Shown: one piece after another, positions 1 to 64,000 of the stretch
Layout: every line of letters begins with the position of its first letter
How positions within the stretch are numbered: the first letter of the stretch is position 1
IMG/VR virus record: IMGVR_UViG_3300032334_001433
Coordinates: 1-64,000 of that record
Strand: one strand, 5' to 3'
From: a virus
Length of the DNA stretch: 64,000 nucleotides
Position numbers and translations under genes: made by a program
The notes under the pieces: model-generated
Database searches by the model: none
The model's input: the letters and a program-made list of their open reading frames with translations, nothing else
Told to the model about the DNA's origin: nothing

Positions 1-159
1 GGTAATCAAGGTAACAGTGGCGCCGGTGGTTCCGGTGTAGCAATTATTCGTTTACCTGCAGCATATTTTGCATCAAATACAACAGGATCTCCTAACTTAA
101 GTATTGTAGGTGGATATAACATATATACATTTAAGAGTTCTGGTACAATAACATTCTAA
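1..159 (+). CDS. Glycine-rich adhesin-like protein, C-terminal fragment
   Basis: The last 52 codons of a gene that starts upstream of the window. The visible part has the exit strand of the glycine-rich body (GGSGVAIIRLP), a linker with the TTGSPNLS motif, and the family terminus GGYNIYTFKSSGTITF. The same ending closes most of the next genes, so this is a member of the same tandem paralogue family. The next gene begins seven bases after its stop codon, with no Shine-Dalgarno sequence. The N-terminus cannot be judged. Confidence 0.8.
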   Translation, partial: GNQGNSGAGGSGVAIIRLPAAYFASNTTGSPNLSIVGGYNIYTFKSSGTITF

Positions 160-165
160 AATAAT

Positions 166-996
166 ATGACTTTCTCGTTTCAAAATCTTAGTTATACAGG
201 AAAATTCACATTTTTACCTGGTCCAATACCACCTCCAATAATTGATTATTTGGTTGTTGCTGGAGGTGGAGGCGGGGGCGGCACTGGCAATGACGGTAAC
301 GGCGGCGGAGGTGGCGCCGGCGGGTTTGTAATGGGGACAACGTCAGTTACTTCAGGATACACATTAAATATTTCAATAGGTGCAGGCGGCGCCGTTGCTG
401 CAAACGGTGTTGATTCAACTTTACAATTATCTGGATCATTGACTATTACTTCATTAGGTGGCGGCGGCGGTCAACAATATGGCATTGGTAATAGTGGTGG
501 ATCGGGTGCTGGAACGTCAAGGGTTGCAGATCGCGGCGGCTATGGATTACAGCCAGCAAGTGCCAGTGGCGGCTATGGTAACGATGGTGGTGCTTCCAGT
601 AGCGGATACTATGTTACTGGCGGCGGTGGTGCCGGTGCTGCTGGATCAGGATATCCTGGCGCAGGCGGCGCTGGTAAAGAATGGCCGGTTGGTTCTGGAA
701 CATACTATGCAGGTGGTGGCGCCAGCTGGTATGCAATGGGTGGTTCCGGCGGCGGTGGTAACGGGGCTCTTCAAGTTGGTAATAACACTGGCCAAAACGG
801 CGTAGCAAATACTGGCGGCGGCGGTAGCGTAGGCACAAATAACGGGGCTGAGGGCCGCGGCGGATCTGGTGTTGTTATCATTCAATATCTTGAGGGATAC
901 CCGCCCGCCGCAAATACAACTGGTTCACCTACAATAACTGTTTCTGGCGGATATAGAACATATAAATTTACAAGTACCGGTACAATAACATTCTAA
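166..996 (+). CDS. Glycine-rich domain adhesin-like virion protein
   Basis: A 276-residue protein in four parts: an N-terminal tag (MTFSFQNLSYTGKFTF, residues 1-16), a Pro linker (18-24), an entry strand DYLVVAGGGGGG (27-38), and a body in which G-rich runs alternate with short hydrophobic strands (for example YTLNISIGAGG). It then has an exit strand GVVIIQY and the terminus GGYRTYKFTSTGTITF. This is the glycine-rich domain common in marine and freshwater phage tail proteins. Glycine-rich motifs also occur in the T2/S16-type gp38 receptor-binding adhesins. Host-surface recognition is inferred from that resemblance and from the lectin-like neighbours; nothing in the sequence proves binding. 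The opposite strand carries long Pro/Ala-rich frames that are only artefacts of GGN codons. Confidence 0.8.
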   Translation: MTFSFQNLSYTGKFTFLPGPIPPPIIDYLVVAGGGGGGGTGNDGNGGGGGAGGFVMGTTSVTSGYTLNISIGAGGAVAANGVDSTLQLSGSLTITSLGGGGGQQYGIGNSGGSGAGTSRVADRGGYGLQPASASGGYGNDGGASSSGYYVTGGGGAGAAGSGYPGAGGAGKEWPVGSGTYYAGGGASWYAMGGSGGGGNGALQVGNNTGQNGVANTGGGGSVGTNNGAEGRGGSGVVIIQYLEGYPPAANTTGSPTITVSGGYRTYKFTSTGTITF

Positions 997-1003
997 AATA
1001 ATT

Positions 1004-1909
1004 ATGCCCATTTCTTTTCAAAATATTAACTATCAAGGCAATTTTACTTTTACAACTGGGCCATCACAGGTATCCAGCCCGTCAACTGTAGAATACTTAG
1101 TTATAGCCGGCGGTGGCGGTGGAGGTGGCGGCACAACTAGTCCCGGCGGGTCGGGCGGCGGCGCCGGCGGTTATAGAACAGCTACTGGATTTTCTGTTAC
1201 TCCAGGGGCAAACATAGTAATTACTGTTGGATCTGGCGGTACTGCTGGAACAGGAACATCGCCAATTGCGACTAAAGGAAGTGATTCAATATTTAGTACT
1301 ATTACTTCTACAGGCGGTGGAGCCGGCCAACATTATAATCAAACATTCAATTCTGCAATACATAGTGGTGGCTCAGGCGGCGGCGCATTTTGGAATTTTG
1401 GAACAGCTGGAACTGGTAATACGCCTAGTACAAGCCCAAGTCAAGGAAACGACGGTGGCCCAGCAGGCGGTGGTGGCGCAACTCAGGCAAGTTCTGGTGG
1501 CGGAGGAAGTAGCGCAGTAGGTGGGCAATCTACTGGGTCGGCCGGTGGAGCTGGAGGTAATGGTACTGCATCCTCAATTTCTGGTACTTCCACTACATAC
1601 GCTGGCGGCGGTGGCGGCGGCGCAGGCATTAATAGCACGTTAGGTGCCGGTGGTTCTGGAGGCGGCGGCAGCGGTGGGGCCACCTACGGCAATGGATCGG
1701 ACGGATCCACTAATACCGGAGGCGGTGGTGGCGGTGCAGGCGAAGAACAAAATGGTACTCGTACTGGAGGCAATGGTGGTTCGGGTATTGTAATTATACG
1801 TTATGCAGATTCTTATGCGGCAGCGACAACAACAGGATCTCCTAACGTAACAGTTGCCGGTGGTTATAGAGTATATAAATTTACAAATTCCGGCTCAATA
1901 ATTTTCTAA
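1004..1909 (+). CDS. Glycine-rich domain adhesin-like virion protein
   Basis: 301 residues with the tag MPISFQNINYQGNFTF, entry strand VEYLVIAGGGGGGGG, a single glycine-rich body, the exit strand GIVIIRYADSY, and the terminus GGYRVYKFTNSGSIIF. Ser and Thr are more frequent between the glycine runs than in the upstream copy, so the exposed turns differ while the frame strands are kept. The start lies 8 nt after the previous stop with no recognisable ribosome-binding site. Probably a virion surface protein; the specific ligand is unknown. Confidence 0.78.
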   Translation: MPISFQNINYQGNFTFTTGPSQVSSPSTVEYLVIAGGGGGGGGTTSPGGSGGGAGGYRTATGFSVTPGANIVITVGSGGTAGTGTSPIATKGSDSIFSTITSTGGGAGQHYNQTFNSAIHSGGSGGGAFWNFGTAGTGNTPSTSPSQGNDGGPAGGGGATQASSGGGGSSAVGGQSTGSAGGAGGNGTASSISGTSTTYAGGGGGGAGINSTLGAGGSGGGGSGGATYGNGSDGSTNTGGGGGGAGEEQNGTRTGGNGGSGIVIIRYADSYAAATTTGSPNVTVAGGYRVYKFTNSGSIIF

Positions 1910-1910
1910 A

Positions 1911-2831
1911 ATGATTACGTTCAATAATATTTCATCTTCAGGTAGTTTTAATTTTAATGTTACTACATTAGGGCCAACTGCCCCTTCGTCTGTAGACTAT
2001 TTGGTCGTAGCAGGTGGTGGCGCTGGCGGATATGGAATACAAAACTATTCTGACGGGGGCGGTGGAGGCGCTGGTGGACTATTACAAGCAACCGGGGCAG
2101 CTATAACTCCAAGTGTAACTTATACAATTACTATTGGTGCAGGCGGCGCGCAAAGTTCTTGGACCAATGGATCAAATTCTGTTATTTCAGGATCGGGGTT
2201 TACGACTGTTACTGCGGTTGGCGGAGGAAAAGGAACAGATACTCGTTATTATGGAACAGCCGCTGGTAACGGTGGAAGCGGCGGCGGAACATATGGTACT
2301 GCTGCTGGAGCAGTTGGTAAAGGTATTTATCCCGGTTCAACGTATATAGATGCACCTAGACAAGGATATGATGGGGCAGATAGTGGATCACCGGGATATC
2401 CTTATCCTACAGGCGGTGGTGGCGGTGCAGGCGGCGCCGGATTAACTGGTTCTGGATCTGTGGGTGGATCGGGTGGACCTGGTTTATATTCTACAATATC
2501 TGGTTCAAATGTTGCTTACGCTGGCGGCGGTGGTGGATCAGTAGTTCAAGGTTCGGGATATCTAAGTACCGGCGGTGTAGGTGGGGGTGGCCGAGGCGGC
2601 TCGCCCGGCCTTGCTGAGGCAGGTACTATAAATACAGGCGGTGGCGGTGGCGGTGGTGGCGGTACAGTATCTTCTCCTGCAGCGGGTGGGGATGGAGGTT
2701 CTGGTATTATAATTATCCGTTATGCTGATTCTTACAATGCTGCTTCAAGTACAACAGGTTCTCCAAACGTAACAGTGGCGGGTGGTTACCGAGTATACAA
2801 GTTCACAAGTTCTGGTTCAATAACTTTCTAA
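1911..2831 (+). CDS. Glycine-rich domain adhesin-like virion protein
   Basis: 306 residues; tag MITFNNISSSGSFNF, entry strand VDYLVVAGGGAGG, and the terminus GGYRVYKFTSSGSITF. One base separates the start from the upstream stop (TAA-A-ATG), so translation most likely depends on coupling to the upstream reading frame. Compared with neighbours, the middle contains Tyr/Pro-rich inserts (GYPYPTGG, PGSTYIDAPRQGYDG), which are candidates for the variable, ligand-facing part. Confidence 0.78.
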   Translation: MITFNNISSSGSFNFNVTTLGPTAPSSVDYLVVAGGGAGGYGIQNYSDGGGGGAGGLLQATGAAITPSVTYTITIGAGGAQSSWTNGSNSVISGSGFTTVTAVGGGKGTDTRYYGTAAGNGGSGGGTYGTAAGAVGKGIYPGSTYIDAPRQGYDGADSGSPGYPYPTGGGGGAGGAGLTGSGSVGGSGGPGLYSTISGSNVAYAGGGGGSVVQGSGYLSTGGVGGGGRGGSPGLAEAGTINTGGGGGGGGGTVSSPAAGGDGGSGIIIIRYADSYNAASSTTGSPNVTVAGGYRVYKFTSSGSITF

Positions 2832-2837
2832 ATAAAA

Positions 2838-4538
2838 ATGTTTACTTTTAATAATTTTAATGTTACTGGTAATTGGTCTGCAATTAGTTCGCAATACATC
2901 GGACCACCTACCGCCGTTGAATACTTAGTTGTTGCTGGTGGTGGCGGCGGCGGTGGATCTGTTGCTGGTGGTGGCGGTGCTGGCGGATTTTTAACAGCAG
3001 CCAATTTATCTGTTTCTACTGTTGATACGTATACAATTAATATTGGTGCTGGCGGTGCTGGCGGCGCAAATAAATATTTTGGATCAAATGGTTCAAATTC
3101 TTATATTAGTGCAAGTGGAAGTAATCTTATTATTGCAGTAGGTGGTGGATACGGTTCGGCAGGTAATGATACCAGTATAAATGGTGGGGCATGGAATGCT
3201 GGATCTGGAGGTTCTGGTGGTGGCGGTACAAATATTGTTGGAAGATTGGGAAATCCAGGTTCTGGCATTGTTGGTCAAGGTTATGCAGGCGGTGCAGGAT
3301 TTAATAGTAGTTCAGCTGGTTATACTGGCGGTGGAGGCGGCGCTGGTGGCGTGGGAGTAGCTGGAGATGGAACCACTGCAGGCGCTGGCGGCCCCGGTAG
3401 ATATTCCACATTAAGCGGAGCAAATGTTGCTTATGCTGGCGGGGGCGGTGGTGGTCAAAATGGCCTGGGCGGCGTCGGTGGAGGCGGAGTAGGTGGAGAT
3501 ACTGCACCAACCGCAGGTACAACTAATACAGGTGGCGGCGGCGGTGGTGGAAATGGATATGCGGCGGGCACAGGTCGAGCAGGAGGCTCTGGCATAATTA
3601 TCATACGTTATCCTACAAGTTATTCTCCTGCAACAAACACAACAGGTTCTCCAAATGTAGTTTATGCTGGCGGTAATGTAAGTTACATATTTACACAATC
3701 TGGTTCAATATCTTGGACAATTCCTTTTACTCTAGAGTATTTAATTGTTGCTGGAGGCGGAGGCGGCGGTGATAGCGAGAGTGGTGTTAACGCTTCCGGT
3801 GGCGGTGGAGGCGCGGGTGGTTTATTATCAAATGCAACTGCGTTTAGTGCATCTTTTGGAACTACATACACCGTGACTATTGGTGGAGGTGGCGCGGGAA
3901 GACGTTCATATGCTCGAGGAGCATCTGGAAACGCATCATCATTTAGTTCAATAAGCACAGTTGGTGGTGGTGGTGGCGGCACCAGCGGACAAAATAGTGG
4001 CGCAGGCGGTAATGGATTATCTGGTGGATCCGGCGGCGGGGGCGGTTATTATTCAAATGGCGGCGCTGGAACAACTGGTCAAGGGAACGCCGGTGGCTCA
4101 TTTTATACAGGTGTATGGATTGCTTCCGGAGGCGGCGGCGCCGGCCAAGCAGGCCAAGCAGGCGGAAGTTATGTTAGTGGCGGTGCCGGAGGTGCCGGTC
4201 TTTATTATACTATATCTGGAGCAAATGTTGCGTATGCTGGCGGTGGCGGTGGCGGCGCATATATGGACGCATCAGGAGGCGGTGGAGCGGGTGGCGCAGG
4301 TGGAGGCGGTAATGGAGCAAAAAATGGTGTGGGCGGCGATGCAACAACTAATACTGGCGGTGGCGGTGGCGGCGGCGCCGGAGGAAATGGTGGAGGAAAC
4401 GGCGGATCTGGTATAGTTATACTTCGTCATCCAGATACAATTCCTGCAGCAGCAAACACAACTGGATCTCCTAACGTAACGGTAGCTGGTGGTTACAGAG
4501 TATATAAATTCACAAGTTCTGGCACAATAACTTTCTAA
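2838..4538 (+). CDS. Two-module glycine-rich adhesin-like protein
   Basis: 566 residues made of two complete glycine-rich modules. The first starts with the tag MFTFNNFNVTGNWS. Near residue 290 the usual family terminus becomes an internal linker, NVSYIFTQSGSISW followed by TIPFTLEYLIVAGGGG. The second module then runs to GGYRVYKFTSSGTITF. At 3700-3740 the stop/start junction seen between neighbouring genes is replaced by an in-frame SGSISW-x-IPF joint, so this looks like a fusion of two adjacent family members. The same architecture recurs at 13686 and 17132. A virion surface role is inferred. Confidence 0.8.
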   Translation: MFTFNNFNVTGNWSAISSQYIGPPTAVEYLVVAGGGGGGGSVAGGGGAGGFLTAANLSVSTVDTYTINIGAGGAGGANKYFGSNGSNSYISASGSNLIIAVGGGYGSAGNDTSINGGAWNAGSGGSGGGGTNIVGRLGNPGSGIVGQGYAGGAGFNSSSAGYTGGGGGAGGVGVAGDGTTAGAGGPGRYSTLSGANVAYAGGGGGGQNGLGGVGGGGVGGDTAPTAGTTNTGGGGGGGNGYAAGTGRAGGSGIIIIRYPTSYSPATNTTGSPNVVYAGGNVSYIFTQSGSISWTIPFTLEYLIVAGGGGGGDSESGVNASGGGGGAGGLLSNATAFSASFGTTYTVTIGGGGAGRRSYARGASGNASSFSSISTVGGGGGGTSGQNSGAGGNGLSGGSGGGGGYYSNGGAGTTGQGNAGGSFYTGVWIASGGGGAGQAGQAGGSYVSGGAGGAGLYYTISGANVAYAGGGGGGAYMDASGGGGAGGAGGGGNGAKNGVGGDATTNTGGGGGGGAGGNGGGNGGSGIVILRHPDTIPAAANTTGSPNVTVAGGYRVYKFTSSGTITF

Positions 4539-4544
4539 ATAAAA

Positions 4545-7500
4545 ATGTTTACTTTACAAAATCTATCTTCTACCGGAAATTTTTATATTACGCAAGTAAA
4601 TATTCCTCCGCCATCTGACGTATACTTTAAATATGTTACAATGTTATTGCATGGCAATGGCGGAAACGCAGCACCATTTAATAAAGATTCAAGTACAAAC
4701 GCATTTCCATTAACTATTGTTGGAGATACCAAACCTTCAATTATTAATCCGTATCAAGATGGATATTATAGTAATTATTTTAACGGTAGCACGGATTATT
4801 TAACCGTACCAAGTAATGCAGCGTTTGGTGTTGGCACTGGCGATTTTACTTGGGAGGCGTGGATTTATCCAACTAGTTGGCCATCTGCAGGCAATTATTC
4901 ATGTTTAATGCAAGTTGGTAGTACAGGTTTATATTTAGGTTTAAATTCAGCTGGTTTTGGTTTAAGACAGTCTGGCACCGCAAACATTATTTCTTACGGA
5001 ACAAATCCAACAATAAACACATGGACACATATAGCAATCACCCGAAGCGGGACAACTTGTACATTATACTACAATGGTTTATCTGTTGCGACCGCAACTA
5101 GTGCCGCAAACTTTGCCTCTAGTAGTGTATGGATTGGGGCAGATGCTACACCCGGAAACTATTATAGTGGATATTTGTCTAATATGCGTTTGGTTAAAGG
5201 CACAGCAGTTTACACATCAACATTTACGCCGCCAACTACGCCATTAACAGCAATTACTAATACAAGTTTATTAACTTGCCAAAGTAGCAGGTTTAAAGAT
5301 AACAGTACAAACGCATTTACTATTACACCATCTGGTTCTCCAACAATATCTCAATTACAAATACCATTTACTGCTCCTACGTATACTTATGGTAGTGGAT
5401 ACTTTGATGGTACAGGGGATTACTTATCTACGCTACAAAATGCAGCATTTAATTTTGATACAGGTGCATTTACTGTTGAAGCATGGGTATACTATACAGG
5501 TACTCCTGTAAATTCAAGGATCGTTGGACTTGGTAATGGTGCCGTTGGCGGTAGCACATATACAGGATGGACATTAAATATCAACAGTTCTTTGACATCC
5601 ATAAATTGGTATAGATATGATGGTAGTACTGAAACTAATTTGAGCGCATCTTATACATTCTCACTTAATACTTGGTATCATGTTGTCGCGGCGCGTAATG
5701 GATCAGGTAATCTGTCAATGTATGTAAATGGTGCACGGGTATATAATAATGCAAGTGCTTCTGTAGCCTACAATAATATAAATTCAGATCCTTTGTATAT
5801 TGGTGCCGTCTATGACGGGTCTGGCGGCAGCAACAGTTGGAAATACTTCTCAGGTTATATATCTGATGTTAGACTGGTAAAAGGATCAACTACATACGAT
5901 CCAACATCGTCAACTTTAACAGTTCCAACGGCACCATTAACCGCAGTAGCAAATACATCGTTACTAACATTACAAACAAACGGGCCAGTAACAAATAATC
6001 TATTCTTAGATTCATCTATAAACAACTTTACTATTACTCGCAACGGCAATTCTACACAGGGAACATTCAGCCCGTACGATGTTAGTTGGTCTAATTACTT
6101 TGATGGTAGTAGTACTTATTTTTCGGTTCCAACTAATTCAAACTTGCATCTAGAAACTGCTTCAGTTTTCACAGTAGAAGCATGGATATACATTACTGGA
6201 ATACCATCAGGTGCATCACAATTAACCATTGTTGGTAATAGAAGCGGTATAAGCGTAAGTGGTTGGGAATTTAGAGTTAGTACTTCAAGAACATTGCAAT
6301 TTTATTATACAGGCAATGCAACGTCTAACACAAATTCTTCTGATGTATTAGCATACAATACTTGGTATCACGTTGCTTTAGTAAGAAACTCTGGAACTGT
6401 TCAAATTTTTATTAACGGAGTATTATCTGTAACTAATAATTCTATTACAAACGGAACATTAAATTCAACTGCGCTTACTATTGGTTGTGAGGGAACAGAT
6501 ACAACATCTATATTTCAAGGAAATATTTCAAATTTAAGAATTGTTAATGGTACGGCATTATATACATCTGCTTTTACAGCCCCAGCATCGCAATTAACCG
6601 CAATTACTAATACGGCGTTACTTACTTGCCAAAGCAATAGATTTATTGACAACAGTACAAACGCATTTGCTATAACAACTACAGGTTCCCTTTCAGTAGA
6701 AAGTTTTAGTCCGTTTGCACTTACAACGGCATATAATACTAGCGTTATTGGCGGATCTGCATACTTTGATGGTACAGGGGATTACTTAAGCATACCAAAT
6801 AATACTGCATTTAAACCCGGGGCATCTACAAATCCATTCTGTATTGAATGTTGGATTTATCCAACTGCAACTCCTGGATCAAATTTTGCAGTGCTTGGCA
6901 ATTATACCGTTGTGTCTTATCCAACAAGTACCAATGGTTTTGATATTATTACAAATTCATCGAATCAATTAGCATTTAGATGGGGGTATCCAAACTATAT
7001 TGATTCTGGTAATAGTGCAGCGATGTCATTGAATACATGGAATCATGTTGCTGTTTGTAGAAACTCAAGCGGATCGTTATCGTGTTATCTCAATGGTACC
7101 CGCTGGTTTAATTCATCTAGCAATACATCTACAACCGACGGAACAGCATCAAGTTTTTGGATAGGATGGGCAGGCAGTTTATCTGGGTCAACTATTAATC
7201 CTTTTACCGGCTACATATCAGATACCAGATTGGTAAAAGGATCGACCCCATATGATCCTACGTCAACAACTTTAACAGTTCCGGTTATCCCATTGACCCC
7301 AATAGCAAACACATCTTTATTATGTAACTTTACAAATGCAGCAGTTGTTGATAATTCGCAATTAAATAATTTAGAGACTGCTGGTAACGTACAAATAAAT
7401 ACGACTATTACAAAATTTGGTACAGGATCAATGTATTTTGATGGAGTTAGTAATTATTTAAGAATACCATACAACCAATCATTAAATTTTGGCAAAGGCG

Positions 7501-7976
7501 ACTTTACAATTGAATTTTGGTTATACCCTACAAGTAATGCGGCAAGCGAAAGTTATATTATGACTGCAGGCCCGGCAGGAGCCGGCGCTGTTAATAGAGG
7601 ATGGAGATTGTCGAGTAATATTGGTACAACATCTGGTATTTATTTTGCGCCGTTGGGTGCAGGGAATGAAATAAAATTAGGTAATTACCCATCATCTAAT
7701 TCATGGCATCATGTGGCAATTGTTAGATCAAATACAACTATTACTGGATATGTAGATGGTGTTGCATTAGGAACGACAATAAATGTAGGGGCAAATACTA
7801 TTACTGATATTACAACTGGAGACTTCTCATACGTCGGAGCGTTACATAATACAGGTGGTGTTGGACGATTATTTTATACCGGGTATTTAGACGATTTGCG
7901 TATCACCAAAGGTATCGCAAGATATTCAAATACCTTTACTATACCAACAACAGTTTTCCCCGACATTGGACCATAG
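4545..7976 (+). CDS. Five-domain LamG/concanavalin-like lectin virion protein
   Basis: 1,143 residues. After the array tag (MFTLQNLSSTGNF, 1-13) come five LamG-like jelly-roll domains. Each is marked by YFDG(T/S)xDYL, then (D/A)FTxEAWxYPT, then (N)TWxHxAxxRxG, then a strand with SGYxSNxRLVKGTAxYT, and separated by repeats of LTAITNTSLLTCQSxRFxDNSTNAFxIT. The five domain cores lie near residues 75-230, 285-450, 515-680, 745-905 and 965-1130. The last domain ends in LDDLRITKGIARYSNTF and PDIGP. LamG/ConA folds usually bind carbohydrate, so a glycan-binding tail protein is likely. The shared tag links it to the glycine-rich proteins although the bodies are unrelated. Confidence 0.82.
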   Translation: MFTLQNLSSTGNFYITQVNIPPPSDVYFKYVTMLLHGNGGNAAPFNKDSSTNAFPLTIVGDTKPSIINPYQDGYYSNYFNGSTDYLTVPSNAAFGVGTGDFTWEAWIYPTSWPSAGNYSCLMQVGSTGLYLGLNSAGFGLRQSGTANIISYGTNPTINTWTHIAITRSGTTCTLYYNGLSVATATSAANFASSSVWIGADATPGNYYSGYLSNMRLVKGTAVYTSTFTPPTTPLTAITNTSLLTCQSSRFKDNSTNAFTITPSGSPTISQLQIPFTAPTYTYGSGYFDGTGDYLSTLQNAAFNFDTGAFTVEAWVYYTGTPVNSRIVGLGNGAVGGSTYTGWTLNINSSLTSINWYRYDGSTETNLSASYTFSLNTWYHVVAARNGSGNLSMYVNGARVYNNASASVAYNNINSDPLYIGAVYDGSGGSNSWKYFSGYISDVRLVKGSTTYDPTSSTLTVPTAPLTAVANTSLLTLQTNGPVTNNLFLDSSINNFTITRNGNSTQGTFSPYDVSWSNYFDGSSTYFSVPTNSNLHLETASVFTVEAWIYITGIPSGASQLTIVGNRSGISVSGWEFRVSTSRTLQFYYTGNATSNTNSSDVLAYNTWYHVALVRNSGTVQIFINGVLSVTNNSITNGTLNSTALTIGCEGTDTTSIFQGNISNLRIVNGTALYTSAFTAPASQLTAITNTALLTCQSNRFIDNSTNAFAITTTGSLSVESFSPFALTTAYNTSVIGGSAYFDGTGDYLSIPNNTAFKPGASTNPFCIECWIYPTATPGSNFAVLGNYTVVSYPTSTNGFDIITNSSNQLAFRWGYPNYIDSGNSAAMSLNTWNHVAVCRNSSGSLSCYLNGTRWFNSSSNTSTTDGTASSFWIGWAGSLSGSTINPFTGYISDTRLVKGSTPYDPTSTTLTVPVIPLTPIANTSLLCNFTNAAVVDNSQLNNLETAGNVQINTTITKFGTGSMYFDGVSNYLRIPYNQSLNFGKGDFTIEFWLYPTSNAASESYIMTAGPAGAGAVNRGWRLSSNIGTTSGIYFAPLGAGNEIKLGNYPSSNSWHHVAIVRSNTTITGYVDGVALGTTINVGANTITDITTGDFSYVGALHNTGGVGRLFYTGYLDDLRITKGIARYSNTFTIPTTVFPDIGP

Positions 7977-7977
7977 T

Positions 7978-10017
7978 ATGTTCACTATACAAAATCTTAA
8001 TATTGGTGGTGTTTCTGGATATGCAGCCTCATTTACACAACTGCCAACTGATACTTACTTTAATTATGTTACTTTGCTTTTGCATGGTGACGGGACTAAC
8101 AGCACCCAAAACAATACGTTTATAGACTCCAGCAGCAATGCGTTTACTGTCACTCGCACTGGCAGCGCAACGCAAGGTAGCTTTAGTCCATACGGTGTTA
8201 ATTGGAGTAATTACTTCAATGGAACAAACCAATATCTAATTGCGCCGTCTGGAGCAAGTACATTTGGAACTGGTGATTTTACTGTTGAATGTTGGATTTA
8301 TAAAACGTCAGCAGTTGACGCTACTATGTTGTGTAATGCAACAGGTAGTTCTGATAATAGTTATTGGTCATTCAGTAGCCTTGCTAATGGTACTGTTGGC
8401 ATAGGTATTAGGGATAGTGCTGCTGCTACGGTATCTGTAACCGGTAGTATAGTTATTCCTACCAATACCTGGGCTCATGTAGCAGTAACAAGACAATCTG
8501 GACTCGTTAGAGTGTTTGTCAACGGTGTATTGGATAATTCTGGAACTATTAGTAAATCAGTTACTGCTAGAACAACACTTATTGGAACATTTCAATATAC
8601 TGGATATGAAAACTATTTTCCGGGATATGTGTCAAATGTGAGAATAGTTACAGGTACAGCAGTATATACAGCAACATTTACACCCCCAACTGCTCCATTA
8701 ACTGCAATTTCTGGAACATCATTATTGACTTGTCAATCTAATCGTTTTGCTGATAGTAGTACTAATAACTTTGCTTTAACTGTTACGGGCGCCCCATCTG
8801 TTCAACGCTATAACCCGTTTGGCACGAGTTCAGCGTACTCTACTTCTGCAATTGGCGGGTCTGGCTATTTCAATGGGACAAGCGATTATTTAACTGCGCC
8901 AGCTAACGCGGCTCTTAGTATGGGAACCGGTGATTTCACTTGGGAGATGTGGGTTTATCCAATAACAACGCCAAGTGGAACTGGAACATCATCTAATCAA
9001 TTTCTTTTCGGGTACAGAAGTGGAAATGATACAAGCCCATATTTAACTTTAAATTCTGGTAGCGGAGGGACTAATCCAATTATATTGTTTAGCGGAGATA
9101 CTACTAATTTTCTTAGCACGACATTTCCTGCATTAAATAACTGGCATCACATTGCGATAACAAGATCAGGAACCGCATTAAAGATGTTCCTTAACGGCGC
9201 TGTGGTATCAAGCACCACAAATAGTACAAATTTTAGCGATGCTAGCACTCGCTATATTGGCGCAATAAATGGCGGAACTACATATTATTTCCCGGGCTAT
9301 ATATCAAATTTACGCATAGTTAAAGGCACAGCAGTTTACACCGCAGCATTTACGCCACCAACTGCGCCACTTACAGCAATAGCCAATACATCTCTTTTGC
9401 TTAACACCATTAATGGAGGCATTTACGACAATGCCATGATGAACAATTTAATAACCGTTGGTAATGCTCAAGTTAGTACTACGCAATCTAAGTTTGGCGG
9501 CTCATCTATGTACTTTGATGGCAGTAGTTATTTAAACCAACCATCATCTCAAAATTTTGCTTTAGGCGGTGATTTTACTGTTGAAGCATGGGTTTATTTA
9601 ACTGCCAATATGTCTGGCACTAATGCTGGTTATTTAACAGATTTTCGAGGTGGTTCAACAAGTAACTTTGCTTTAGGGTTCATTGGAGCAAGCGGCGTAA
9701 CAAAAATGTATGCGTACATTGGGTCAACTCCGGCAGAAACAACTGGAACTACAACTGTAACGCTTAATACATGGAATCATGTTGCTTTTGTTAGAAGTGG
9801 TAGTACAGTAACTATGTACTTAAATGGAACATCAAATGGGACGTTGAGTGCCTCATATGCTCAAGGAGCAACGAATGCAGTTATTTGTGCAAGATATACA
9901 GGTGCAACAGAATATATTACAGGCTATATAGATGATCTGCGTATCACAAACGGATACGCTCGCTATACCTCAAACTTCACCGCACCAACAGCAACCTTAC
10001 CCGATATCGGACCATAG
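7978..10017 (+). CDS. Three-domain LamG/concanavalin-like lectin virion protein
   Basis: 679 residues from the ATG at 7978, one base after the upstream TAG. An upstream in-frame start at 7966 would overlap the previous gene and is less likely because 7978 restores the family tag (MFTIQNLNIGG). Three LamG-like domains carry the markers GDFTVECWIYKT, GDFTWEMWVYPI and GDFTVEAWVYLT, each followed by NNWHHIAITRSG-type strands. The C-terminus (IDDLRITNGYARYTSNF, then PDIGP) is nearly the same as that of the five-domain protein upstream, so the pair arose by duplication with loss or gain of internal domains. Predicted glycan-binding surface protein. Confidence 0.82.
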   Translation: MFTIQNLNIGGVSGYAASFTQLPTDTYFNYVTLLLHGDGTNSTQNNTFIDSSSNAFTVTRTGSATQGSFSPYGVNWSNYFNGTNQYLIAPSGASTFGTGDFTVECWIYKTSAVDATMLCNATGSSDNSYWSFSSLANGTVGIGIRDSAAATVSVTGSIVIPTNTWAHVAVTRQSGLVRVFVNGVLDNSGTISKSVTARTTLIGTFQYTGYENYFPGYVSNVRIVTGTAVYTATFTPPTAPLTAISGTSLLTCQSNRFADSSTNNFALTVTGAPSVQRYNPFGTSSAYSTSAIGGSGYFNGTSDYLTAPANAALSMGTGDFTWEMWVYPITTPSGTGTSSNQFLFGYRSGNDTSPYLTLNSGSGGTNPIILFSGDTTNFLSTTFPALNNWHHIAITRSGTALKMFLNGAVVSSTTNSTNFSDASTRYIGAINGGTTYYFPGYISNLRIVKGTAVYTAAFTPPTAPLTAIANTSLLLNTINGGIYDNAMMNNLITVGNAQVSTTQSKFGGSSMYFDGSSYLNQPSSQNFALGGDFTVEAWVYLTANMSGTNAGYLTDFRGGSTSNFALGFIGASGVTKMYAYIGSTPAETTGTTTVTLNTWNHVAFVRSGSTVTMYLNGTSNGTLSASYAQGATNAVICARYTGATEYITGYIDDLRITNGYARYTSNFTAPTATLPDIGP

Positions 10018-10032
10018 AATGTTTTCTTTTCC

Positions 10033-10938
10033 ATGTTAACAATACAAAATTTTAATCTTAGTGGCGCAATGAGCTTTAACAATGTTTCTGGCGCATTACC
10101 AATTCCACCTACAGTGACATATATTTTAGTTGCGGGCGGGGGATCTGGTGGTACTGGAAATTATTCTGGTGGCGGTGGTGCCGGCGGGTTACTATCAAAT
10201 ACATTCTCAACAAGTGGCGGTGTAACATATTCTATCACGGTTGGGGCTGGCGGCGGAACTGCTGCAAGCGGCGGAGATAGTGCAATATCCGGAACAAATA
10301 TTACAACCGTTACTGCAGTTGGTGGTGGCCGAGGTTCGGGTGGTTATGGTAGTTTTGCCGGAGCAGCTGGTGGTTCTGGTGGAGGCGGTGGCGCAGGCGG
10401 CGGCGGTCCTGGCGCAGGTACCACAGGCCAAGGTAATGCTGGAGGATCTGCTGCTACAGGCGGCAACTATTCTGGAGGCGGCGGCGGAGGTTATGGTGCC
10501 GCAGGCAGTAATGCGGCCGACGGTGTAGGCGGCAATGGCGGTGTAGGTACAAGCACATACAGTTCATGGTTGTCTGATACTAATTTAGGGCACAATGTTA
10601 GCGGTACTAGATATCTTGCGGGTGGAGGTGGCGGGGCCATTGAGAGGGCATCTGGCACACCCGGTTCGGGTGGCGCAGGCGGCGGTGGCGCGGGAACACT
10701 TGGAGGAGGAGCTGCAACTTCAGCAAGTACCGGCATTATAAATACAGGTGGGGGCGGTGGTGCATGGACTTCTTATGGCGGAACCCAATATTCATATTTT
10801 AATGGTGGATCTGGCGTTGCTATTATTAGATATTCAGATAGTTACCGAGTAGCAACAACTACCGGCAATGTATCTTATATAGCAAATAATGGTTATCGTT
10901 ACTATGCATTTTTTGATTCTGGATCTTTAACTTGGTAA
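10033..10938 (+). CDS. Glycine-rich domain adhesin-like virion protein
   Basis: 301 residues; tag MLTIQNFNLSGAMSFNN, entry strand VTYILVAGGGSGG, and one glycine-rich body interrupted near residues 170-195 by a non-glycine insert (STYSSWLSDTNLGHNVSG). The terminus diverges from the family (NGYRYYAFFDSGSLTW), ending in W rather than F as the internal linkers of the two-module proteins do. An ATG at 10019 opens only a six-codon frame, so the gene starts at 10033. Confidence 0.77.
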   Translation: MLTIQNFNLSGAMSFNNVSGALPIPPTVTYILVAGGGSGGTGNYSGGGGAGGLLSNTFSTSGGVTYSITVGAGGGTAASGGDSAISGTNITTVTAVGGGRGSGGYGSFAGAAGGSGGGGGAGGGGPGAGTTGQGNAGGSAATGGNYSGGGGGGYGAAGSNAADGVGGNGGVGTSTYSSWLSDTNLGHNVSGTRYLAGGGGGAIERASGTPGSGGAGGGGAGTLGGGAATSASTGIINTGGGGGAWTSYGGTQYSYFNGGSGVAIIRYSDSYRVATTTGNVSYIANNGYRYYAFFDSGSLTW

Positions 10939-10943
10939 TTTAA

Positions 10944-12128
10944 ATGGCTGGTATAAACTATAGAGTTTTAGGACAAGTAAACCCAACTAACGGGGTAACT
11001 ACTGCACTATATACTGTTCCAAATAATTACTCTACACGAGTAACAACTCTTGCCGTTTGCAACTATTCAAATGCAGCAACAAGATTTAGTATTGCTGTCC
11101 AACCATCAAATGCAACAATTGCGGCAAATAGTTATTTAAATTATAATACATGGGCACCTGCATATGATACTACTTTGTTACATACAGGAGTATCATTAAA
11201 TGATTCGGACGTTATTTCCGTAGTCACAAATGGTTCATCTAATGTCAGTTACACCCTTTTTGGATTTGAAACATCCAAAGATATGCCAACATTATCAAGT
11301 ATAGAATATTTGGTAATTGCCGGCGGTGGCGGCGGCGGTGACGGCCCTGGAGGATATGGTGGTGGCGGCGGTGGAGCCGGTGGATTTAGAACAGGCAATA
11401 CTCAAATACAAACAAGTGCAAATCTTGTTGTGGTAGTTGGAGCAGGCGGTACTAATAGTACAAACGGAAGCAATTCATACATTCTTGGCGGAAATCCTGC
11501 AGCAGGATATGTTATAAATCTAATATCTGTAGGCGGTGGCCGAGGCGCAAGTTATAGTGGTTCAGTTATACCTGCCGGTTCTGGTGGTTCTGGTGGCGGC
11601 GGTACAAATCTTAATGGTGATGCTGGTGGTACTGGTATTGCAGGCCAAGGATTTGCTGGCGGTCAAGGCGGCGGGCAGGCAACATACTATAACAACGGCG
11701 GTGGCGGCGGTGGCGCTAGTGCGGTTGGTACCGGCGGATCGTATGATGGTACTGGCGGCGCAGGTGCATATTCTGCAATAACAGGAACAAATATTGCCTA
11801 CGCCGGCGGTGGCGGAGGTGGAACAAACTGGGGCCCTAGTACAGGGGGCAGAGTAAGTTATGGTGGTGTCGGTGGTGGCGGCCAAGGCACAGCCTATGGT
11901 ACATTTTCGCAAAATCCACCAACTGCTGGTACAACAAATACTGGTAGTGGAGGAGGCGGAGGTGGTTCGGGTACAACTGGAGGTTATGGAGGTTCAGGTA
12001 TAGTTATAGTTCGTTATCCAACATATTATAGTGCAGCAACAACAACAGGATCGCCAAATGTAACAATTAGTGGCGGTTATAGAATTTATAGGTTCTGGCA
12101 AACCGGCTCAATTTATTTTAATAAATAG
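10944..12128 (+). CDS. Virion protein: beta domain fused to glycine-rich module
   Basis: 394 residues. Residues 1-112 form a separate beta-rich domain (INYRVLGQVNPTNGVTTALY, then TLAVCNYSNAATRFSIAV, then a terminal FGFE) that also occurs as the whole product of the gene at 12522. It is a domain common in marine phage structural proteins. From residue 116 a standard glycine-rich module follows (IEYLVIAGGGGGG to GGYRIYRFWQTGSIYF). The usual N-terminal tag is absent, so the beta domain probably takes over its docking role. Function in the virion is inferred from context. Confidence 0.78.
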   Translation: MAGINYRVLGQVNPTNGVTTALYTVPNNYSTRVTTLAVCNYSNAATRFSIAVQPSNATIAANSYLNYNTWAPAYDTTLLHTGVSLNDSDVISVVTNGSSNVSYTLFGFETSKDMPTLSSIEYLVIAGGGGGGDGPGGYGGGGGGAGGFRTGNTQIQTSANLVVVVGAGGTNSTNGSNSYILGGNPAAGYVINLISVGGGRGASYSGSVIPAGSGGSGGGGTNLNGDAGGTGIAGQGFAGGQGGGQATYYNNGGGGGGASAVGTGGSYDGTGGAGAYSAITGTNIAYAGGGGGGTNWGPSTGGRVSYGGVGGGGQGTAYGTFSQNPPTAGTTNTGSGGGGGGSGTTGGYGGSGIVIVRYPTYYSAATTTGSPNVTISGGYRIYRFWQTGSIYFNK

Positions 12129-12162
12129 TCGGATATCAATTAATTTATCACAAGGAGATAAA

Positions 12163-12510
12163 ATGTCGCATTTTGCAAAAGTAGAAGATGGTATTGTAAC
12201 ACAAGTAATCGTAGTAGAGCAAGACGTTATTAATACTGGTTTATTCGGAGACCCAGAATCTTGGGTACAAACATCATATAACACATACGGTGGCGAGCAT
12301 CGTAATGGTGGCACGCCTTTGCGTAAGAATTATGCAGGTATTGGTTACAGTTATGATTCTCAAAGAGACGCATTTATTGCACCAAAACCATTTGCAAGCT
12401 GGGTTCTAGATGAGAGCACTTGCATTTGGAACGCCCCTGTTACTATGCCTACAGAAGGTGGTCCTTACAGATGGGATGAGGAAACAGTTAATTGGGTAGC
12501 AGTTAGCTAA
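12163..12510 (+). CDS. Conserved phage virion-associated protein
   Basis: 115 residues starting MSHFAKVEDGIVTQVIVVEQ. The ATG at 12163 is preceded by AAGGAG, the only strong Shine-Dalgarno sequence in the adhesin array, and it excludes a longer frame from 12070 that overlaps the previous gene. The sequence (FGDPESWVQTSYNTYGGEHR, NYAGIGYSYD, PFASWVLDE) matches a small protein family found beside tail-fibre genes in many marine phages. Its molecular role is unknown; a small structural protein or fibre accessory is the best guess. Confidence 0.75.
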   Translation: MSHFAKVEDGIVTQVIVVEQDVINTGLFGDPESWVQTSYNTYGGEHRNGGTPLRKNYAGIGYSYDSQRDAFIAPKPFASWVLDESTCIWNAPVTMPTEGGPYRWDEETVNWVAVS

Positions 12511-12521
12511 AGAGAACGCAT

Positions 12522-12854
12522 ATGGCAATAACGTATAAAGTTTTGGGGCAAGCCGCCCCAGCTGCAACCACAAATACTGTACTATATACTGTACCTGCAT
12601 ATATGAGTGCGGCGACATCTACGTTATCCATATGCAATCAAAATGCTACCGATGCAAGATTTCGTGTAGCTGTACAGCCTGCAAATGCATCTATACAGTT
12701 TAAACATTATATTGCATATGATACAATTTTACCCGCATATGAAACCATTTCATTAACTATAGGGATGACATTGGCAACTACGGATGTAGTTACCGTGTAT
12801 GCAAACACAACAAATATTAGTTTTAATTTATTTGGGTCAGAGATTAATACATGA
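12522..12854 (+). CDS. Small beta-domain virion protein
   Basis: 110 residues, all one domain: ITYKVLGQAAPAATTNTVLY, TLSICNQNATDARFRVAVQP, then TTNISFNLFGSE. It is clearly paralogous to residues 1-112 of the gene at 10944, which carries a glycine-rich module behind the same domain. The free-standing form may occupy the same virion position. The stop overlaps the next start (ATGA at 12851-12854), so the two are translationally coupled. Confidence 0.78.
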   Translation: MAITYKVLGQAAPAATTNTVLYTVPAYMSAATSTLSICNQNATDARFRVAVQPANASIQFKHYIAYDTILPAYETISLTIGMTLATTDVVTVYANTTNISFNLFGSEINT

Positions 12855-13681
12855 CCTTAAGACGATATAGTACTACTAAAGTTAGCCGGTCACGAGTTTT
12901 TTCGACGTCCGGCACAACTACTAGTAATAACGTAAGTCGTCAGATGAGAATAGATTATTTAATTGTTGCTGGCGGCGGTGGCGGAGGCGGCAATCCTAGC
13001 ATAGATTCTGATAGAGATGGCGGTGGCGGTGCTGGCGGGCTTGTTATGGGATCCGTCGCTGCAAGTAAATTTGGAATAGGAACAGCAATATCTATACAGA
13101 TTGGAACTGCAGGAACAACATCTACTTCCCCAACTGCGGGCAGTGATAGTTATTTAGGTCCTGTAATTGCGTATGGTGGGGGCAAAGGTGGATATTTTGG
13201 TTCCAATGCCGGCACAGGCGGTTCTGGAGGTGGGTCGGGAAGAAATTCAAGTCCTGCAGGAAAAACTCAAATAAGTTATCCGGAATATGGTGGGACTGGA
13301 TTTGGTAACGCAGGCGGCGGCCAAGGAGATGGAATATTTGCATCTTCCGCAGGTGGTGGCGGTGGTGCTTTAGGTCCTGGTGGATTTTCTGGTGGCAATT
13401 CTGGTGGTTTAGGAATGGTATCAACTATTACTGGATCTGCAGTAACATATGCAAGCGGAGGCAGGGCAGGATCATTAATAACATATCCAACAAATACTGG
13501 TTCTGGGGGCAGTGTCCAACCATATGGTGGCACGACTCAACCAACAGATGGTATTGTGATAGTAAGACATTTGGCATCGTACCCTCAAGCAACAACTACT
13601 GGTTCTCCAACAATAACAATATATGGTAATTATATAATTTACACGTTTACGAGTTCTGGCTCAATAACATTCCCGGGATAG
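12851..13681 (+). CDS. Glycine-rich domain adhesin-like protein lacking the usual tag
   Basis: 276 residues. The first 33 residues are basic and Ser/Thr-rich (TLRRYSTTKVSRSRVFSTSG) instead of the QN-x-G tag. The glycine-rich module then begins at RIDYLIVAGGGGGGG and ends in a divergent terminus, GNYIIYTFTSSGSITFPG. Because it is coupled by ATGA overlap to the upstream beta-domain protein, the two products could act as a pair, with the beta domain supplying the docking role that is fused in the 10944 protein. That is an inference from gene order. Confidence 0.75.
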   Translation: MTLRRYSTTKVSRSRVFSTSGTTTSNNVSRQMRIDYLIVAGGGGGGGNPSIDSDRDGGGGAGGLVMGSVAASKFGIGTAISIQIGTAGTTSTSPTAGSDSYLGPVIAYGGGKGGYFGSNAGTGGSGGGSGRNSSPAGKTQISYPEYGGTGFGNAGGGQGDGIFASSAGGGGGALGPGGFSGGNSGGLGMVSTITGSAVTYASGGRAGSLITYPTNTGSGGSVQPYGGTTQPTDGIVIVRHLASYPQATTTGSPTITIYGNYIIYTFTSSGSITFPG

Positions 13682-13685
13682 AATA

Positions 13686-15353
13686 ATGTCAATCATTTTT
13701 AACAATATAAGTATTTTTGGTAATTTATCTGTAGTAACACCTTACATACAATTGGCTCCAAGCACTGTTGAATACTTAGTTGTAGCTGGCGGCGGTTCTG
13801 GTGGTTATGGTAACGGTGGAGGAGGCGGCGCTGGAGGATATCTTGCAAATGTTGGATATTCGGTAAATACTACTGGAATTTATACTATAACCGTTGGAGC
13901 TGGAGGATCATCTTATTCTTCTGGTTCAAATTCTGTTTTGTCTGGAGCAATAACAGTAACAGCAATTGGTGGCGGTAAAGGTGGTTCTAGTGCAGGTGGA
14001 ATTAACGGAATAGGTGGTGGTTCTGGCGGCGGCGGCGCTAGACAAAGTGGAACTGCTGGTAGCGGAACTTCTGGGCAAGGAAATGCTGGAGGTGTTGGGT
14101 CGAGTGGAGATTTTTCTGGCGGTGGAGGTGGTGGCGCCGGCGGAGTTGGTGGTGGTGGTAGCAGCGGCACCTCTGGTGCTGGTGGCGCAGGATTATATTC
14201 TACAATATCTGGTTCAAATGTTGCTTACGCAGGTGGCGGTAGTGGTGGTAGTTATGGATTGTCTGTAGGTTCTGGCGGTATTGGTGGTGGTGCTACCGGC
14301 ACTAATTCAAGTACAAAACCAACCGGTGCTACTCAAAATACAGGCGGCGGCGGTGGTGGCGCAGGATATTCTGGTTCGGAAGTTTCTACTTTGAGCGGAG
14401 ATGGAGGTTCTGGTGTTGTAATCATACGTTATCCATCTGATTATAAATTAGCAACATCAACGACAGGTTCTCCAAACGTAGTAACATCTGGCGGCAATGT
14501 AAGTTACATATTCACACAATCTGGTTCAATATATTGGGGCAACCCACCTTCTCTTGAGTATTTAGTTGTTGCTGGCGGCGGCGCAGGCGGCGGATCTTAT
14601 CTAGGCGGCGGCGGCGGCGCCGGCGGATATGTGACCGGAACATCTTTAAGTACAACTTTTGGTGCTACTATTACTATTACTGTTGGCGCCGGAGGAACTG
14701 GAGTATTAACAAATAATGGCGGATATGGATCAAATTCTGTTATTATAGGAGCCAACACAATTACAAGTATTGGTGGCGGTGGCGGTGGCTCCGGAGGTTC
14801 TTCAGGCGGAACACAAAGTCCAGGCAATCCTGGTGGTTCTGGTGGTGGTTCTACAGGATATTATACAGGCGCCGGCGGCGCAGGTACCTCAGGCCAAGGA
14901 AATAACGGTGGTACAGGAGCCACGTACGGCGCTGGCGGAGGCGGTGGCGCAGGCGCAGCCGGTAGTGCTGGTACTAGTGTCAATGGCGGCAATGGTGGTA
15001 TAGGATTATATTCCACTATTTCTGGAGCAAATGTTGCGTATGCCGGCGGTGGCGGGGGTGCAGCATATACAGGGACAAAAGGCACCGGTGGCACTGGCGG
15101 CGGCGGTGACGGAGAAGCGTATGGTGGCACTCCTGCGGCTGTAACAGGAACATCGAACACGGGCGGAGGTGGCGGTGGTGGCGGCGGGTATGGCGGACAA
15201 ACTGCTGGTGGAAATGGTGGATCGGGTGTTGTTATACTGCGATATCTTGATTCTGGTCCAGCGCCGGCATCCACAATAGGTTCACCAAACGTAACTGTTA
15301 CTGGTGGTTATAGAATATATAGATTCTGGCAATCCGGTTCAATAACTTTCTAA
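13686..15353 (+). CDS. Two-module glycine-rich adhesin-like protein
   Basis: 555 residues. Tag MSIIFNNISIFGNLSVVT; first glycine-rich module, then a joint near residue 280 (GGNVSYIFTQSGSIYW, then NPPSLEYLVVAGGG), and a second module ending GGYRIYRFWQSGSITF. The joint matches that of the 2838 gene almost residue for residue, while the module bodies differ, so the joint is a conserved recombination point or a structural hinge. Probably a virion surface protein. Confidence 0.8.
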   Translation: MSIIFNNISIFGNLSVVTPYIQLAPSTVEYLVVAGGGSGGYGNGGGGGAGGYLANVGYSVNTTGIYTITVGAGGSSYSSGSNSVLSGAITVTAIGGGKGGSSAGGINGIGGGSGGGGARQSGTAGSGTSGQGNAGGVGSSGDFSGGGGGGAGGVGGGGSSGTSGAGGAGLYSTISGSNVAYAGGGSGGSYGLSVGSGGIGGGATGTNSSTKPTGATQNTGGGGGGAGYSGSEVSTLSGDGGSGVVIIRYPSDYKLATSTTGSPNVVTSGGNVSYIFTQSGSIYWGNPPSLEYLVVAGGGAGGGSYLGGGGGAGGYVTGTSLSTTFGATITITVGAGGTGVLTNNGGYGSNSVIIGANTITSIGGGGGGSGGSSGGTQSPGNPGGSGGGSTGYYTGAGGAGTSGQGNNGGTGATYGAGGGGGAGAAGSAGTSVNGGNGGIGLYSTISGANVAYAGGGGGAAYTGTKGTGGTGGGGDGEAYGGTPAAVTGTSNTGGGGGGGGGYGGQTAGGNGGSGVVILRYLDSGPAPASTIGSPNVTVTGGYRIYRFWQSGSITF

Positions 15354-15359
15354 ATAAAA

Positions 15360-16181
15360 ATGGCATTCATATTCACAAATCTCAATTTTGGCGGTACAAT
15401 TTCAGTAACTGCTCCTAGTTTGGTATCTCCAATTGTAGAATACTTAGTTGTTGCTGGCGGAGGATCTGGCGGTGGACCTGGTAGTTCGAGCGGAGCAGGT
15501 GGAGGTGGAGCAGGAGGTTTACTTTTATCCAATGTAATCGGATATTATGGAGTTACTTATACAATAACGGTTGGTGGGGGAGCATCAGGTGGCGCTGGGA
15601 CAAACGCTGCAGGATCTAATGGATCAAATTCTTCAATTACATCATCATCAACAACAAGTGTTATAGCCCTTGGCGGCGGATATGGATCGTTATTTCCAAA
15701 TGGTGGAGATGGTGGTTCTGGTGGCGGAACTTCTGGTAACGGGTCATACTATCCTGGCAGAGGCGGATATGGTACAGCTGGCCAAGGAAATAATGGTGCG
15801 GTTGGTACTGGAACACTAACAAGCGGCGCCACAACAGGTGGCGGTGGCGGCGGTGCGGGCGGTGCCGGTAGTACAAACAGTTCGGGTGGTTCTGGTCTTA
15901 GTAATAGTATTACAGGGTCGTCTGTTACATATGCTGCAGGCGGCGCTGGCGGTAGCAGCGGTGGCGGTACTGGTTCTGCAGGTGGATCTAATACAGGTAA
16001 TGGAGGAGCAGGTTGCGGTGGTGGCGGCGGTACTGGAGCAGCGGGTGGTTCTGGTATTGTAGTTCTTCGATATGCAGATTCAAATCCAGCGGCAGCAAAC
16101 ACAGTAGGTTCACCAAATGTAACTGTTACCGGCGGTTATAGAATATATAGATTCTGGCAATCTGGAACAATAACTTTTTAA
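15360..16181 (+). CDS. Glycine-rich domain adhesin-like virion protein
   Basis: 273 residues; tag MAFIFTNLNFGGTISVTAP, entry strand VEYLVVAGGGSGGG, and the terminus GGYRIYRFWQSGTITF. The nucleotide sequence of the last 20 or so codons is almost the same as the end of the preceding gene, so the homology is kept at DNA level as well as protein level. The spacer upstream is TAAATAAAA, without a Shine-Dalgarno sequence. Confidence 0.78.
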   Translation: MAFIFTNLNFGGTISVTAPSLVSPIVEYLVVAGGGSGGGPGSSSGAGGGGAGGLLLSNVIGYYGVTYTITVGGGASGGAGTNAAGSNGSNSSITSSSTTSVIALGGGYGSLFPNGGDGGSGGGTSGNGSYYPGRGGYGTAGQGNNGAVGTGTLTSGATTGGGGGGAGGAGSTNSSGGSGLSNSITGSSVTYAAGGAGGSSGGGTGSAGGSNTGNGGAGCGGGGGTGAAGGSGIVVLRYADSNPAAANTVGSPNVTVTGGYRIYRFWQSGTITF

Positions 16182-17126
16182 ATGTTTACCTTTCAAAATC
16201 TTAGTTTTGCTGGAACTTGGTCTGCCGTAGGATTGCCCAGCGCAGCCACTGCTCCGTCAACTATAGATTATTTGGTTGTAGCTGGAGGTGGAGGCGGTCC
16301 GGGTGCATACTATGGAGGTGGTGGTGGCGCTGGAGGTTTACGTTCTACAGTAACAACAACCGGCGGCGGAGGAAATCTTGAATCTCAGTTATCAGTTGTT
16401 GCTAGTACAACATATAATATAACTGTAGGCGCAGGTGGAACCGCCGGTGGATCTGGCAACGCTGGTAATAATGGTTCAAATTCATCTATAATTGGAGGAG
16501 CAGTCAATATAGTATCCTTGGGTGGTGGCGGAGGGCAGTTCTATTTAACTGGTGCGCCTGCCGGCCAAGGTGGTTCTGGTGGTGGCGCCGGGTCTGGTTC
16601 TACATATAGTATTTTGGGCACAGCAAATCAAGGATATAACGGTGGCACAGGCGGAGGTGGCGGTGGTTCTACGGGTGCTGGCTCTGGTGGTGGGGGCGGT
16701 GGTGGCGCTGGAGGCGTTGGTGGCAACGGGGTAAATAATGGATATCCTAGTGGTACTGGTGGCTCAGGCGGTCCAGGAATATACACTACTATTAGCGGAG
16801 CAAATGTTGCATATGGTGGCGGCGGTGGCGGTGCAGGATATGCAAGTGGAGGGTCTCAAACTTATCCAGGCGGTGTAGGTGGCGGCGGTGTAGGTGGAGC
16901 CGGCGGTTCTTCTGCTACTGCAGGTACGGCAAATACTGGGGGTGGCGGAGGCGCCGATGATGGTCATGCATTTACTACAGGTAAAGATGGAGGTTCCGGT
17001 ATAGTTATCATCCGCTATTCTAGTTCTTATAATGCGGCATCTGCTACAACAGGTTCACCAAACGTAACTGTTACTGGTGGTTATAGAATATACCAATTCA
17101 CGAGTTCTGGCTCAATAACTTTTTAA
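16182..17126 (+). CDS. Glycine-rich domain adhesin-like virion protein
   Basis: 314 residues; tag MFTFQNLSFAGTWSAVG. The ATG directly abuts the previous TAA with no spacer, which implies translational coupling. The module contains an extra strand (NLESQLSVVASTTYNITVG) near residues 68-86 that is also seen in the second module of the 17132 gene (AESVLSVSVGTTYTVTVG). The terminus is GGYRIYQFTSSGSITF. Confidence 0.78.
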   Translation: MFTFQNLSFAGTWSAVGLPSAATAPSTIDYLVVAGGGGGPGAYYGGGGGAGGLRSTVTTTGGGGNLESQLSVVASTTYNITVGAGGTAGGSGNAGNNGSNSSIIGGAVNIVSLGGGGGQFYLTGAPAGQGGSGGGAGSGSTYSILGTANQGYNGGTGGGGGGSTGAGSGGGGGGGAGGVGGNGVNNGYPSGTGGSGGPGIYTTISGANVAYGGGGGGAGYASGGSQTYPGGVGGGGVGGAGGSSATAGTANTGGGGGADDGHAFTTGKDGGSGIVIIRYSSSYNAASATTGSPNVTVTGGYRIYQFTSSGSITF

Positions 17127-17131
17127 ATAAA

Positions 17132-18856
17132 ATGGCATTTACAATTCAAAATCTTATTCTCGGCGGCAATATGCAAACATCGCAGCCTGCCCTTGGTGCA
17201 CCTTCCGCAGTAGAATACTTAGTTGTTGCTGGTGGGGGTGGCGGCAGCGGATCTAATAACGGCGCAGGCCGAACTGCAGGCGGCGGCGCTGGAGGTTTTC
17301 GAACAAGTACAGGATATTCTGTAAACACTTCTGCAACTTATACTATAACCGTTGGGGCGGGCGGCGCAGGCGGAACTACTTATACAAGTTTTCCAGTAAA
17401 AGGCAATAATTCATCTTTCGCTACTATTACTAGTACAGGTGGAGGATATGGTTCAAATGACGGAGACAATGCTGGTACTGGAGGTTCGGGCGGTGGTTCA
17501 TCTTATTCTGGAAGAACTCCTGGATCAGGAAATCAAGGAGGATATTCTCCTGTAGAAGGATATGCGGGTGGAACTGGAACTGGTTCATCCGGTGGCGGCG
17601 GTGGCGGTGCCGGTGCGGTTGGTAGTGACGGAAATGGTGCAGGCAATGCTAGTGGCGGTATTGGTGTATCTTCTTCTATTAGTGGAACTGCTACTTACTA
17701 TGCAGGCGGGGGAGGAGCAGGCGTATATTCAGGAGGATCTGCAGGCGCGGGCGGTCTTGGCGGAGGAGGTAGTGGCGGCGGTTCTGGAGCCAATGGTACA
17801 AGTGGAACTACAAATACTGGAGGCGGCGGCGGTTCTGGAGGTACAAGTGGAGGCAATGGTGGTGCAGGTGGCTCTGGAGTTGTAATCATTCGTTACCCAT
17901 CTGATTATACTGCAGCAATTACCACAACTGGTTTGCCAAATGTAAGTGTAACAGGCGGTTATAGAATATACCAATTCAATAGTTCTGGAACAATATCTTG
18001 GGCCCCGGTCTTATTTATCGAATATTTAGTTGTTGCTGGTGGTGCTAGTGGTGGTTCTCCATATGCTGGAGGCGGCGGTGCAGGTGGATTTAGATCATCA
18101 GTAATTGGCTCTACTAGTGGAGGCGGTGCCAGCGCTGAATCTGTATTAAGTGTAAGTGTAGGAACTACATATACAGTAACAGTAGGTGCAGGTGGAGCAT
18201 CGCTAAATAATACGTCTACTCCTGGAAACAATGGGTCAAATTCAGTATTTGGCACTATTACATCTATTGGTGGTGGTGGAGGCGGTTGGCGATATAGTAG
18301 TGGTTCGGGGTCTAATGGGTCTTCTGGTGGTTCTGGAGGAGGGGCAAACGATAATTACTGGGGTGGTTATAGTTTTACCGGTGGCGCAGGAACAACAGGG
18401 CAAGGATACGCTGGTGGTAGTGGAAGAGCAAGTAGTGGTTTATTAAGTTCTGGTGGTGGTGGAGCCGGTGCTGTTGGTGTAAGTGCTTCTTCAGGAGGTA
18501 CGGGAGGTGCTGGCCAAACAAATCCTATAACTGGAACAGCAACATATTATGCTGGCGGCGGCGGGGGCGGCGCATATACTGGACAAAGTGGTGGCTCGGG
18601 TGGTGTTGGTGGTGGTGGTCGAGGATCAGGCGGCGGGCTGGCTTCTGTTGACGGAACTACAAATACTGGTAGCGGTGGTGGTGGTGGCGGAGACGGAGGA
18701 TATGAAGCATCAGGGGCAGGAGGTTCTGGAATAGTTATTATTCGTTATGCGGACTCAAATGCAGCAGCATCAAATACAATAGGTTCTCCTAATGTAACCG
18801 TTTCGGGTGGTTACAGAGTATACCAATTCACGAGTTCCGGTTCAATAACTTTCTAA
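17132..18856 (+). CDS. Two-module glycine-rich adhesin-like protein
   Basis: 574 residues; tag MAFTIQNLILGGNM, first module, a joint near residue 287 (GGYRIYQFNSSGTISW, then APVLFIEYLVVAGG), and a second module ending GGYRVYQFTSSGSITF. Here the internal joint still carries the GGYRIYQF form used at the ends of single-module proteins. That supports an origin by read-through fusion of two neighbouring genes. Confidence 0.8.
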   Translation: MAFTIQNLILGGNMQTSQPALGAPSAVEYLVVAGGGGGSGSNNGAGRTAGGGAGGFRTSTGYSVNTSATYTITVGAGGAGGTTYTSFPVKGNNSSFATITSTGGGYGSNDGDNAGTGGSGGGSSYSGRTPGSGNQGGYSPVEGYAGGTGTGSSGGGGGGAGAVGSDGNGAGNASGGIGVSSSISGTATYYAGGGGAGVYSGGSAGAGGLGGGGSGGGSGANGTSGTTNTGGGGGSGGTSGGNGGAGGSGVVIIRYPSDYTAAITTTGLPNVSVTGGYRIYQFNSSGTISWAPVLFIEYLVVAGGASGGSPYAGGGGAGGFRSSVIGSTSGGGASAESVLSVSVGTTYTVTVGAGGASLNNTSTPGNNGSNSVFGTITSIGGGGGGWRYSSGSGSNGSSGGSGGGANDNYWGGYSFTGGAGTTGQGYAGGSGRASSGLLSSGGGGAGAVGVSASSGGTGGAGQTNPITGTATYYAGGGGGGAYTGQSGGSGGVGGGGRGSGGGLASVDGTTNTGSGGGGGGDGGYEASGAGGSGIVIIRYADSNAAASNTIGSPNVTVSGGYRVYQFTSSGSITF

Positions 18857-18860
18857 ATAA

Positions 18861-19733
18861 ATGTCGTTTACTATTCAAAACATTATTTTTGGCGGAAATA
18901 TGTTGGCGTTCCAAGCGCCAATAGATCCGCTCATAGTTGAATACTTAGTTGTTGCTGGAGGAGGTGGTGGCGGCGCACGTTATGGCGGCGGTGGAGGTGC
19001 AGGTGGCTATAGAGCCAATACCGGATATTCTGTTTCTACTGGAACACCAATTACTGTTACGGTAGGTGGAGGTGGCAATGGCGGTGCAGTCGGTGCTTAC
19101 AATGCAGGTGTCTCTGGATCAGACTCAGTTTTCGGCACTATTACATCTACGGGCGGTGGCGGTGGCGGTAATGGAGCAAAAAATGGTGGTTCTGGCGGTG
19201 GAGGAAGTTATGATGCTGCATATGGTTTAGGAAATACTCCTGCAACTGTTCCATCACAAGGTAATAATGGCGGATCTGGTATTATAGTATCGGGATGTCC
19301 TAGAGCAGGGGGTGGCGGTGGAGCAGGAGCCGTTGGAGCAGATGCTGTGGGTGGTAATGGAGGTAACGGCGGCGCTGGATTATATTCTACAATAACTAGT
19401 TCAAATGTTGCCTATGCTGGAGGTGGAGGCGGTGGCGTTTATTTAAATGGAACTACTGCAGGAACTGGAGGTGTTGGGGGCGGAGGAAATGCTGGCACCC
19501 CAAATGTTGGAAACGGCAATGCAGGAACAACAAATACCGGTGGCGGCGGCGGTGGCGGAAGTTGGAGCAATACTACAGACACAAGTGGTGGCTCTGGAGG
19601 CTCGGGCATTGTTGTAATTAGTTACGCTAATACATATGGTTACGCAACCAATACAATTGGATCTCCAAACGTAATAACTTCCGGCGGTAATATAATCTAT
19701 AGATTCTGGCAATCAGGTTCAATAACTTTCTAA
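18861..19733 (+). CDS. Glycine-rich domain adhesin-like virion protein
   Basis: 290 residues; tag MSFTIQNIIFGGNMLAFQ, very similar to that of the gene before it, then VEYLVVAGGGGGG. The body has a distinct insert (GIIVSGCPRAGGG) with the only Cys in this copy. The terminus is GGNIIYRFWQSGSITF, mixing the GGN form of the internal joints with the WQSGSITF form of true C-termini. Confidence 0.78.
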   Translation: MSFTIQNIIFGGNMLAFQAPIDPLIVEYLVVAGGGGGGARYGGGGGAGGYRANTGYSVSTGTPITVTVGGGGNGGAVGAYNAGVSGSDSVFGTITSTGGGGGGNGAKNGGSGGGGSYDAAYGLGNTPATVPSQGNNGGSGIIVSGCPRAGGGGGAGAVGADAVGGNGGNGGAGLYSTITSSNVAYAGGGGGGVYLNGTTAGTGGVGGGGNAGTPNVGNGNAGTTNTGGGGGGGSWSNTTDTSGGSGGSGIVVISYANTYGYATNTIGSPNVITSGGNIIYRFWQSGSITF

Positions 19734-19739
19734 ATAAAA

Positions 19740-20603
19740 ATGTTTACTTTTCAAAATTTTAATGTCAGTGGACCGTTTTCTGTTTATGGCGGACCTCCGC
19801 CAGGCCCACCCGGAAGCATAGAATACTTAGTTGTTGCAGGTGGTGGCGGAGGTGGAAGTGCAACTACTAATAATACTGGTATGGGCGGTGGAGGTGCTGG
19901 CGGATACAGATCCAATACCGGATATTCTGTTTCTGCCGGATCAGCAATAACAGTTACAGTCGGTGCTGGAGCGGCGGCAGGTGGATATAACGGACAAGAT
20001 TCGATATTTGGAACTATTACTTCTACTGGTGGTGGTGGCGGCGGTACTTATCTTGGCGCAGGTGGATACGGCGGCAAAAGCGGTGGTTCGGGAGGTGGTG
20101 GTTCTGGGTATGGAACATTAACTCCTGGTAGTGGCACTTCTGGACAAGGAAATTCTGGTGGTTCTGGATACGCTTCGGGTAATGGATCTGGAGGCGGCGG
20201 TGGCGGCGCGGGTGCTGTTGGTGGTATAGGAACTGGCTCGGGCGGCGTTGGAGGTGTAGGGATATCTTCTTCAATATCTGGCACATCATCATACTATGCA
20301 GGCGGTGGTGGCGGTGGTGGCGATGGAGCCGGCGGCGGCGCTGGCGGCACAGGAGGTGGTGGAGGAGGTGGTGCAGCATCAAATGGTTCAACCGCAACTT
20401 CAGGAACAACAAATACTGGCGGTGGAGGCGGAGGTGGTTATTACTATTCTGGTGTGGGCGGCGCAGGCGGCTCGGGTGTAGTTATTATTCGTTATTTAGA
20501 TTCATATACTGCTGCTTCAAATACAACAGGTTCTCCTAATGTAACCGTTTCGGGTGGTTACAGAGTATACCAATTCACAAGTTCTGGTTCAATTACGTTT
20601 TAA
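19740..20603 (+). CDS. Glycine-rich domain adhesin-like virion protein, last of the array
   Basis: 287 residues; tag MFTFQNFNVSGPFSVYG, a Pro-rich linker (GGPPPGPPGS), entry strand IEYLVVAGGGGGG and terminus GGYRVYQFTSSGSITF. It closes the uninterrupted tandem array. Only 50 bases, holding a T4-type late promoter, separate it from the giant fibre gene downstream. Confidence 0.78.
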   Translation: MFTFQNFNVSGPFSVYGGPPPGPPGSIEYLVVAGGGGGGSATTNNTGMGGGGAGGYRSNTGYSVSAGSAITVTVGAGAAAGGYNGQDSIFGTITSTGGGGGGTYLGAGGYGGKSGGSGGGGSGYGTLTPGSGTSGQGNSGGSGYASGNGSGGGGGGAGAVGGIGTGSGGVGGVGISSSISGTSSYYAGGGGGGGDGAGGGAGGTGGGGGGGAASNGSTATSGTTNTGGGGGGGYYYSGVGGAGGSGVVIIRYLDSYTAASNTTGSPNVTVSGGYRVYQFTSSGSITF

Positions 20604-20619
20604 CCTATTTTTAATCGTA

Positions 20620-20627
20620 TATAAATA
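20620..20627 (+). promoter_or_regulatory. T4-type late promoter TATAAATA
   Basis: An exact TATAAATA lies in the 50-nt gap between the last array gene and the giant fibre gene, 26 nt upstream of the start. T4-like phages use this element as the only core late promoter motif, read by the gp55 sigma factor. A DsbA-like late-transcription protein is encoded at 61280. Confidence 0.65.
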
Positions 20628-20653
20628 AATAGATAACAACAAAAGGTCAAGAA

Positions 20654-23600
20654 ATGACGCGCAAAATAGATTCTAGTTTAATTAGTCCATTAGGCGGAAC
20701 AGAAGGACAAGTGCTTGGGATTAGTTCGGGCAATGTTACCTTTATTGCTGCAGGAAGCGGTGGCGGCGGGACTACTTATGCAAATTCTATTGTAAATCTT
20801 AATACTGCAAATGTAACAGAATCTGCGTCAAATTTATACTATACAAATGCAAGAGTTATTGCTGCAGTTGCAAATACAACAATAAGTAATCTAACTGTTG
20901 CTGGTAATGTAACAGTTTTGGGCAATGTAATTGCCAACGCATTTATATCTACCACAAGCGGCCCAGCTATATTATCATCTACAACAGATGTATATATCAA
21001 TTCAACAAGTAATGTAAATATTACTGCAACCAATGTAAATGTTACCGGAAACTTAACCGCAAACTTTTTTAGAGGTAATGGCTCTTTATTAACTGGTCTT
21101 GTCACTTCTGTAAATTCCGTTACTGGCAACTTAAATGTTTCTGGTAACGTAATTGCCAACGCATTTATATCTACAACAACTGGACCGGCTATACTATCAT
21201 CTACGACAGATGTGTATATCAATTCTGTAAGTAATGTAAATATTACTGCTAATAATATAAATTTAAATTCAAACGTAAGAACAACAGGGAATGTAACAGC
21301 AAATTATTTTGTTGGAGATGGTTCGAGATTAACTGGCATAACTGCAAATGCAAGTAGTTCGATTACTGGAAATCTAAATGTTTCTGGTAATGTAATTGCA
21401 AATACTTTTGTTTCTACTGCGGCCGGTACTGCGGCTTTAATTTCATCTACAGATTTTGTATTAAATGCCGCGGGCAATGTAAGTATTACATCAAGCAATA
21501 TTAATTTAAATTCTAATGTTTATGCAACAGGAAACATTAATGCAAATTATTTCAAAGGTAATGGCGCATTATTAACTGGTATTGTTACTACAATTAATTC
21601 TGTAACAGGTAACCTAAATGTTTCTGGTAACATAATTGCAAATGCAATATACACCGGGGCAATAATTAATACCGGCAATGCATCAGCTGGGTATTTTATT
21701 GGTAATGTAGTTGCCACAACTGTTGTGGCAACCGGCAATGTAACTGGTGCATATTTCCTAGGAGATGGTTCAAGATTAACTAATATAAGTAGTTCCGCAA
21801 ATATTAGTTCAGTAGCAGGAAACTTAACTGTAACAGGGAACGTAATTGCTAATACTTTTGTTTCTACAGGAACAGGAATTGCATCATTAATCTCTTCAAC
21901 AGATTTTGCGTTAAATTCTGCAGCAAATGTAAATATTACTGCAAGCAATATTAATTTAAATTCTAATATAGTAAGAATTCCCGGCAATTTAAACGTTGCT
22001 GGTAATGTGATTGCAAATGGCGCAGTAATTTCTGCAAGTTTAATTGGTACATCTGCTGGCGCAGGTATTATATCATCGACATCTGATATAAACATCAATG
22101 CAACAAGTAATGTAAATATTACCGCAAACAATATTAATTTAAATTCAAACGTATTCACTACGGGCAATGTAAGCGCAAATTTCTTCAGGGGAAATGGTTC
22201 ATTGCTAACAGGATTAGTTACATCGGTTAGTTCTGTAACAGGTAACTTAAATGTTTCCGGCAATGTAATTGGAGCATATTTTGTAGGAGACGGTTCTAGA
22301 TTAACCAATGTAGTTGCAACTTCTGCAAATATTAATTCTGTAACAGGCAACCTAACAGTATCCGGAAACGTAATTGCTAACGCATTTGTATCTACTGGAT
22401 CGGGGGCAGGTGGTATATCTTCTCCTGTAGATTTTTATGTTAACTCGGCAGCAAATGTTAACATTGTATCAAGTAATATAACACTTAACTCCAATGTAGT
22501 AATTTCAGGAAACGTAAGTGCAAACTTCTTTAGAGGTAACGGCTCATTACTAACAGGCCTTGTTACTTCTGTAAATTCTGTAAGTGGTAATTTAACCGTT
22601 AGTGGAAACGTAATTGCCAACGCAATTTATACTGGCGCAGTAATTAATACGGGAAATGCATCAGCCGGGTACTTTATTGGTAATGTAATTGCAAATACAG
22701 TTGTTGCAACGGGAAATGTAACAGGCGCGTATTTTGTAGGAGACGGTTCTAGATTAACCAATGTAGTTGCAACTTCTGCAAATATTAATTCTGTAACAGG
22801 TAACTTAAATGTTACCGGAAACGTAATTGCTAACGCATTTGTATCTACTGGTTCAGGATCTGGCGGAATATCATCCCCTGTAGATTTTTATGTTAATTCC
22901 GCAGCAAATGTTAACATTGTATCAAGTAATATAACACTTAGTTCAAATGTTGTAGTTTCTGGCAATTTAAATGCGAATTTCTTCAGGGGAAATGGTTCAT
23001 TACTAACGGGTATTGTTACATCAATTAATTCTGTAACTGGTAATTTAACTGTTTCTGGTAACTTGCTTATAGGTTCAATTGGATATGTTGGTATAGGTAC
23101 ATCTAATCCGGATGCAGAATTAACAATTCTAGGATACCCACAAACTGCAGCATATCCACTTACTGGCAACAGCAATACTCTTGGTACAGAAATACATATC
23201 TCTGGTGCGGATAATGCAATTACTCGTATCACACAAGATTCGTTTGGTGCAAATACATATGTTGCATTTACTGGTAGAGCCGCCCGCGGCAATGCAGCAA
23301 GCCCAAGCCAAACACAAAATAATGATATATTGTCTCAATTTACAGGGCGCGGTTTCAGTAATGGTACTTTGCAATTTGGTACGGCGTCGACCGGGCGCGT
23401 TGATGTAGTAGCAGCAGAAAACTTTACTGATAATAGTAGAGCAACTAAAGTATTGGTATTTACTACACCTATTGGCGCAAATGTACCAGTTAATACTGCG
23501 ACATTTGATAGCACAGGCGCGTTCAGCGCCAATGGTAATATTACAACAGGTGCATATTTCATAGGCGACGGTTCTAGATTAACTAATCTAGCAGCGGCAA

Positions 23601-26600
23601 GTACTGTAACAGGCAATTTGACAGTTAGTGGAAACGTAATTGCAAACTCTTTTGTATCTCCTGCAGTAGGCGCTGCAACCCTATCTTCTGGATATGATGT
23701 AACTATATCTTCATCTGCAAATGTTGGACTTACAGCAAATAATATTAATTTAAATTCTAATGTATTTGCAACAGGTAATATTAAAGCAGGGGTTAACTCT
23801 TATTTTATAGGTAATGGTGCATTACTAACAGGCATTGTTACATCAACTAATTCCGTAACAGGTAATTTATCAGTAACAGGAAATGTAATTGCGAATGCGT
23901 TTGTGTCTCCTGTTGTAGGAACTGCCACATTATCTTCAGGATACGATTTAACTATATCATCATCTGCAAATGTAAATATTACCGCAAGTAACATTAATTT
24001 AAATTCAAATGTATTTACAACAGGTAATGTAAGTGCCAATTTCTTTAAAGGCAATGGCTCGTTACTAACAGGAATTGTTACAACTATTAATTCTGTGTCA
24101 GGGAATTTAACAGTAACAGGTAACGTAATTGCAAATGCAGTTGTTACAACAGGTAATGTAACTGCCAGTTCTTTTGTAGCAACATCTGCAGGTGCGGGTT
24201 ATATTTCATCAACATCTGATGTAAATATGAGCGCCACAAGTAACGTAAATATTACTGCAAGTAACATTAATTTAAATTCCAATATTTACACTACAGGATT
24301 TTATAGAGGTAATGGTTCTTTATTAACTGGTATTGTTACTGCAATTAATTCTGTAACAGGTAATTTGAACGTTACTGGCAATATAATTTCAAATGCAATT
24401 ATTTCGACAGGAAATGTTACCGGTGTATACTTTATAGGCGACGGTTCTAGATTAACTAATATAAGTGCAAGCAGCAATTCTGTAACGGGGAATTTAACAG
24501 TAACAGGTAACGTAATTGCTAATGCCTTTGTGGCGACTGCAACAGGTGCAGGTTATATTTTATCTACTTCGGATGTAAATATAAATGCAGCAAGCAACGT
24601 AAACATTACTGCAACTAACATTAATTTAAATTCAAATGTATTTACAACAGGTAATGTAAGTGCAAATTACTTTAAAGGTAACGGTGCATTATTAACAGGA
24701 ATTGTTACAACTATTAATTCTGTTGTTGGCAATTTAACTGTATCTGGTAACGTAATTGCAAATGCAGTTGTTACAACGGGCAATGTAATTGCTAACTCGT
24801 TTGTTTCACAACAAGGCGGCGCAGGGTATATTTCTTCATCGTTAGATATAAATATGACCGCTGCAAGTAATGCAAATATTACTGGCGCAAATATTAATTT
24901 AAATTCAAATGTATTTACAACCGGCAATGTAAGTGCAAATTATTTCAAAGGCAATGGTTCATTGCTAACAGGCATTACTGCAACCGTTAACTCCGTAGCA
25001 GGTAATTTGTCAGTAACAGGAAATATAATTGCAAATGGCTCGGTAATTTCTGCAACTTTTGTTGGAACCTCGGTTGGAGCAGGATTAATCTCATCTACAT
25101 CCGATATTAACATTAACGCAACAAGTAATGTAAACATTACGGCAAGCAATGTTACGCTAAATTCAAATGTTGTAATTTCTGGAAATGTAAGCGGAAACTT
25201 CTTTAGAGGAAATGGTTCTCTGTTAACCGGTCTTGTTACTACGGTCAATTCCGTAACAGGTAATTTAAATGTTTCGGGCAACGTAATTGCAAATGGATCC
25301 GTAATTTCTGCGACATTTGTTGGAACTTCTGTTGGCGCAGGCCTTATTTCTTCAACATCCGATATTAACATTAACGCAACAAGTAATGTAAACATTACGG
25401 CAAGCAATGTTACCTTAAATTCAAACGTAAGAACAACAGGCAATGTTACAGCAAATTATTTCTTAGGCGATGGCTCTAAATTAACAAATCTACCTTCGGC
25501 GAGTTCTGTAACAGGCAACCTAAATGTTTCTGGCAACGTACTTGTAGCATCGGGCGGCAGCATTGCCGTTGGTACATCTTTACCCGATGCCGAAGTTACA
25601 ATTTTAGCTTATCCTCAGACAGTAAGTTATACAGTTACTGGTACTAGCAATACCGCCGGCACGGACTTACACATTACAGGCGCGGACGGTTCTGTAACTC
25701 GTATCACACAAGACTCATTTGGCTCAAATACTTATGTGGCATTTACTGGGCGTGCGGCAAGAGGAACCGCTACAAGCCCAACACAAACCCAAAACAATGA
25801 CGCATTAGCACAATTTACTGGACGCGGTTTCAGTAATGGCAGTTTGCAATTTAGCACAGTATCAACCGGACGTGTTGATGTAGTAGCAGCAGAAAACTTT
25901 ACCGATACTAGCAGAGCTACTAAGGTATTAGTATTTACAACTCCAACTGGTTCGATTGCCCCAGTTAATACTGCGACATTTGATAGCACAGGTGCATTTA
26001 CTGCTAATGGAAATGTTACAACCGGCGCATATTTTATTGGTGACGGTTCTAGATTAACTAATCTAGCAGCGGCAAGTACTGTAACTGGCAATCTAAATGT
26101 TTCCGGTAACGTAGTTGCTGGCGGTAGTTTCATATCTACCGGCAATCAAACAGGCACATTATATTCAAGTGCAAACTTAGTAATATCTACTCCTGCAAAT
26201 ATTGTACTACAAGGTAATGTATTTACAACAGGAAATGTTTATGCAAGTTACTTTAATCTTCAAGGTAATTTAACTGTTACAAATGCCGTAAGTGCTAATA
26301 CTTTTATAGCTTCCGGAAATCAAGATGGTACTATATCATCAACATCAAATATTGGTATATCGTCAACCGCATATATCTCATTATCTGCAAATACGGTAAC
26401 ATTAACATCTGCATATAACGCAAATGCAGTATTGTCTAGTGGTGCTAATATAGTATTAATGGCAAGTTCGGGCAATAGTGTAGTTATATCAAATTCTACA
26501 TTAAGATTTGCTAGTTTAAATACTGCGAATTTAAATAATAATTTAGCACCTGGCGATACAGTTTATAATATTGGATCAAATGTATTAAGTTATCGCAATT

Positions 26601-26953
26601 CAAGCAATGCGTGGGTTGAGGTAGGATATGCAAATATTCCACAGAATAGCCAAAATACAAATTACACATTAGTTAGAGATGATTCTGGCAAGCATATTTT
26701 CCACCCAGCAACAGATACAAATCCTCGTACTTATACAATTCCATCAAATAGTAATGTTGCATATCCAATAGGAACGGCAATTAGCTTTATTAATATGTCG
26801 GCAAATACTGTTTCAATTGCAATTGCAGTTGATACAATGTATCTAAGTCCGTCGGGCAATACAAGTGTTCGTAGTTTGACTACATGGGGTACAGCAACCG
26901 CAGTAAAAATTACTTCTAATTCTTGGATTATTTCCGGAAGCGGTTTAACATGA
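20654..26953 (+). CDS. Giant repeat tail-fibre-like protein
   Basis: 2,099 residues, most of it a repeat of beta-rich segments: SVTGNLNVSGNVIANAF, then an ISSTSDVNINATSNVNITA stretch, INLNSNVFTTGNVSANFF, and GNGSLLTG or GDGSRLTN. The motif F/Y-x-G-(N/D)-G-(S/A)-x-L-T-(G/N) occurs 19 times, so the chain should form a long fibrous shaft. Two near-identical insertions of about 170 residues (encoded near 23100-23630 and 25570-26090) contain ITQDSFGxNTYVAFTGRAAR and FTGRGFSNGxLQF. The C-terminal 100 residues are a separate module (NYTLVRDDSGKHIFHPAT to WIISGSGLT) that also ends the 27822 gene. Long tail fibre or baseplate fibre is likely; which one cannot be told. No intramolecular chaperone is visible. 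Confidence 0.8.
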   Translation: MTRKIDSSLISPLGGTEGQVLGISSGNVTFIAAGSGGGGTTYANSIVNLNTANVTESASNLYYTNARVIAAVANTTISNLTVAGNVTVLGNVIANAFISTTSGPAILSSTTDVYINSTSNVNITATNVNVTGNLTANFFRGNGSLLTGLVTSVNSVTGNLNVSGNVIANAFISTTTGPAILSSTTDVYINSVSNVNITANNINLNSNVRTTGNVTANYFVGDGSRLTGITANASSSITGNLNVSGNVIANTFVSTAAGTAALISSTDFVLNAAGNVSITSSNINLNSNVYATGNINANYFKGNGALLTGIVTTINSVTGNLNVSGNIIANAIYTGAIINTGNASAGYFIGNVVATTVVATGNVTGAYFLGDGSRLTNISSSANISSVAGNLTVTGNVIANTFVSTGTGIASLISSTDFALNSAANVNITASNINLNSNIVRIPGNLNVAGNVIANGAVISASLIGTSAGAGIISSTSDININATSNVNITANNINLNSNVFTTGNVSANFFRGNGSLLTGLVTSVSSVTGNLNVSGNVIGAYFVGDGSRLTNVVATSANINSVTGNLTVSGNVIANAFVSTGSGAGGISSPVDFYVNSAANVNIVSSNITLNSNVVISGNVSANFFRGNGSLLTGLVTSVNSVSGNLTVSGNVIANAIYTGAVINTGNASAGYFIGNVIANTVVATGNVTGAYFVGDGSRLTNVVATSANINSVTGNLNVTGNVIANAFVSTGSGSGGISSPVDFYVNSAANVNIVSSNITLSSNVVVSGNLNANFFRGNGSLLTGIVTSINSVTGNLTVSGNLLIGSIGYVGIGTSNPDAELTILGYPQTAAYPLTGNSNTLGTEIHISGADNAITRITQDSFGANTYVAFTGRAARGNAASPSQTQNNDILSQFTGRGFSNGTLQFGTASTGRVDVVAAENFTDNSRATKVLVFTTPIGANVPVNTATFDSTGAFSANGNITTGAYFIGDGSRLTNLAAASTVTGNLTVSGNVIANSFVSPAVGAATLSSGYDVTISSSANVGLTANNINLNSNVFATGNIKAGVNSYFIGNGALLTGIVTSTNSVTGNLSVTGNVIANAFVSPVVGTATLSSGYDLTISSSANVNITASNINLNSNVFTTGNVSANFFKGNGSLLTGIVTTINSVSGNLTVTGNVIANAVVTTGNVTASSFVATSAGAGYISSTSDVNMSATSNVNITASNINLNSNIYTTGFYRGNGSLLTGIVTAINSVTGNLNVTGNIISNAIISTGNVTGVYFIGDGSRLTNISASSNSVTGNLTVTGNVIANAFVATATGAGYILSTSDVNINAASNVNITATNINLNSNVFTTGNVSANYFKGNGALLTGIVTTINSVVGNLTVSGNVIANAVVTTGNVIANSFVSQQGGAGYISSSLDINMTAASNANITGANINLNSNVFTTGNVSANYFKGNGSLLTGITATVNSVAGNLSVTGNIIANGSVISATFVGTSVGAGLISSTSDININATSNVNITASNVTLNSNVVISGNVSGNFFRGNGSLLTGLVTTVNSVTGNLNVSGNVIANGSVISATFVGTSVGAGLISSTSDININATSNVNITASNVTLNSNVRTTGNVTANYFLGDGSKLTNLPSASSVTGNLNVSGNVLVASGGSIAVGTSLPDAEVTILAYPQTVSYTVTGTSNTAGTDLHITGADGSVTRITQDSFGSNTYVAFTGRAARGTATSPTQTQNNDALAQFTGRGFSNGSLQFSTVSTGRVDVVAAENFTDTSRATKVLVFTTPTGSIAPVNTATFDSTGAFTANGNVTTGAYFIGDGSRLTNLAAASTVTGNLNVSGNVVAGGSFISTGNQTGTLYSSANLVISTPANIVLQGNVFTTGNVYASYFNLQGNLTVTNAVSANTFIASGNQDGTISSTSNIGISSTAYISLSANTVTLTSAYNANAVLSSGANIVLMASSGNSVVISNSTLRFASLNTANLNNNLAPGDTVYNIGSNVLSYRNSSNAWVEVGYANIPQNSQNTNYTLVRDDSGKHIFHPATDTNPRTYTIPSNSNVAYPIGTAISFINMSANTVSIAIAVDTMYLSPSGNTSVRSLTTWGTATAVKITSNSWIISGSGLT
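22277..22800 (+). repeat. 71-bp perfect direct repeat inside the fibre gene
   Basis: Bases 22277-22347 and 22730-22800 are identical over 71 positions, starting TATTTTGTAGG and ending GTAACAGG. They encode YFVGDGSRLTNVV and the following turn. Many shorter near-identical blocks occur elsewhere in the same gene, so unequal recombination can change shaft length. Confidence 0.85.
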
Positions 26954-27771
26954 CCGGTATACACCAATTCTTTTCAGTTATGGGTACGGCAAGTACTTCA
27001 ACTGCTAATTATTATACTGGGGATATTGTACTTTACGCAAATTATGGCGGGAGTTATCCAGGTTCAGGAGCAACCGGCGGTGCCGGAGGTACTTCAACTG
27101 CAAGTTATGGTGGTGTGAACTTATCAGGTGGTGGCGGATATGGTGGTACTCAATCAACAGGTACCAGTAGCGGCGGCCCTGGTGGAAACGGTAGTTATAC
27201 GTTAGATAGTAACGTAACTTTAGCAAATCCTGCAGGAGTAATAACTGCATCTGGCGGATATGGCGGTTATAGTACAAGAAGTTATGGTGGCCCGGGCGGT
27301 GGCGGGCCAAATGGTGCGGCCGGAGGAAGTCCTGCTGCAATTGGATCAAGCTTTGGCGGATCTGGAGGATATGCTAGCGATTTCCAAGGCATACAAGCAG
27401 CATTATCCGCAGCTGGAGTATCTGGTTGGGGATATGGCGGTAGCGGAGCAAATCGTCTTTCTAGCCCTGCATCATCTGGAGGTCTCGGTGGAGGTGGCGG
27501 CGCCACATCTGCCGCTAGTACATCGGGTGGCGCAGTTACTTCGGGTGGCAGCGGTCTTGTTCTTGTACAATATACTGCAGGCGGTACAACAACTACCAAC
27601 TATTATAGTGCCGGCACATCTACTACGGTTACATTACCTGCACGTTGTACAACTCTAAAAATATGGGTACAAGGCGGTGGCGGTGGCGGTTCTCCTTGTT
27701 CTGGAGCTAGTTATGCAGGCGGCGCTGGCGGAGGTGGCGGCTTAGCATTCTACGAATGGCTCCCGCTTTAA
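26950..27771 (+). CDS. Glycine-rich virion protein with C-terminal beta motif
   Basis: 273 residues from the ATG at 26950, which overlaps the fibre stop codon (ATGA). A longer frame from 26923 would overlap further and lacks support. The order of parts is reversed relative to the upstream array: a Gly/Ser-rich body comes first (residues 30-215), then a beta segment TTTVTLPARCTTLKIWVQ and a short final glycine run ending FYEWLPL. That last segment resembles the opening strand of glycine-rich phage tail modules. Coupling to the fibre gene suggests a fibre-tip adhesin or accessory, by analogy with the gp37/gp38 order of T-even phages. Confidence 0.7.
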   Translation: MTGIHQFFSVMGTASTSTANYYTGDIVLYANYGGSYPGSGATGGAGGTSTASYGGVNLSGGGGYGGTQSTGTSSGGPGGNGSYTLDSNVTLANPAGVITASGGYGGYSTRSYGGPGGGGPNGAAGGSPAAIGSSFGGSGGYASDFQGIQAALSAAGVSGWGYGGSGANRLSSPASSGGLGGGGGATSAASTSGGAVTSGGSGLVLVQYTAGGTTTTNYYSAGTSTTVTLPARCTTLKIWVQGGGGGGSPCSGASYAGGAGGGGGLAFYEWLPL

Positions 27772-27773
27772 CA

Positions 27774-27781
27774 TATAAATA
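27774..27781 (+). promoter_or_regulatory. T4-type late promoter TATAAATA
   Basis: An exact TATAAATA starts two bases after the stop of the upstream gene and 41 nt before the next start. Its place in a gene gap and match to the T4 late consensus support promoter function; it would drive the small structural block at 27.8-31.5 kb. Confidence 0.65.
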
Positions 27782-27821
27782 ATGTGTGGCAAAGTAGGCC
27801 ATACAATAATCGGAGCAATAG

Positions 27822-28271
27822 ATGGCCAAGTTAAAAGTATCAGAATTACAAGCAACAACTCAAATAAATTTGAACGATACATTGTATATTGTTCAAAATG
27901 GTGTTAGCAAACAAGCAAATGTGTCTACATTCTTTGCAAATACTTTAGGCTCTCCTCAGATTGCATCTGTTACAAATTATTCTCTTCTTATAAGAGACCA
28001 AGATAAGCATTTGTACTTTACAAATGGCACAGATGTAACATTATCTATTCCAAATAATACTGAAATTTCTTGGCCTATTGGCACAACAATTAAAGTTGTT
28101 GCAAAAACAACAAATCAATCAAATGTTATAGTTAGCCCAAATGTAGGAGTATCTTTATACTTGGCTGGCAATTCAACATCAACATCTAGAAAAATTACAC
28201 CGTATGGCGTAGCAACTTTATTAAATGTTGCAGCAAATACTTGGTTTATAAGCGGCAACGCAATCGTTTAA
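27822..28271 (+). CDS. Small fibre-module protein
   Basis: 149 residues. Residues 1-45 (KLKVSELQATTQINLNDTLY, then VQNGVSKQANVSTF) resemble phage tail-fibre neck segments. Residues 50-149 (NYSLLIRDQDKHLYF, IPNNTEISWPIGTTIKVV, NTWFISGNAIV) match the C-terminal module of the 2,099-residue fibre (NYTLVRDDSGKHIF, IPSNSNVAYPIGTAISFI, NSWIISGSGLT). It could cap or trimerise a fibre. A CGGAG ribosome-binding site precedes the ATG, and a late promoter lies just upstream. Confidence 0.72.
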   Translation: MAKLKVSELQATTQINLNDTLYIVQNGVSKQANVSTFFANTLGSPQIASVTNYSLLIRDQDKHLYFTNGTDVTLSIPNNTEISWPIGTTIKVVAKTTNQSNVIVSPNVGVSLYLAGNSTSTSRKITPYGVATLLNVAANTWFISGNAIV

Positions 28272-28289
28272 TTATTTTTAGGTAATATA

Positions 28290-29876
28290 ATGTTTTCTCT
28301 AACTGGCGGCCAAATCACAGGAAGTTTTGAACTTTCGTATAGACCTCCATTTGTATTTCCATCTTTGCCGGCTCTTTTTGGAAATACAATTCCGCAAGGC
28401 CAGGTTGCATGGAATGGAGTTTCTGGAATATATAACGGCGGGACAAATACAACTTATTGGAATGTTCCTGCAAAAGTATCCAACATCTCCATTGTAGCAA
28501 TTGGGGCAGGGGGCGGCGGTGGTAGCCCTGCAGGTCCTTGGGCAGCTGGCGGCGGCGGACTTGCATATGGAAGTATTCAAGTAGTTCCTGGTAGTAATAT
28601 TACAATAGTTTATGGAAACGGTGGAGGAAATTATCTCAGCGGCGGAACATTTAATCATGGCCCTGGCGGTGCATCTTCTGTAAGTTATTTAGGTAGTACT
28701 ATAGTTATTGGATATGGTGGCGGAGATATTAGCTCTTCAAGCGGGACATCTGCTGGAGGATCATATTCGACTACAGGAGTTGATTCCTCACAACCATATG
28801 GTGGAGGATCCGGCGGTGCAGGATATGGAGGAATTACAGGAAACGGAACAGGGGGCGGCGGCGGCGCCGGCGGATATAGCGGAACAGGCGGCGCAGGCGG
28901 CGCAAATGCTACAGGTTCTGCAGGATCTGGTGGCGGCGGTGGCGGAGGATATCAAAGTTCTGGCGGCGGAGTCGGATATCTTGGTGCAGGCTCAAGCGGC
29001 GGCGCTCAAAGTTCTGCAGGGTCCGGAGGAAATGGTGGTTCGGGCGGAGGGCAAGGAGGATTATCTCCTTCTTATGTGGGCGGATCTTTTGGTGGAGGTG
29101 GTGGCGGTTCTTATATGTATTTGAATCCATATTCTAGTTATCCTCAATATGGTGGCCCGGGTGCAGTGAGAATAGTTTGGGGACAAAATAGACGATATCC
29201 AGATACTGCAAATGTTGCTGATGTAACCGCAATTACTTGGCCAAATTCTCCAAGAGATTTAGCAAACATAGTTGCATGGTATGACGAACAATCATTTGAT
29301 GACCGTCGTCAGGTTTGGTATGATAGATTGGGCAACACATCTATTTCAGCAACCACAGTCAATTGTTCACTAGTATCACTTTCTGGTGGTAATGGTGCAA
29401 ATACAAATCTTGTATCGGCAATAAGTGGCTCTACATCAAGTAGTATTACATGGCCTACGGGACTTGTATCAAACACGTATACTATATTCCATGTAACAAG
29501 ATATTCGGGTTCAAACAAACAAAGAATTTATTCAACAACTGGCGGTCAAGATTGGGCGTCGGGGCATATTAATGGCGCAGCAGGTCAATTTAAACATGGC
29601 AGTTTATTAACTGGTTCGGATGGAGTTACTGATTATTATGGCACAAATTGGTTTCTTACTACAGATCAATTGAATTTGGGAAGAACAAATGGAGTCACTC
29701 GAGGAACAGGATCAGGTATTACAACATATCCAGCCACTTTAGCAATTAATAAATATAGCACAGAGAAGAGTGATTTCCAAACAGTATGTTTAATTATTTG
29801 TTCTGGAGAAACAGTTCTTGGAGATTACCTAGCTCTTGAGACCTGGTTAAGAAATTACTACGGAATAACATCATAA
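28290..29876 (+). CDS. Glycine-rich plus ConA-like lectin virion protein
   Basis: 528 residues combining both body types of the array. The N-terminus MFSLTGGQITGSFELSYRP is a divergent form of the tag. Residues 60-300 form a glycine-rich module (VSNISIVAIGAGGGGG onward). Residues 310-528 form a ConA/LamG-like domain (LANIVAWYDEQSFDDRRQVW, TIFHVTRYSGSNKQRIYSTT, GGQDWASG, ending LETWLRNYYGI). The RIYSTTGGQDW strand recurs as RILSTNSGQDW in the 40386 gene. Predicted receptor- or glycan-binding virion protein. Confidence 0.78.
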   Translation: MFSLTGGQITGSFELSYRPPFVFPSLPALFGNTIPQGQVAWNGVSGIYNGGTNTTYWNVPAKVSNISIVAIGAGGGGGSPAGPWAAGGGGLAYGSIQVVPGSNITIVYGNGGGNYLSGGTFNHGPGGASSVSYLGSTIVIGYGGGDISSSSGTSAGGSYSTTGVDSSQPYGGGSGGAGYGGITGNGTGGGGGAGGYSGTGGAGGANATGSAGSGGGGGGGYQSSGGGVGYLGAGSSGGAQSSAGSGGNGGSGGGQGGLSPSYVGGSFGGGGGGSYMYLNPYSSYPQYGGPGAVRIVWGQNRRYPDTANVADVTAITWPNSPRDLANIVAWYDEQSFDDRRQVWYDRLGNTSISATTVNCSLVSLSGGNGANTNLVSAISGSTSSSITWPTGLVSNTYTIFHVTRYSGSNKQRIYSTTGGQDWASGHINGAAGQFKHGSLLTGSDGVTDYYGTNWFLTTDQLNLGRTNGVTRGTGSGITTYPATLAINKYSTEKSDFQTVCLIICSGETVLGDYLALETWLRNYYGITS

Positions 29877-29884
29877 TTACTATA

Positions 29885-30274
29885 ATGAGATTTGAATTGA
29901 CTGAAGAAAATTTTATGATGTATGCCATGAAGCATTATGATAATCCATATTGCAAAGGCATGGACGAATTCTTAGATGATATAAAGCGTTTTAAATATAT
30001 TAAACGTCTATTGGGAAAGTATCTTAATAATAAAGAACTTAAAGAACGATTAATTATAAATCACATAATTATTTTAAATAATTTATTTGGAGTAGAAGCA
30101 GCAACAAAGATGTTGTTCTTCAAGATAGATAAAAAATACTGGTCACAACTGAAAACATTTCTGGTATTTTTAAATTATATGCCAGAAAAAGTAGTCATAA
30201 CCGAGGAGTCTCCCATATTTGAATCGGAGATCACATTGGATCAAAAAATAATAGAAATTTTAAGAAAAGTATAA
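29885..30274 (+). CDS. Conserved phage protein of unknown function
   Basis: 129 residues, helical and charged, starting MRFELTEENFMMYAMKHYDN and containing FLDDIKRFKYIKRLLGKYL and NHIIILNNLFGVEAATKMLF. I recognise this as a small protein widespread in T4-like and marine myoviruses near structural genes, without a known role. There is no signal peptide or membrane segment. It is followed after one base by the next gene, so the two are probably co-translated. Confidence 0.75.
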   Translation: MRFELTEENFMMYAMKHYDNPYCKGMDEFLDDIKRFKYIKRLLGKYLNNKELKERLIINHIIILNNLFGVEAATKMLFFKIDKKYWSQLKTFLVFLNYMPEKVVITEESPIFESEITLDQKIIEILRKV

Positions 30275-30275
30275 A

Positions 30276-30824
30276 ATGGGTAAATTTGTAGATTCAGTAA
30301 TAACCTATAGAATCCTTCGTCTTTTGACAACACCATTTGAAAAAACGGATGCTTATAAATTGGGCATTATAGATAAAAATGGTAATGAACTTAAAAAGAT
30401 GAGTGACCTGAATACGGTTGAAGAAAGAGATGCATATACTCTTTTGCACCGATTGGTATTCAGATTGAAAAAGATTATTAATAAAGTTCCAGTTGCGAAC
30501 AAAACTTTGACATCATATGCAGCTGCGTATGCATTAGTAAAAGAAAGTCTAGATAGCAATCATGAACCGATTGACTTAGAATTTCAGTATATAAATAAAG
30601 TAAGCGCCGAATTAAATTCGGAGCTGGCGATAGTTGAAGAGTTTTTAAATGGAAATAAGATGTTTACATTTAAACAGTTTTCAGAAGATGGCGAAGGTGG
30701 AGTCGCGGCAAATAATGCTGCAGCAACACCGGGGATTGCAGGATTGCCTCCAGACCAACCCCCTATTAGCAAAAAACGTCAGAAAAAATGGGTTGATAAA
30801 AATAGTATATTTAGGAGAAAATAA
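30276..30824 (+). CDS. Conserved phage protein, probably structural
   Basis: 182 residues starting MGKFVDSVITYRILRLLTTP and FEKTDAYKLGIIDKNG. It has a helical core with LHRLVFRLKKIINKVP and a disordered basic, Pro-rich tail (PPDQPPISKKRQKKWVDKNS). The family accompanies the 29885-type protein in several large phages. The basic tail and the context of virion genes suggest a structural or assembly role, but no function is proven. Confidence 0.72.
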   Translation: MGKFVDSVITYRILRLLTTPFEKTDAYKLGIIDKNGNELKKMSDLNTVEERDAYTLLHRLVFRLKKIINKVPVANKTLTSYAAAYALVKESLDSNHEPIDLEFQYINKVSAELNSELAIVEEFLNGNKMFTFKQFSEDGEGGVAANNAAATPGIAGLPPDQPPISKKRQKKWVDKNSIFRRK

Positions 30825-31231
30825 TGGAAATTTTATTTGTATTAGTATTAGGCGTACTTGCAGTTGGCGCATATGTTTTCTTTAAATCAGGGAAAAACGA
30901 TGTTGACACTCAATCGCAGACGTTGAAGACTTTAAACACACCAGTTGCTGCCCCTGTCACAACCGGCACAATTTCGCTTGCGCCAGTTGATACCCCTGCA
31001 AAAATTACAATTACAAAAGCAGAAGAAGCACCAAAGGAAGCACTTGTAAGTGTTATTTCTCAGGTTGCAGAAGCTAAACAAGAAACAGTAGTTGCTGAGC
31101 CTGCACCAGTTGTAGAGCCAGCACCTGCGCCAGTTGTAGAATCTGCGCCGGTTGTAGAAGAAACCAAACCTGCAGCAAAGAAAACGACAGCGGCAAAAAC
31201 AACTGCACCAAAACCAAAAAAGAAGAAGTAA
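30824..31231 (+). CDS. Membrane-anchored Ala/Pro/Lys-rich protein
   Basis: 135 residues. An N-terminal membrane segment (ILFVLVLGVLAVGAYVFF, residues 2-19) is followed by an extended low-complexity region rich in Ala, Pro, Val and Glu (EPAPVVEPAPAPVVESAP) and a Lys/Thr-rich tail (KKTTAAKTTAPKPKKKK). The start overlaps the upstream stop (TAATG) and has a good AGGAGA site. The shape is that of a one-pass protein reaching across the periplasm, TonB-like in composition only. The role is unknown; cell-envelope association during late infection is inferred. Confidence 0.65.
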   Translation: MEILFVLVLGVLAVGAYVFFKSGKNDVDTQSQTLKTLNTPVAAPVTTGTISLAPVDTPAKITITKAEEAPKEALVSVISQVAEAKQETVVAEPAPVVEPAPAPVVESAPVVEETKPAAKKTTAAKTTAPKPKKKK

Positions 31232-31237
31232 TGCAAA

Positions 31238-31480
31238 ATGGAAATGATAGATACGCAATCGAGGCTTGCTGTCATGGAACATGAAGTTAAAAATATATGT
31301 GAAGAACTAAAAGAACTTCGTTCCGAACAAAAAGAACAACATCAATTGATGATGGCCAAATTATCCAAAATGGATGAAAGAATTGGCATAATCGAAAAAT
31401 GGAGATGGATGCTTATTGGCGGCGCTTTGGTTACAGGATATTTCCTGGCCCATGTACAATTAGGCAAATTCTTCGGTTGA
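31238..31480 (+). CDS. Small coiled-coil membrane protein (XhlA-like topology)
   Basis: 80 residues: an N-terminal coiled coil (residues 5-48, with heptads such as RLAVMEHEVKNICEELKEL) followed by one membrane helix (WMLIGGALVTGYFLAHVQLG, 56-75). Coiled coil plus a C-terminal membrane anchor is the layout of XhlA-type phage haemolysin/holin accessory proteins and of the T4-like phage proteins often listed as putative holins. The neighbouring envelope-type genes fit a lysis role, but none of this is diagnostic. Confidence 0.62.
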   Translation: MEMIDTQSRLAVMEHEVKNICEELKELRSEQKEQHQLMMAKLSKMDERIGIIEKWRWMLIGGALVTGYFLAHVQLGKFFG

Positions 31481-31504
31481 TTTTTTATCATTTCTATATT
31501 ATAA

Positions 31505-31528
31505 TTAAGGCTCTTAATGGAGCCTTAA
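31505..31528 (+). promoter_or_regulatory. Stem-loop over the primase ribosome-binding site
   Basis: A perfect 9-bp inverted repeat, TTAAGGCTC / GAGCCTTAA with a 6-nt loop, ends two bases before the TTG start of the primase gene. The only Shine-Dalgarno sequence (GGAG, 31519-31522) straddles the loop and the 3' arm. There is no U-run, so translational control is as likely as transcription termination. Confidence 0.6.
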
Positions 31529-31529
31529 C

Positions 31530-32546
31530 TTGTCTTTATTCCTCGATTTAAAATATTTAAAATTAATCAGCAATAGATTGCCATTGTTCAAACAAAAGAA
31601 CAATCATGTCTATAACTGTAGGTGCATCCTGTGTGGAGATTCTTCCTCAAAGAAAACCAAAACACGTGGATATTTCTATGCCATAAAAAACGACTTATTT
31701 TATAAGTGTCACAACTGTGATGCGTCAATGCACTTTGGTTCATTCCTAAAGCAACTTGATGCAATGCAGTATAATCAGTATACTCTTGAACGATATAATG
31801 AAGGCTTGCCATTATCTAAACCCCATCAAAAGATTGAGGATAAGTTTAAAATGGCACAACCTGTTTTTGAACAAAAAAATATTCTAGATGAACTATTGGA
31901 TCGTCTAGATAAATTACCAGAAGATAATGAGGCAGTTCAATTTTGTTTGAAAAGAAAGATTCCAAAAGAAACTTTTGACCGTTTATATTTTATTGACGAT
32001 ATCCGAAAAATTGAACAACTGTCTGATAAGTATAAAAACACGTTAAAAACATCTGAACCCAGATTGGTCATTCCTTTCTATGACCAGGATGGTTTATTAG
32101 TAGGAGTAACTTGTAGAGCATTGAGAAATGAATCTTTGAGGTATGTTACTATTAAAATTAATGATGAAAAGCCTTTTATCTTTGGGCTTGACTTCGTCGA
32201 TAAAAAGAAAAAGGTTTATGTAGTTGAAGGTCCTATTGATAGTTTGTTTATTCCAAATTGTATTGCAGTTGCAGGTACTGCATTTGGTAAGTTGGATAGC
32301 TTAGGTATTCCAAAAGAGAATCTAGTTGTCATTTTTGATAATCAGCCAAGGAATAAAGAAGTTTGTAAGATCATTGACAAAGCTATCAATAGCAATTATA
32401 ATACTGTTATATGGCCTCAGACTTTGGAAGAAAAAGATATTAATGATATCGTATTAACGGGCAAGGATCCGTTTAAATTGATTACAAAGAACATATATAA
32501 TGGTCTAGAAGCAAAAATGAAATTCGTATCATGGAAAAGGTGTTAA
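31530..32546 (+). CDS. T4 gp61-like DNA primase
   Basis: 338 residues from a TTG codon. The N-terminal zinc-binding domain has C32/C35 (CILCGDSSSKKTKTRGYFY) and C60/C63 (YKCHNCDASMHFGSFLK), the arrangement of T4 gp61. A catalytic region follows, with RLVIPFYDQDGLLVGVTCR, a Toprim-type YVVEGPIDSLFI near residue 230, and a later VVIFDNQPRNKEV. It makes RNA primers for lagging-strand synthesis with a replicative helicase not seen in this window. The start is set by GGAG seven bases upstream and by homology of the first zinc domain. It heads the replication and nucleotide-metabolism block. Confidence 0.85.
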   Translation: MSLFLDLKYLKLISNRLPLFKQKNNHVYNCRCILCGDSSSKKTKTRGYFYAIKNDLFYKCHNCDASMHFGSFLKQLDAMQYNQYTLERYNEGLPLSKPHQKIEDKFKMAQPVFEQKNILDELLDRLDKLPEDNEAVQFCLKRKIPKETFDRLYFIDDIRKIEQLSDKYKNTLKTSEPRLVIPFYDQDGLLVGVTCRALRNESLRYVTIKINDEKPFIFGLDFVDKKKKVYVVEGPIDSLFIPNCIAVAGTAFGKLDSLGIPKENLVVIFDNQPRNKEVCKIIDKAINSNYNTVIWPQTLEEKDINDIVLTGKDPFKLITKNIYNGLEAKMKFVSWKRC

Positions 32547-33218
32547 ATGAAAGTTAAATTAATCTCAAATTCGAAACCATCTAGAGATATGGTGGCTGAA
32601 GGAATTTATGAAATTGAAGATTTGGTATCGTTTTGTGCAAGGGTATCAAATCCATCCAATCAATATAATTTAGAAACTGCGGACAAATTAATTAAATATC
32701 TAATTAAGCACCAGCATTGGTCTCCGCTTGAAATGGTTAGTGTATGTTTAGAGATTACTACAACACGAGATATTGCTAGACAGATTTTACGTCATCGTAG
32801 TTTCTCATTCCAAGAATTTAGTCAGCGTTATGCAGACCCAACTAAAGAATTGGATTTTGAGGTAAGAGAAGCAAGAATGCAGGATCCAAAGAATCGTCAA
32901 AATTCTATTGAGACTGAAGATACAGAATTAAATAAAATGTGGCAAGCTAAACAAAGAGATCTTATTGCAGAAGCAAGACGAACTTATATTTGGGCAGTTA
33001 CTAATGGTATTGCTAAAGAACAAGCCAGAGCAATATTGCCCGAAGGTTTAACAGTTAGCCGACTTTATATGAATGGAACCTTGAGGTCTTGGATACATTA
33101 TATAATCCTACGTGCTAGCAATGGCACACAAAAAGAACATGCTGAAATTGCACTAGCATGCGCTCAAGTAATTGCAGATATTTTTCCGTTGACTAAGGAA
33201 CTTGTAAATGAACAGTAA
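32547..33218 (+). CDS. thyX: Flavin-dependent thymidylate synthase ThyX
   Basis: 223 residues with the ThyX signature RHRxxSxxxxSxR at residues 82-94 (RHRSFSFQEFSQR), preceded by HWSPLEMVSVCLEI. The terminal region SRLYMNGTLRSWIHYIILRA holds the conserved substrate-binding Arg and Ser/Trp positions. It methylates dUMP to dTMP using methylene-tetrahydrofolate and FAD. The length is normal for the family. It directly abuts the primase stop and overlaps the next gene by 11 bases, within a dNTP-synthesis operon. Confidence 0.95.
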   Translation: MKVKLISNSKPSRDMVAEGIYEIEDLVSFCARVSNPSNQYNLETADKLIKYLIKHQHWSPLEMVSVCLEITTTRDIARQILRHRSFSFQEFSQRYADPTKELDFEVREARMQDPKNRQNSIETEDTELNKMWQAKQRDLIAEARRTYIWAVTNGIAKEQARAILPEGLTVSRLYMNGTLRSWIHYIILRASNGTQKEHAEIALACAQVIADIFPLTKELVNEQ

Positions 33219-33585
33219 TGATGACGTTAAAACATTTATGCTTGCAGGCGAGCAAAAAGTTTATATTAATCCAGCAATTACAGATGATAGAACCAATCAA
33301 GCAGAATTATATTTAAAATTAGTGACAGAAGAATACAATGAATTAATTGAAGCATTTCGCAATAATGATCTTATTGAAATTGCAGATGCTTGTGCAGATT
33401 TAAAATGGGTAATCGAAGGACTTGAACATTCTTTAGGCATTCCGCAACAATCAGTTTGGGATGAGGTGTCTAGATCAAATATGTCTAAGATGGTTGATGG
33501 AAAATTAATAAAAAGAGCAGACGGCAAGGTGTTAAAGCCCGACACGTTTGTACAACCAAACATAAAAAAAGCATTGGGGATTTAA
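33208..33585 (+). CDS. MazG-like nucleotide pyrophosphohydrolase
   Basis: 125 residues with the all-alpha NTP-PPase metal site: EEYNELIEAF and later EIADACADLKWVIEG, the E-x-x-E ... D-x-x-D pattern. The C-terminal DEVSRSNMSKM(VDGK) is typical of the phosphoribosyl-ATP pyrophosphohydrolase-like branch often found in phages. It probably removes pyrophosphate from (d)NTPs or related nucleotides. It sits after thyX, which fits nucleotide-pool control. Confidence 0.85.
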   Translation: MNSNDDVKTFMLAGEQKVYINPAITDDRTNQAELYLKLVTEEYNELIEAFRNNDLIEIADACADLKWVIEGLEHSLGIPQQSVWDEVSRSNMSKMVDGKLIKRADGKVLKPDTFVQPNIKKALGI

Positions 33586-34302
33586 ATGTGGTTACTGAAT
33601 TTCGTACCTGATATCATATTTCACGCTATATTGATAGCTGGGATAATGGTATTTCTTGTTTCTTTTCTTTTAAGATTTATTCCATTCTTTAGAACATACG
33701 GTGCACTTATTCAATTTGGTTCAGTAATATTAATTGCATTTGGCGTATGGTTTGAAGGTGCAATGAGTAATCAAGCAGAATGGGAAGCTAAAGTAGTAGA
33801 AATGGAAGTCAAGGTTGCTGAAGCTCAAGCAAAATCTGAAAAGACAAATACTGAAATTGTTACACAAGTTGTAGAGAAAACAAAAGTTATCCACGAAAAA
33901 GGTAAGAACATTATTAATTACGTAGATAGAGAAGTCGTTAAAGATAAAGAAGTAATTAAGTTTGTAGAGAATTGTCCAATCCCTAGCGTAATTGTAAAAG
34001 CACACAACGCAGGTGCATTGAATCAACCTATTGAAATTGTTAAAGCGCCCGAACCTGCTGCATCTGCAGTACCAGCACCAAAAATAGAATCTAAAACTCA
34101 AGACCCAGTAAAAACTGTTGCAACTGTAACAACTTGGGCAAATATTAGACCAACCAAAGATAGTTCAAGCGAAAAAATTGAAAAGCTAGCACCATACACT
34201 AAGATAGAAATTATTCGTTTGGAAGGCAACTATGCTTTTGTTAAATCAAATAAAGAAGGTTGGATAGGTAAAGAATTTATCTCCATAGAGAAAAAAGGAT
34301 AA
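33586..34302 (+). CDS. Membrane protein with coiled coil and SH3 domain, possible inner spanin
   Basis: 238 residues. Two membrane helices (FHAILIAGIMVFLVSFLL and ALIQFGSVILIAFGVWF) are followed by a coiled coil (about residues 60-115), a short Cys-containing segment, an Ala/Pro linker, and a C-terminal bacterial SH3-type domain (WANIRPTKDSSSEKIEKL to NKEGWIGKEF). The lipoprotein gene follows after three bases. Such a pair, an inner-membrane coiled-coil protein and an outer-membrane lipoprotein, is the layout of Rz/Rz1 spanins. The SH3 domain, which often binds peptidoglycan, would be an unusual addition. The spanin role is an inference. Confidence 0.6.
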   Translation: MWLLNFVPDIIFHAILIAGIMVFLVSFLLRFIPFFRTYGALIQFGSVILIAFGVWFEGAMSNQAEWEAKVVEMEVKVAEAQAKSEKTNTEIVTQVVEKTKVIHEKGKNIINYVDREVVKDKEVIKFVENCPIPSVIVKAHNAGALNQPIEIVKAPEPAASAVPAPKIESKTQDPVKTVATVTTWANIRPTKDSSSEKIEKLAPYTKIEIIRLEGNYAFVKSNKEGWIGKEFISIEKKG

Positions 34303-34305
34303 GTA

Positions 34306-34572
34306 ATGAAATATCTAATAATTTGTTTGGCAATGTTTCTTGTTGGATGTGCTACAACTGTTCCAGTAGTTGCAAAATTTCCTACAGCACCCGAAGTATT
34401 AACAGAAAAATGCGCAGCACTAAAAACAATTGAGGGCGAGAATATTAGTATAATTGAATATACTAAAACAGTAATAGCGAACTATACATTGCATTATGAA
34501 TGTGTGGCGAAAAATGATGCTTGGATTGAATGGTATAACAAGCAAAAATCTATCTTTGAAGAAGTAAAATAA
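34306..34572 (+). CDS. Small lipoprotein, Rz1-like outer spanin candidate
   Basis: 88 residues with a lipoprotein signal (MKYLIICLAMFLVGC, lipobox LVGC with Cys15). The mature part is VVAKFPTAPEVLTEKCAALK, then a helix ending WIEWYNKQKSIFEEVK, with Cys pairs that could form disulfides. Similar small lipoproteins occur beside lysis genes in many T4-like and marine phages. Pairing with the upstream membrane coiled-coil protein supports an outer-spanin function in disrupting the outer membrane. Located by prediction at the outer membrane. Confidence 0.62.
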   Translation: MKYLIICLAMFLVGCATTVPVVAKFPTAPEVLTEKCAALKTIEGENISIIEYTKTVIANYTLHYECVAKNDAWIEWYNKQKSIFEEVK

Positions 34573-34592
34573 CAACTGGAGTAAGAAAAAAT

Positions 34593-36413
34593 ATGTCGCA
34601 AGAAATTGTACATGGTATTAATGTAGATTATACAAGAGATAATCTATTTGATGAACTAGGAATTAAAAGATTAAAAGAAAGTTACATGAAAGATGACGAA
34701 AAATCTCCACAGGAAAGATTCGCATTTGTATCGTCGTCGTTTGGTTCGAACAATGCACACGCTCAAAGATTATATGATTACTCTTCTAAGCATTGGTTGT
34801 CTTATTCCACTCCCATTCTTTCTTTTGGTCGTAGTAAGCGTGGGCTCCCTATTTCGTGTTTTCTACCATATCTTGATGATTCCGCAGAGGGTTTGGTTAA
34901 TACATTATCGGAAGTAAATTGGCTCAGTATGTTGGGCGGAGGAGTTGGTCTTGGTATTGGAATTCGTTCTTCTGATGATAAATCTGTTGGTGTCATGCCT
35001 CATCTTCGCACATATGACGCATCCAGCCTCGCGTATAGGCAAGGAAGGACTCGCCGCGGTAGTTATGCTGCATACCTTGACATTTCTCATCCTGACATTT
35101 TAATGTTCTTGGATATGAGAAAGCCAACAGGTGATCCAAATATGCGAGCATTGAATCTACATCATGGAATTAATATCACTGATGATTTTATGCACATTAT
35201 TGAAAAGTGCATGATGGATCCTACTGCTAATGATGATTGGCAATTAAAAGATCCTCACGATGGCGCTGTTCGTGAAATTGTATCCGCAAAAGAATTATGG
35301 CAACGTATTCTTGAGATGCGTATGCAGACAGGCGAACCATACCTACATTTTATTGATACCAGCAATCGCATGATGCCAGAGTTTCAAAAGAAACTTGGAT
35401 TGAGTATTAAACAAAGTAACCTATGTTCTGAAATTATTTTACCAACAGATAAAGAACGAACCGCAGTATGTTGTCTATCATCTTTAAACTTAGAATACTA
35501 TGATGATTGGAAAAATGAACCGCAATTCCTTAAGGATGTTGCTGAAATGCTTGATAATGTTCTGCAGTATTTTATTGATAACGCACCATCTGCAATAGCT
35601 AGAGCAACTTATTCTGCTACCCGTGAACGTTCTATTGGTATTGGTGCATTGGGTTGGCACGCATATCTGCAAAAAAATAATTTGCCATGGGAATCTGCAA
35701 TGGCAGTAGGCGCTAATCATAAAATCTTTAAGCATATTCGTGAAGGTTTAGATGATGCAAACATTGCAATAGGAAAAGAAAGAGGCGAGGCACCTGATGC
35801 TGCTGGTACAGGTAAAAGATTTAGCCATATGATGGCAATTGCACCCAATGCATCATCTTCTATTATTATGGGCAATACTTCTCCATCTATTGAACCTTTA
35901 AGAGCAAATGCCTATAGACAAGATACATTATCAGGTTCTTCTTTAAATAAGAATAAATGGCTTGATAAAGTTATCATGGCATACTTGTCGCCAAATGATA
36001 CTCCATTGACGCCAAAAGGTGAGCAAGAATATGCAGACATTTGGTCTTCTATTATTGCGAATGATGGCAGTGTTCAACATCTAACATGGATGGATGATTG
36101 GACTAAAGATGTATTTAAGACATCTATGGAAATTGACCAACGATGGGTTGTGCAGCATGCGTCAGATCGTCAACAATATATTGACCAAGCACAATCGGTT
36201 AATCTATTCTTCAGACCAGATAGCAATGTGATGTATATTCATGCTGTTCACTTCCAAGCATGGAAACAAGGATTGAAAACACTTTACTATTGCCGCTCTG
36301 AAAAGATTGGTAAAGCAGATAAAGTGTCTAAGAGAATTGAAAGAAAAGTGATGGAAGAATTAGATATGAAAACTTTAGCTTCTGAAGAAGTTTGTTTAGC
36401 TTGTGAGGGATAA
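34593..36413 (+). CDS. nrdA: Class Ia ribonucleotide reductase large subunit
   Basis: 606 residues. Catalytic positions are all present: C89 (LPISCFLPY), the N276/C278/E280 set (SNLCSEI), the partner Cys in AVCCLSSLNL (293/294), the radical-path Tyr pair in KTLYYCR, and the C-terminal CxxC (EVCLACEG) that takes electrons from thioredoxin. It reduces ribonucleoside diphosphates with NrdB. The protein is about 150 residues shorter than T4 or E. coli NrdA, because it starts near the 10-helix barrel and lacks the N-terminal ATP-cone, so overall dATP feedback inhibition through that site is not expected. The ribosome-binding site is CTGGAG. Confidence 0.95.
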   Translation: MSQEIVHGINVDYTRDNLFDELGIKRLKESYMKDDEKSPQERFAFVSSSFGSNNAHAQRLYDYSSKHWLSYSTPILSFGRSKRGLPISCFLPYLDDSAEGLVNTLSEVNWLSMLGGGVGLGIGIRSSDDKSVGVMPHLRTYDASSLAYRQGRTRRGSYAAYLDISHPDILMFLDMRKPTGDPNMRALNLHHGINITDDFMHIIEKCMMDPTANDDWQLKDPHDGAVREIVSAKELWQRILEMRMQTGEPYLHFIDTSNRMMPEFQKKLGLSIKQSNLCSEIILPTDKERTAVCCLSSLNLEYYDDWKNEPQFLKDVAEMLDNVLQYFIDNAPSAIARATYSATRERSIGIGALGWHAYLQKNNLPWESAMAVGANHKIFKHIREGLDDANIAIGKERGEAPDAAGTGKRFSHMMAIAPNASSSIIMGNTSPSIEPLRANAYRQDTLSGSSLNKNKWLDKVIMAYLSPNDTPLTPKGEQEYADIWSSIIANDGSVQHLTWMDDWTKDVFKTSMEIDQRWVVQHASDRQQYIDQAQSVNLFFRPDSNVMYIHAVHFQAWKQGLKTLYYCRSEKIGKADKVSKRIERKVMEELDMKTLASEEVCLACEG

Positions 36414-36414
36414 T

Positions 36415-36663
36415 ATGAAGATTTATAGATTTACCGCATCATGGTGCCAGCCATGTAAAGCAATGGCAAAGATATTAGAAGGTGCAAACACAGGTAATAT
36501 TCCAATTGAAGTAGTTGATATTGATGTATTTCCTGATGTGGCTGCAGAATATAGAATACGTAGTGTACCTACATTAGTAATGGTAAATGAAGATGGACAA
36601 GCATTGAAAACAATCGTTGGTGTAAAATCTGAAACAATTTTAAAGGAGTGGTTAAATGATTAA
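36415..36663 (+). CDS. Thioredoxin
   Basis: 82 residues from the ATG at 36415; the GTG at 36403 would overlap the nrdA end. The redox site is WCQPCK (residues 10-15) within YRFTASWCQPCKAMA, followed by the cis-Pro motif RSVPTLVMV. It is short for a thioredoxin but has the whole fold core. Placed between nrdA and nrdB, it is the natural reductant for the NrdA C-terminal Cys pair. It has the same operon role as NrdC in T4, although its sequence is thioredoxin-like. Confidence 0.88.
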   Translation: MKIYRFTASWCQPCKAMAKILEGANTGNIPIEVVDIDVFPDVAAEYRIRSVPTLVMVNEDGQALKTIVGVKSETILKEWLND

Positions 36664-37642
36664 GAAAGCTTCTAGTAGATTGACTGACGAAAGACAATCA
36701 TTTAAACCATTTAACTATCCATGGGCATATGATGCTTGGTTGAAGCATGAGCAATCTCACTGGCTTCATACAGAAGTACCTATGTTGGAAGATGTTAAGG
36801 ATTGGAAAAACAAACTAACAGATTCCGAAAAACATTTTCTTACTAACATTTTCCGTTTCTTTACTCAAGGTGATATTGACGTTGCTGGCGGCTATGTAAA
36901 TAATTACTTGCCCTACTTCCCACAACCTGAAGTACGAATGATGTTATTAGGATTTGCTGCAAGAGAAGCATTGCACATTGCAGCATATTCCCATCTTATC
37001 GAATCACTTGGTATGCCAGAAAGCACATACAATGAGTTTATGGAATATCAGGAAATGAAGGACAAGCATGAGTATGTGTTGGATTTATCCCAAAAGAACT
37101 CGACAAAAGAGAATACAGCAACGCACATCGCAGTATTCTCAGCATTCACCGAAGGTATGCAATTGTTTAGTTCTTTCATTATGTTATTGAACTTTCCACG
37201 TAATGGAAACATGAAAGGCATGGGTCAAATTGTTACTTGGTCTATTGTAGATGAAACAATGCACGCTGAGAACATGATTAAGTTGTTTAGAACATATATC
37301 GAAGAGAACAAAGAAATTTGGAACGATGATCTAAAAGGCAAAATTTATTCTATTGCTGAAAAGATGGTTGAGCTTGAAGATAAGTTTATTGATCTAGCAT
37401 TTAGCATGGGTGAGATGAAAAATCTTACATCCGAAGAAGTCAAAAAGTATATTCGTTATATTGCTGATCGTAGATTAATTTCATTAGGTCTAAAAGGCAT
37501 CTTTAAAGTTAAACGTAATCCATTGCCGTGGGTTGAGGAAATGATTAATGCTCCTACACATACTAATTTCTTTGAGCAACGTGTAACTGATTATGCTAAA
37601 GGATCCTTGTCTGGTTCATGGGAAGAGGTCTGGGCAAAATGA
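36656..37642 (+). CDS. nrdB: Class Ia ribonucleotide reductase small subunit
   Basis: 328 residues. The di-iron ligands are visible as D73 (TQGDIDVA), E104 and H107 (AREALHIAAY), E166 (FTEGMQLF), and E200 and H203 (VDETMHAE). The radical Tyr is Y111, seven residues after E104 as in E. coli Y122, so this is a tyrosyl-radical type and not a radical-lacking variant. It overlaps the thioredoxin gene by eight bases and shares its operon with nrdA. Confidence 0.95.
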   Translation: MIKKASSRLTDERQSFKPFNYPWAYDAWLKHEQSHWLHTEVPMLEDVKDWKNKLTDSEKHFLTNIFRFFTQGDIDVAGGYVNNYLPYFPQPEVRMMLLGFAAREALHIAAYSHLIESLGMPESTYNEFMEYQEMKDKHEYVLDLSQKNSTKENTATHIAVFSAFTEGMQLFSSFIMLLNFPRNGNMKGMGQIVTWSIVDETMHAENMIKLFRTYIEENKEIWNDDLKGKIYSIAEKMVELEDKFIDLAFSMGEMKNLTSEEVKKYIRYIADRRLISLGLKGIFKVKRNPLPWVEEMINAPTHTNFFEQRVTDYAKGSLSGSWEEVWAK

Positions 37643-37815
37643 GCAATGAAAAGGTGATAACGTTCGTAGATAAAAGACGAGCAATTTGTAATGAATGTGA
37701 GTTTAAAGAAAAGATTATTGGCGCAGACATTTGTTCAAAATGTGGATGTGCTATATGGGGTAAGGTGAGATTGAGCGGACAAAAATGTCCAGAAGGAAAA
37801 TGGCATGCCGAATAA
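37639..37815 (+). CDS. Small zinc-ribbon protein
   Basis: 58 residues starting at the ATG that overlaps the nrdB stop (ATGA). It holds two Cys clusters, CNECEFKEK and CSKCGCAIWGKV, and a terminal CPEGKW. This is the pattern of a small conserved phage zinc-ribbon family (C-x2-C-x-FK ... C-x2-CGC ... CPxGKW). Its role is unknown; it travels with nucleotide-metabolism genes in T4-like phages. The next gene overlaps its end by 11 bases. Confidence 0.75.
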   Translation: MSNEKVITFVDKRRAICNECEFKEKIIGADICSKCGCAIWGKVRLSGQKCPEGKWHAE

Positions 37816-38272
37816 ATTTGATGATGCACATATGAAGGTTGCAGAGACCTATGCTAAGTTATCTTCTGCAGGTAGATTGAAGGTTGGAGCAATTATTGTT
37901 AAAGATGATAGAATCATTAGCATTGGGTACAATGGTACACCTGCTGGTTGGGATAATGCGTGTGAGGATATAACTTCAGAAGATTCTTCGTATATAATTG
38001 ATCCTGGCGGTCCGGAATATCAAATGCGGGTAATTGGTACAAAGACAAAACCAGAAGTTATCCATGCTGAAATGAATGCTATTGGTAAACTTGCTAAATC
38101 TGCAGAGTCTGGTAATCAGGCAACAATGTACATCACCCATGCGCCATGTTTTGAATGTGCTAAGCTTATACATATTGCAGGTATAAAGAAAGTATTTTAT
38201 CGCGAGCAATATAGAAGCACCGAAGGTTTAGAATTTTTAAATAAATGTACTATTGATGTGGAGAAGATATGA
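37805..38272 (+). CDS. dCMP deaminase
   Basis: 155 residues with the zinc-dependent cytidine-deaminase site: H87-A-E89 (EVIHAEMNAI) and C115/C118 (APCFECAK). The N-terminal half (LKVGAIIVKDDRIISIGYNG, then TPAGWDNACED) is typical of phage dCMP deaminases. It converts dCMP to dUMP, feeding ThyX. The product is shorter than T4 Cd (193 residues). It overlaps the next gene by four bases. Confidence 0.93.
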   Translation: MPNKFDDAHMKVAETYAKLSSAGRLKVGAIIVKDDRIISIGYNGTPAGWDNACEDITSEDSSYIIDPGGPEYQMRVIGTKTKPEVIHAEMNAIGKLAKSAESGNQATMYITHAPCFECAKLIHIAGIKKVFYREQYRSTEGLEFLNKCTIDVEKI

Positions 38273-38769
38273 AAACAGAAAATTTAAGAATTGGTTTTGT
38301 TGCATCAACTTTTGATTTGTTCCACGCAGGGCATGTCATTATGCTTGAAGAAGCAAAGAGACAATGCGATTATTTAATTGCAGCAATACAACTTGATCCT
38401 ACATTGGATCGTCCAACAAAGAATAAACCTGTACAATCTATTATTGAAAGACAGATTCAAGTTTCATCATGCAAACACGTTGATGAGATTATTGTTTATT
38501 CTACAGAAAAAGAACTTGAAGATATTTTAATGTCATTGCCAATAGACGTTAGAATATTGGGAGAGGAATATAAAGACAAAGAGTTTACTGGCAAAGACAT
38601 TTGCATTAAACGTAAAATAGATCTATACTATAATAAAAGAGATCACTTCTTTAGCTCGTCTGACCTTCGTCTAAGAGTTTACGAAGCAGAATCAAAGAAA
38701 CGAGGAGAACCCGAGGCATGCCAAAAAGCAAACACGAATGCGTCGAATGTGACGCAATCTTCACGATAA
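38269..38769 (+). CDS. Cytidylyltransferase-like nucleotidyltransferase
   Basis: 166 residues of the HIGH-type nucleotidyltransferase superfamily: GFVASTFDLFHAGHVIMLEE with HAGH at 19-22, then ERQIQVSSCKHVDEIIVY, and the second motif FFSSSDLRLRV. It is closest in form to glycerol-3-phosphate or ethanolamine-phosphate cytidylyltransferases. The substrate cannot be told from sequence alone. A role in modifying a sugar, lipid or nucleotide is possible. The C-terminal 30 residues overlap the next small gene in another frame. Confidence 0.78.
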   Translation: MKTENLRIGFVASTFDLFHAGHVIMLEEAKRQCDYLIAAIQLDPTLDRPTKNKPVQSIIERQIQVSSCKHVDEIIVYSTEKELEDILMSLPIDVRILGEEYKDKEFTGKDICIKRKIDLYYNKRDHFFSSSDLRLRVYEAESKKRGEPEACQKANTNASNVTQSSR

Positions 38770-38873
38770 GCCATCAACTAGATGAGACTTATTATGAGGT
38801 AACAAACTGTCCTTTCTGCGGTGCAGAAATAGAACATGATGACCAGGACGATGACGACGAAGAATTGTCCTAA
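38718..38873 (+). CDS. Small zinc-ribbon protein, overlapping gene
   Basis: 51 residues, MPKSKHECVECDAIFTIS to TNCPFCGAEIEHDD with an acidic tail. CVEC and CPFCG form a classic four-Cys zinc ribbon. It starts inside the 3' end of the nucleotidyltransferase gene, with GGAG and GAGG sequences upstream of the ATG, and its tail overlaps the next gene. The Cys spacing makes it convincing despite its size. Role unknown. Confidence 0.72.
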   Translation: MPKSKHECVECDAIFTISHQLDETYYEVTNCPFCGAEIEHDDQDDDDEELS

Positions 38874-39189
38874 ATGTGGTATCGAACATAAAAAGCCTGG
38901 GAAATTTTGTTCCCGGGCTTGTGCCAATTCCAGAGAATGGAAAGATGAGCATAAACAACTATTCTCTGAACGGCAAGCAGCCTACATGGCAAGAGAAGAA
39001 TCTGAAGAACACAGAGCAAAGAAATCTATTCAAACCAAAATGCTTGTTAAAGCTGGCATTATGGGAACAGGAGAAGCGACGGAAGATCCTGAAGATGTGA
39101 TGACAAACCCGGATGATTATTTCTTTGTTCCTCCAAGGGATGAGGGTGATAGTTTTTCTGATGGAAATGACTATTGGGAGACCGTATAA
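38836..39189 (+). CDS. Zinc-finger protein, endonuclease-associated finger type
   Basis: 117 residues. The N-terminal finger is CPKCGIEHKKPGKFCSRACA, a type found at the front of phage HNH homing endonucleases and in free-standing small phage proteins. No HNH catalytic motif follows. The rest is charged (EWKDEHKQLFSERQAAYMA) with an acidic tail ending DYWETV. In-frame ATGs at 38839 and 38851 are alternative starts. The stop codon lies inside a TATAAATA late promoter. It may bind DNA; function unknown. Confidence 0.65.
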   Translation: MMTRTMTTKNCPKCGIEHKKPGKFCSRACANSREWKDEHKQLFSERQAAYMAREESEEHRAKKSIQTKMLVKAGIMGTGEATEDPEDVMTNPDDYFFVPPRDEGDSFSDGNDYWETV

Positions 39190-39192
39190 ATA
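39185..39192 (+). promoter_or_regulatory. T4-type late promoter TATAAATA
   Basis: An exact TATAAATA overlaps the stop codon of the upstream zinc-finger gene and lies 22 nt before the next ATG. Being at a gene boundary, it would allow late expression of the 39.2-42.2 kb block, including the two lectin-like genes. Confidence 0.6.
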
Positions 39193-39213
39193 CTAATTTA
39201 AATTGGTATTTAA

Positions 39214-39615
39214 ATGTGGTTATATAAGAACAAAGAATTAGAAGTAATTCCAGATGATGCATATGGGTATGTTTATCTGATTACTAACACTATTACTAAT
39301 CGTAGATATATAGGTAAAAAACTATTTTGGTTTAGAAAAACTAAAGTAGTTAAAGGTAAAAAGAAAAGATTAAAGGTAGAATCAGATTGGAGAGATTATT
39401 GGTCTTCATCTGATGAGTTAAAAGCTGATGTATTAAAGCACGGCGAAGATAATTTTGTTAGAGAAATATTGCATATATGTCCAAATAAAGGATTATGCAA
39501 TTACCTTGAAGCTAGGGAGCAGATGGATAGGAGAGTATTGGAATCGGAAGATTATTATAACGGTCAGATACAATGCAGAATTCATCGTACTCATATTAAA
39601 AACTTAAAAAGTTAA
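39214..39615 (+). CDS. GIY-YIG-like putative endonuclease
   Basis: 133 residues. The N-terminal half has the GIY-YIG layout: GYVYLITNTITNRRYIGKK at about residues 18-36, a conserved W-R-x-Y-W-SSSDELK segment, and a later E in YLEAREQMDRRVL. Family members of this length are common beside nucleotide-metabolism genes in T4-like phages and are called putative Seg-like or structure-specific endonucleases. Its substrate is unknown. It follows a late promoter directly. Confidence 0.68.
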   Translation: MWLYKNKELEVIPDDAYGYVYLITNTITNRRYIGKKLFWFRKTKVVKGKKKRLKVESDWRDYWSSSDELKADVLKHGEDNFVREILHICPNKGLCNYLEAREQMDRRVLESEDYYNGQIQCRIHRTHIKNLKS

Positions 39616-39625
39616 AGGGGACAAA

Positions 39626-39742
39626 ATGTTAGATACCTTATTTTGGATAGGAATTGGCGCATTCGTTGGTTGGAATTTTCCTCAACCTTTTTGGGCAAAA
39701 GCAATTCAAGCAAAGATGCAAGAAACGTTTAGCAAAAAATGA
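39626..39742 (+). CDS. Small membrane protein
   Basis: 38 residues, MLDTLFWIGIGAFVGWNFPQ then PFWAKAIQAKMQETFSKK: one short membrane helix with an amphipathic, basic C-terminus. AAGGGG precedes the start by a suitable distance. Its last codons overlap the next gene (ATGA at 39739-39742). Similar very small membrane proteins are common in marine phages. No function can be assigned. Confidence 0.6.
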   Translation: MLDTLFWIGIGAFVGWNFPQPFWAKAIQAKMQETFSKK

Positions 39743-40389
39743 AACCGACAATTGCTATTTTTGTAAAACATCCAGAATGCTCATTGGATTCTGCGAATGG
39801 TATAAGAATAGCATTGTCTTCAGAATATAATGTTAGAACATTTTCAGTAGGTGATATTAAACCTAGTTTGTTTAAGGGTTTAGATGTTATTGCTTTTCCT
39901 GGCGGTATAGGAGATGCAGACAAATATTATAATTTTATTGGTCGCAAAGCCGGCAATATGATTGAAGATTTTATTGACGATGGCGGACATTATCTTGGCA
40001 TTTGTATGGGTGCTTATTGGGCAGGCCATCATTACTTGGATATACTAGACGGAGTAAAATGCGAACAGTATATAAAAAGAAAAACCAGCGATATAAAACG
40101 CAGTTACAGTACAATCGCAACTGTCAATTGGAATGGGCAATCAGAAGATATGTTCTTTTATGATGGGTGCGCATTAATTGGTGACGAGAGAAAATTTAAA
40201 ACTATTGCTCGATATTGTAATGGTGATCCAATGGCAATAATTCAAAATAGAATAGGTATCATAGGTTGCCATCCTGAGAGCACCAAACACTGGTACGAAA
40301 AACCCTACGAATACATTAATAAATATTGGCACAAGGGATCTCATCACGATCTATTATTAGATTTTACTAATACACTAATACAAAAATGA
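39739..40389 (+). CDS. Class I glutamine amidotransferase-like protein (BPL_N type)
   Basis: 216 residues of the flavodoxin-like class I GATase fold. The nucleophile elbow is GICMGAYWAG with C89, and the catalytic pair is H178/E180 in GCHPES. The early VIAFPGGIGDADKYY matches the biotin-protein-ligase N-terminal (BPL_N) branch more than the anthranilate or GMP synthase branches. No synthase partner domain is fused or adjacent. A hydrolase or amide-transfer reaction is expected from the intact triad; the substrate is unknown. Confidence 0.75.
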   Translation: MKPTIAIFVKHPECSLDSANGIRIALSSEYNVRTFSVGDIKPSLFKGLDVIAFPGGIGDADKYYNFIGRKAGNMIEDFIDDGGHYLGICMGAYWAGHHYLDILDGVKCEQYIKRKTSDIKRSYSTIATVNWNGQSEDMFFYDGCALIGDERKFKTIARYCNGDPMAIIQNRIGIIGCHPESTKHWYEKPYEYINKYWHKGSHHDLLLDFTNTLIQK

Positions 40390-41144
40390 TAATTACCGGC
40401 GGAATAGTTTTAACTCAAGGTATGTTGCTCGCGCCAGGGCCTTTGCCTGCAAGTATAAGTGCGCCATTAGTATTTGATTTGGATGCTGCTAATTTTTCTG
40501 CAGCACCGATCACTGGTTCAAAAGATGCTACAGGAACTTATACACTAACAGTGAATAATTCAAGTTCTACAATTGGTTGGAGTAGCAGCAATGGAGGTAT
40601 GTTTACCAAAAGCGCTAGCATAGCAACAGATAATATTGTAGTAGGCCCCAATACTACTAATGCAAATTATTCCGTATTCATGGCATATCAACCACAAAAC
40701 ATTTCTAGTGGTGGGCAAGGGCGAATATTATCTACAAACTCTGGACAAGATTGGTTACTAGGAACCTATGCGCCTGCTCCGGGAAGCGGAACAGTTTATA
40801 TGAATGTATACTACCCAGGCAGTGAGGTTTGGTTATCGCACGATCCTGCAGATGCAAACTGGCATTTTATCTGGGCAACATATAATTATACTACCGGTGT
40901 TGCAAATCTTTATATTGCATCATCTACAGTTAATAATACAATAGGGCCAACTGCAGTATATAAAACAACAACTTTTTCTGCCAGTAGTAATAGAGGATTT
41001 AATCAGTTTCTACTATGGTGCAGACCAGGGCCAAGCGAACCGGGTCAAGCAAATATTGGTTTTATTAAATCATATAGCGGGCCATTAACACTTACAGATA
41101 TACAAAATCTTTGGTCTCAATATCATAATAGATTTGGAATTTAA
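40386..41144 (+). CDS. ConA-like lectin-domain virion protein
   Basis: 252 residues. After MIITGGIVLTQGMLLAPG comes a single ConA/LamG-like domain: LVFDLDAANFSAAPITGSK, YSVFMAYQPQNISSGGQG, RILSTNSGQDWLLG, NWHFIWATYNYTTGVANLYI, and a terminus IQNLWSQYHNRFGI. The middle strand matches the C-terminal domain of the 28290 gene. It overlaps the amidotransferase gene by four bases, so it is expressed with it. Predicted glycan-binding virion protein lying far from the main adhesin array. Confidence 0.75.
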   Translation: MIITGGIVLTQGMLLAPGPLPASISAPLVFDLDAANFSAAPITGSKDATGTYTLTVNNSSSTIGWSSSNGGMFTKSASIATDNIVVGPNTTNANYSVFMAYQPQNISSGGQGRILSTNSGQDWLLGTYAPAPGSGTVYMNVYYPGSEVWLSHDPADANWHFIWATYNYTTGVANLYIASSTVNNTIGPTAVYKTTTFSASSNRGFNQFLLWCRPGPSEPGQANIGFIKSYSGPLTLTDIQNLWSQYHNRFGI

Positions 41145-41876
41145 ATGATAATTCAAAATGTTACTTTTATAAACGGAAGCACATTGAGCCCGTCTTCGAC
41201 AGTGCAAGTATCTGCAATAGGATCTATTGCAAGTACAGTAAGTCCCACGTTAAATGGTACTACTACAACTAGTAGTAATCCATATTCAGGTATAACTGCA
41301 AATAGTTATAATATGAATGGCACGAGTAACTATCTTAGTATACCTGCTAGCTCAAATTGGGCATTTGGTACTGGAGATTTTACTGTGGAATGGTGGCAAT
41401 ATATGACAAGTCAACCTTCAAATCCTCGAGTATTTGCTGTAGGAAATTATCCTTCCACTTCTATCGGTGTCAGTATTGAAGGGGGTGCTTTTTATGTTTG
41501 GGAAGTTAATGGTTATAGATTCAGTTTTTCTCTAACATCTTATTTAAATAATTGGATACATTTTGCAATATCTAGAGTAAATAATTTTACTTCGATATAT
41601 AGGAATGGTACTAGAATAGGAGCATCTTATTCTGATAACAATAATATTACAAATAGTACCACATCTCTCAGTATTGGCCAAGAAAGTACCGCATCATCTA
41701 ACAGTTACTTCCCGGGATACATAACTAGTTTTAGAATATGTAAGGGACTTGGTGTTTATACTGGCAATTTTACTGTGCCTACAAGCCAATTAGGACAAAC
41801 TCAAAGCGCAAATCCATACGGCGGCGCCAACACTTCAGTGATCACAAACCAATGTGTTCTATTATTAAACCCTTAG
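41145..41876 (+). CDS. LamG-like lectin-domain virion protein
   Basis: 243 residues; the start abuts the previous stop. The N-terminus MIIQNVTFINGSTLS is a variant of the array tag. The single LamG-like domain shows NMNGTSNYLSIPASSNW, GTGDFTVEWWQYMTS, NNWIHFAISRVNNF and PGYITSFRICKGLGVYTGNF, the same strand order as the domains in the genes at 4545 and 7978. It is therefore a one-domain relative of those giant lectin proteins, moved or copied to this locus. Confidence 0.78.
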   Translation: MIIQNVTFINGSTLSPSSTVQVSAIGSIASTVSPTLNGTTTTSSNPYSGITANSYNMNGTSNYLSIPASSNWAFGTGDFTVEWWQYMTSQPSNPRVFAVGNYPSTSIGVSIEGGAFYVWEVNGYRFSFSLTSYLNNWIHFAISRVNNFTSIYRNGTRIGASYSDNNNITNSTTSLSIGQESTASSNSYFPGYITSFRICKGLGVYTGNFTVPTSQLGQTQSANPYGGANTSVITNQCVLLLNP

Positions 41877-41885
41877 GATTTTATT

Positions 41886-42200
41886 ATGGATTTTTTTGAA
41901 ATACTATTAGCAATTGCATTTTTCTTTTTGCTAGTAAATTACATATCAACCACACGCAGAAGAGTGATGTTCATGTATAAAATGCATGAAGCTATGGAAC
42001 AGACCAGGGAACAGATTAGATTATGCTCTATAGAAAAGCACGGAGACATACTCTATCTATGGTCAAAAGATGGAAATACCTTTATTACTCAAGGTAGAAC
42101 ATTGGATGAGATTAGAGCAAATTGTCTAACTTATTTTCCAGAAGATAAGTTTATTATTGAAGATTCGCAAAACTTACTTGAACCCACACCATCAGTGTAG
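41886..42200 (+). CDS. Small membrane-anchored protein
   Basis: 104 residues: one N-terminal membrane helix (EILLAIAFFFLLVNYIS), a basic stop-transfer (TTRRR), then a soluble part with ILYLWSKDGNTFITQG and EIRANCLTYFPEDKF. It resembles small T4-like phage proteins of unknown role that carry the same helix plus globular tail. It is the last gene before the terminator at 42210. Confidence 0.68.
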   Translation: MDFFEILLAIAFFFLLVNYISTTRRRVMFMYKMHEAMEQTREQIRLCSIEKHGDILYLWSKDGNTFITQGRTLDEIRANCLTYFPEDKFIIEDSQNLLEPTPSV

Positions 42201-42209
42201 ATATAAAGC

Positions 42210-42240
42210 ATACTATCATAAAAGGTAGTATTGTTTTTAA
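42210..42240 (+). terminator. Rho-independent terminator between converging operons
   Basis: Stem ATACTATC (42210-42217) pairs with GGTAGTAT (42224-42231), with one G-U pair and a 6-nt loop, and is followed by a T-rich run on the plus strand. It closes the rightward late block and faces the end of the leftward operon. Confidence 0.7.
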
Positions 42241-42248
42241 TTTTTTTA

Positions 42249-42764
42249 TCATGTAAATATCTTTGGTTCTTTACAACCAATTACTTTATCTAAAATATCA
42301 ATAGTGTCCATGATATAACCTTTGTGCATGATGGCAATACCGTTGCCCTTCTCATGCCAATCGACGATGTTTGAATACTTGTCGTCAATTAGGATATCTC
42401 CAGGGCGGCACCATTTCCATTTGTCTGTACTAAAAGGTCCAAAGTTTACTACAAATCCTGGAAAATATTTAGCAACCCAATCTTTTTTATCTTCCATGGC
42501 ATAAGGTACAGTATCTTTTCTTGGGATTGCTGTTAAGAACTCTACATTATACTTCGGAGTGATACCTTTACAGTATCCAACCAAAGTAGTAGCACCTTCC
42601 ATTAAAGGAAGATTGTAGTATAGTCTATACTCGGATGCTATTATTTTCCATTCTTCGGGTGAGATACTTCGGTCTGTCCAAAGTACTGTCCTACCCAGAA
42701 TTTTACTAACGTGTTCACTGAAGCCTGCTACGACTTCATCTAAGTCAATATAAATTGTGTTCAT
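42249..42764 (-). CDS. HAD-family 5'(3')-deoxyribonucleotidase-like protein
   Basis: 171 residues. HAD motif I is DLDEV (YIDLDEVVAGF, D7 and D9), motif II is in VEFLTAIPR, and motif III/IV is GDILIDDKYSNIVDWHEKGN. This matches the NT5C/YorS-type 5'(3')-deoxyribonucleotidase group, which dephosphorylates nucleoside monophosphates. It could remove unwanted dNMPs or salvage host nucleotides. Last gene of the leftward early operon; it overlaps the upstream gene by four bases. Confidence 0.78.
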   Translation of the reverse strand: MNTIYIDLDEVVAGFSEHVSKILGRTVLWTDRSISPEEWKIIASEYRLYYNLPLMEGATTLVGYCKGITPKYNVEFLTAIPRKDTVPYAMEDKKDWVAKYFPGFVVNFGPFSTDKWKWCRPGDILIDDKYSNIVDWHEKGNGIAIMHKGYIMDTIDILDKVIGCKEPKIFT

Positions 42765-43036
42765 ACTATTCTTCTTAAAGTTCTTACTTGTTCATCTGGC
42801 ATAATACAAACTCTTGCTATAATTTCTTTAGTAAAAGTATTTGGATCATCTCTTAAATTAATCTCAATCAAATTATTATCCAACATATAAAGCGCAATCT
42901 GGTTGGCAATATTTCGTTGTATAGCTCTTTTTAAATCTGAATCACTATTTGCTCTTACAATTGTGTGATGAGAAAGTTGTTCTCTGTAAACAACAAGTTT
43001 GCCCCCAACTGGAACATCTACTATTTTTATATTCAT
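42761..43036 (-). CDS. Hypothetical small protein
   Basis: 91 residues beginning MNIKIVDVPVGGKLVVYREQ, mixed alpha/beta, ending EIIARVCIMPDEQVRTLRRI. I do not recognise the family. It has no membrane segment or metal motif. Its overlap with the nucleotidase gene downstream and the one-base gap to the gene upstream put it firmly in the operon. Confidence 0.6.
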   Translation of the reverse strand: MNIKIVDVPVGGKLVVYREQLSHHTIVRANSDSDLKRAIQRNIANQIALYMLDNNLIEINLRDDPNTFTKEIIARVCIMPDEQVRTLRRIV

Positions 43037-43037
43037 A

Positions 43038-43193
43038 TTAATTCAATGGATCATTTGAATGATAATACATAAACAATTTTAGATAGTAATCAAATTGCGC
43101 AGGATAATGTACGGGAGAAGGTATCTTATCGCCAAACACTTCCTTCATCTTTTTAGCAATAAGTTGCAATTGTTCCTCAGTTACATTATCCAT
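43038..43193 (-). CDS. Hypothetical small protein
   Basis: 51 residues, MDNVTEEQLQLIAKKMKEVF then GDKIPSPVHYPAQFDYYLKL and a final HSNDPLN. It fills the gap between two operon genes and overlaps the end of the upstream gene by eight bases. The N-terminal EEQLxxIAKKMKEVFGDKIP pattern looks like a real small phage protein rather than a chance frame. Function unknown. Confidence 0.6.
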   Translation of the reverse strand: MDNVTEEQLQLIAKKMKEVFGDKIPSPVHYPAQFDYYLKLFMYYHSNDPLN

Positions 43194-43407
43194 GTATTCT
43201 CATTATCCTATTATAATTTTTTCTACTCTCTTCTAGATTAAAAGAAGATTCTACATTGGTTATTTCTTTTAATACGGGGTGCAGTAATTTGGCATTCAAT
43301 CTTTTAGACATTGTTTCAATAACAACATTCGCATCTTTACCTGCTCTAATTTCTTTTAGAGCTTTGTCTAATTCTTTAGATTGTACTTGCTCTATCCAGC
43401 CACTCAT
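43186..43407 (-). CDS. Small protein resembling the glutamyl-tRNA reductase dimerisation domain
   Basis: 73 residues. The stretch KELDKALKEIRAGKDANVV followed by IETMSKRLNAKLLHPVLKEI closely follows the C-terminal dimerisation helix of HemA (E-L-x-x-A-L-x-x-L-x-x-G-x-D-A ... L-x-x-K-L-T-N-x-L-x-H-x-P). The catalytic and NADPH domains of HemA are absent. Similar short proteins are annotated as glutamyl-tRNA reductase in some phages. It might bind host HemA and alter haem synthesis, but that is speculative. The helical pattern alone could also be chance. Confidence 0.6.
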   Translation of the reverse strand: MSGWIEQVQSKELDKALKEIRAGKDANVVIETMSKRLNAKLLHPVLKEITNVESSFNLEESRKNYNRIMRIHG

Positions 43408-43607
43408 TTAAAGTAACGGTTAATAGTCAGTAGCTTTGTCTCGCATTGTGCCATTGCTTCTAATTCTTTATAGAATGCGCCCATAATATCCGCAGAAGCA
43501 TTGCCTAAAGGATGGCTGATTACAATCTCAGCATTTAGCCGATGACTTTCCAATTCAGCTTCAAGCCTACGTTTTGTTGTAGCAACAATATCATTTCTAA
43601 AATCCAT
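43404..43607 (-). CDS. Hypothetical small protein
   Basis: 67 residues, MDFRNDIVATTKRRLEAELE and then ISHPLGNASADIMGAFYKEL and CETKLLTINRYFK. Mostly helical, soluble, with no recognised motif. The stop overlaps the next start (four bases). It keeps the compact overlapping layout of this operon. Confidence 0.6.
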   Translation of the reverse strand: MDFRNDIVATTKRRLEAELESHRLNAEIVISHPLGNASADIMGAFYKELEAMAQCETKLLTINRYFK

Positions 43608-43614
43608 AGTATTC

Positions 43615-43863
43615 CTAGTATTCTTCTAATCGACGTTTAATGTCTTTGTGTTTAACTACGATAATGTTTCTAACGACACCATCGTTTTTGATAGGTAGAT
43701 CAAGATGTATTGTTACTTCAGGTCCATCATTTTCATTGACAAATCTATCATTGCCTACACTACCGATGAAAGGTATCTTGTTATAATAACCAAATACTCT
43801 ATCACCGATATCGTAAGTATGCTTATATGCCTTAGCTTCAAAATAATTTGTCTGCCAGCCCAT
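43615..43863 (-). CDS. Hypothetical small beta-rich protein
   Basis: 82 residues, MGWQTNYFEAKAYKHTYDIG then DRVFGYYNKIPFIGSVGNDR, VTIHLDLPIKND and a basic tail HKDIKRRLEEY. The pattern YDIGDRVFGYYNxIPFIGSV suggests a small beta barrel of the kind seen in several phage accessory proteins. No function is known. The first 26 bases overlap the end of the upstream gene. Confidence 0.62.
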   Translation of the reverse strand: MGWQTNYFEAKAYKHTYDIGDRVFGYYNKIPFIGSVGNDRFVNENDGPEVTIHLDLPIKNDGVVRNIIVVKHKDIKRRLEEY

Positions 43864-44362
43864 CTTTAGCTCTCCAAATAGAGATTGATTCCGTCAATGC
43901 CTGCTCAACAAATTCATTGAATGTAATATCCAACTTATGTGCAGCCTTCATCATAAACAGTAACTCGTCATCTGGAATATTAACAGACATTAGTACTCGT
44001 GTATCATAATCTAGACCATGAATAATAGCGTTTGCTTTTTCTGCAAAGTCTTCGTATAAATCAAGATCGATAAACTTTACATCATCATACGCAGCATCTT
44101 CAATGCCTCGAGTTTTGCATTCATCAAAGTATGCATCTTTAAATTTTTCATTAAAGATACGATATGAACGTCTATTAATAAAATCATGCGCTTCCATGAC
44201 AAATACGGTTTGATCTTCAGTATCATACATGACAGATACTTCATATTGTTCGAGCGCGCTGCTAGTTAGACTATATGCATTGTCGCCGAAGCAACGCCAC
44301 ATATAATTCGACCCTTCTCCAATCTTATATTCAACCAACTCAAAGTAATCTTGTAGTGTCAT
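43838..44362 (-). CDS. Conserved hypothetical phage protein
   Basis: 174 residues. The N-terminal half includes MTLQDYFELVEYKIG, NYMWRCFGDNAYSLTS and VMEAHDFINRRSYRIFNEKF. The C-terminal 40 residues (IPDDELLFMMKAAHKLDITF, then NEFVEQALTESI) form a helix-turn-helix-like segment that recurs in many phage early proteins and resembles ribbon-helix-helix antitoxin tails. Possible host-interaction or regulatory protein; unproven. Confidence 0.65.
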   Translation of the reverse strand: MTLQDYFELVEYKIGEGSNYMWRCFGDNAYSLTSSALEQYEVSVMYDTEDQTVFVMEAHDFINRRSYRIFNEKFKDAYFDECKTRGIEDAAYDDVKFIDLDLYEDFAEKANAIIHGLDYDTRVLMSVNIPDDELLFMMKAAHKLDITFNEFVEQALTESISIWRAKDGLADKLF

Positions 44363-44370
44363 AATATATC

Positions 44371-44541
44371 CTATTTGTTATTTAGCAAATCCTGCATATC
44401 TTTAAGCAATGGACGCATTTCATCCTTCACATTGGCCTCAACCATTCTTGCGAATAATTGCACTGCATCATAATCAAATGATGTTCCGTCACACGCTAAT
44501 CCAGCTTGTATTGCCATTTCATCAATTTTCTCGTTCGTCAT
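44371..44541 (-). CDS. Hypothetical small acidic helical protein
   Basis: 56 residues, MTNEKIDEMAIQAGLACDGT, then FDYDAVQLFARMVEANVKDE and a helical tail RPLLKDMQDLLNNK. It occupies the space between two operon genes and overlaps the upstream one by 20 bases. The IDEMAIQAGL ... FA(R)MVEAxVKDE pattern is typical of small early proteins found across many phages. Function unknown. Confidence 0.62.
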   Translation of the reverse strand: MTNEKIDEMAIQAGLACDGTSFDYDAVQLFARMVEANVKDEMRPLLKDMQDLLNNK

Positions 44542-44785
44542 CTATTTCCTCATCTATAATCTCAGCATCTTCTAACTTAACTATATTAAGGTACCCGGCT
44601 GGCTCTCTGCTCATGTAACAATCATCGTACTCCCGTACATAAGGAACTACTTCACCTACAAGTTTACTGTACCACATTAAAGAATCCGAGCATTTAAGAA
44701 TCTTTAATGATCGTTTAATTACTGGTAGTTTGAGAGTAGGGGCTTCCATATCTTCAATCTGAGTTTTGCGCCAGCCTTGTGCCAT
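44522..44785 (-). CDS. Hypothetical small protein
   Basis: 87 residues, starting MAQGWRKTQIEDMEAPTLKL, central SLMWYSKLVGEVVPYVREYD, and an acidic C-terminus EDAEIIDEEIDDEREN. No motif recognised. The acidic tail encodes bases that also serve the start of the next gene. Confidence 0.58.
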   Translation of the reverse strand: MAQGWRKTQIEDMEAPTLKLPVIKRSLKILKCSDSLMWYSKLVGEVVPYVREYDDCYMSREPAGYLNIVKLEDAEIIDEEIDDEREN

Positions 44786-44789
44786 AATA

Positions 44790-45014
44790 TTAGAAACTTA
44801 AAATAGATTTTTTCTGATTAAGCATTGAAACAACTTTGTCAAGTGGTTCAGTTACTTCCCATGTACCGTGTGGAGGACAGAAGATAAAGGTGCGGAGTTC
44901 CGTCACTTCATCTACAGTTACCTCACTAGAGTGAATGGTAGCAATCAAATCTGAATTGATTGCGATTTTGTTTCCGCGATGCGCAGCGGTTGCGTTTGTC
45001 AAAGTAATATACAT
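44790..45014 (-). CDS. FlbD/SwrD-like small protein
   Basis: 74 residues from the ATG at 45014, chosen because MYITLTNATAAHRGNKIAIN then DLIATIHSS starts like the FlbD/SwrD family (I-x-L-T-x-x-x-G-x-x-x-x-I-N-x-x-L-I-x-x-I). The tail WEVTEPLDKVVSMLNQKK also fits (V-x-E-x-x-x-x-V). An upstream in-frame ATG at 45071 would overlap the neighbouring gene. The family is small and beta-rich and is found in flagellar operons and in many phages; its phage role is unknown. Confidence 0.62.
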   Translation of the reverse strand: MYITLTNATAAHRGNKIAINSDLIATIHSSEVTVDEVTELRTFIFCPPHGTWEVTEPLDKVVSMLNQKKSILSF

Positions 45015-45015
45015 T

Positions 45016-45363
45016 TTATTCCCAAGTTCTATGTGTTTCTGTAATGTGTTCACACCCGTCGTATTCTTCAATATACCATTCTACGTCATCGGGTATTTCC
45101 ACAACTTTTAAATCGGCATAAGCTCCGCTGGCCATATGTTTCAACTCCTCGACAACTTGTACAAGATACTTGTCGTCACGATCAAGATTGCCTTCATAGA
45201 AAAAGTGAGTATTATCTACACGACCTTCTTCATAGAAAAAAGATGCCCCATTTTTAGTTTCAGTCTTAACGAGATTCAACCCAGCAAGCTCACCATACCG
45301 AACTACAGCATCATCGGATAACCCGAATCCGCCATAGCATTTATTTATAACGATTTTTTTCAT
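45016..45363 (-). CDS. Conserved early phage protein
   Basis: 115 residues. Starts KKIVINKCYGGFGLSDDAVV and ends EIPDDVEWYIEEYDGCEHIT then ETHRTWE. Both ends are strongly conserved in a family spread through many unrelated phages (I-x-K-C-Y-G-G-F-G-L-S ... DVEWxIxEYDGxExVxExHRxW). The function is not known. Its start overlaps the upstream gene stop. Confidence 0.78.
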   Translation of the reverse strand: MKKIVINKCYGGFGLSDDAVVRYGELAGLNLVKTETKNGASFFYEEGRVDNTHFFYEGNLDRDDKYLVQVVEELKHMASGAYADLKVVEIPDDVEWYIEEYDGCEHITETHRTWE

Positions 45364-45578
45364 ACTATTTTACCTAACACTTTGTAGATTAATTTATCCA
45401 ACTCTGTTTGGTAATCGTTGTTACCCATTCGACGCTTCATCCAGATTTTTTCAAGCAATTCCTTTGGACCCTCAGGAAGATCATCTGGCATTGCGTCTCG
45501 AGATTCAAGCTCATCAATTAGATCCTGAGTATCAAAATCAGATAAGTCAACTTCTACTTCTGTAGTAACGTAAGCCAT
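45360..45578 (-). CDS. Hypothetical acidic protein
   Basis: 72 residues with EVEVDLSDFDTQDLIDELES at the front, a motif seen in many small phage proteins next to the CYGGFGLS family, then LLEKIWMKRRMGNNDYQTEL. Probably soluble and helical. Overlaps its neighbours by four bases on one side and one base on the other. Confidence 0.65.
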   Translation of the reverse strand: MAYVTTEVEVDLSDFDTQDLIDELESRDAMPDDLPEGPKELLEKIWMKRRMGNNDYQTELDKLIYKVLGKIV

Positions 45579-45763
45579 TATACAATCTCCTCAACAATTC
45601 CAAGAATTTCTGCTAAAATCAGCAACCAGCCTGTCAAGACAAATGACCCCATAATAAGAGCAGTCCCTGCTCCAATTCGTACAGCGCTCTTTACAATGCT
45701 AACATAAAAATGTCCCTTGCTTGTATCTTTAGGTTGAATTTCAATCTTATCAAAATCAATCAT
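45578..45763 (-). CDS. Small membrane protein
   Basis: 61 residues: a soluble N-terminus MIDFDKIEIQPKDTSKGHFY, then hydrophobic helices AVRIGAGTALIMGSFVLTGW and LLILAEILGIVEEIV. It could span the inner membrane once or twice. No known function. It overlaps both neighbouring genes by one to four bases. Confidence 0.6.
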   Translation of the reverse strand: MIDFDKIEIQPKDTSKGHFYVSIVKSAVRIGAGTALIMGSFVLTGWLLILAEILGIVEEIV

Positions 45764-45933
45764 AGCATTTGCCTATTTAGTTTAGATTCTAGAAATGCAA
45801 TGCGACGCTCAATTGACGCATTCGCCTCATCGTCAAGTTCTCCTCGGATCTCGCACAAATGAACAAGCTCATTCATAATAGATTCGTTAGTTTCGTCTAC
45901 TTCACGTAGCTCGATTTGTTTATTCTGTTTCAT
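45760..45933 (-). CDS. Hypothetical small helical protein
   Basis: 57 residues from the ATG at 45933 (MKQNKQIELREVDETNESIM, then NELVHLCEIRGELDDEANAS). A GGAG six bases before this ATG decides the start; the longer frame would need a TTG at 45945 that contains the same GGAG. The C-terminal helix is ASIERRIAFLESKLNRQML. Function unknown. Confidence 0.58.
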   Translation of the reverse strand: MKQNKQIELREVDETNESIMNELVHLCEIRGELDDEANASIERRIAFLESKLNRQML

Positions 45934-46240
45934 CATCTGCTCCAAGTTTAATGGTTACGCTTGTGACACTATCATATCGAAAGCTGCGCCAAGCATTAGC
46001 TTCCAAATCATAAACTGCAAGTGTTTCTTCGCTCACCTTGCGTGTATTTTCTTTTTTGTTTTCTTCAATTGCTAGTCCGGGAACCAGCGTAGGATCCAAT
46101 GTGCAAAGCATTTTACGCTCTGTTCCATCTTTCTTAATGAACTCTACAGTTGAAGAGCCATGCTTCAAGATAGATTTAATCCAAATCTTGAATGCAATAT
46201 AGTCTTCGTCAGACAATTTTTTTTCTAAAGTATCAGTCAC
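45920..46240 (-). CDS. WYL_2/DUF2693-like Sm-fold protein
   Basis: 106 residues from a GTG start with GGAG six bases upstream. EFIKKDGTERKMLCTLDPTL followed later by VYDLEANAWRSFRYDSVTSV matches the phage family called WYL_2 (DUF2693): K-x-D-G-x-x-R-x-M-x-C-T-L-D-P-x-x-(V/I)-P and W-x-L-(D/E)-x-x-x-W-R-S-F. An Sm-like SH3 barrel is expected. It is the first gene of the leftward operon and probably binds nucleic acid or protein; not proven. Confidence 0.75.
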   Translation of the reverse strand: MTDTLEKKLSDEDYIAFKIWIKSILKHGSSTVEFIKKDGTERKMLCTLDPTLVPGLAIEENKKENTRKVSEETLAVYDLEANAWRSFRYDSVTSVTIKLGADDETE

Positions 46241-46264
46241 ATGATCTCCATTAATTTATCCTAT

Positions 46265-46293
46265 ATTGTAGCACACTTTACTCTGCTTGTCAA
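46265..46293 (-). promoter_or_regulatory. Sigma70-type promoter for the leftward operon
   Basis: On the minus strand, TTGACA (46288-46293) is separated by 17 bases from TACAAT (46265-46270), about 25 bases before the first operon gene. It would drive the 46240-42249 gene string. The bases before the -35 (TTGC) match those of the other cassettes. Confidence 0.8.
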
Positions 46294-46317
46294 GCAATTT
46301 TTATCCATTTGATAAAC

Positions 46318-46623
46318 TTATTGTGTATTCAAAACTGGCGAATACTCGGCAATCAGCGCTCGCTCTAAATTATGAGCAGGAGTCTTGCCACGAACAATCG
46401 CTAACTCTTGTGCTAGAAATGATTCAGCGCCAAACTCTCTGATTGCTTTACATAATGCCCAAGAACGATTCTCAGTACGAGCTCGTTGAATGTGCTTCAA
46501 TATACGAACACGTAAATCTTTCTTTCGAGATCCCTGCGTGATGCCAATGTAGAAATCACCAGTAACAGCATTTGTGATACTGTATACTATATGCTTTCGG
46601 TCAGAACGTTTCTTTCTCATCAT
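46318..46623 (-). CDS. GIY-YIG nuclease-domain protein
   Basis: 101 residues from the ATG pair at 46618-46623. It has a GIY-YIG-type core: HIVYSITNAVTGDFYIGITQ (the first tyrosine and YIG), R-x-x-x-H helices (RVRILKHIQRARTENRSW), and a terminal E in HNLERALIAEYSPVLNTQ. Single-domain members of this type occur in phages as homing or free-standing nucleases. Its promoter sits six bases upstream of the first ATG, so the mRNA should have no leader. A longer frame starting at 46662 would run through the promoter and is rejected. Confidence 0.75.
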   Translation of the reverse strand: MMRKKRSDRKHIVYSITNAVTGDFYIGITQGSRKKDLRVRILKHIQRARTENRSWALCKAIREFGAESFLAQELAIVRGKTPAHNLERALIAEYSPVLNTQ

Positions 46624-46629
46624 GTCGTT

Positions 46630-46658
46630 ATTATAGCACCTTTTGTCCATTGTGTCAA
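46630..46658 (-). promoter_or_regulatory. Sigma70-type promoter giving a leaderless mRNA
   Basis: Minus-strand TTGACA (46653-46658), 17-base spacer, TATAAT (46630-46635), then six bases to the ATG of the GIY-YIG gene. The usual start point falls on or next to the ATG. It is back-to-back with the rightward promoter at 46705. Confidence 0.82.
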
Positions 46659-46667
46659 GCATTTTTT

Positions 46668-46692
46668 AGTACCCATATGAGCAAAAGGGTCT
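46668..46692 (+). terminator. Cassette stem-loop between divergent promoters
   Basis: AGTACCC (46668-46674) can pair with GGGTCT (46687-46692), with one bulged T, and CTTTC follows. The same stem-loop precedes the promoters near 47442, 49542, 50518 and 52934. Termination is likely but the stem is short. Confidence 0.5.
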
Positions 46693-46704
46693 TTCAAAAA
46701 ATGC

Positions 46705-46733
46705 TTGACAAGAGCATCGAAAGGTGCTAAAAT
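46705..46733 (+). promoter_or_regulatory. Sigma70-type early promoter
   Basis: TTGACA (46705-46710), 17 bases, TAAAAT (46728-46733) with a TGC extended -10, then GAGGCTTAA as in the other cassettes. Drives the two-gene unit at 46762-47258. Confidence 0.8.
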
Positions 46734-46761
46734 AGAGGCTTAATTAATTAGAAAGTGTCTT

Positions 46762-47016
46762 ATGCGTAGAAAAGAAATTATCAAAGGCCTAAAGAACTCT
46801 ACTCGTTTTCGAGTGATGCTTAATGGCATTGGTCTTTATATGAGTATCAGCGACACTGAGAAGTGTTTCGCTACAAGTTCGCACAGAGTGGCGACACAAG
46901 TTGCGCTGCAGCAATTAGTTAAAGAGAAGACTACTGGTCTTGGCACCACAGTTAAAGTTTACAACGACAAGTTACAATCCGAATCAATTCAAGTACAGGT
47001 GGATATACTACAATGA
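46762..47016 (+). CDS. Hypothetical early protein
   Basis: 84 residues, basic N-terminus MRRKEIIKGLKNSTRFRVML then NGIGLYMSISDTEKCFATSS and a beta tail VKVYNDKLQSESIQVQVDIL. Not recognised. Transcribed from its own cassette promoter; the stop overlaps the next start by four bases. Confidence 0.62.
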   Translation: MRRKEIIKGLKNSTRFRVMLNGIGLYMSISDTEKCFATSSHRVATQVALQQLVKEKTTGLGTTVKVYNDKLQSESIQVQVDILQ

Positions 47017-47258
47017 CAAATACAGATTACGATCTCGACGAATTCGTTAACAATAGCGGAACTAATGTCGATTTTACTAAGTATGAAGACGATGCAAGCA
47101 CAATCGATATGTTTGAACGACTTCCAGCAATGTTCGCAGCGAAATTCAAATGGGATACTTTGAATGAAGATGCAGACCCAGTACTGGTATGGGAGCTTAA
47201 TGGGCAACCCGTAGCATGGTACGATTGCGAAAGATTCGTAGGATATATAAAAGCATAA
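47013..47258 (+). CDS. Hypothetical acidic early protein
   Basis: 81 residues, MTNTDYDLDEFVNNSGTNVD to PVLVWELNGQPVAWYDCERF then VGYIKA. Strongly acidic first half and a compact beta-like second half with three Trp. The acidic composition resembles DNA-mimic or host-factor-binding early proteins, but that is only an impression. Function unknown. Confidence 0.62.
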   Translation: MTNTDYDLDEFVNNSGTNVDFTKYEDDASTIDMFERLPAMFAAKFKWDTLNEDADPVLVWELNGQPVAWYDCERFVGYIKA

Positions 47259-47404
47259 AACGGAAAAACCCGTAATTTAAGGGTACTAACCTATTGATTT
47301 TATTGTGGAATCTGACACACGAAATCGTAAAAATGCTAAAGTACCCTTAAATAGACGTTTTACTTGACAATATACCTATATACCCTTTTCAATGAAAATC
47401 TTAC
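47259..47404 (+). other. Intergenic region with a 13-bp inverted repeat and decayed promoter parts
   Basis: ATTTAAGGGTACT (47275-47287) is perfectly repeated in inverse at 47340-47352. A TTGACA at 47364 has no good -10 at 17 bases, and AGTACCC/GGGTACT blocks match the cassette stem-loop. It looks like remnants of one or two older cassettes. No open frame with coding character is seen. Confidence 0.6.
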
Positions 47405-47431
47405 AGTATCCGACTCTTTTGCTCGGATACT
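47405..47431 (+). terminator. Strong cassette terminator
   Basis: AGTATCCGA (47405-47413) pairs perfectly with TCGGATACT (47423-47431) around a 9-nt loop, followed by TACTTTTT. The stem ends 10 bases before the next promoter. Confidence 0.75.
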
Positions 47432-47441
47432 TACTTTTTGC

Positions 47442-47470
47442 TTGACACGATGACCAAAAAGTGCTATAAT
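47442..47470 (+). promoter_or_regulatory. Sigma70-type early promoter
   Basis: TTGACA (47442-47447), 17 bases ending GTGC, TATAAT (47465-47470), then TGAGGCTTAAACAGTAAGGA as leader with the ribosome-binding site. Drives 47498-49472, the longest early operon here. Confidence 0.88.
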
Positions 47471-47497
47471 TGAGGCTTAAACAGTAAGGAACACGAA

Positions 47498-47806
47498 ATG
47501 GCAAAGCTCTTAATTTCTACTCAGATTCACGAAAACTATGGCGCCCATGATTGGGACGGCGTAGGTGAATGCCCGCAATACTGGAAAGCCAAGGGCGGCA
47601 GTGATTATGTCGTTAAGAAGTTTAAAGGCGATGCTACTATGGCTATCATGGGTCTGCGTTCGCAAATTGAATGCGATGACGAGTACTATCGCGAATCCAT
47701 TATTGATTGGAAAATCGTTCCTAACGATTATATGACCGAGTTTGAAAAAGATCAGCTCGACTATATGGGTAAGATTCAGTTCGCTCCTAAAGAACTCGTT
47801 TGGTAA
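47498..47806 (+). CDS. Conserved early phage protein
   Basis: 102 residues, MAKLLISTQIHENYGAHDWD, GVGECPQYWKAKGGSDYVVK and a helical end MTEFEKDQLDYMGKIQFAPK. The opening (LLISTQxxENYGAHDWDGxG) is a strongly conserved signature shared by early proteins of many phages. Function unknown. It is the first gene after the promoter, with AAGGA upstream. Confidence 0.78.
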   Translation: MAKLLISTQIHENYGAHDWDGVGECPQYWKAKGGSDYVVKKFKGDATMAIMGLRSQIECDDEYYRESIIDWKIVPNDYMTEFEKDQLDYMGKIQFAPKELVW

Positions 47807-47816
47807 TATATATTAT

Positions 47817-47987
47817 ATGTCCTACACAGTATTCAAAAATTCTAAAGAATTCGGACCTCGTAAAGGTCTTGAAGGTCCTTTCCATTATCGAAATGGCAGA
47901 GTTCTATATTACGATCCTAAAGAAGGAAAGTATTATGATCCTTTGACAGATTTCTATGTAGAATATGAAGAAGTTAAAGACTTATAA
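47817..47987 (+). CDS. Hypothetical small Tyr-rich protein
   Basis: 56 residues from the ATG at 47817 (MSYTVFKNSKEFGPRKGLEG, then PFHYRNGRVLYYDPKEGKYY). A longer frame from 47742 would overlap the upstream gene and lacks a ribosome-binding site. Eight Tyr and a basic first half; the YYDPKEGKYYDP repeat is reminiscent of a small beta hairpin. Function unknown. Confidence 0.6.
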   Translation: MSYTVFKNSKEFGPRKGLEGPFHYRNGRVLYYDPKEGKYYDPLTDFYVEYEEVKDL

Positions 47988-48096
47988 ACTAACCAATAAT
48001 AAAATCTATGCATCAATACTTTTCATATTTGTATTGTATGTCACAGTATCCGTATTTGCTTTGGGATTGTTGGATTACCTGCTCTACGCAAAATGA
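47965..48096 (+). CDS. Small membrane protein
   Basis: 43 residues: basic start MKKLKTYKLTNNK followed by one membrane helix (IYASILFIFVLYVTVSVFAL) and the end LLDYLLYAK. It overlaps the end of the upstream gene by 23 bases and the next start by four. Function unknown; inner-membrane location predicted. Confidence 0.55.
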   Translation: MKKLKTYKLTNNKIYASILFIFVLYVTVSVFALGLLDYLLYAK

Positions 48097-48218
48097 AACA
48101 CATACTAGTAAACGCAGTTAGAGAAATGCTAGAACGTCATTGGGACGTCTATGAGATTGCAGCAAAGCTGAATTTAGATGTTAACCTAGTTCAGCAAATA
48201 ATTGACCTGTTAACCTAA
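48093..48218 (+). CDS. Small helix-turn-helix-like protein
   Basis: 41 residues, MKHILVNAVREMLERHWDVY then EIAAKLNLDVNLVQQIIDLL. The second half has the spacing of a helix-turn-helix (EIAAKLNLDVNLVQQII) and matches a family of tiny phage proteins with W-x-x-E-I-A-x-x-L-x-x-x. It may bind DNA or RNA. A four-base ATGA overlap links it to the upstream gene. Confidence 0.6.
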   Translation: MKHILVNAVREMLERHWDVYEIAAKLNLDVNLVQQIIDLLT

Positions 48219-48232
48219 AAGGAATTTTTGTT

Positions 48233-48475
48233 ATGGAAAAACCAGTAGTCCAATATGTCGGAGAAGCCAAGGTATATGTTTGGCCTTATTCTCCAGAAGA
48301 CAAACCAGTCTATGTCGCCCGCATACCTTTGGCTTTAAATCATCCAACACTAGGCAAATGCCCCGATATTAGAACATCTCGAATTGTCAAACAACCAGAT
48401 GAGTCTGGTCGATTTGAAACCCTCAACACAATATATGAAAAAGTAGAAAGTGAAGATAATCATGGAAATGAATGA
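48233..48475 (+). CDS. Hypothetical early protein
   Basis: 80 residues, MEKPVVQYVGEAKVYVWPYS, VARIPLALNHPTLGKCPDIR then TSRIVKQPDESGRFETLNTI. The YVARIPLALNHP and RTSRIV strands and the acidic tail suggest a small beta protein. AAGGAA precedes the start. Family not recognised. Confidence 0.6.
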   Translation: MEKPVVQYVGEAKVYVWPYSPEDKPVYVARIPLALNHPTLGKCPDIRTSRIVKQPDESGRFETLNTIYEKVESEDNHGNE

Positions 48476-48725
48476 ATATGTAAAAGAGCTCGAGGCTCAA
48501 GTTGACCCAACCTTTGTTGAAAAGATTAAAGATTGGCCAGTAGAAACAAAACTCTATATGTACTTGCACAATATTCAATTGGCAATGATGAAAGAGTTTA
48601 AAGAAAATCAAGTTGTATTTCCTAAAGTACCAGCTAAAGACTTTATGCAATGGCGTATGCCAAAGATTGAATATCTAGGTTATCCTACTCCAGGTACTAC
48701 AACTTATGAATACAAGCAAGGTTGA
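48462..48725 (+). CDS. Hypothetical early protein
   Basis: 87 residues from the ATG at 48462 (a GTG at 48450 is an alternative). Helical front MEMNEYVKELEAQVDPTFVE, central LYMYLHNIQLAMMKEFKENQ, then a Pro-rich end MPKIEYLGYPTPGTTTYEYK. Overlaps both neighbours. Function unknown. Confidence 0.55.
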   Translation: MEMNEYVKELEAQVDPTFVEKIKDWPVETKLYMYLHNIQLAMMKEFKENQVVFPKVPAKDFMQWRMPKIEYLGYPTPGTTTYEYKQG

Positions 48726-48891
48726 TAAACTCTATAAGATTGCAATGGTTCAAGACGGTATAGAGTCTGAAAGAGATCTTATACACGCATTCGCCGAGTT
48801 GATTGTTCGAGAATGTGCTGATATTGCTGCCGATCATGATGGGTTGGATATTTACGAAGAAATTAGAGAACATTTCGGAGTTCAAGAATGA
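48706..48891 (+). CDS. Conserved small early protein
   Basis: 61 residues, MNTSKVDKLYKIAMVQDGIE then LIHAFAELIVRECADIAADH and IYEEIREHFGVQE. The FAELIVRECADIA helix is a well-known recurring motif in small proteins of many phages, often the whole or the end of the protein. Role unknown. The start overlaps the gene before it. Confidence 0.7.
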   Translation: MNTSKVDKLYKIAMVQDGIESERDLIHAFAELIVRECADIAADHDGLDIYEEIREHFGVQE

Positions 48892-49079
48892 AAATAACAG
48901 AAGTGCAAGCACATAACACTCGTATTCATAATGAAGTCGTTAGAACAGAACGAATTCATAATGAACAACTAAACAAGCATCGTCTTGAGAAATTGCGTCA
49001 AGTTGATACTGAGGAAAAACGTATTGAAGCAAATCGGCGCATGAATCGCGCTGGTCAAAATATAGATAGGATGGCATAA
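48888..49079 (+). CDS. Small basic coiled-coil protein
   Basis: 63 residues with almost no hydrophobic core: RIHNEVVRTERIHNEQLNKH then RLEKLRQVDTEEKRIEANRR and the end MNRAGQNIDRMA. It contains a repeated (E/T)RIHNE unit and reads as one long, polar helix. It could bind nucleic acid or coil with a partner. Overlaps both neighbours by four and one bases. Confidence 0.6.
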   Translation: MKITEVQAHNTRIHNEVVRTERIHNEQLNKHRLEKLRQVDTEEKRIEANRRMNRAGQNIDRMA

Positions 49080-49246
49080 TGATAAAATATATTGCATTAT
49101 TCTTGGCAATAATAACCGCATTTCAAATGTATCAATTTTGGGATTCGGCATTATTTGATGTATGGTGTGTTGGATTCACAGGTTGGCTTAATGTATTTAT
49201 CTATGAGTTAGAAAAAGAAAAGAAAAACATTGCGAATGTCGCATAA
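49079..49246 (+). CDS. Small membrane protein
   Basis: 55 residues: MIKYIALFLAIITAFQMYQF forms the first helix, then WDSALFDVWCVGFTGWLNVF a second, Trp-rich one, and a charged end IYELEKEKKNIANVA. The start overlaps the upstream stop (TAATG) and the end overlaps the next gene. Predicted inner-membrane location; function unknown. Confidence 0.58.
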   Translation: MIKYIALFLAIITAFQMYQFWDSALFDVWCVGFTGWLNVFIYELEKEKKNIANVA

Positions 49247-49472
49247 AGATATTATTTGGATTGTTGCCGGAAATCGAGAGGAATTTCATTCGTATGTACG
49301 TCGCAAAATGCCATTAGGACATGATCCAAATAATTATAAGTTTGTATATTCTGTCGATCAATTGCGTGGATTAAATAGTATCAAAGGTTTCTATATTGGA
49401 AACTACAAATCAAGAAAAGATATTAATATTATTCAAGCAATTATTAATGTAATTAAACTTTCAGAAACTTAA
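49236..49472 (+). CDS. Hypothetical early protein
   Basis: 78 residues from the ATG at 49236 (MSHKDIIWIVAGNREEFHSY); a TTG six bases upstream is the alternative. VRRKMPLGHDPNNYKFVYSV, then DQLRGLNSIKGFYIGNYKSR: the pattern (I-W-I-V-A-G-N ... F-x-x-Y-V ... F-x-Y-V-x-x-x-D-x-L-R-G) is that of small alpha/beta phage proteins with a Rossmann-like strand. Last gene of its operon. Function unknown. Confidence 0.62.
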   Translation: MSHKDIIWIVAGNREEFHSYVRRKMPLGHDPNNYKFVYSVDQLRGLNSIKGFYIGNYKSRKDINIIQAIINVIKLSET

Positions 49473-49510
49473 CATCTTTTCCCTTCCTTGTCAACCTTTT
49501 TATAGTACCC
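49472..49510 (+). repeat. Dispersed 39/40-bp repeat, copy 1
   Basis: The stretch from AACATCTTTTCCC to TATAGTACCC is repeated at 52864-52903 with two substitutions and a one-base indel. Read on the minus strand it holds a TTGACA (49490-49495), but the -10 at 17 bases is poor (TAAGTT). It forms the left part of a promoter/stem-loop cassette. Confidence 0.85.
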
Positions 49511-49530
49511 GAGTCTTTTGCTCGGGTACT
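49504..49530 (+). terminator. Strong cassette terminator
   Basis: AGTACCCGAG (49504-49513) pairs perfectly over 10 bases with CTCGGGTACT (49521-49530) around a 7-nt loop, followed by TCACTTTG. It ends 11 bases before the next -35. Confidence 0.75.
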
Positions 49531-49541
49531 TCACTTTGTGC

Positions 49542-49570
49542 TTGACACTCTGCTCAAAAGGTGCTATAAT
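49542..49570 (+). promoter_or_regulatory. Sigma70-type early promoter
   Basis: TTGACA (49542-49547), 17 bases, TATAAT (49565-49570) with extended -10 TGC; leader TGAGGCTTAAACAGCAACAG. Drives the genes at 49600 and 49819. Confidence 0.88.
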
Positions 49571-49599
49571 TGAGGCTTAAACAGCAACAGGAGTAGATG

Positions 49600-49803
49600 A
49601 TGCGTGAACAGACAACGAAACTTCTAGATATGATGGCCGAGGGATTGATCTCTGCAGAAGCAGTTGCAGATATGTGTCTTGCCTATATGAGTGAAGACGA
49701 TGTGGCAGATATGATGCGGTCCAACGACATTGTTGACTATGATGAAGATGATGGTCAGCCCGACGAAGCCCAGGAATGGGAATCGTTTGACCCAGATTGC
49801 TAA
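49600..49803 (+). CDS. Hypothetical acidic early protein
   Basis: 67 residues. Two ATGs are adjacent (49597, 49600); AGGAG spacing favours the second. MREQTTKLLDMMAEGLISAE then AVADMCLAYMSEDDVADMMR is helical and may form a small helical bundle; the tail (DYDEDDGQPDEAQEWESFDP) is very acidic. Similar proteins with a LxxMxxEG ... ADMCLxYMSEDDVxDM core occur in many phages. Function unknown. Confidence 0.65.
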   Translation: MREQTTKLLDMMAEGLISAEAVADMCLAYMSEDDVADMMRSNDIVDYDEDDGQPDEAQEWESFDPDC

Positions 49804-49818
49804 TAGAAAGGATAATAT

Positions 49819-49983
49819 ATGTGGATAGTACAAGTTTACGATACAGTTGAAGCAACATTCAAGTATGAGGAATTTCGCAATCGCAAGGCTGCAGAATCCT
49901 ACGCTGAAGATTTTGAAATTATCGCTAGTCTGTATGGACAGGCTGGACGCTATACAAAGATATCAGTTCAGTACATGAGTTAA
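49819..49983 (+). CDS. Hypothetical small early protein
   Basis: 54 residues, MWIVQVYDTVEATFKYEEFR then NRKAAESYAEDFEIIASLYG and QAGRYTKISVQYMS. A beta-alpha-beta pattern (W-I-V-Q-V-Y ... A-x-x-Y-A-E-D ... Y-T-x-I-S-V) common in tiny phage proteins. AAAGGA lies upstream. The stop codon is part of the following terminator stem. Confidence 0.62.
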   Translation: MWIVQVYDTVEATFKYEEFRNRKAAESYAEDFEIIASLYGQAGRYTKISVQYMS

Positions 49984-50001
49984 CCCTTCGGAGCAAAGGG
50001 T
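49983..50001 (+). terminator. Cassette terminator overlapping a stop codon
   Basis: ACCCTT (49983-49988) pairs with AAGGGT (49996-50001), followed by CTTTG. The first stem base is the last base of the TAA stop. The next -35 begins six bases later. Confidence 0.6.
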
Positions 50002-50007
50002 CTTTGC

Positions 50008-50036
50008 TTGACATTTGACTCCAACGGTGCTATAAT
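50008..50036 (+). promoter_or_regulatory. Sigma70-type early promoter
   Basis: TTGACA (50008-50013), 17 bases, TATAAT (50031-50036), leader AGAGACATAAACAGTAAGGA. Serves the genes at 50063 and 50261. Confidence 0.88.
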
Positions 50037-50062
50037 AGAGACATAAACAGTAAGGAACTTAT

Positions 50063-50251
50063 ATGACACGAGAAGAAGCTAGAATCGCACAAGAACAAGC
50101 AGTTGCAGAATTCTTGGCAAAAGGTGGAATGGTTGAGGTGTTGAAGGGTCGGAAGAATCCGAAACCCGTTAGTGCCCGAGGCAAATTCAATTCTGGAATG
50201 AAAATTCGAATGGACCCAACGGCCCGTTTCCCTAGCAAAACTTACGCTTAA
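50063..50251 (+). CDS. Small basic early protein
   Basis: 62 residues, MTREEARIAQEQAVAEFLAK then GGMVEVLKGRKNPKPVSARG and KFNSGMKIRMDPTARFPSKT. An N-terminal helix is followed by a basic, unstructured tail. The V-x-x-F-L-x-K-G-G-x-V-x-x-L-x-x-(G/K)-R-K pattern occurs in tiny phage proteins of unknown role; RNA or DNA binding is possible from charge alone. Confidence 0.63.
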   Translation: MTREEARIAQEQAVAEFLAKGGMVEVLKGRKNPKPVSARGKFNSGMKIRMDPTARFPSKTYA

Positions 50252-50260
50252 GGATTTTAT

Positions 50261-50482
50261 ATGATTGCAGAACAGACACAATACGATACTCGACATGGCG
50301 GACCCTTTGACCGGGGCAGTGCAGATTCCTATTACAATCGAGAATATTCTCCGCATTACTACACAGGTGATACCTACAATAGCAATCGGATTGATTTGAA
50401 AGATATGACTGCGGCTGAGATTACAGCATACACCGCAGGATACAATGAGAACGAAGAATCGAGCAACAAGAAAGCTTGGTAG
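50261..50482 (+). CDS. Conserved early phage protein
   Basis: 73 residues with the strongly conserved core DTRHGGPFDRGSADSYYNRE, then YSPHYYTGDTYNSNRIDLKD and a helix MTAAEITAYTAGYNENEESS. This family is very widespread in phages and in some prophages, with no known function; invariant residues include RHGGPFDRGSADSYY and PHYY. Follows the small basic gene after nine bases. Confidence 0.8.
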   Translation: MIAEQTQYDTRHGGPFDRGSADSYYNREYSPHYYTGDTYNSNRIDLKDMTAAEITAYTAGYNENEESSNKKAW

Positions 50483-50506
50483 TACCCAAGCAATCCGTAG
50501 GGTCTC
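50481..50506 (+). terminator. Degenerate cassette stem-loop
   Basis: AG-T-ACCC (50481-50487) can pair with GGGTCT (50500-50505) if one T bulges, the same geometry as at 46668. It starts within the stop codon of the upstream gene. TCTTTC follows. Confidence 0.45.
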
Positions 50507-50517
50507 TTTCTGAATGC

Positions 50518-50546
50518 TTGACAAGATGACCAAAAGGTGCTATAAT
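50518..50546 (+). promoter_or_regulatory. Sigma70-type early promoter
   Basis: TTGACA (50518-50523), 17 bases, TATAAT (50541-50546). The spacer and 30-base leader are almost the same as at 47442. Drives a long run of small genes to 52653. Confidence 0.88.
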
Positions 50547-50572
50547 TGAGGCTTAAACAGTAAGGAACTTAT

Positions 50573-51160
50573 ATGGCAAGATACGAAATTACCCCTTTTA
50601 ATTTGGCTGACATTGGTTATAATGGACATGGTTCAATCCGTATTAAGGTTGAGGGTTATTGGTCTCAGGATGTCATTACCCTTTATATTGATCGCGCATA
50701 TGGTTCTAATGGATGGACCGTTAAGCTTTCTCATTCCTCCGGTGGTCGAGATACCAAAGTAATAGAGTGCGATATGGAAGCAGAAATGAATTTTGCTACA
50801 GCACTTAATGTGATGGCTAAAATTGGTCTTGATATTAAGACAACTAAGTTAGGTATGCTGGAAGAAAATTATCAGCGCAGAATCAAAGACGACAAAGAAC
50901 GCCTTGAGAAAGAAAAGGCAGAATTTGCTGCAGCTGTCGCGGCTGATAAAGAAATTGGAATTGCGTTGGCTCGATATAAATTAGATACCATAGGCGATTT
51001 CGGTGAATTGAAAGTATTTGCCCGCGGAACAGATAAAATCCGTCGATTCTCAGTATCGCATCGGGTTAAAAAGACATTCTTTCTGCAGGGAATGCGAATT
51101 TCCAAGCAGGAAGCAATTGTAGAGTTGGCAAAATGCTCAACTCGTGAAGTAACTATCTAA
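50573..51160 (+). CDS. Hypothetical early protein with coiled coil
   Basis: 195 residues. The first 95 are beta-rich (MARYEITPFNLADIGYNGHG, GYWSQDVITLYIDRAYGSNG, WTVKLSHSSGG), the middle is a charged coiled coil (residues 100-135, RRIKDDKERLEKEKAEFAAA), and the end is again globular (KIRRFSVSHRVKKTFFLQGM). It may dimerise through the coil. I know similar uncharacterised early proteins in T4-like phages but no function. AAGGAA is well placed. Confidence 0.68.
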   Translation: MARYEITPFNLADIGYNGHGSIRIKVEGYWSQDVITLYIDRAYGSNGWTVKLSHSSGGRDTKVIECDMEAEMNFATALNVMAKIGLDIKTTKLGMLEENYQRRIKDDKERLEKEKAEFAAAVAADKEIGIALARYKLDTIGDFGELKVFARGTDKIRRFSVSHRVKKTFFLQGMRISKQEAIVELAKCSTREVTI

Positions 51161-51170
51161 GGAAAACATT

Positions 51171-51428
51171 ATGAATCAGATTCAAAAAGAAGCCGCCCTA
51201 TACGTGGCAAAAGTAATTAGTTTGGCAGTTGGCGTAGGAATGGTAACGTGTTTATCAATACTTTATATTGGTATGACAGAAACGTTTTTATTAATCGCCG
51301 GGTTATTGCTAGTTAATCTGGCATTTGCCGCATTCGAGAATAAAGTAAAAGAATTGGAACACTTGGAACGCATGAATGAAATTGCAGCTGATCGAGAAAA
51401 ACGTATGGCTGAATTGAATGCAAAATGA
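51171..51428 (+). CDS. Two-helix membrane protein
   Basis: 85 residues. Two membrane helices (VISLAVGVGMVTCLSILYIG and TFLLIAGLLLVNLAFAAFE) and a cytoplasmic charged helix (KELEHLERMNEIAADREKRM). AAGGAA precedes the start. Inner membrane predicted. Function unknown. Confidence 0.62.
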   Translation: MNQIQKEAALYVAKVISLAVGVGMVTCLSILYIGMTETFLLIAGLLLVNLAFAAFENKVKELEHLERMNEIAADREKRMAELNAK

Positions 51429-51451
51429 ATTAAACAAGCGTTTGCTACATT

Positions 51452-51652
51452 ATGAACGATCAGCTTAGAAAATTTTATCGTTTATCTGGACTTGACATCT
51501 ATGGTCTCGGAACAGATAGAGAGAAATGGGAAGCAGCAGTCAACAGATATACTGAGTTCGTTATCAGGGAGTGTGGGTGTTATCTCCTTGAAAATGAGGT
51601 AGTAGACATTATGGATGTGATTGGTATGGAAGATCACTTTAAAGGAAAATAA
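51452..51652 (+). CDS. Conserved small early protein
   Basis: 66 residues, MNDQLRKFYRLSGLDIYGLG then REKWEAAVNRYTEFVIRECG and VVDIMDVIGMEDHFKGK. It belongs to the same loose family as the 48706 product, as shown by the YTEFVIRECG helix (FAELIVRECA there) and the terminal (I/V)xxHF(G). Two paralogues within 3 kb imply duplication. Function unknown. Confidence 0.65.
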   Translation: MNDQLRKFYRLSGLDIYGLGTDREKWEAAVNRYTEFVIRECGCYLLENEVVDIMDVIGMEDHFKGK

Positions 51653-51653
51653 A

Positions 51654-51851
51654 ATGGCAAAAGAAAAAATCAACGAAAACTTCAACCTGAGCTTCTCTTC
51701 ACGGGATAGTAATACTAGCGATACTATTATGGATTGCAATATCAGTTTTGAAAATCCACGAGACGACCATGCAGTCGTATCTAAGATTGCTACTTGGCTT
51801 GTAGCAATTGGTCGGACCAATATCGCAGTTCGAATTGTGAATCCAAAATAA
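51654..51851 (+). CDS. Hypothetical small protein
   Basis: 65 residues from the ATG at 51654 (MAKEKINENFNLSFSSRDSN); the longer frame from 51621 overlaps the upstream gene and is not needed because AAAGGAAA precedes 51654. Then DCNISFENPRDDHAVVSKIA and TWLVAIGRTNIAVRIVNPK. Beta strand, helix, strand. Not recognised. Confidence 0.6.
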   Translation: MAKEKINENFNLSFSSRDSNTSDTIMDCNISFENPRDDHAVVSKIATWLVAIGRTNIAVRIVNPK

Positions 51852-51852
51852 T

Positions 51853-52008
51853 ATGTTCTTCTGGACAATTGTAATCCTCTCAACGAACATTACCTATATT
51901 GGTCAGTTTGAGGATGAGATCAAATGCAATAAAGCTGTAGAAGCGATTAAGACACAATATATTAAAGCGGCATGCGTTCAAGTCAAAGCGCCCGAACCTA
52001 AGAAATAA
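51853..52008 (+). CDS. Small protein with N-terminal hydrophobic segment
   Basis: 51 residues, MFFWTIVILSTNITYIGQFE then DEIKCNKAVEAIKTQYIKAA and CVQVKAPEPKK. The first 15 residues look like a signal or anchor, and the exported part would hold two Cys that could form a disulfide (C-x-n-A-C). Periplasmic or membrane location is inferred. Spacing to neighbours is one base on each side. Confidence 0.58.
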   Translation: MFFWTIVILSTNITYIGQFEDEIKCNKAVEAIKTQYIKAACVQVKAPEPKK

Positions 52009-52009
52009 T

Positions 52010-52225
52010 ATGAGTATGATGATGAAAAGAGTAGTAACAATGTGCGATCCGCCTAGTGGGTGGAAATGGGGATTTCCGAAAGTAATGCCGGAAGGTCTAA
52101 TTGGCAAAGCATTTGACGAGTGGCTAATAAGCGAAGGAATGCCCAGGTCAGAAATTGATTATTGGAATAATAGTCAATTGGGTTATATGCCTATACGATG
52201 CTGGAATGAGGAGTTTGACGAATGA
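52010..52225 (+). CDS. Conserved small early protein
   Basis: 71 residues with the conserved core CDPPSGWKWGFPKVMPEGLI, then DEWLISEGMPRSEIDYWNNS and the Trp-rich end MPIRCWNEEFDE. The CDPPSGWKxGFPK motif is found in many short phage proteins. Function unknown. Several Met codons at the front (MSMMMKR) make the exact start uncertain. Overlaps the next gene by four bases. Confidence 0.7.
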   Translation: MSMMMKRVVTMCDPPSGWKWGFPKVMPEGLIGKAFDEWLISEGMPRSEIDYWNNSQLGYMPIRCWNEEFDE

Positions 52226-52479
52226 GTTATAGTCGTTGGAGTGATAGTGTTTGGCATAGTTTTTATAATGTGAATGGTAGGTTAAGTCTGTGGTATGATA
52301 TGGATCGTATTATAGATTGGACTGAGGGTGAATTGTTAGAACTTATGTCACTTGAACAAAAAGAGATTGTCGAAACATTAATGGAGACATATGGTTGCCT
52401 GGAATCTGAAGCAATTGAAGCCATTGAATATATCGAGCTGTTTCTAGAAGAGTATGATCCTGAATTAGATATAGAGTAA
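52222..52479 (+). CDS. Conserved small early protein
   Basis: 85 residues, MSYSRWSDSVWHSFYNVNGR then LSLWYDMDRIIDWTEGELLE and a helical acidic end. The MSYSRWSxSxWxxF opening is a known signature of short phage proteins that often travel with the CDPPSGW protein, as here. Function unknown. Confidence 0.7.
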   Translation: MSYSRWSDSVWHSFYNVNGRLSLWYDMDRIIDWTEGELLELMSLEQKEIVETLMETYGCLESEAIEAIEYIELFLEEYDPELDIE

Positions 52480-52480
52480 T

Positions 52481-52567
52481 ATGATTAGTTTTATTATGGG
52501 ATATATCGTAGGAGTCTTGTATATGTGCTATCGTAGTAATGAAGAACAAAAGGTCAATATACCATGA
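52481..52567 (+). CDS. Tiny membrane peptide
   Basis: 28 residues, MISFIMGYIVGVLYMCYRSN then EEQKVNIP. One membrane helix with a short charged tail. It begins one base after the upstream stop and overlaps the next tiny gene by four bases (ATGA), so it is likely translated by coupling. Small size keeps confidence moderate. Confidence 0.45.
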   Translation: MISFIMGYIVGVLYMCYRSNEEQKVNIP

Positions 52568-52653
52568 TAGAAATACTAGTAATAATGATCGTTTCTTTGG
52601 CAATAAAGATAAGTATCGTATATACTATGAAATCAAGATATAGTAAGTATTGA
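52564..52653 (+). CDS. Tiny membrane peptide
   Basis: 29 residues, MIEILVIMIVSLAIKISIVY then TMKSRYSKY. A single hydrophobic helix with a basic end. It overlaps the previous tiny gene by ATGA and ends the operon. Together the two could form a two-component membrane pair; this is only inferred from the arrangement. Confidence 0.42.
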   Translation: MIEILVIMIVSLAIKISIVYTMKSRYSKY

Positions 52654-52661
52654 TCGAATAT

Positions 52662-52676
52662 TGCTATAATATAGCA
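52662..52676. repeat. 15-bp palindrome in the candidate origin region
   Basis: TGCTATA-A-TATAGCA is a perfect inverted repeat, 17 bases upstream of paired DnaA boxes. A+T-rich sequence surrounds it. Confidence 0.6.
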
Positions 52677-52692
52677 TATACTGTATATAGAC

Positions 52693-52712
52693 TGTGGATA
52701 ACCTGTGGATAG
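52693..52712 (-). promoter_or_regulatory. Paired DnaA boxes
   Basis: TGTGGATAA (52693-52701) is the exact complement of the consensus DnaA box TTATCCACA. Eleven bases on, TGTGGATAG (52704-52712) has one mismatch. The spacing equals one helical turn. They lie in the longest early gene-free gap with surrounding A+T-rich sequence and palindromes. Confidence 0.5.
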
Positions 52713-52856
52713 AGATCGCAGAGTTCTCTAAAATCGAGCCTAAAGAAAACTCTGTATTTATACGGTAGAACAATGGTTCAGATTCTATACGACCGTATCA
52801 GATTATAAACGGCAGAGTAATAATCTAAACTCGCGAGTCACCAAATAGATCTCTAT
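52709..52856 (-). ncRNA. Candidate multibranched structured RNA
   Basis: The gap between genes (52654-52988) holds no open frame but nested inverted repeats: an outer 9-bp pair ATAGAGATC (52709-52717) with GATCTCTAT (52848-52856), and inside it three hairpins. These are CAGAGTT/AACTCTG (52719-52725 with 52748-52754, extendable to 10 of 11 pairs), ATACGGT/ACCGTAT (52760-52766 with 52792-52798, with an inner GAAC/GTTC hairpin), and AGATTAT/ATAATCT (52800-52806 with 52820-52826). A leftward TTGACA-17-TATAGA promoter (52859-52887) would start transcription at about 52852, at the edge of the structure. Strand is inferred from that promoter. There is no clear terminator at the far end. Confidence 0.4.
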
Positions 52857-52858
52857 GT

Positions 52859-52887
52859 TCTATAACATCTTTTCCCTCCCCTGTCAA
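52859..52887 (-). promoter_or_regulatory. Candidate leftward promoter
   Basis: On the minus strand TTGACA (52882-52887), 17 bases, TATAGA (52859-52864). It lies in the dispersed repeat and has no leftward gene downstream, only the structured region. It is the left arm of a cassette whose right arm is the promoter at 52934. Confidence 0.5.
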
Positions 52888-52903
52888 CCTTTTTATAGTA
52901 CCC
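52864..52903 (+). repeat. Dispersed 39/40-bp repeat, copy 2
   Basis: Matches 49472-49510 from AACATC to AGTACCC with two substitutions and one extra T. In both places it directly precedes a stem-loop and a rightward early promoter. Confidence 0.85.
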
Positions 52904-52907
52904 ATAC

Positions 52908-52919
52908 ACCCTGCAGGGT
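52908..52919 (+). terminator. Cassette stem-loop
   Basis: ACCCTGCAGGGT is a perfect 12-base palindrome followed by CTTTAAA. An alternative pairing uses AGTACCC at 52897-52903 with GGGTCT, as in other cassettes. Terminator strength is uncertain. Confidence 0.5.
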
Positions 52920-52933
52920 CTTTAAACTAATGC

Positions 52934-52962
52934 TTGACGATCTGACCAAAAGGCGCTATAAT
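52934..52962 (+). promoter_or_regulatory. Sigma70-type early promoter
   Basis: TTGACG (52934-52939), 17 bases, TATAAT (52957-52962), leader AGAGGCATAAACAGTAAGGA. Drives the three genes at 52989-53685. Confidence 0.87.
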
Positions 52963-52988
52963 AGAGGCATAAACAGTAAGGAACTTAT

Positions 52989-53246
52989 ATGAACAGCAAA
53001 CAGATCGCAATGTATGGTATGACCGAAGCAGACATCAAAGCACAGTATATGGAGTCTATTACAGCAAAGTTCTCCGGTCTGGAGATGGTTGTAGCGGGCA
53101 TTCTAAGCGATTGTCAAGAGATGAATCAGTATCAGCACGCTGCAGCAGTGAATCAAGAAGCCAATAAAGAGCGGATTCGTCAGCAGTTGAACGTAGCAAA
53201 GTTCATTCTGTTCGATATGATGGATCAGCGTGGTCATAGCGTATAA
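52989..53246 (+). CDS. Hypothetical early protein
   Basis: 85 residues, helical: MNSKQIAMYGMTEADIKAQY, then EMVVAGILSDCQEMNQYQHA and KERIRQQLNVAKFILFDMMD. Similar short proteins with a (M/V)AGxLSDxQE ... R(Q)xLNxAKxxL helix pair occur in many phages. Function unknown. From here to about 55.2 kb the base composition is more G+C-rich than upstream. Confidence 0.66.
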   Translation: MNSKQIAMYGMTEADIKAQYMESITAKFSGLEMVVAGILSDCQEMNQYQHAAAVNQEANKERIRQQLNVAKFILFDMMDQRGHSV

Positions 53247-53256
53247 GGAACCAGTT

Positions 53257-53430
53257 ATGTCGTATTTCTCGAATCTCTACAATTTGATTACAGAGGCCAT
53301 TGAGATGGACATGGGGAAGTATAATATAATAGATCTGATGATAGATGAGGGAATCCCTGCAGAGGCGGCTCCTATTATATTAGATCAGTTCATTAAGTCG
53401 AAGGGATCGTATCCCCTAGGCGCCGAGTGA
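53257..53430 (+). CDS. Hypothetical small protein
   Basis: 57 residues from the ATG at 53257, preceded by AAGGAA; the ATG-like start at 53230 would overlap the previous gene. MSYFSNLYNLITEAIEMDMG then IIDLMIDEGIPAEAAPIILD and a terminal SKGSYPLGAE. An all-helical small protein. Not recognised. Confidence 0.6.
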   Translation: MSYFSNLYNLITEAIEMDMGKYNIIDLMIDEGIPAEAAPIILDQFIKSKGSYPLGAE

Positions 53431-53463
53431 GAAATTCTCGGCAACTAAAGTATGGAGAATGGT

Positions 53464-53685
53464 ATGAAAGTGTATTCGTTGGTGTCGTTCGTAGACTATG
53501 AGGGTTACTATCTGGTGGGTATATACGGATCTCTAGAGGACTTGATGAAGTACGTAGAAGACGGTAAGTGGTACGTTGATCGCCTGGGATACGTAGAGTC
53601 TGAGCTGGGGGAGGAGATAAACGTAATGGCTGAGGTAGTGTACGTGCCCTTTGTGAATTCTAGTAATGAGCAGGTAATGGTATAA
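53464..53685 (+). CDS. Hypothetical small protein
   Basis: 73 residues from the ATG at 53464; GGAG six bases upstream decides it over the ATG at 53452. MKVYSLVSFVDYEGYYLVGI then DLMKYVEDGKWYVDRLGYVE and a beta end INVMAEVVYVPFVNSSNEQV. Codon use is notably rich in GGG and GTG compared with most of the window. Family not recognised. Confidence 0.6.
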   Translation: MKVYSLVSFVDYEGYYLVGIYGSLEDLMKYVEDGKWYVDRLGYVESELGEEINVMAEVVYVPFVNSSNEQVMV

Positions 53686-53708
53686 GACCCTACAGCCCAA
53701 AGGGTCTT
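53684..53708 (+). terminator. Cassette terminator
   Basis: AAGACCCT (53684-53691) pairs perfectly with AGGGTCTT (53701-53708) around a 9-nt loop, followed by TTGG. The first bases are in the stop codon of the upstream gene; the next -35 starts 12 bases later. Confidence 0.7.
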
Positions 53709-53719
53709 TTGGAAAGTGC

Positions 53720-53748
53720 TTGACGATCTGACCAAAAGGTGCTATAAT
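53720..53748 (+). promoter_or_regulatory. Sigma70-type early promoter
   Basis: TTGACG (53720-53725), 17 bases, TATAAT (53743-53748), leader TGAGGCATAAACAGCAACAG. Drives the AAA ATPase gene alone. Confidence 0.87.
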
Positions 53749-53776
53749 TGAGGCATAAACAGCAACAGAGGTGTAT

Positions 53777-54685
53777 ATGAAAGTAGCAGTCAAATTCAAC
53801 AAAGCAAAGAATCGTTTCGAAGGATTCGTGGATGGCAAAATGGTAACACGTTCAAAGCATGAGATGTACGTCAAGAACGTTCTAGCTAGCATGGGTCTAG
53901 AGGTCGAAGAGTCCACAGGTCTCGTGAACAATCAGCCCAAGATTGACGAGTTTGGCATCAATAAGCGCTTTGAGTTCGTTCAGCAGATGGTCACAATGGT
54001 TGGTAAGAAGACTATTGCCTCAGCGATCATCACAGGTCAGGGTGGTCTGGGTAAGACGCACACAGTGTTGAAGTCGCTCAAGGCTCAGGGCTTGATCGAT
54101 ACTACAGACCTCGCCTCGTTCGAAGAGGGTTACAAGTTTAACTCTTCGAAGTCTTATCGTGTTGTCAAAGGTTACAGCACAGCAAAAGGTCTCTATCGTA
54201 CGTTGTTCGAGGGTAACGGACAAGTGCTCGTGTTCGACGACTGCGACAGTGTTCTCAAAGATCCCGTAGCGTTGAACTTGCTCAAGGGTGCCCTGGACTC
54301 TTACGGTGAGCGCTGGATCTCCTGGAACGCAGACATGAAAGACGAAGATCTGCCCCGTTCCTTCAAGTTCACAGGTTCCATTGTGTTCATCAGCAACATG
54401 GACGCTGATCGTATAGACCAAGCAGTGAAGACACGCGCTATGTGCGTTGACTTGTCCATGACACAGATGCAGAAGCTAGAGCGCATGGAAGTGATCATGA
54501 AAGAAGACGAATTCCTGCCTGAGTACAGCATTAATTTTAAGCAAGACGCTTTGAATTTGCTTAAAGAAGTAGCAAATACAGTAGACAATCTGTCTCTGCG
54601 TTCGTTGATTGCGGTGACGAAGATTCGCGCTGAGAATGAGAACTGGAAAGATCTGGCTCGTTACATCGTCAGTGCCGGGGCGTAA
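53777..54685 (+). CDS. AAA+ family ATPase
   Basis: 302 residues from the ATG at 53777 (AGAGG five bases upstream; a GTG at 53771 is the alternative). Walker A is GQGGLGKT (87-94), Walker B is VLVFDDCD (D154/D155), and sensor 1 is in GSIVFISNMD. A conserved Arg sits in TRAMCVDLSM. The N-terminal 50 residues (VKFNKAKNRFEGFVDGKMVT) form a small separate domain. Relatives are common single-domain phage ATPases of unknown role, possibly loading or remodelling factors in replication. It is the only gene of its transcript and is richer in G+C than its neighbours. Confidence 0.8.
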   Translation: MKVAVKFNKAKNRFEGFVDGKMVTRSKHEMYVKNVLASMGLEVEESTGLVNNQPKIDEFGINKRFEFVQQMVTMVGKKTIASAIITGQGGLGKTHTVLKSLKAQGLIDTTDLASFEEGYKFNSSKSYRVVKGYSTAKGLYRTLFEGNGQVLVFDDCDSVLKDPVALNLLKGALDSYGERWISWNADMKDEDLPRSFKFTGSIVFISNMDADRIDQAVKTRAMCVDLSMTQMQKLERMEVIMKEDEFLPEYSINFKQDALNLLKEVANTVDNLSLRSLIAVTKIRAENENWKDLARYIVSAGA

Positions 54686-54686
54686 A

Positions 54687-54705
54687 GCCCTACAGGGCAA
54701 AGGGT
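54687..54705 (+). terminator. Cassette stem-loop
   Basis: GCCCT (54687-54691) pairs with AGGGC (54694-54698); a second AGGGT at 54701-54705 offers an alternative partner and is followed by CTTTG. It lies right after the ATPase stop and six bases before the next -35. Confidence 0.5.
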
Positions 54706-54711
54706 CTTTGC

Positions 54712-54740
54712 TTGACCCTCTGTCCATTATGTGCTATAAT
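54712..54740 (+). promoter_or_regulatory. Sigma70-type early promoter
   Basis: TTGACC (54712-54717), 17 bases, TATAAT (54735-54740), leader with AAGGAAACC before the next ATG. Drives the three small genes to 55258. Confidence 0.85.
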
Positions 54741-54766
54741 CGAGACATAGTAACAAGGAAACCAAA

Positions 54767-54856
54767 ATGAAACGATTCGCTCTAGAACTCTTCCAAGCAA
54801 CAGTCTTCGCAGCGACAATGTTCGCAGCTTTCATCATCTACTTCTACGCAATGTAA
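54767..54856 (+). CDS. Tiny membrane peptide
   Basis: 29 residues, MKRFALELFQATVFAATMFA then AFIIYFYAM: a positively charged start and one membrane helix. AAGGAA is well placed and the promoter is directly upstream, so translation is likely. Function unknown; inner-membrane location predicted. Confidence 0.55.
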   Translation: MKRFALELFQATVFAATMFAAFIIYFYAM

Positions 54857-54857
54857 T

Positions 54858-55076
54858 ATGACTACGAAATACACTAGAGAACAGATCAATAAAGTCCTTG
54901 ATACCTTCGTAGAGACAAGCTACGAACACTGGGGCTTCTACTCCTACTCTGCTGGTGCTCTACAGAGCCAGCTAACTACTCTACTCGCGGACATGCCAAA
55001 GCATAAGCAAGCAGAAGTGTTGAACGTATTCATAAAAATGACAGAGAAATATAGTAAAGAAAAGGAATCTGTATGA
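54858..55076 (+). CDS. Conserved small early protein
   Basis: 72 residues, MTTKYTREQINKVLDTFVET then SYEHWGFYSYSAGALQSQLT and a helical end KQAEVLNVFIKMTEKYSKEK. The Y-S-x-G-x-L-(Q/E)-S-x-L pattern is shared by small early proteins in many phages. Function unknown. Its stop overlaps the next start. Confidence 0.65.
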   Translation: MTTKYTREQINKVLDTFVETSYEHWGFYSYSAGALQSQLTTLLADMPKHKQAEVLNVFIKMTEKYSKEKESV

Positions 55077-55258
55077 GCAAAATGAAGGATCTATTCATCG
55101 AAATCGAAGTTTTGTATGACGCAGGCATCTCAGAGACGGAGATCGCCAGACGCTTGAATATACCCTTAGGGGCGGTTCGGGCGGTGACAGATGCCGTGGA
55201 CGAGATGGCATACCATGTAGATATGCGCGAAGGGTACGACCGCGAGGTTATGGTATAG
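55073..55258 (+). CDS. Small helix-turn-helix protein
   Basis: 61 residues. EIEVLYDAGISETEIARRLN then IPLGAVRAVTDAVDEMAYHV is a clear helix-turn-helix of the resolvase/sigma-like type (G-x-S-x-x-E-I-A-R-R-L-x-I-P-x-x-x-V). It could act as a transcription factor. It is the last gene before a 314-base gap. Similar tiny proteins are frequent in phages. Confidence 0.65.
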   Translation: MSKMKDLFIEIEVLYDAGISETEIARRLNIPLGAVRAVTDAVDEMAYHVDMREGYDREVMV

Positions 55259-55572
55259 TCTTAGAGGGGCTGGCGGGTACCTAGGGGGTACCCTCAATTA
55301 TAAGTCAGCACCCCTCGCTGCTATATCCTCAGCTTATGCCCCTCCACCTTATATCAACACTTATCCATTTCTCCCTACGGCTCTCCACTCTTATCTCAAA
55401 AAAATTTCCCCCAGAAAAATTTCCCCAGAAAAACAACACTAAAAAGAGTTCCTCTATTCCTACTCTATCGATACTCTACCCCTACACTATGACGTTTATT
55501 AATATATACTAGATAGAAGCCATAAACTACACTAATCGTTTCTATACTATACTACACTATAAGGAGATCTGT
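55259..55572 (+). other. 314-bp gene-free region with hairpin and short repeats
   Basis: No convincing frame is present on either strand. A 7-bp hairpin GGGTACC/GGTACCC lies at 55275-55293, inside a longer imperfect pairing of AGGGGCTG (55265-55272) with CAGCACCCCT. An A/T-C tract at 55400-55429 is a tandem near-repeat of AAATTTCCCCAGAAA. A pyrimidine-rich CTCTA-repeat stretch follows (55450-55490), then A+T-rich sequence and AAGGAG before the next gene. No sigma70 promoter of the cassette type is seen. Confidence 0.5.
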
Positions 55573-55875
55573 ATGTCATCTGAAGAACAAAAATTCTTAC
55601 ACTCTCAACGCATTTTAAAGAAAGATGCATCTATACGTAGACAAACAAAGATCGCGAAGACATTTGGAGTAGATCGTTACATTAAAGAGCCTCATCGTTT
55701 GGCTAAGCATCATGCTCTGGATTGTGGGCATGCTGGCTGCATGATCTGTTCAAATGGTCGAAAGACTCATGGTGAACTTACTGTGCAGGAAAAACGTATG
55801 TTTCAGGATAAACTACACTTTGAACCAGTTGATTCTGTTGACGAGATTCTTGAAGAAGAGGCTTTCAAACGTTGA
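55573..55875 (+). CDS. Conserved early phage protein with Cys motif
   Basis: 100 residues. RQTKIAKTFGVDRYIKEPHR, then HHALDCGHAGCMICSNGRKT and HGELTVQEKRMFQDKLHFEP. The DCGHAGCMICSN and R-K-x-H-x-E-L-T-x-Q-E-x-R parts are strongly conserved in a family present in hundreds of phages; the three Cys with His could bind a metal. Function unknown. AAGGAG gives a strong ribosome-binding site. Confidence 0.78.
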   Translation: MSSEEQKFLHSQRILKKDASIRRQTKIAKTFGVDRYIKEPHRLAKHHALDCGHAGCMICSNGRKTHGELTVQEKRMFQDKLHFEPVDSVDEILEEEAFKR

Positions 55876-55899
55876 AAATACCAAGATGAACAAAGACGC

Positions 55900-55928
55900 T
55901 TGACACTTAACAGAAAAGATGTTATAAT
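55900..55928 (+). promoter_or_regulatory. Sigma70-type promoter giving a leaderless mRNA
   Basis: TTGACA (55900-55905), 17 bases, TATAAT (55923-55928), then six bases (AGTACT) to the ATG at 55935. The expected start point is on the ATG. Confidence 0.85.
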
Positions 55929-55934
55929 AGTACT

Positions 55935-56123
55935 ATGAATGCCAAAGAACGATTAGAAACAGTCGAGGACCTTAAGGGTCTTTTAAAGCTCTTGAACGAG
56001 GGTAAGTACTGGGACGGACGCAGTTGGATCTATCAACTTATTATTCCGCATCGGTTCGTGCCGTATATCGACGGACTAGAAAAAGCAATTAAACTACTGG
56101 ACGATACCGAAGATGAACTATAA
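55935..56123 (+). CDS. Hypothetical early protein, leaderless
   Basis: 62 residues, MNAKERLETVEDLKGLLKLL then NEGKYWDGRSWIYQLIIPHR and a helical end KAIKLLDDTEDEL. There is no ribosome-binding site because the promoter ends six bases upstream; initiation must be leaderless. The WDGRSW...IPHR block is distinctive, but I do not recognise the family. It overlaps the next gene by 11 bases. Confidence 0.62.
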   Translation: MNAKERLETVEDLKGLLKLLNEGKYWDGRSWIYQLIIPHRFVPYIDGLEKAIKLLDDTEDEL

Positions 56124-56595
56124 ACAAGACTCCGAAACTGGAGAATTCGATATTAACTACGATAACATTATTAAGAACAAAGAATGTTTATCCATAACTA
56201 GAATCTTGGCAGCTGATCTGCAGGCCAATCCATACTACACCGTCGGACAGTTTCTAAAGAATCTAAACGACGTTGATCTGGCCGAACTGAATAATATCGT
56301 GAACTGTAACTTCAAAGCCGATCTTGACGATGTCGACGATGAGGAAGAACGCGAGACTGATCCTCGAATGGCCGATATCGTACTGTTGGCTGAGATGTTG
56401 TCAAGAGGTGAGGATGTCGTATCCAAATCCGACGAAGAACTTTTGACCAAAGTAAACCAGTTCATGATCTTTATCTCCATCGAGAGCCTACGTCGAAAAG
56501 GTATGGTTGAGGCATATCATTCCAATATGACATTCGGCGATGATGGAAACGAGAGAGTGATCGTAAAGAAACTAACTGATTTAGACGAAGACTAA
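56113..56595 (+). CDS. Conserved hypothetical acidic protein
   Basis: 160 residues, MNYKQDSETGEFDINYDNII, then LQANPYYTVGQFLKNLNDVD and a long acidic region (KADLDDVDDEEERETDPRMA) before IVLLAEMLSRGEDVVSKSDE. The YTVGxFLKxL and (V)LLAEMLxxAEG-type helices match a family seen in several large phages. No known function. Confidence 0.66.
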   Translation: MNYKQDSETGEFDINYDNIIKNKECLSITRILAADLQANPYYTVGQFLKNLNDVDLAELNNIVNCNFKADLDDVDDEEERETDPRMADIVLLAEMLSRGEDVVSKSDEELLTKVNQFMIFISIESLRRKGMVEAYHSNMTFGDDGNERVIVKKLTDLDED

Positions 56596-56609
56596 TAGGA
56601 ACTAATATA

Positions 56610-56927
56610 ATGAGTAAACTTGAACAATTCTCCCGTCCGTGCGAGACATTTGATCCAACCAATAAACATCATAGAGAAATCTTTCACGCTGCCCTGCGGC
56701 ATCGTTCATGGGGCCGTTCTCCCATTCGATTCTGGTTAATCGAAGAAACTACTAGTTTGATGGATCAGTGTACTAAGAAGATGGCTCGTTATTATATGGA
56801 AAAAGAATTCGGCAAAATTGACGAAAAAACAACAGCTGACGAAATCAAAATTATCAAAGACTATAAAGAGGCATCTATTGATCCAAGTCGCTTGACAAGA
56901 ACAACATATGGTGTTATAATAGACTAA
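56610..56927 (+). CDS. Conserved hypothetical phage protein
   Basis: 105 residues. MSKLEQFSRPCETFDPTNKH then REIFHAALRHRSWGRSPIRF and a helix TSLMDQCTKKMARYYMEKEF. The F-D-x-x-(N)-x-x-H-R ... W-G-x-S-P-(I/V)-R-(F/Y) pattern is conserved in many phages. Its last dozen codons also carry the promoter of the next gene. Function unknown. Confidence 0.7.
   Translation: MSKLEQFSRPCETFDPTNKHHREIFHAALRHRSWGRSPIRFWLIEETTSLMDQCTKKMARYYMEKEFGKIDEKTTADEIKIIKDYKEASIDPSRLTRTTYGVIID
56892..56920 (+). promoter_or_regulatory. Sigma70-type promoter inside coding sequence
   Basis: TTGACA (56892-56897), 17 bases ending GGTG, TATAAT (56915-56920). It lies entirely within the last codons (LTRTTYGVIID) of the gene at 56610 and fires the gene at 56950. 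Confidence 0.82.
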
Positions 56928-56949
56928 GTAACAACAGCATAGGACTAAC

Positions 56950-58041
56950 ATGGCGCGAAATACATCTGCACTTTCCGGTAACGAACCTGACGTATCTTTG
57001 ATTGACGGTACTGATTCACAGTACAATATCAAGTTGATGCGTGTCATGAACTGGTATTCTGCAGAGAAGCTGAAGAGCGATGCTCGAAAGTATATCCGGG
57101 ATTATGTTAAGGCAAAGATGCCAACCGAACTAAAGACTTTCGACGAAGTAAAAGATGTCGAGATTGTAAATACCTATGGTTGGATTTCCCGTGTTATTAT
57201 GCTAGGTGGTTCTATTTCTGATAATCATCTTGTAAAGTTTAATAATTACATTCGTAGGATTCTAGATTCAACCGTTAAGGTAGAAGAACCTGTAGTACAA
57301 GTTGTAACTACATCCGCTCCTCGAGCATCTATTCAAGATGCAATGAAAGAAAAGATCTCTGAGTATATCGGAGAACTAGAAGGTTGCTTGGACAAGATGG
57401 TTCGAGACAAGGAAGATTTCTCATTGTATAAACATATGCAAGCAAATCATATTCCAAAGCCATATGTTGCAGATGTTAAAGAATGGTCTAAGAAGAATCT
57501 CAGAGAGTTTATTGCTGCGTATGAAGGTAAAGATGCTCAGTTGAATGAGGGATATTCCTTTTTGCAGAAACGTGAGCTAAAAGCTATCGTTAAAACACTG
57601 GCTCAATGTATTGAGGATTGTGATAAATATTCAGAATTCAAGAAAGCAAATCGCAAGCCTCGAGTGTCCAAACCGAAAGCACCGGGCATTCAAATCAAAG
57701 CTTTGAAGTTTAAACGTTCTGATACCGAACTTGGTCTGCAGTCTGTATCTGCAACAGAGATCATTGGTGCTCAACAAGCATGGTTCTACAATACAAAGAC
57801 TCGTAAGTTGATAGTATATCGTTCGGAATCAGGGTTTCAGGTTAAAGGTTCAAGTATTCAGAACTACGAACCAGAACAGTCTATTCAAAAGACTTTGCGT
57901 AAACCTGCAGAACAGATTAAGGCAATGATGGCTTGTGGTAAAGTACAACTAAGAAAATTTATGGATACGATTAATGCCAAAGATCAACCAGCAAATGGTC
58001 GTATCAATGCAGAAATGATTATCCTAAAAGCTATTAAATAG
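56950..58041 (+). CDS. Conserved phage protein of unknown function
   Basis: 363 residues. The first 110 are globular and helical (IKLMRVMNWYSAEKLKSDAR, IVNTYGWISRVIMLGGSISD), the centre includes a charged region (MKEKISEYIGELEGCLDKMV) and a basic stretch (KKANRKPRVSKPKAPGIQIK), and the end is beta-rich (WFYNTKTRKLIVYRSESGFQ). Similar proteins occur in T4-like phages near replication genes, without a known role. The basic linker suggests nucleic-acid binding. It has its own promoter. Confidence 0.7.
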   Translation: MARNTSALSGNEPDVSLIDGTDSQYNIKLMRVMNWYSAEKLKSDARKYIRDYVKAKMPTELKTFDEVKDVEIVNTYGWISRVIMLGGSISDNHLVKFNNYIRRILDSTVKVEEPVVQVVTTSAPRASIQDAMKEKISEYIGELEGCLDKMVRDKEDFSLYKHMQANHIPKPYVADVKEWSKKNLREFIAAYEGKDAQLNEGYSFLQKRELKAIVKTLAQCIEDCDKYSEFKKANRKPRVSKPKAPGIQIKALKFKRSDTELGLQSVSATEIIGAQQAWFYNTKTRKLIVYRSESGFQVKGSSIQNYEPEQSIQKTLRKPAEQIKAMMACGKVQLRKFMDTINAKDQPANGRINAEMIILKAIK

Positions 58042-58051
58042 AAAGACCTTA

Positions 58052-58954
58052 ATGTCATTATCACTATCATATTGTCAACTAATAAGAATTGTTCTTGCAC
58101 AAATGGGCGGAAGCCCAGTTCAACAAATTTTCAACGAAACTTCTGGCGGCGCTCAAAAGATTATTAAAAGCTTAGGTATACCAGGAGCAGCAGAATTTGG
58201 CGAAGCAGCAGCATTAGCAGAATTTACACAACAAATTGTTGCACAGGTAAAACTAGTTTCCAGCGAAATTAATAATGCAACTGTAATTGCACAACAATTC
58301 TTTCATAATCCCGTAGCAGAGGGACTAGGAACAATTAATACAACTATTCAAACTAGGATTGATTACCTTTCAGCAATTGAATCTAAAACAGCCGATCAAA
58401 CAGATGAACTGGCACATTTGCAGGAAGTTAAACCTAAATTAACTAGTTTCTTAACATACACAAATCAATTATCTGGACAATCAACAGGTGGCGGCGGATT
58501 TGCTGGAGGATGTACTTTAGCAGATCTAATGGGATCTGGATGTAGTAAATCTGCAGATGTTCCTGATGTAGATTTACAAACAATTGTCGATGGATTTAAT
58601 AGTGGCGCAATTATAACTGCAGCAAAAGATAAATTGATTAAAGCAGTTGCGGATGGTACAGGATATACTGGGGCAGTTGCAGCATTACAAGATTTAAACT
58701 CTGCAGTAGTAAATTTTAATAATGTTATTGAAAACAAACTAAACGAAAAGATTATTACTGCAGCAGTTGAACAATTCATTGTTGGATTGGCTTTTGATTT
58801 GCTATCAGGATGCAACAGCAAGTTAATGAATGCAATTGTTAATCCTACTGCTAAAGCGGCAATTACCCCGTTTGTAGAATACCAACAAAAAATTAGAAAT
58901 GGCGAATTGCCTGCGGGTGGTGTATCTCCTGCAAATACTACAATGAATACTTAA
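58052..58954 (+). CDS. Predicted virion structural protein
   Basis: 300 residues, Ala-, Gly- and Gln-rich: GSPVQQIFNETSGGAQKIIK, AAALAEFTQQIVAQVKLVSS, a Gly/Cys segment (GGGGFAGGCTLADLMGSGCS) and a helical end. There are no membrane or signal segments. The composition (many N, Q, A, T) matches the late genes of this phage rather than the early ones around it. I recognise similar proteins as structural components in T4-like marine phages, but its place in the virion is unknown. Confidence 0.6.
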   Translation: MSLSLSYCQLIRIVLAQMGGSPVQQIFNETSGGAQKIIKSLGIPGAAEFGEAAALAEFTQQIVAQVKLVSSEINNATVIAQQFFHNPVAEGLGTINTTIQTRIDYLSAIESKTADQTDELAHLQEVKPKLTSFLTYTNQLSGQSTGGGGFAGGCTLADLMGSGCSKSADVPDVDLQTIVDGFNSGAIITAAKDKLIKAVADGTGYTGAVAALQDLNSAVVNFNNVIENKLNEKIITAAVEQFIVGLAFDLLSGCNSKLMNAIVNPTAKAAITPFVEYQQKIRNGELPAGGVSPANTTMNT

Positions 58955-58969
58955 TAAAAAGGATATATT

Positions 58970-59857
58970 ATGATTGTTGTTGATTATAGCCAAACGGCTA
59001 TCTCAAATTTTATGGCTGAAATTGGAGGACGTAAAGATATTGAAGTACAGACTCCGCTTCTTCGACATATGATTTTAAATTCGATACGAGGATATAAACA
59101 AAGGTTTGGAAAAGAATATGGTCAAATTGTTATTGCGTGTGACAATCGAACATACTGGCGTCGTCAAGTATTCCAATACTACAAAGCTGGTCGCAAAAAA
59201 GCTCGAGAAGATTCTGGTCTAGATTGGAAGGCAATCTTTGAATCACTTGATCTTATTCGTAATGAAATCAATGCATTCTTTCCATATAAGGTTGTTAATG
59301 TCGAAGGTGCAGAAGCAGATGACGTTATTGCTATTTTGGCAGAGTGGTCTCAGACTAATGATTTGCGCGAAGGTTCTGTCTTTGACGATGATCCAAAGCC
59401 ATTCCTAATTATCTCAGGCGATCACGATTTCATTCAACTACAAAAGTATAAGAATGTGAAACAGTATTCGCCAATTCAAAAGAAATTTGTTAAACCGGAT
59501 AACTCGCCAGAACAGTATTTGTTTGAGCATACTATTAAAGGCGATAAAGGTGACGGCATTCCAAATGTTCTTTCTGCGGATGATTCTATTGTTGCCGGTG
59601 AACGACAAAAGCCGGTTTCATCTAAGAAATTAGAAGCTTGGTACAAAGACCAAAGCACGTTGCCAAATGATGCAGAATTTAAAACTAGATTTGAACGAAA
59701 TAAAACACTTGTTGATTTTGCATATATTCCTGAAGATCTTAAAAACGCCGTTATAAATAACTACGTAGAGCAGCCCGTAAAAAACAAAAGTATGCTTTTG
59801 AATTTTTTCGTTGAACATAAAATGAAAAACATGCTAGAATTGATTGAGGAATTTTAA
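58970..59857 (+). CDS. rnh: T4 RNase H-like 5'-3' exonuclease
   Basis: 295 residues of the FEN/PIN-like 5' nuclease family. Metal-binding acids are visible in VVDYSQ, VIACDNRTYWRR, the EGAEADDVIAIL triad and ISGDHDFIQLQ, and the helix-hairpin part is IKGDKGDGIPNVLSADDS. The arch motif YKAGRKKAREDSGLDW matches T4 RNase H. It removes RNA primers from Okazaki fragments, working with the primase and ligase encoded in this window. AAGGATAT precedes the start. Confidence 0.88.
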   Translation: MIVVDYSQTAISNFMAEIGGRKDIEVQTPLLRHMILNSIRGYKQRFGKEYGQIVIACDNRTYWRRQVFQYYKAGRKKAREDSGLDWKAIFESLDLIRNEINAFFPYKVVNVEGAEADDVIAILAEWSQTNDLREGSVFDDDPKPFLIISGDHDFIQLQKYKNVKQYSPIQKKFVKPDNSPEQYLFEHTIKGDKGDGIPNVLSADDSIVAGERQKPVSSKKLEAWYKDQSTLPNDAEFKTRFERNKTLVDFAYIPEDLKNAVINNYVEQPVKNKSMLLNFFVEHKMKNMLELIEEF

Positions 59858-60345
59858 TGAAAACAACAATACCACAAATCTTTGCCGAAGTTGAGAAAGC
59901 TCAAACTAAACAGGCAAAAGTAAATGTTTTGCGCGCATATAGTCATCCTGTACTTATAGGTATGTTGCAGATTAATTTCAACCCAGATGTTAAACTGCAC
60001 TTACCCGAAGGACATCCTCCGCATAAAAGAGATCAAACTATACCCGAAGGATATTCTGAAACTAATTTGTTTGCAGAATTTCGTCGTATGTATATTTGGC
60101 TCGATCCAAATATTAACCTTACAAAAATGAAGAAAGAACAACTCTTTATTCAAATGCTTGAAGGTATTCATTGGACCGAAGGAGATGATTTGTGTCTTGC
60201 AAAAGATAAAAAATTGCAAACAAAATACCCCTCACTAAAAGAAGACATTGTTCGAGAAGCTTTCCCTGATGCATTGCCCCCTCCTAAACCAAAGGAGAAA
60301 AAGGAACCAGTAGCAAAAAAAGAGAAAGTCTCTTTGAAAGATTGA
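59857..60345 (+). CDS. Conserved phage protein (DUF6433-like)
   Basis: 162 residues: IPQIFAEVEKAQTKQAKVNV, LIGMLQINFNPDVKLHLPEG, then PHKRDQTIPEGYSETNLFAE and FIQMLEGIHWTEGDDLCLAK, with a basic, Pro-rich tail (PPPKPKEKKEPVAKKEK). The family is common in T4-like phages directly downstream of the RNase H gene, as here, and has no assigned function. The tail suggests DNA contact or flexible tethering. It overlaps the upstream stop by one base. Confidence 0.75.
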   Translation: MKTTIPQIFAEVEKAQTKQAKVNVLRAYSHPVLIGMLQINFNPDVKLHLPEGHPPHKRDQTIPEGYSETNLFAEFRRMYIWLDPNINLTKMKKEQLFIQMLEGIHWTEGDDLCLAKDKKLQTKYPSLKEDIVREAFPDALPPPKPKEKKEPVAKKEKVSLKD

Positions 60346-60485
60346 CTCGGTTCTTCAAACGAGACATATCTGAACCTGAACCGGTCGTCAGTAAATGGTT
60401 AGATCAAGGAGAAATGCCAAATGATCCAAATCATGATCCTAGACTAATGAGACATCATAAGTACAGAGCATTTGATAAGTATTGA
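60342..60485 (+). CDS. Hypothetical small basic protein
   Basis: 47 residues from a TTG that overlaps the upstream stop (TTGA): LTRFFKRDISEPEPVVSKWL, then DQGEMPNDPNHDPRLMRHHK and YRAFDKY. An internal ATG at 60414 would leave 23 residues. The even, family-like His/Arg/Pro spacing of the last part suggests real coding, but the start codon is uncertain. Confidence 0.45.
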   Translation: MTRFFKRDISEPEPVVSKWLDQGEMPNDPNHDPRLMRHHKYRAFDKY

Positions 60486-60494
60486 AAATAATGC

Positions 60495-60523
60495 TTGACA
60501 ATTGCTCTAAAAGATGTTATAAT
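60495..60523 (+). promoter_or_regulatory. Sigma70-type promoter
   Basis: TTGACA (60495-60500), 17 bases, TATAAT (60518-60523). The following ATG, six bases on, opens only a five-codon frame; its GGAG serves as ribosome-binding site for the ATG at 60544. Confidence 0.85.
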
Positions 60524-60543
60524 TATATTATGGAGATCTTATT

Positions 60544-60933
60544 ATGACTATGCACCTTATTGGACCTTGGCTTTCTACAAACGGAAAGAAAAAAGGTAAA
60601 GTTAAATTTAAAAGCGCCGAAGAGGCTAAACGTGCGCGGCAACTTGATAAAGAATGGGTTGCTATGAAAAAGAAGTGGGGCGTTGAAGCAGAAGAGAAAA
60701 AACGTAAGCAGGCAATGTCTGCAGAAGTTTTGAAATATTCTCTTGACATTCCTGCAGGGCGTAGTACTGCCCACATCAAAAGTCTTAATCAAGACAACGG
60801 AGTTGCTGTTCTAGCACCCGCAAAAAAATATACAGGAACTAAAGTATTGGGTATTGGTACGATGCATAAATCTAACGCAGTACCTATCTTTAGTGATGAC
60901 GAAGCAAAAGAAATTTCATCTATGAGGCGATAA
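60544..60933 (+). CDS. Conserved phage protein of unknown function
   Basis: 129 residues: a short hydrophobic start (MTMHLIGPWLSTNGKKKGKV), a long basic helix (SAEEAKRARQLDKEWVAMKK), and a conserved end ALAP-like (GVAVLAPAKKYTGTKVLGIG, then MHKSNAVPIFSDDEAKEISS). The terminal HKSNxVPIFSxxEAxxIxxMRR motif recurs in many marine and T4-like phages. Function unknown; the basic helix could bind nucleic acid. Confidence 0.75.
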   Translation: MTMHLIGPWLSTNGKKKGKVKFKSAEEAKRARQLDKEWVAMKKKWGVEAEEKKRKQAMSAEVLKYSLDIPAGRSTAHIKSLNQDNGVAVLAPAKKYTGTKVLGIGTMHKSNAVPIFSDDEAKEISSMRR

Positions 60934-61277
60934 TGAGTATAACAACACGCAATTGGGGATATTATAATGTATTATATACCTACGGAAAAGAAGTTAAACT
61001 TAAAGAATTAACTATAGATCCCGGTAAATGTTTAAGTATGCAAAAACACAAAGATAGAGCAGAACATTGGTTTGTTGCTGAAGGTACTGCAACAGTCTAT
61101 ACTTTGGATGTTAGCACAGATGTTGAGCTATATGGAGTATTTGATAAATTTCAAAGCCTACATATACGCAAAGAAGAGTGGCACCAACTTTGCAACGAAA
61201 CTGATGCACCATTGAAAATTATTGAAATCCAGTATGGATATAATTGTATTGAAGATGATATTATAAGGAAAAATTAA
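60933..61277 (+). CDS. Cupin, phosphomannose-isomerase type II-like
   Basis: 114 residues forming one cupin. RNWGYYNVLYTYGKEVKLKE, then PGKCLSMQKHKDRAEHWFVA with the metal site Q37, H39, E44 (and H45), and the second cupin motif IRKEEWHQLCNETDAPLKII with a His. It matches the C-terminal isomerase domain of ManA/AlgA-type enzymes, without the nucleotidyltransferase half. It may convert fructose-6-P and mannose-6-P or just bind a sugar phosphate. Its role in the phage is not clear. Confidence 0.78.
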   Translation: MSITTRNWGYYNVLYTYGKEVKLKELTIDPGKCLSMQKHKDRAEHWFVAEGTATVYTLDVSTDVELYGVFDKFQSLHIRKEEWHQLCNETDAPLKIIEIQYGYNCIEDDIIRKN

Positions 61278-61279
61278 TT

Positions 61280-61555
61280 ATGGCAGGTATTCCATCAAAC
61301 CCAAAAGATCGTAAAGAAATCTTTGATTGTATGAAAGAAATTTCAAATAGTATGACTCGCATGGAAGGCGAACGCGAATTCATCCGTGAAGCAATTAAAG
61401 AAATTTGTGATAAACAAGAACTTAGTAAAAAGACATTTCGTCGTATGGCTAAAGTATATCACAAACAAAATTTTAGCAAAGAAATTGAAGAACACGAAGA
61501 ATTTGAAACAATGTACGAAACTATTACAAATTCTACAACAATGGCAAGTGCATGA
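61280..61555 (+). CDS. dsbA: DsbA-like late-transcription DNA-binding protein
   Basis: 91 residues. The part EFIREAIKEICDKQELSKKT, then FRRMAKVYHKQNFSKEIEEH and EFETMYETI aligns with T4 DsbA (I-R-x-R-A-K-x-E-L-G-x-x-x-x-x-F-x-R-L-x-x-x-Y-H-K-x-N ... E-x-x-E-E-x-x-x-L-Y-(D/E)-T). T4 DsbA is a small double-stranded-DNA-binding protein that helps late promoter use. The presence of TATAAATA late promoters in this window supports the assignment. The length is equal to the T4 protein. Confidence 0.8.
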   Translation: MAGIPSNPKDRKEIFDCMKEISNSMTRMEGEREFIREAIKEICDKQELSKKTFRRMAKVYHKQNFSKEIEEHEEFETMYETITNSTTMASA

Positions 61556-61740
61556 TTCGATATATACTAGAAGCAACCTGGCGTGACAAAATTGGTCGCA
61601 ATAAAAAGCAATCAATCGTTGGCGTATATGCCAGTGTTAAAGATATTGAAAAAGCCAAAGAAAAAGTAATTAACGCCCCGCATCGTTATAAGAGTGTTAC
61701 CTTTAACGTAAATGTGGAAGAACATCCATTTTTTGCCTAA
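61552..61740 (+). CDS. Hypothetical small basic protein
   Basis: 62 residues, MIRYILEATWRDKIGRNKKQ then SIVGVYASVKDIEKAKEKVI and HRYKSVTFNVNVEEHPFFA: a beta-alpha-beta pattern with a basic first half. It starts inside the dsbA stop (ATGA). The family is unknown to me; similar strand/helix peptides occur in several phages. Confidence 0.6.
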   Translation: MIRYILEATWRDKIGRNKKQSIVGVYASVKDIEKAKEKVINAPHRYKSVTFNVNVEEHPFFA

Positions 61741-61759
61741 ATTTTAAGCAACCCTATGC

Positions 61760-61788
61760 TTGACACGAGTACTATTTTCTGTTATAAT
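61760..61788 (+). promoter_or_regulatory. Sigma70-type promoter giving a leaderless mRNA
   Basis: TTGACA (61760-61765), 17 bases, TATAAT (61783-61788), then AGAGAC and the ATG at 61795. The expected start is at the ATG, so the first gene of the ligase operon should be leaderless. Confidence 0.85.
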
Positions 61789-61794
61789 AGAGAC

Positions 61795-61941
61795 ATGAAA
61801 CAAGTAAAAAAACTTCCTGTTAGAAATTTTGTTGCGAAAGATCTTCGTACACCAAAATATCGTCTGAAAGTTGTTGAACTTAAAACTCGTTACAAACGTA
61901 AGGCAAAAACTCAAAATGACTACAATCTCCAATATCTTTGA
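61795..61941 (+). CDS. ArfA-like small basic protein candidate
   Basis: 48 residues, MKQVKKLPVRNFVAKDLRTP then KYRLKVVELKTRYKRKAKTQ and NDYNLQYL. The start at 61795 is set by the promoter; an ATG at 61756 would lie inside the promoter. The core D-L-x-x-P-x-(F/Y)-R-x-(R/K)-V-x-x-x-K-x-x-Y-x-R-K follows the ribosome-rescue factor ArfA ([20 protein letters not shown], then YMRK), with the GKGS turn shortened. Short phage relatives with this core are widespread. If real, it could rescue ribosomes stalled on broken mRNA. It overlaps the ligase start by 26 bases. Confidence 0.5.
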   Translation: MKQVKKLPVRNFVAKDLRTPKYRLKVVELKTRYKRKAKTQNDYNLQYL

Positions 61942-63238
61942 TTCGCTTGCAGCAGACAATTCTCGTCTGGCTAAAGAAGCAATTCTAACTTGGAACAAGG
62001 ATAATAAAGATCTTCAACGAGCAATTAAACTTGCGCTTGATCCTTTGATTAGTTTTTACATTCGCAAGATTCCATCCTATACTGCAAAAGGCAAAAAAAC
62101 TTTGTCTTGGGCAATGGATCAAATTGAGAATGAACTGGCTACTCGTAATGTTACTGGCCATGCCGGTATTGACCTATTGACTAATGTATTGGAATCATTA
62201 AATGAAGCAAACGCCAGCGTTATTGAAAAAATCATCAAGAAAGATCTTCGATGCGGAGTATCTGAGGCAACAGCAAATAAAATCTGGCCAAAGCTTGTCT
62301 CAACCTATCCGGTTATGTTGGCTTCTGGATTCGAGCAAAAACTTGTCGACAAAATTAAATTCCCTGCGTACTGTCAGTTAAAATTGGATGGTATGCGTTT
62401 TAACGCAATTGTGCGTAACGGCACAGTAGAATATAGGAGCCGAAATGGCCGAGAACTTTCTATTCCGAGTAAGTTGTTTAGTGACGCAATACTCAAACTT
62501 GCTAGTTATTATGGTTCCGATTATGTGTTTGATGGCGAACTACTTGTTGTAGATTCTGCAGGTAAACCGTTAGATCGTAAAACAGGCAACGGTATTCTTA
62601 GCAAAGCTGTTAAGGGTACTATGTCTGATAAAGAAGCGACAATGGTTCGTGTAACATTATGGGATGCAATTCCTTTTACTGCCTTTCAAATAGGCAAATA
62701 TACTACACCGTATAACGATCGCTTTATGGAATTGATACAAAATATTGATTTCCTTAAAGGTGCATCTGCAATAGGACATCTTGTAGATATTGTGTGGACT
62801 AAGGAAGTTAATAATCAGTATGATGCACAAAAGATTTTTGAGAAGTTTCTTGCTGAAGGTCAAGAAGGAACTATCCTAAAATCCAAGACAAATATCTGGG
62901 AAGACAAACGTTCTAAAGAACAGATCAAGTTTAAAGGCGAACTCGATTGCGATCTTAAAGTTGTTGATTGGGTTGAAGGTACAGGTAAAAATGTAGGTCG
63001 TCTCGGAGCACTTGTATGTGAATCCGAAGATGGCAAAATTCAAGTGAATGTTGGATCAGGATTTACTGATGATGAGCGAGATTCAATTGGTAAAGATGTT
63101 ATTGGTAAAATTGTGTCAGTAAAATATAATGCTCGTATTAAGGATCGTGGCGATAATGTTGAACGATTGTTCTTGCCAATTTTTATTGAGCTTCGTTTAG
63201 ATAAAACAAAAGCAGATATGGAAAATAAAATCAAATGA
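61916..63238 (+). CDS. ATP-dependent DNA ligase
   Basis: 440 residues from the ATG at 61916, chosen because SNIFDSLAADNSRLAKEAIL matches the start of T4 ligase; a longer frame begins at 61871 but overlaps the small gene upstream. The adenylated Lys is K156 in CQLKLDGMRFNAIV. Other nucleotidyltransferase motifs are YRSRNGRE, FDGELLVV, GQEGTILKSK and EQIKFKGELDCDLKVVDW, and an OB-fold follows to the end. It seals nicks after primer removal. Slightly shorter than T4 gp30 (487). Confidence 0.92.
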   Translation: MTTISNIFDSLAADNSRLAKEAILTWNKDNKDLQRAIKLALDPLISFYIRKIPSYTAKGKKTLSWAMDQIENELATRNVTGHAGIDLLTNVLESLNEANASVIEKIIKKDLRCGVSEATANKIWPKLVSTYPVMLASGFEQKLVDKIKFPAYCQLKLDGMRFNAIVRNGTVEYRSRNGRELSIPSKLFSDAILKLASYYGSDYVFDGELLVVDSAGKPLDRKTGNGILSKAVKGTMSDKEATMVRVTLWDAIPFTAFQIGKYTTPYNDRFMELIQNIDFLKGASAIGHLVDIVWTKEVNNQYDAQKIFEKFLAEGQEGTILKSKTNIWEDKRSKEQIKFKGELDCDLKVVDWVEGTGKNVGRLGALVCESEDGKIQVNVGSGFTDDERDSIGKDVIGKIVSVKYNARIKDRGDNVERLFLPIFIELRLDKTKADMENKIK

Positions 63239-63405
63239 AAAAATGGTCTGTTAAAATAGAAGAAGATCCTGAAACAGGAGAAGCTATACTAAACTTTCCT
63301 TTTGATTTTTTAGAAGAAACAGGTTGGAAAGAAGGCGATACTCTTATATGGGAAGATCTTAAAGATGGCACTTGGGCTTTAAGTAAAAAAGGTGATAAAA
63401 ATTAA
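63235..63405 (+). CDS. Small AbrB/MazE-like phage protein
   Basis: 56 residues, MKKWSVKIEEDPETGEAILN then FPFDFLEETGWKEGDTLIWE and DLKDGTWALSKKGDKN. The pattern (W-x-V-x-x-E-E-D ... L-x-F-P-x-D-x-L-E-E-x-G-W-K-E-G-D-x-L-x-W-x-x-x-x-D-G-(S/T)-W-x-L) is a very common tiny phage protein, shaped like an AbrB/MazE swapped-hairpin half. DNA binding is possible. It overlaps the ligase stop by four bases and the next start by 14. Confidence 0.75.
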   Translation: MKKWSVKIEEDPETGEAILNFPFDFLEETGWKEGDTLIWEDLKDGTWALSKKGDKN

Positions 63406-63949
63406 TATCTTTTATCTACATAATGACACTATTGAATGTGCAAAACTACATACCGACAAGCATGTCGTAAAAATGATTCTTGAATATGCCCAGCTTCTTT
63501 CTACTGCCCATCGTTTTCTCGATGGTATTCTTTATGTGGGTCGTTCAGCATCTGGACGAAAGAAAACTTCATATATTCTTATGGATCAGCGTGATTCTGT
63601 TCTTTATGCTTCTACTCATATCAATCATCCTTCAGCTATTTGGGTAAGAAAGTCAAAAGAAAATTATATTTGGCTATCTAATATGTTAGTTGCACTATGT
63701 GGGGAATATACATATAGATATGGGAAGACACATAAAGTAGAACGAGACGGACTTTGCTTTGTTTTGCTGAAAAATATTCCAAAAAATATTGGTAATCAGG
63801 GCTGGTCAGAACCTACTCCTGCAATGCCTGATACATATAAAGTGGATGCAAATTCCATTAAATCATATATAAATTATTACGTAGGTGCAAAGCAACATCT
63901 TGCATCATGGAAAAAACGAGAAAAACCTGATTGGTACATTTATGCCTAG
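63392..63949 (+). CDS. Conserved phage protein with N-terminal His/Asp motif
   Basis: 185 residues from a GTG start (MIKINIFYLHNDTIECAKLH). The motif LHTDKHVVKMILEYAQLLST then AHRFLDG, followed by YASTHINHPSAIWVRKSKEN and the Trp/Tyr-rich IGNQGWSEPTPAMPDTYKVD, is strongly conserved in T4-like and many other phages. The conserved Asp, Lys and His (DKHVVKM ... AH ... HPS) look catalytic, but the reaction is unknown. Some databases name it after pyrimidine-dimer glycosylase, which I cannot support from the sequence. Confidence 0.78.
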   Translation: MIKINIFYLHNDTIECAKLHTDKHVVKMILEYAQLLSTAHRFLDGILYVGRSASGRKKTSYILMDQRDSVLYASTHINHPSAIWVRKSKENYIWLSNMLVALCGEYTYRYGKTHKVERDGLCFVLLKNIPKNIGNQGWSEPTPAMPDTYKVDANSIKSYINYYVGAKQHLASWKKREKPDWYIYA

Positions 63950-64000
63950 TTATACTTTAAAATGTTTAGATTGTGAAACTGTTTTTGATGTTTTATGTTC
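63942..64000 (+). CDS. Zinc-ribbon protein, N-terminal part (cut by window end)
   Basis: Only 19 codons are visible: MPSYTLKCLDCETVFDVLC. The start (ATG at 63942) overlaps the end of the upstream gene. M-P-x-Y-x-L-x-C-x-x-C-x-x-x-F-(E/D) is the opening of FmdB-type zinc ribbons, which occur in phages and bacteria. The remaining Cys pair would lie beyond the window. Confidence 0.6.
   Translation, partial: MPSYTLKCLDCETVFDVLC

Follow-up and report, generated by a model that had tools for sequence, protein, structure and literature searches.

Phages usually owe their host range to one or a few tips; which role, then, can be assigned to a row of adhesin-like genes that fills the first 20 kb of the window (the whole stretch of 64,000 nucleotides analysed, i.e., positions 1 to 64,000 of IMG/VR virus record IMGVR_UViG_3300032334_001433, hereinafter G000)? 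An earlier note on this DNA had regarded the genes as tandem paralogues forming a changeable recognition repertoire. According to the data reported below, the array can be read, with a probability of roughly 0.7, as a co-translated cluster of interchangeable receptor-recognition tips that carry a common docking peptide and are diversified by cassette exchange at conserved joints.

Extent and composition of the array

The earlier note had counted 16 genes plus one cut by the window edge. The region 166-20603 harbors 17 intact co-directional ORFs, preceded by the tail of one gene that is indeed incomplete at base 1; that edge, however, is the end of the record. A comparison of the two ends of this T4-like phage record revealed an exact match of 123 bp between its start and its end, and the array crosses the record ends, its remainder lying on the last ~4.9 kb, which embed a gene for a 354-aa fusion protein, a LamG gene with 3 domains, a glycine-rich gene of 298 aa and the part of A4 that the window start lacks. 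The full array is composed of 21 co-directional genes (about 25 kb): 16 glycine-rich genes (19 modules), 3 LamG genes (11 domains) and two others, coding for a chaperone-like protein (A13) and a small structural protein (A14). The genes falling in the window, all on the + strand, are the following:

1..159, +: A4, glycine-rich adhesin gene, 3' end only; 5' part at the other record end (locus L008:19152-20000), 294 aa once joined across the 123-bp overlap
166..996, +: A5, glycine-rich adhesin, 276 aa; module 242-888 also present in a distant phage
1004..1909, +: A6, glycine-rich adhesin, 301 aa; protein identical in the relative G003
1911..2831, +: A7, glycine-rich adhesin, 306 aa; part of its interior has diverged in G003
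2838..4538, +: A8, two-module glycine-rich adhesin, 566 aa; G003 counterpart is two single-module genes, with a module moved
4545..7976, +: A9, LamG adhesin of 1143 aa; 5 LamG domains, as against 3 in G003; bears the array's N-terminal tag
7978..10017, +: A10, LamG adhesin with 3 LamG domains, 679 aa; tag present
10033..10938, +: A11, glycine-rich adhesin, 301 aa
10944..12128, +: A12, phrog_1276-like N-terminal domain fused to a glycine-rich module, 394 aa
12163..12510, +: A13, phrog_7759 protein of about 116 aa, proposed fibre/adhesin assembly chaperone; real Shine-Dalgarno site
12522..12854, +: A14, phrog_1276-like protein, 110 aa; homologue annotated in phage phiPsal1
12851..13681, +: A15, glycine-rich adhesin with a deviating N-terminus, 276 aa; syntenic in G003 and in the relative G006
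13686..15353, +: A16, glycine-rich adhesin of 555 aa with two modules, which are replaced in G003
15360..16181, +: A17, glycine-rich adhesin, 273 aa; lacks a gene of its own in G003, its 3' end there being joined to the tag of A16
16182..17126, +: A18, glycine-rich adhesin, 314 aa; 98.9% nt identity in G003
17132..18856, +: A19, two-module glycine-rich adhesin, 574 aa; its second module is related to that of another G003 gene, B16
18861..19733, +: A20, glycine-rich adhesin, 290 aa; without a G003 orthologue
19740..20603, +: A21, glycine-rich adhesin, 287 aa; predicted structure with pLDDT 91, tag close to B20 and module/end close to B21 of G003
20654..26953, +: F1, repetitive fibre-like protein, 2099 aa; downstream boundary of the array

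Among the 17 intact window ORFs, 13 are glycine-rich (16 modules) and two are the multi-domain LamG genes already noticed (5 and 3 domains), the third LamG gene being located beyond the record end. The label "adhesin-like", previously applied to all the genes, holds for the glycine-rich and LamG ones, but not for A13 (12163-12510, about 116 aa) or A14 (12522-12854, 110 aa). The array is flanked on both sides by giant fibre-like genes of the T4-like phage, whose gp23 was confirmed by PF07068; the virus is a large T4-like phage, probably of lake bacteria. Judging from the sequences, about 19 distinct putative cell-attachment proteins stand in one row, most of them with the same short, presumptive docking tag and with differing tips.

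A tag and a module common to most of the array

The Pfam family Gly_rich_2 (PF21722) was found above its curated cut-off in all six glycine-rich array proteins scanned, and a six-frame search of the record itself recovered most of the glycine-rich modules. In PHROGs, the module family corresponds to phrog_2295, annotated as being of unknown function. The conserved entry strand (EYLVVAGGGG) and C-terminus (GGYRxYxFxSSGSITF) are both as they had been described, and the idea of variable inner loops between conserved ends was borne out by the mean column entropy of the array proteins (entry strand 0.70, core 1.40, C-terminus 0.80); in the array modules, the glycine motifs are invariant and the stretches between them variable.

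The main constant part, instead, had been overlooked. It is an N-terminal tag of ~15 residues, M-x-[TS]-[FIL]-[QN]-N-[FLI]-x-x-x-G-x-[FWM], common to 16 adhesins (13 glycine-rich and 3 LamG) despite their unrelated folds. Using a profile trained only on the 13 glycine-rich array genes, the LamG array proteins all scored 20-27 bits, and 29.5 was reached by an RCC1-propeller protein encoded at the corresponding locus in G006; outside the tagged array genes, almost none of 2,598 candidate starts exceeded about 10-16. The arrays of other phages have their own tags, shared internally. The adhesins probably attach through this tag to one shared site, located either on a long fibre or on the baseplate, and the tag would predict which proteins have that docking site in common.

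A short N-terminal peptide on otherwise unlike receptor-binding proteins, a trait of conserved-peptide docking, is thus present in the array. Phages K1-5 and G7C and the Klebsiella phage K64-1 (11 depolymerases) similarly carry several receptor-binding proteins per phage, which dock by means of short shared N-terminal peptides, and their C-terminal parts are swapped between relatives (PMC6872550). Their proteins, however, are mostly trimeric depolymerase spikes on gp10-like adapters, whereas the array has a different fold and more tips.

Structural matches, accessory proteins and related adhesins

The model of A21 (pLDDT 91; residues 1-20 at pLDDT 68-74) retrieved as its best PDB match the Pam3 fibre 7ypx_A, whose tip combines a TNF-like with a glycine-rich domain, with a probability of 1.00 but a weak E-value (3e-3) and a TM of 0.36-0.40. 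The sequence profile also matched the Pam3 fibre best (residues 102-163), with an E-value of 0.03; no useful match came from a PDB sequence search with one glycine-rich module, and no gp38 structure was among the PDB matches of the A21 model. Similarly, the best PDB match of the A13 model was 7ypx_a, a 162-residue chain (the length of the chaperone gp25), with a probability of 0.99, a weak E-value (3e-2) and a TM of 0.39. Both partners of the Pam3 gp24/gp25 pair (PDB 7YPX; PMC9608196) were therefore independent best matches; a chaperone-like gene adjoins the adhesin gene in both, and the glycine-rich recognition domain with a long -GGGGxGG- motif is a further apparent likeness. Pam3 differs in its single fibre gene, whose product docks by an N-terminal helical domain; the array instead has about 19 adhesins, whose tag is short and for which no docking helices are predicted: the A21 model contains no helix, hence no long N-terminal alpha-helical shaft of the gp24 type, and A13 is devoid of the helical trimerisation domain of gp25.

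In T-even phages, the loops of gp38 decide the choice of the receptor (PMC12892980). The gp38 proteins of T2/S16/PP01-type phages share with the array modules the T4-like phage background and may resemble them in their constant polyglycine scaffold, which in gp38 is a sandwich of PGII helices, and in their hypervariable distal loops for receptor choice (PMC6851490, PMC12892980), but each phage has a single gp38, bound to gp37 by three Trp-bearing helices; the array comprises many genes, with modules of about 210 residues, and such helices are missing from the A21 model. The gp38-type N-terminal three-helix attachment domain with conserved tryptophans is likewise absent from the tags, which have few Trp and no predicted helix. 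The glycine-rich module may represent a recognition module similar to Pam3 gp24 or S16 gp38. Glycine-rich adhesins also track host range in haloarchaeal hafunaviruses (PMC8651126), where such an adhesin is followed by a small gene, the region is hypervariable and the adhesin type follows the host range; each of these viruses, unlike G000, has one adhesin and no array.

Members of the A13 family (phrog_7759, unknown function) occur in more than 300 stretches of viral contigs; of the 80 loci retrieved with A13 alone, 51 have a glycine-rich or LamG gene no more than 300 bp from the homologue. A13 probably assists the folding of the glycine-rich modules as a putative chaperone, so that adhesin chaperone is the role predicted for phrog_7759. 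A glycine-rich module used as tblastn query recovered no named phage, probably owing to the low-complexity filter, and isolates were reached through the LamG, A13 and A14 proteins: the A14 homologue of Pontimonas phage phiPsal1 is annotated as a putative virion structural protein, and Pelagibacter phage HTVC025P has a homologous pair directly behind the annotated tail fibre gene.

This last arrangement bears on a different reading, according to which the proteins would be virion surface decorations (e.g., on the capsid or along the tail) sticking generally to polysaccharides, mucus or particles, rather than host-range determinants. In PHROGs, several families that contain these LamG domains are in fact annotated as head-and-packaging structural proteins, and in other phages both LamG and glycine-rich modules can be embedded in giant proteins. 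Nevertheless, besides the HTVC025P pair, the position of the array between fibre-like genes, the tail fibre as best solved homologue of the module and the resemblance of the A13 relative to a tail-fibre chaperone all argue against decorations, which we consider unlikely. Receptor-recognition tips, which would be present in the virion and bind receptors, fit these data better.

Exchange, probably at the joints between genes

As regards the origin of the array, the proposed tandem paralogues do share their ends; their interiors, instead, are only about 50% alike within the array and no closer than to modules of unrelated phages, A3/A4 (69%) being the only close pair. A simple recent tandem duplication was therefore rejected, since most modules are equally distant from those of unrelated phages and one is shared with a distant phage. 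The latter is the module of A5, which shares 92.6% amino acid and 88.1% nucleotide identity over 216 codons with part of a 3,040-aa protein of phage G018. The similarity begins at the entry strand (just upstream, only 7-8/30 match), and the gp23 capsid protein of G018 is only 34% identical despite the shared module.

The evidence for exchange comes mostly from two near genomes, G000 and G003, both metagenome assemblies, whose core genes are 89-99% identical in DNA. The array turned out not to be invariant in the related phage: genes have been gained or lost, modules replaced or relocated, and one deletion has left a scar. A5, A6, A11, A12 and A18 are 97-99% identical between G000 and G003; A8, A16 and A19 retain their tags (0.96-1.00) and ends (0.85-0.94), with cores near the background of 0.55. 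The first module of A8 is located in a different G003 gene (93% amino acid identity), A21 corresponds to the tag of B20 plus the module and end of B21, and B16 joins the tag of A16 to the end of A17. In place of A2-A3-A4, G003 retains 227 bp reading A2 start, A3, A4 and A4 end, with a frame shift, which implies the loss of three genes at that site. At the same locus, G006 harbors only three tagged or glycine-rich genes. Such swapping, movement and loss of tips, together with the sharing of one with a distant virus, suggest a changeable kit for host recognition; the repertoire that had been proposed is partly supported by the variation between relatives and by fold and family evidence fitting a receptor-binding tip, although not as a product of plain tandem duplication.

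One might suspect that the repeated ends led metagenome assemblers to join unrelated modules, as both G000 and G003 are metagenome assemblies with repeated joints. The longest exact repeats (51 nt in G000 and 56 nt in G003, at a gene end or spanning a joint) are, however, shorter than typical reads, the order of conserved genes agrees in two records from different metagenomes, and the interiors are too different to be confused, which makes an artefact hardly credible.

Sequence repetition is concentrated at the joints: 104 of 127 repeated 31-mer positions fall within the last 150 nt of genes, which make up 12% of the array. Homogenisation of synonymous codons is clear at the C-terminal end (0.553 vs. 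an expected 0.415), lower inside the modules and weak at the entry strand. In the scenario that we favor, that of interchangeable tips, most proteins consist of the N-terminal tag, probably for docking, a glycine-rich or LamG lectin-like putative recognition module and a constant C-terminal end. New repertoires would arise as homologous recombination between constant joints (the C-terminal end, spacer and start of the next tag, or the tag/module boundary) swaps, fuses, duplicates or deletes entire modules, and modules imported from other phages would be a further source. A diversity-generating retroelement was ruled out, since no RVT_1 (reverse transcriptase) match was retrieved from the whole record and the differences are whole-module blocks.

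About 19 clustered tips with one tag, together with module exchange and sharing, would provide a route to fast host-range change without a retroelement or an inversion switch. No array of this kind was found in the open-access literature searched; a published one may nonetheless exist. A further step, possible but rather doubtful, would be a dedicated self-renewing repertoire, in which single or sibling virions present mixtures of up to about 19 tips, all on the same kind of docking site, and the joints are evolved recombination sites trading tips across deeply diverged T4-like lineages, a cassette system distinct from diversity-generating retroelements and invertible fibres.

Finally, the array might be a largely neutral by-product of its repeated ends, with recombination at the joints accumulating and deleting modules and only one or two genes being functional. 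The G003 scar is one clear wreck, G006 manages with its three genes, and Shine-Dalgarno sites were detected at only 2 of 21 array joints, compared to 22 of 31 elsewhere (p = 1e-5); expression may therefore be low. We nonetheless deem a neutral origin quite improbable, even more so than surface decorations: all 21 frames are open in G000, as are all the intact G003 genes; several genes maintain 97-99% protein identity across phages whose core DNA differs by up to 11%; and the tag and the end are constant while the interiors change.

Extent and composition of the adhesin array

The best reading of the array, judging from its sequence, is that it would constitute a changeable recognition repertoire. 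Its members are themselves of already known kinds, namely glycine-rich and LamG adhesins; what is new here is the scale, the N-terminal tag (about 15 residues) common to different folds, and the documented traffic of cassettes. The 11 depolymerases of Klebsiella phage K64-1 have been called among the most elaborate receptor-binding sets (PMC6872550).

The virus record, whose bases 1-64,000 form the window, is 202,665 bp long and harbors T4-like core genes coding for gp23 (E 2.6e-144), a primase, a thymidylate synthase, NrdA/B, an exonuclease, and a DNA ligase. The closest named primases, from Pelagibacter, Methylophilales, and Synechococcus T4-like phages, share only about 40–43% identity with it; thus, the host cannot be named. 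An identical stretch of 123 bp stands at both ends of the record (window 1-123 and the record end), which implies a circular or circularly permuted molecule. Despite this overlap, IMG/VR-style classing does not mark the record as circular, and genes are artificially split where windows are cut at such an end.

The array reported in the earlier note is real, occupying 166-20603 of the window, and it had been understated: its left edge is merely the record end, beyond which four more genes were found.

Array genes at the record junction
A1, beyond the junction: 354 aa
A2, beyond the junction: 694 aa, three LamG domains
A3, beyond the junction: 298 aa
A4, spanning the junction: 294 aa

The whole array thus comprises 21 genes (A1–A21) over about 25.4 kb of a single strand, most of the adhesin genes being 0–7 nt apart; 16 are glycine-rich (19 modules), three are LamG genes (11 domains), and two, A13 and A14, code for small non-adhesins.

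Module sharing and variation among related phages

The module cores of this phage (G000) are about 50% identical to one another and roughly as close to modules of unrelated contigs, A3/A4 being the only pair resembling a recent duplication. The A5 module matches part of a 3,040-residue protein of the distant phage G018 (92.6% protein and 88.1% DNA identity over 216 codons); between these phages, the major capsid protein has only 34% identity. The likeness starts at the entry strand, and the preceding 90 nt are at chance level. The A5 module is shared horizontally between the two phages, cut at module borders.

The close relative G003 (contig IMGVR_UViG_3300027782_000046) harbors its array at the same place, and the neighboring core genes show 89–99% DNA identity to those of G000. 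The array genes fall into two groups. A1, A5, A6, A11, A12, and A18 are 97–99% identical, whereas A8, A16, and A19 keep their tags (0.96–1.00) and ends (0.85–0.94) with an interior falling to the level of unrelated modules. The first module of A8 is found in another G003 gene (93% at the amino acid level), A21 corresponds to the tag of B20 followed by the module and end of B21, and B16 is a single gene joining the A16 tag with the A17 end. The LamG gene A9 has five domains in G000 and three in G003, and A2–A4 are absent from G003, being replaced by a frame-shifted 227-bp remnant that resembles, in turn, the A2 start, A3, A4, and the A4 end. In the further relative G006 (primase 80% identical), the same fibre genes flank the locus and A13-A14-A15 are present, but just one RCC1 protein and one glycine-rich gene take the place of a dozen in G000. 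These differences imply that the array size is variable and that a simple scaffold is common to these genomes. The earlier note had named an invariant array in relatives as refuting its reading; at the sequence level, the array varies in both G003 and G006, and the reading survives.

Further genes were noted outside the array:
26923-27771, ORF rich in glycine, matching Gly_rich_2 over a short stretch; G003 counterpart mostly unrelated (26% aa)
28290-29876, protein of 528 residues encoded downstream of the array, perhaps another exchangeable tip; N-terminus kept, only 70% identity to its G003 counterpart
39214-39612, protein resembling a homing endonuclease, though its best PHROG bears the label NAD synthetase; close to the adhesin-gene site of relatives
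40386-41144, gene starting MIITGG, resembling tags of other phages' arrays
41145-41876, LamG protein with N-terminus MIIQN
The relative L101 has an array at the place corresponding to 40386-41876.

Common tag, predicted fold, and putative chaperone

In a typical array protein, the tag is followed by a linker rich in proline and then by the entry strand EYLVVAGGGG; next come about 210 core residues, in which variable segments separate invariant glycine clusters, and finally VVIIRY and a constant end. A tag profile trained on 13 glycine-rich genes only was used to score 2,598 candidate starts: the LamG proteins of both arrays (G000 and G003) reached 20–27 bits and the RCC1 propeller of G006 29.5 bits, the next scores beyond the tagged genes being at most 16.4. 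A common docking or assembly site is proposed, since the presence of one tag on three unrelated folds would otherwise be hard to explain. The tags of other phages' arrays differ from this one, yet are common within each array. A phrog_1276-like domain replaces the tag in A1, A12, and A14, and A15 has an N-terminus of its own type, recurring in other contigs. The RCC1-type propeller proteins of sequence L020 (7880-8995 and 17486-19906) comprise one that carries the G000 array tag and two that have a different tag (YYGGLISAT...SASGIF), which resembles those on other phages' glycine-rich proteins.

The confidently predicted structure of A21 (pLDDT 91, pTM 0.88; lower at residues 1–20) best matches, among solved structures, the cyanophage Pam3 fibre (7ypx_A) and then a Bxb1 tail-tip chain; a sequence profile search also ranks the Pam3 fibre first, albeit weakly, and the BFVD hits are tailed-phage proteins rich in glycine. 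When the A13 model (pLDDT 94) was searched separately, chain a of 7ypx came first; its 162 residues equal the length stated for the chaperone gp25. A13 is present in one copy in G000, and 51 of the 80 loci of its family have a LamG or glycine-rich gene alongside. In Pelagibacter phage HTVC025P, one of whose proteins is also among the BFVD glycine-rich matches, an A13 homologue follows a 538-aa protein, shortly past the tail fibre gene. Taken together, these matches and gene contexts support an array of adhesins, putatively receptor-binding, with an assembly factor. A13 (12163-12510) belongs to phrog_7759, a family of unknown function; with a predicted fold closest to Pam3 gp25, this is probably a widespread family of fibre/adhesin chaperones.

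Probable exchange at the joints and proposed translational coupling

As for repeated 31-mers in the G000 array, 104 and 7 of the 127 positions lie within the final 150 nt of genes and in the spacers, respectively; exact repeats reach at most 51 nt in G000 and 56 nt in G003, and these longest ones are located at a gene end or span end, spacer, and next start. Synonymous codon agreement is 0.553 at the C-terminal end versus 0.415 expected, with little excess in most of the interior. Both patterns fit homologous recombination at the joints, by which modules would be exchanged; a search for a reverse transcriptase found none. Shine-Dalgarno sequences precede only 2 of the 21 array starts, compared to 22 of 31 other genes picked by us from the ORF list (p = 1.3e-5), which suggests that array genes are translated by coupling. 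Given coupling, a module exchanged in frame with the joint would stay translated.

Follow-up and report, generated by a model that had tools for sequence, protein, structure and literature searches.

Our analysis points to the gap at positions 52654-52988 as a cis element with DnaA boxes, resembling a replication origin, in a T4-type phage; we give this reading about even chances. The gap belongs to a virus record of 202,665 bases, of which a 64-kb stretch (the window) was analysed. Judged from the sequence, the anatomy of the element is clear, in that a sigma-70-type promoter on the minus strand is followed, reading leftward, by a poorly conserved interior, an invariant 11-nt box and a tandem pair of DnaA boxes. 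Equally apparent are its conservation in related phages, the single occurrence of its boxes in the record and the T4-type replisome genes that the same phage carries.

No DNA similarity to named phages was found among 50,697 phage records, either for the gap region in a distant mode of search or for bases 40000-64000 in a near mode. Small plus-strand open reading frames (ORFs) to the left of the gap end at 52653, and to the right it is bounded by an 85-aa early-region gene on the plus strand (52989..53246). This gene belongs to no PHROG and has 0 matches among the 50,697 phage records; it has 45 related loci in viral contigs. The initial annotation had stated that no gene lies leftward of the gap, and indeed the minus strand is free of likely genes down to 46662, as checked with ORFs of at least 80 aa, the overlapping minus-strand ORFs in between being judged spurious. 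A small protein encoded in the gap itself was considered and set aside, the structured segment described below being overlapped only by ORFs of 20-46 aa. Farther to the right, at 53777-54682, the window encodes a 302-aa protein of phrog_1250, whose function is unassigned and whose relatives occur in 1233 phage records, many of them in enterobacterial and Vibrio phages; a GxGKT-like loop was spotted in this protein by eye.

At the left of the element lie two predicted DnaA boxes, its strongest feature and one that the initial annotation did not include, both on the minus strand, in the same orientation and 11 bp apart. Box 1 (TTATCCACA, 52693..52701) is of the oriC R1-R4 type, for which the available text of a published study gives a DnaA KD of ~1e-9 M (PMC5835720), and it is present as a single copy in the 202,665-base record. 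From base composition we estimate that an exact TTATCCACA would be expected once or twice in the record, so the single copy alone proves little. Box 2 (CTATCCACA, 52704..52712) reaches into the left closing-stem arm of the structured segment (52709-52717), such that the pair as a whole overlaps and abuts this arm. The window has two boxes only, one carrying a mismatch, which counts against the origin reading; the position of box 2 reads TTATCCACA in two relatives, L012 and L052. Of 13 records, 7 have the pair pattern TATCCACNGGTTATCC, each as a single copy, compared with 0 of 13 for a control with the letters reversed; the other six, records of 143-354 kb that have the 85-aa gene, are without the box pair, a further point against that reading. 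Of 54 neighbourhood loci, 6 (in 3 contigs) have the pair, where 0.05 would be expected by chance. The pair is shown by six of the 45 loci of the 85-aa gene (L009, L010, L011, L012, L013 and L052), most of the neighbourhoods without it spanning just ~5 kb per side.

The tandem arrangement is also found well outside this group, in at least 120 viral-contig stretches against 0 for the same letters reversed, and of 119 viral pairs among the matches listed 25 fall within ORFs of at least 100 aa, versus 72% of random positions. At least 116 bacterial stretches carry the tandem pair, and 31 of those among the matches listed encode a DnaA C-terminal signature, where we estimate, from stretch length over genome size, that well under one would be expected. 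Being conserved, clustered and of consensus type, the boxes are probably DnaA-binding sites. A phage-encoded DnaA was rejected, no such gene having been found in the phage record. Variants of the arrangement were also seen: at ~3375-3425 of L011 there are three GTGGATAA repeats instead of two, an enlarged box array, and a search of distant relatives for looser box pairs gave one more, the close box-like pair TATCCACAGTATACAC at 130059-130074 of a 354-kb relative (G010).

Next to the boxes, on the minus strand, is the 11-nt box TAGGCTCGATT (52732..52742), a candidate binding or priming site that occurs once in the whole record. The order of DnaA pair, TAGGCTCGATT, 120-150 nt and leftward promoter is common to five distinct phages, namely the window, L009, L011, L012 and L052. 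In leftward reading this corresponds to TTGACAG...GATGTTA with a 17-nt spacer, 120-150 nt, TAGGCTCGATT, and then TATCCAC(A/C)GGTTATCCAC. Identical contigs were each counted once (L009/L056, L011/L059, L012/L062, L052/L060 and L013/L061), and L013, being nearly a copy of L011, was omitted. Across the alignment of the five phages, invariant columns amount to 18/30 in the promoter, 11/11 in TAGGCTCGATT and 17/20 in the DnaA pair, with 22/102 in the interior, which is largely unalignable in L011, L012 and L052. These three are the more distant relatives; L009 is the sole close one, its gap having 88.9% identity, with indels, to that of the window, and most of the flanking pieces 93-96%. What evolution retains, going by these alignments, is the layout of promoter and boxes rather than the fold of the segment between them.

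The right neighbour gene of the element varies between phages and the element is nevertheless retained, which fits an independent cis element. L010, which stands outside the five-phage alignment, has the box pair and TAGGCTCGATT in a different gap, where no leftward promoter was recognised next to them, and this counts against the origin reading. The pattern with TAGGCTCGATT matched 13 stretches, comprising the five known contigs, L301 (the L010 contig), and L300 together with L302-L307; the last seven have no tandem pair and were rejected as relatives, their matches being taken as chance. Two candidates for further close relatives, L298 and L299, were reached through an interior 17-mer and discarded as unrelated sequence.

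The minus-strand promoter proposed in the initial annotation is strongly supported; its position is right, and its -35, spacer and -10 are all good. It is a TTGACA-17-TATAGA sequence at 52859..52887, with its -35 at 52887-52882, its -10 at 52864-52859 and a 17-nt spacer, and the -10 is of the extended type (TGTTATA); the RNA start predicted near 52852 agrees with this position. Our promoter scan skipped it because the scan demands the final T of the -10, which is absent from TATAGA. The promoter is kept with an identical 17-nt spacer in 5/5 distinct phages having the full element. An identical promoter type also precedes minus-strand genes within the window, and the type is found as well in gaps without DnaA boxes; it is thus not specific to the element and may not serve an origin.

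To the right of this promoter lie the parts of a recurring intergenic cassette. The palindrome ACCCTGCAGGGT followed by CTTT (52908..52919) is a weak terminator-like part, unscored by the terminator scan, and the cassette that holds it is repeated at 53688-53765. The rightward promoter of the cassette, TTGACG-17-TATAAT on the plus strand (52934..52962), matches the consensus at 11/12 positions, stands before the 85-aa gene and has seven more similar places in the record. Copies of the cassette (a terminator-like palindrome plus TTGAC-17-TATAAT), placed ahead of early genes, lie at 46653, 47439, 49470, 50005, 50480, 52902 and 53681 and at record position 165387. In the copy at 49470 and in relatives, a leftward promoter-like sequence points at the 3' end of the gene before, an orientation that suggests antisense transcription. 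With composition corrected for, the window folds most strongly at 46601-46773, a segment of high rank on each strand; here two similar early promoters diverge, with a minus-strand gene on one side and a plus-strand gene on the other. A further strong fold, again on both strands, is found at 12501-12648, at the junction of two plus-strand genes, and is perhaps a terminator.

In L011, L012 and L052 the zone beside the leftward promoter contains 50-bp stretches of 84-90% AT, a content equalled by 0.02-0.16% of windows in these loci, and this fits an unwinding element. The best 50-bp stretch is 70% AT in the window and 68% in L009, which is not markedly AT-rich and counts against the origin reading. 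The promoter is shared by all five phages, and a clear adjoining AT-rich zone is confined to the three more distant ones, and in the window the structured segment occupies the place of that zone. GC skew across the 64-kb window shows no switch at the ~52.7 kb element, the nearest being at ~46-47 kb, and this absence counts against the origin reading. The phage encodes a family-B polymerase, a DnaB-type helicase (DnaB_C) and a gp59-type loader (gp59 C-terminal domain); among named phages, it is Synechococcus phages that match the polymerase best (~51%). Possession of its own replisome counts against the origin reading, and T4 itself is not known to need DnaA. No gp59 was found in the records of six relatives, which are fragments and hence uninformative on this point.

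The initial annotation had seen in the segment 52709..52856 of the minus strand a candidate multibranched noncoding RNA of 148 nt. Its 9-bp closing pair is present, with arms ATAGAGATC (52709-52717) and GATCTCTAT (52848-52856), as is the reverse-strand TATAAATA at 52755-52762. The nested helices that it described are recovered; the three separate hairpins are not found with minus-strand RNA energies, which give two arms (one long branched arm and one hairpin), and are approximated with DNA energies, which give about three hairpins on either strand. For the minus strand the folding energy is -44.0 kcal/mol, where its shuffles average -29.5 (z -4.06) and 0/200 of them are as good; the plus strand folds less well (z -2.75). 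Once composition was regressed out, the minus strand (z -3.41) took 8th place and the plus strand 126th place among 5112 folds, the ranking set being 148-nt windows over 64 kb on both strands with an unoptimised grid phase, whereas the tested segment was picked by its stem. DNA energies score both strands similarly (z -3.06 and -2.85), and the fold by itself thus does not indicate RNA. A known RNA family or tRNA was rejected, given that no part of the window matches Rfam at the gathering score (a relaxed threshold brings up three matches in the gap, all at chance level) and that it has no tRNA call, the latter in keeping with the earlier remark that the segment fits no tRNA pattern. On the minus strand the terminator scan detected no intrinsic terminator after the closing stem. 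The sequence at the predicted leftward RNA start, GATCTATTT, matches the initial nine letters of a 13-mer of E. coli oriC; this resemblance was dropped, as the match is not kept in L009.

Comparison with relatives weakens the proposal of a stand-alone RNA. In L009, 0 of the 53 pairs are changed on both sides, 8 are broken and 4 show one-sided changes to or from G-U, a comparison of low power in which just two sequences, the window and L009, can be aligned through the fold; when the window structure is placed on both, 92.4% of cells are standard pairs. The RNA fold of L009 itself has a similar shape and a z of -2.01 (-0.04 with DNA energies), and at the same position in L011, L012 and L052 the folds are like those of shuffles (z -0.59, -0.66 and +0.49). 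The fold is partly kept between the two close relatives, and selection on pairing is without support. We consequently regard a discrete leftward small RNA of ~148 nt, in which the fold would be the function, as decidedly unlikely, since the strong fold, the good and conserved promoter and the similar shape in L009 are set against broken pairs with no compensatory change, a gap that is conserved less than most of its flanks, three distant relatives with no stable fold, and the lack of both a terminator behind the stem and an Rfam family.

The DnaA-box evidence on which the origin reading rests would also serve for a decoy or regulator that is not an origin, with boxes that titrate host DnaA or steer local transcription or DNA entry, DnaA acting on the leftward transcript as a roadblock or repressor being one form of this. 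The boxes do follow a conserved promoter, at ~130-170 nt downstream, and in T5 a region that has both DnaA boxes and inverted repeats was put forward, in the part of the report available to us, as an injection stop signal (PMC13250531), which makes a non-replication role a real rival. We nonetheless consider this unlikely, because two boxes in 202 kb are few for titrating the DnaA of a host with hundreds, the count given for E. coli in the accessible text being 307 consensus DnaA boxes (PMC5835720), and because the AT-rich zone and the 11-nt box TAGGCTCGATT are left unexplained. It seems to us very unlikely that the gap is simply another copy of the divergent-promoter cassette, with an antisense promoter directed against the preceding genes and DnaA-like boxes that are incidental. 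The cassette is found in many gaps, with its leftward promoter often aimed at the end of the gene before; however, the exact DnaA box and TAGGCTCGATT occur just here in the record, outside the cassette, and both have been retained by 5 distinct phages in which the intervening sequence has not.

If the gap is indeed an origin-like element, the leftward sigma-70-type promoter would transcribe an unwinding-prone zone, AT-rich in three relatives and hairpin-rich in the window phage and L009, toward TAGGCTCGATT and the tandem DnaA boxes. Host DnaA at the boxes would help to open the DNA or to keep it open, and the leftward transcript, held as an R-loop, would provide both the primer and a landing site for the phage polymerase and the gp59-loaded helicase, a mode of priming that would resemble T4 oriF. 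What the initial annotation took for a folded RNA may then be this leftward transcript or, in the same sequence, the displaced strand. DnaA binding at the element is probable but, like R-loop formation and origin firing, inferred. A more specific version, which we offer tentatively as possible though doubtful, is a hybrid origin in which host DnaA at the box pair and a dedicated leftward transcript together license R-loop-primed initiation, and in which one lineage has replaced the AT-rich zone by a hairpin-rich one, where a folded displaced strand or RNA would stabilise the open origin.

The origins of T4 have no common local motif, which makes the origins of T4-type phages hard to spot from sequence. 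If the origin-like reading is correct, DnaA boxes, an invariant 11-nt box and a promoter would make those of this group recognisable, and whether phages that own a replisome still draw on host DnaA would become testable. Our findings also highlight how a good promoter next to a sequence with a strong fold score of its own can lead one astray if no relatives are compared.

DnaA boxes in phage non-coding DNA are already known, from T5 and from predicted origins elsewhere; the literature covered by our search, as far as its accessible text goes, yielded no DnaA-box origin in a T4-type phage. T5 (L310), a virulent phage, has two exact TTATCCACA boxes in its non-coding terminal-repeat DNA, flanked by divergent promoters that are annotated as putative. 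Its boxes are 73 bp apart and not an 11-bp tandem pair, the phage is unrelated, and the match covers the box half of our query alone and not the 11-nt box TAGGCTCGATT. This box-bearing stretch would appear to be the proposed injection-stop region, so far as the available description of the latter allows the two to be equated (PMC13250531). In the Pseudomonas phage vB_PseuGesM_254, an origin with DnaA boxes and an AT-containing region was predicted by Ori-Finder, according to the text available (PMC11512268); it is a prediction only, a CtrA motif and a GATC region are named there, and the likeness is drawn from that description. Bacterial oriC clusters have the same box sequence and tandem spacing, whereas the element here has two boxes only, in a record without a detected DnaA gene.

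The closest functional parallel that we draw is with T4 oriF and oriG, whose minimal sequence of ~100 bp is described as a promoter with a downstream unwinding element, the oriF transcript forming an R-loop that primes synthesis (PMC3016281, as far as its accessible text goes). The element described here is likewise small, with a promoter followed by a putative unwinding zone, in a phage with a family-B polymerase, a DnaB-type helicase and a gp59 loader. The T4 sites are R-loop origins, while the R-loop here is putative, and they use MotA middle promoters in the account available, in contrast to the full TTGACA/extended -10 promoter of our element. Finally, whereas that account gives the T4 origins no common local sequence motif, DnaA boxes and an invariant 11-nt box are present here.
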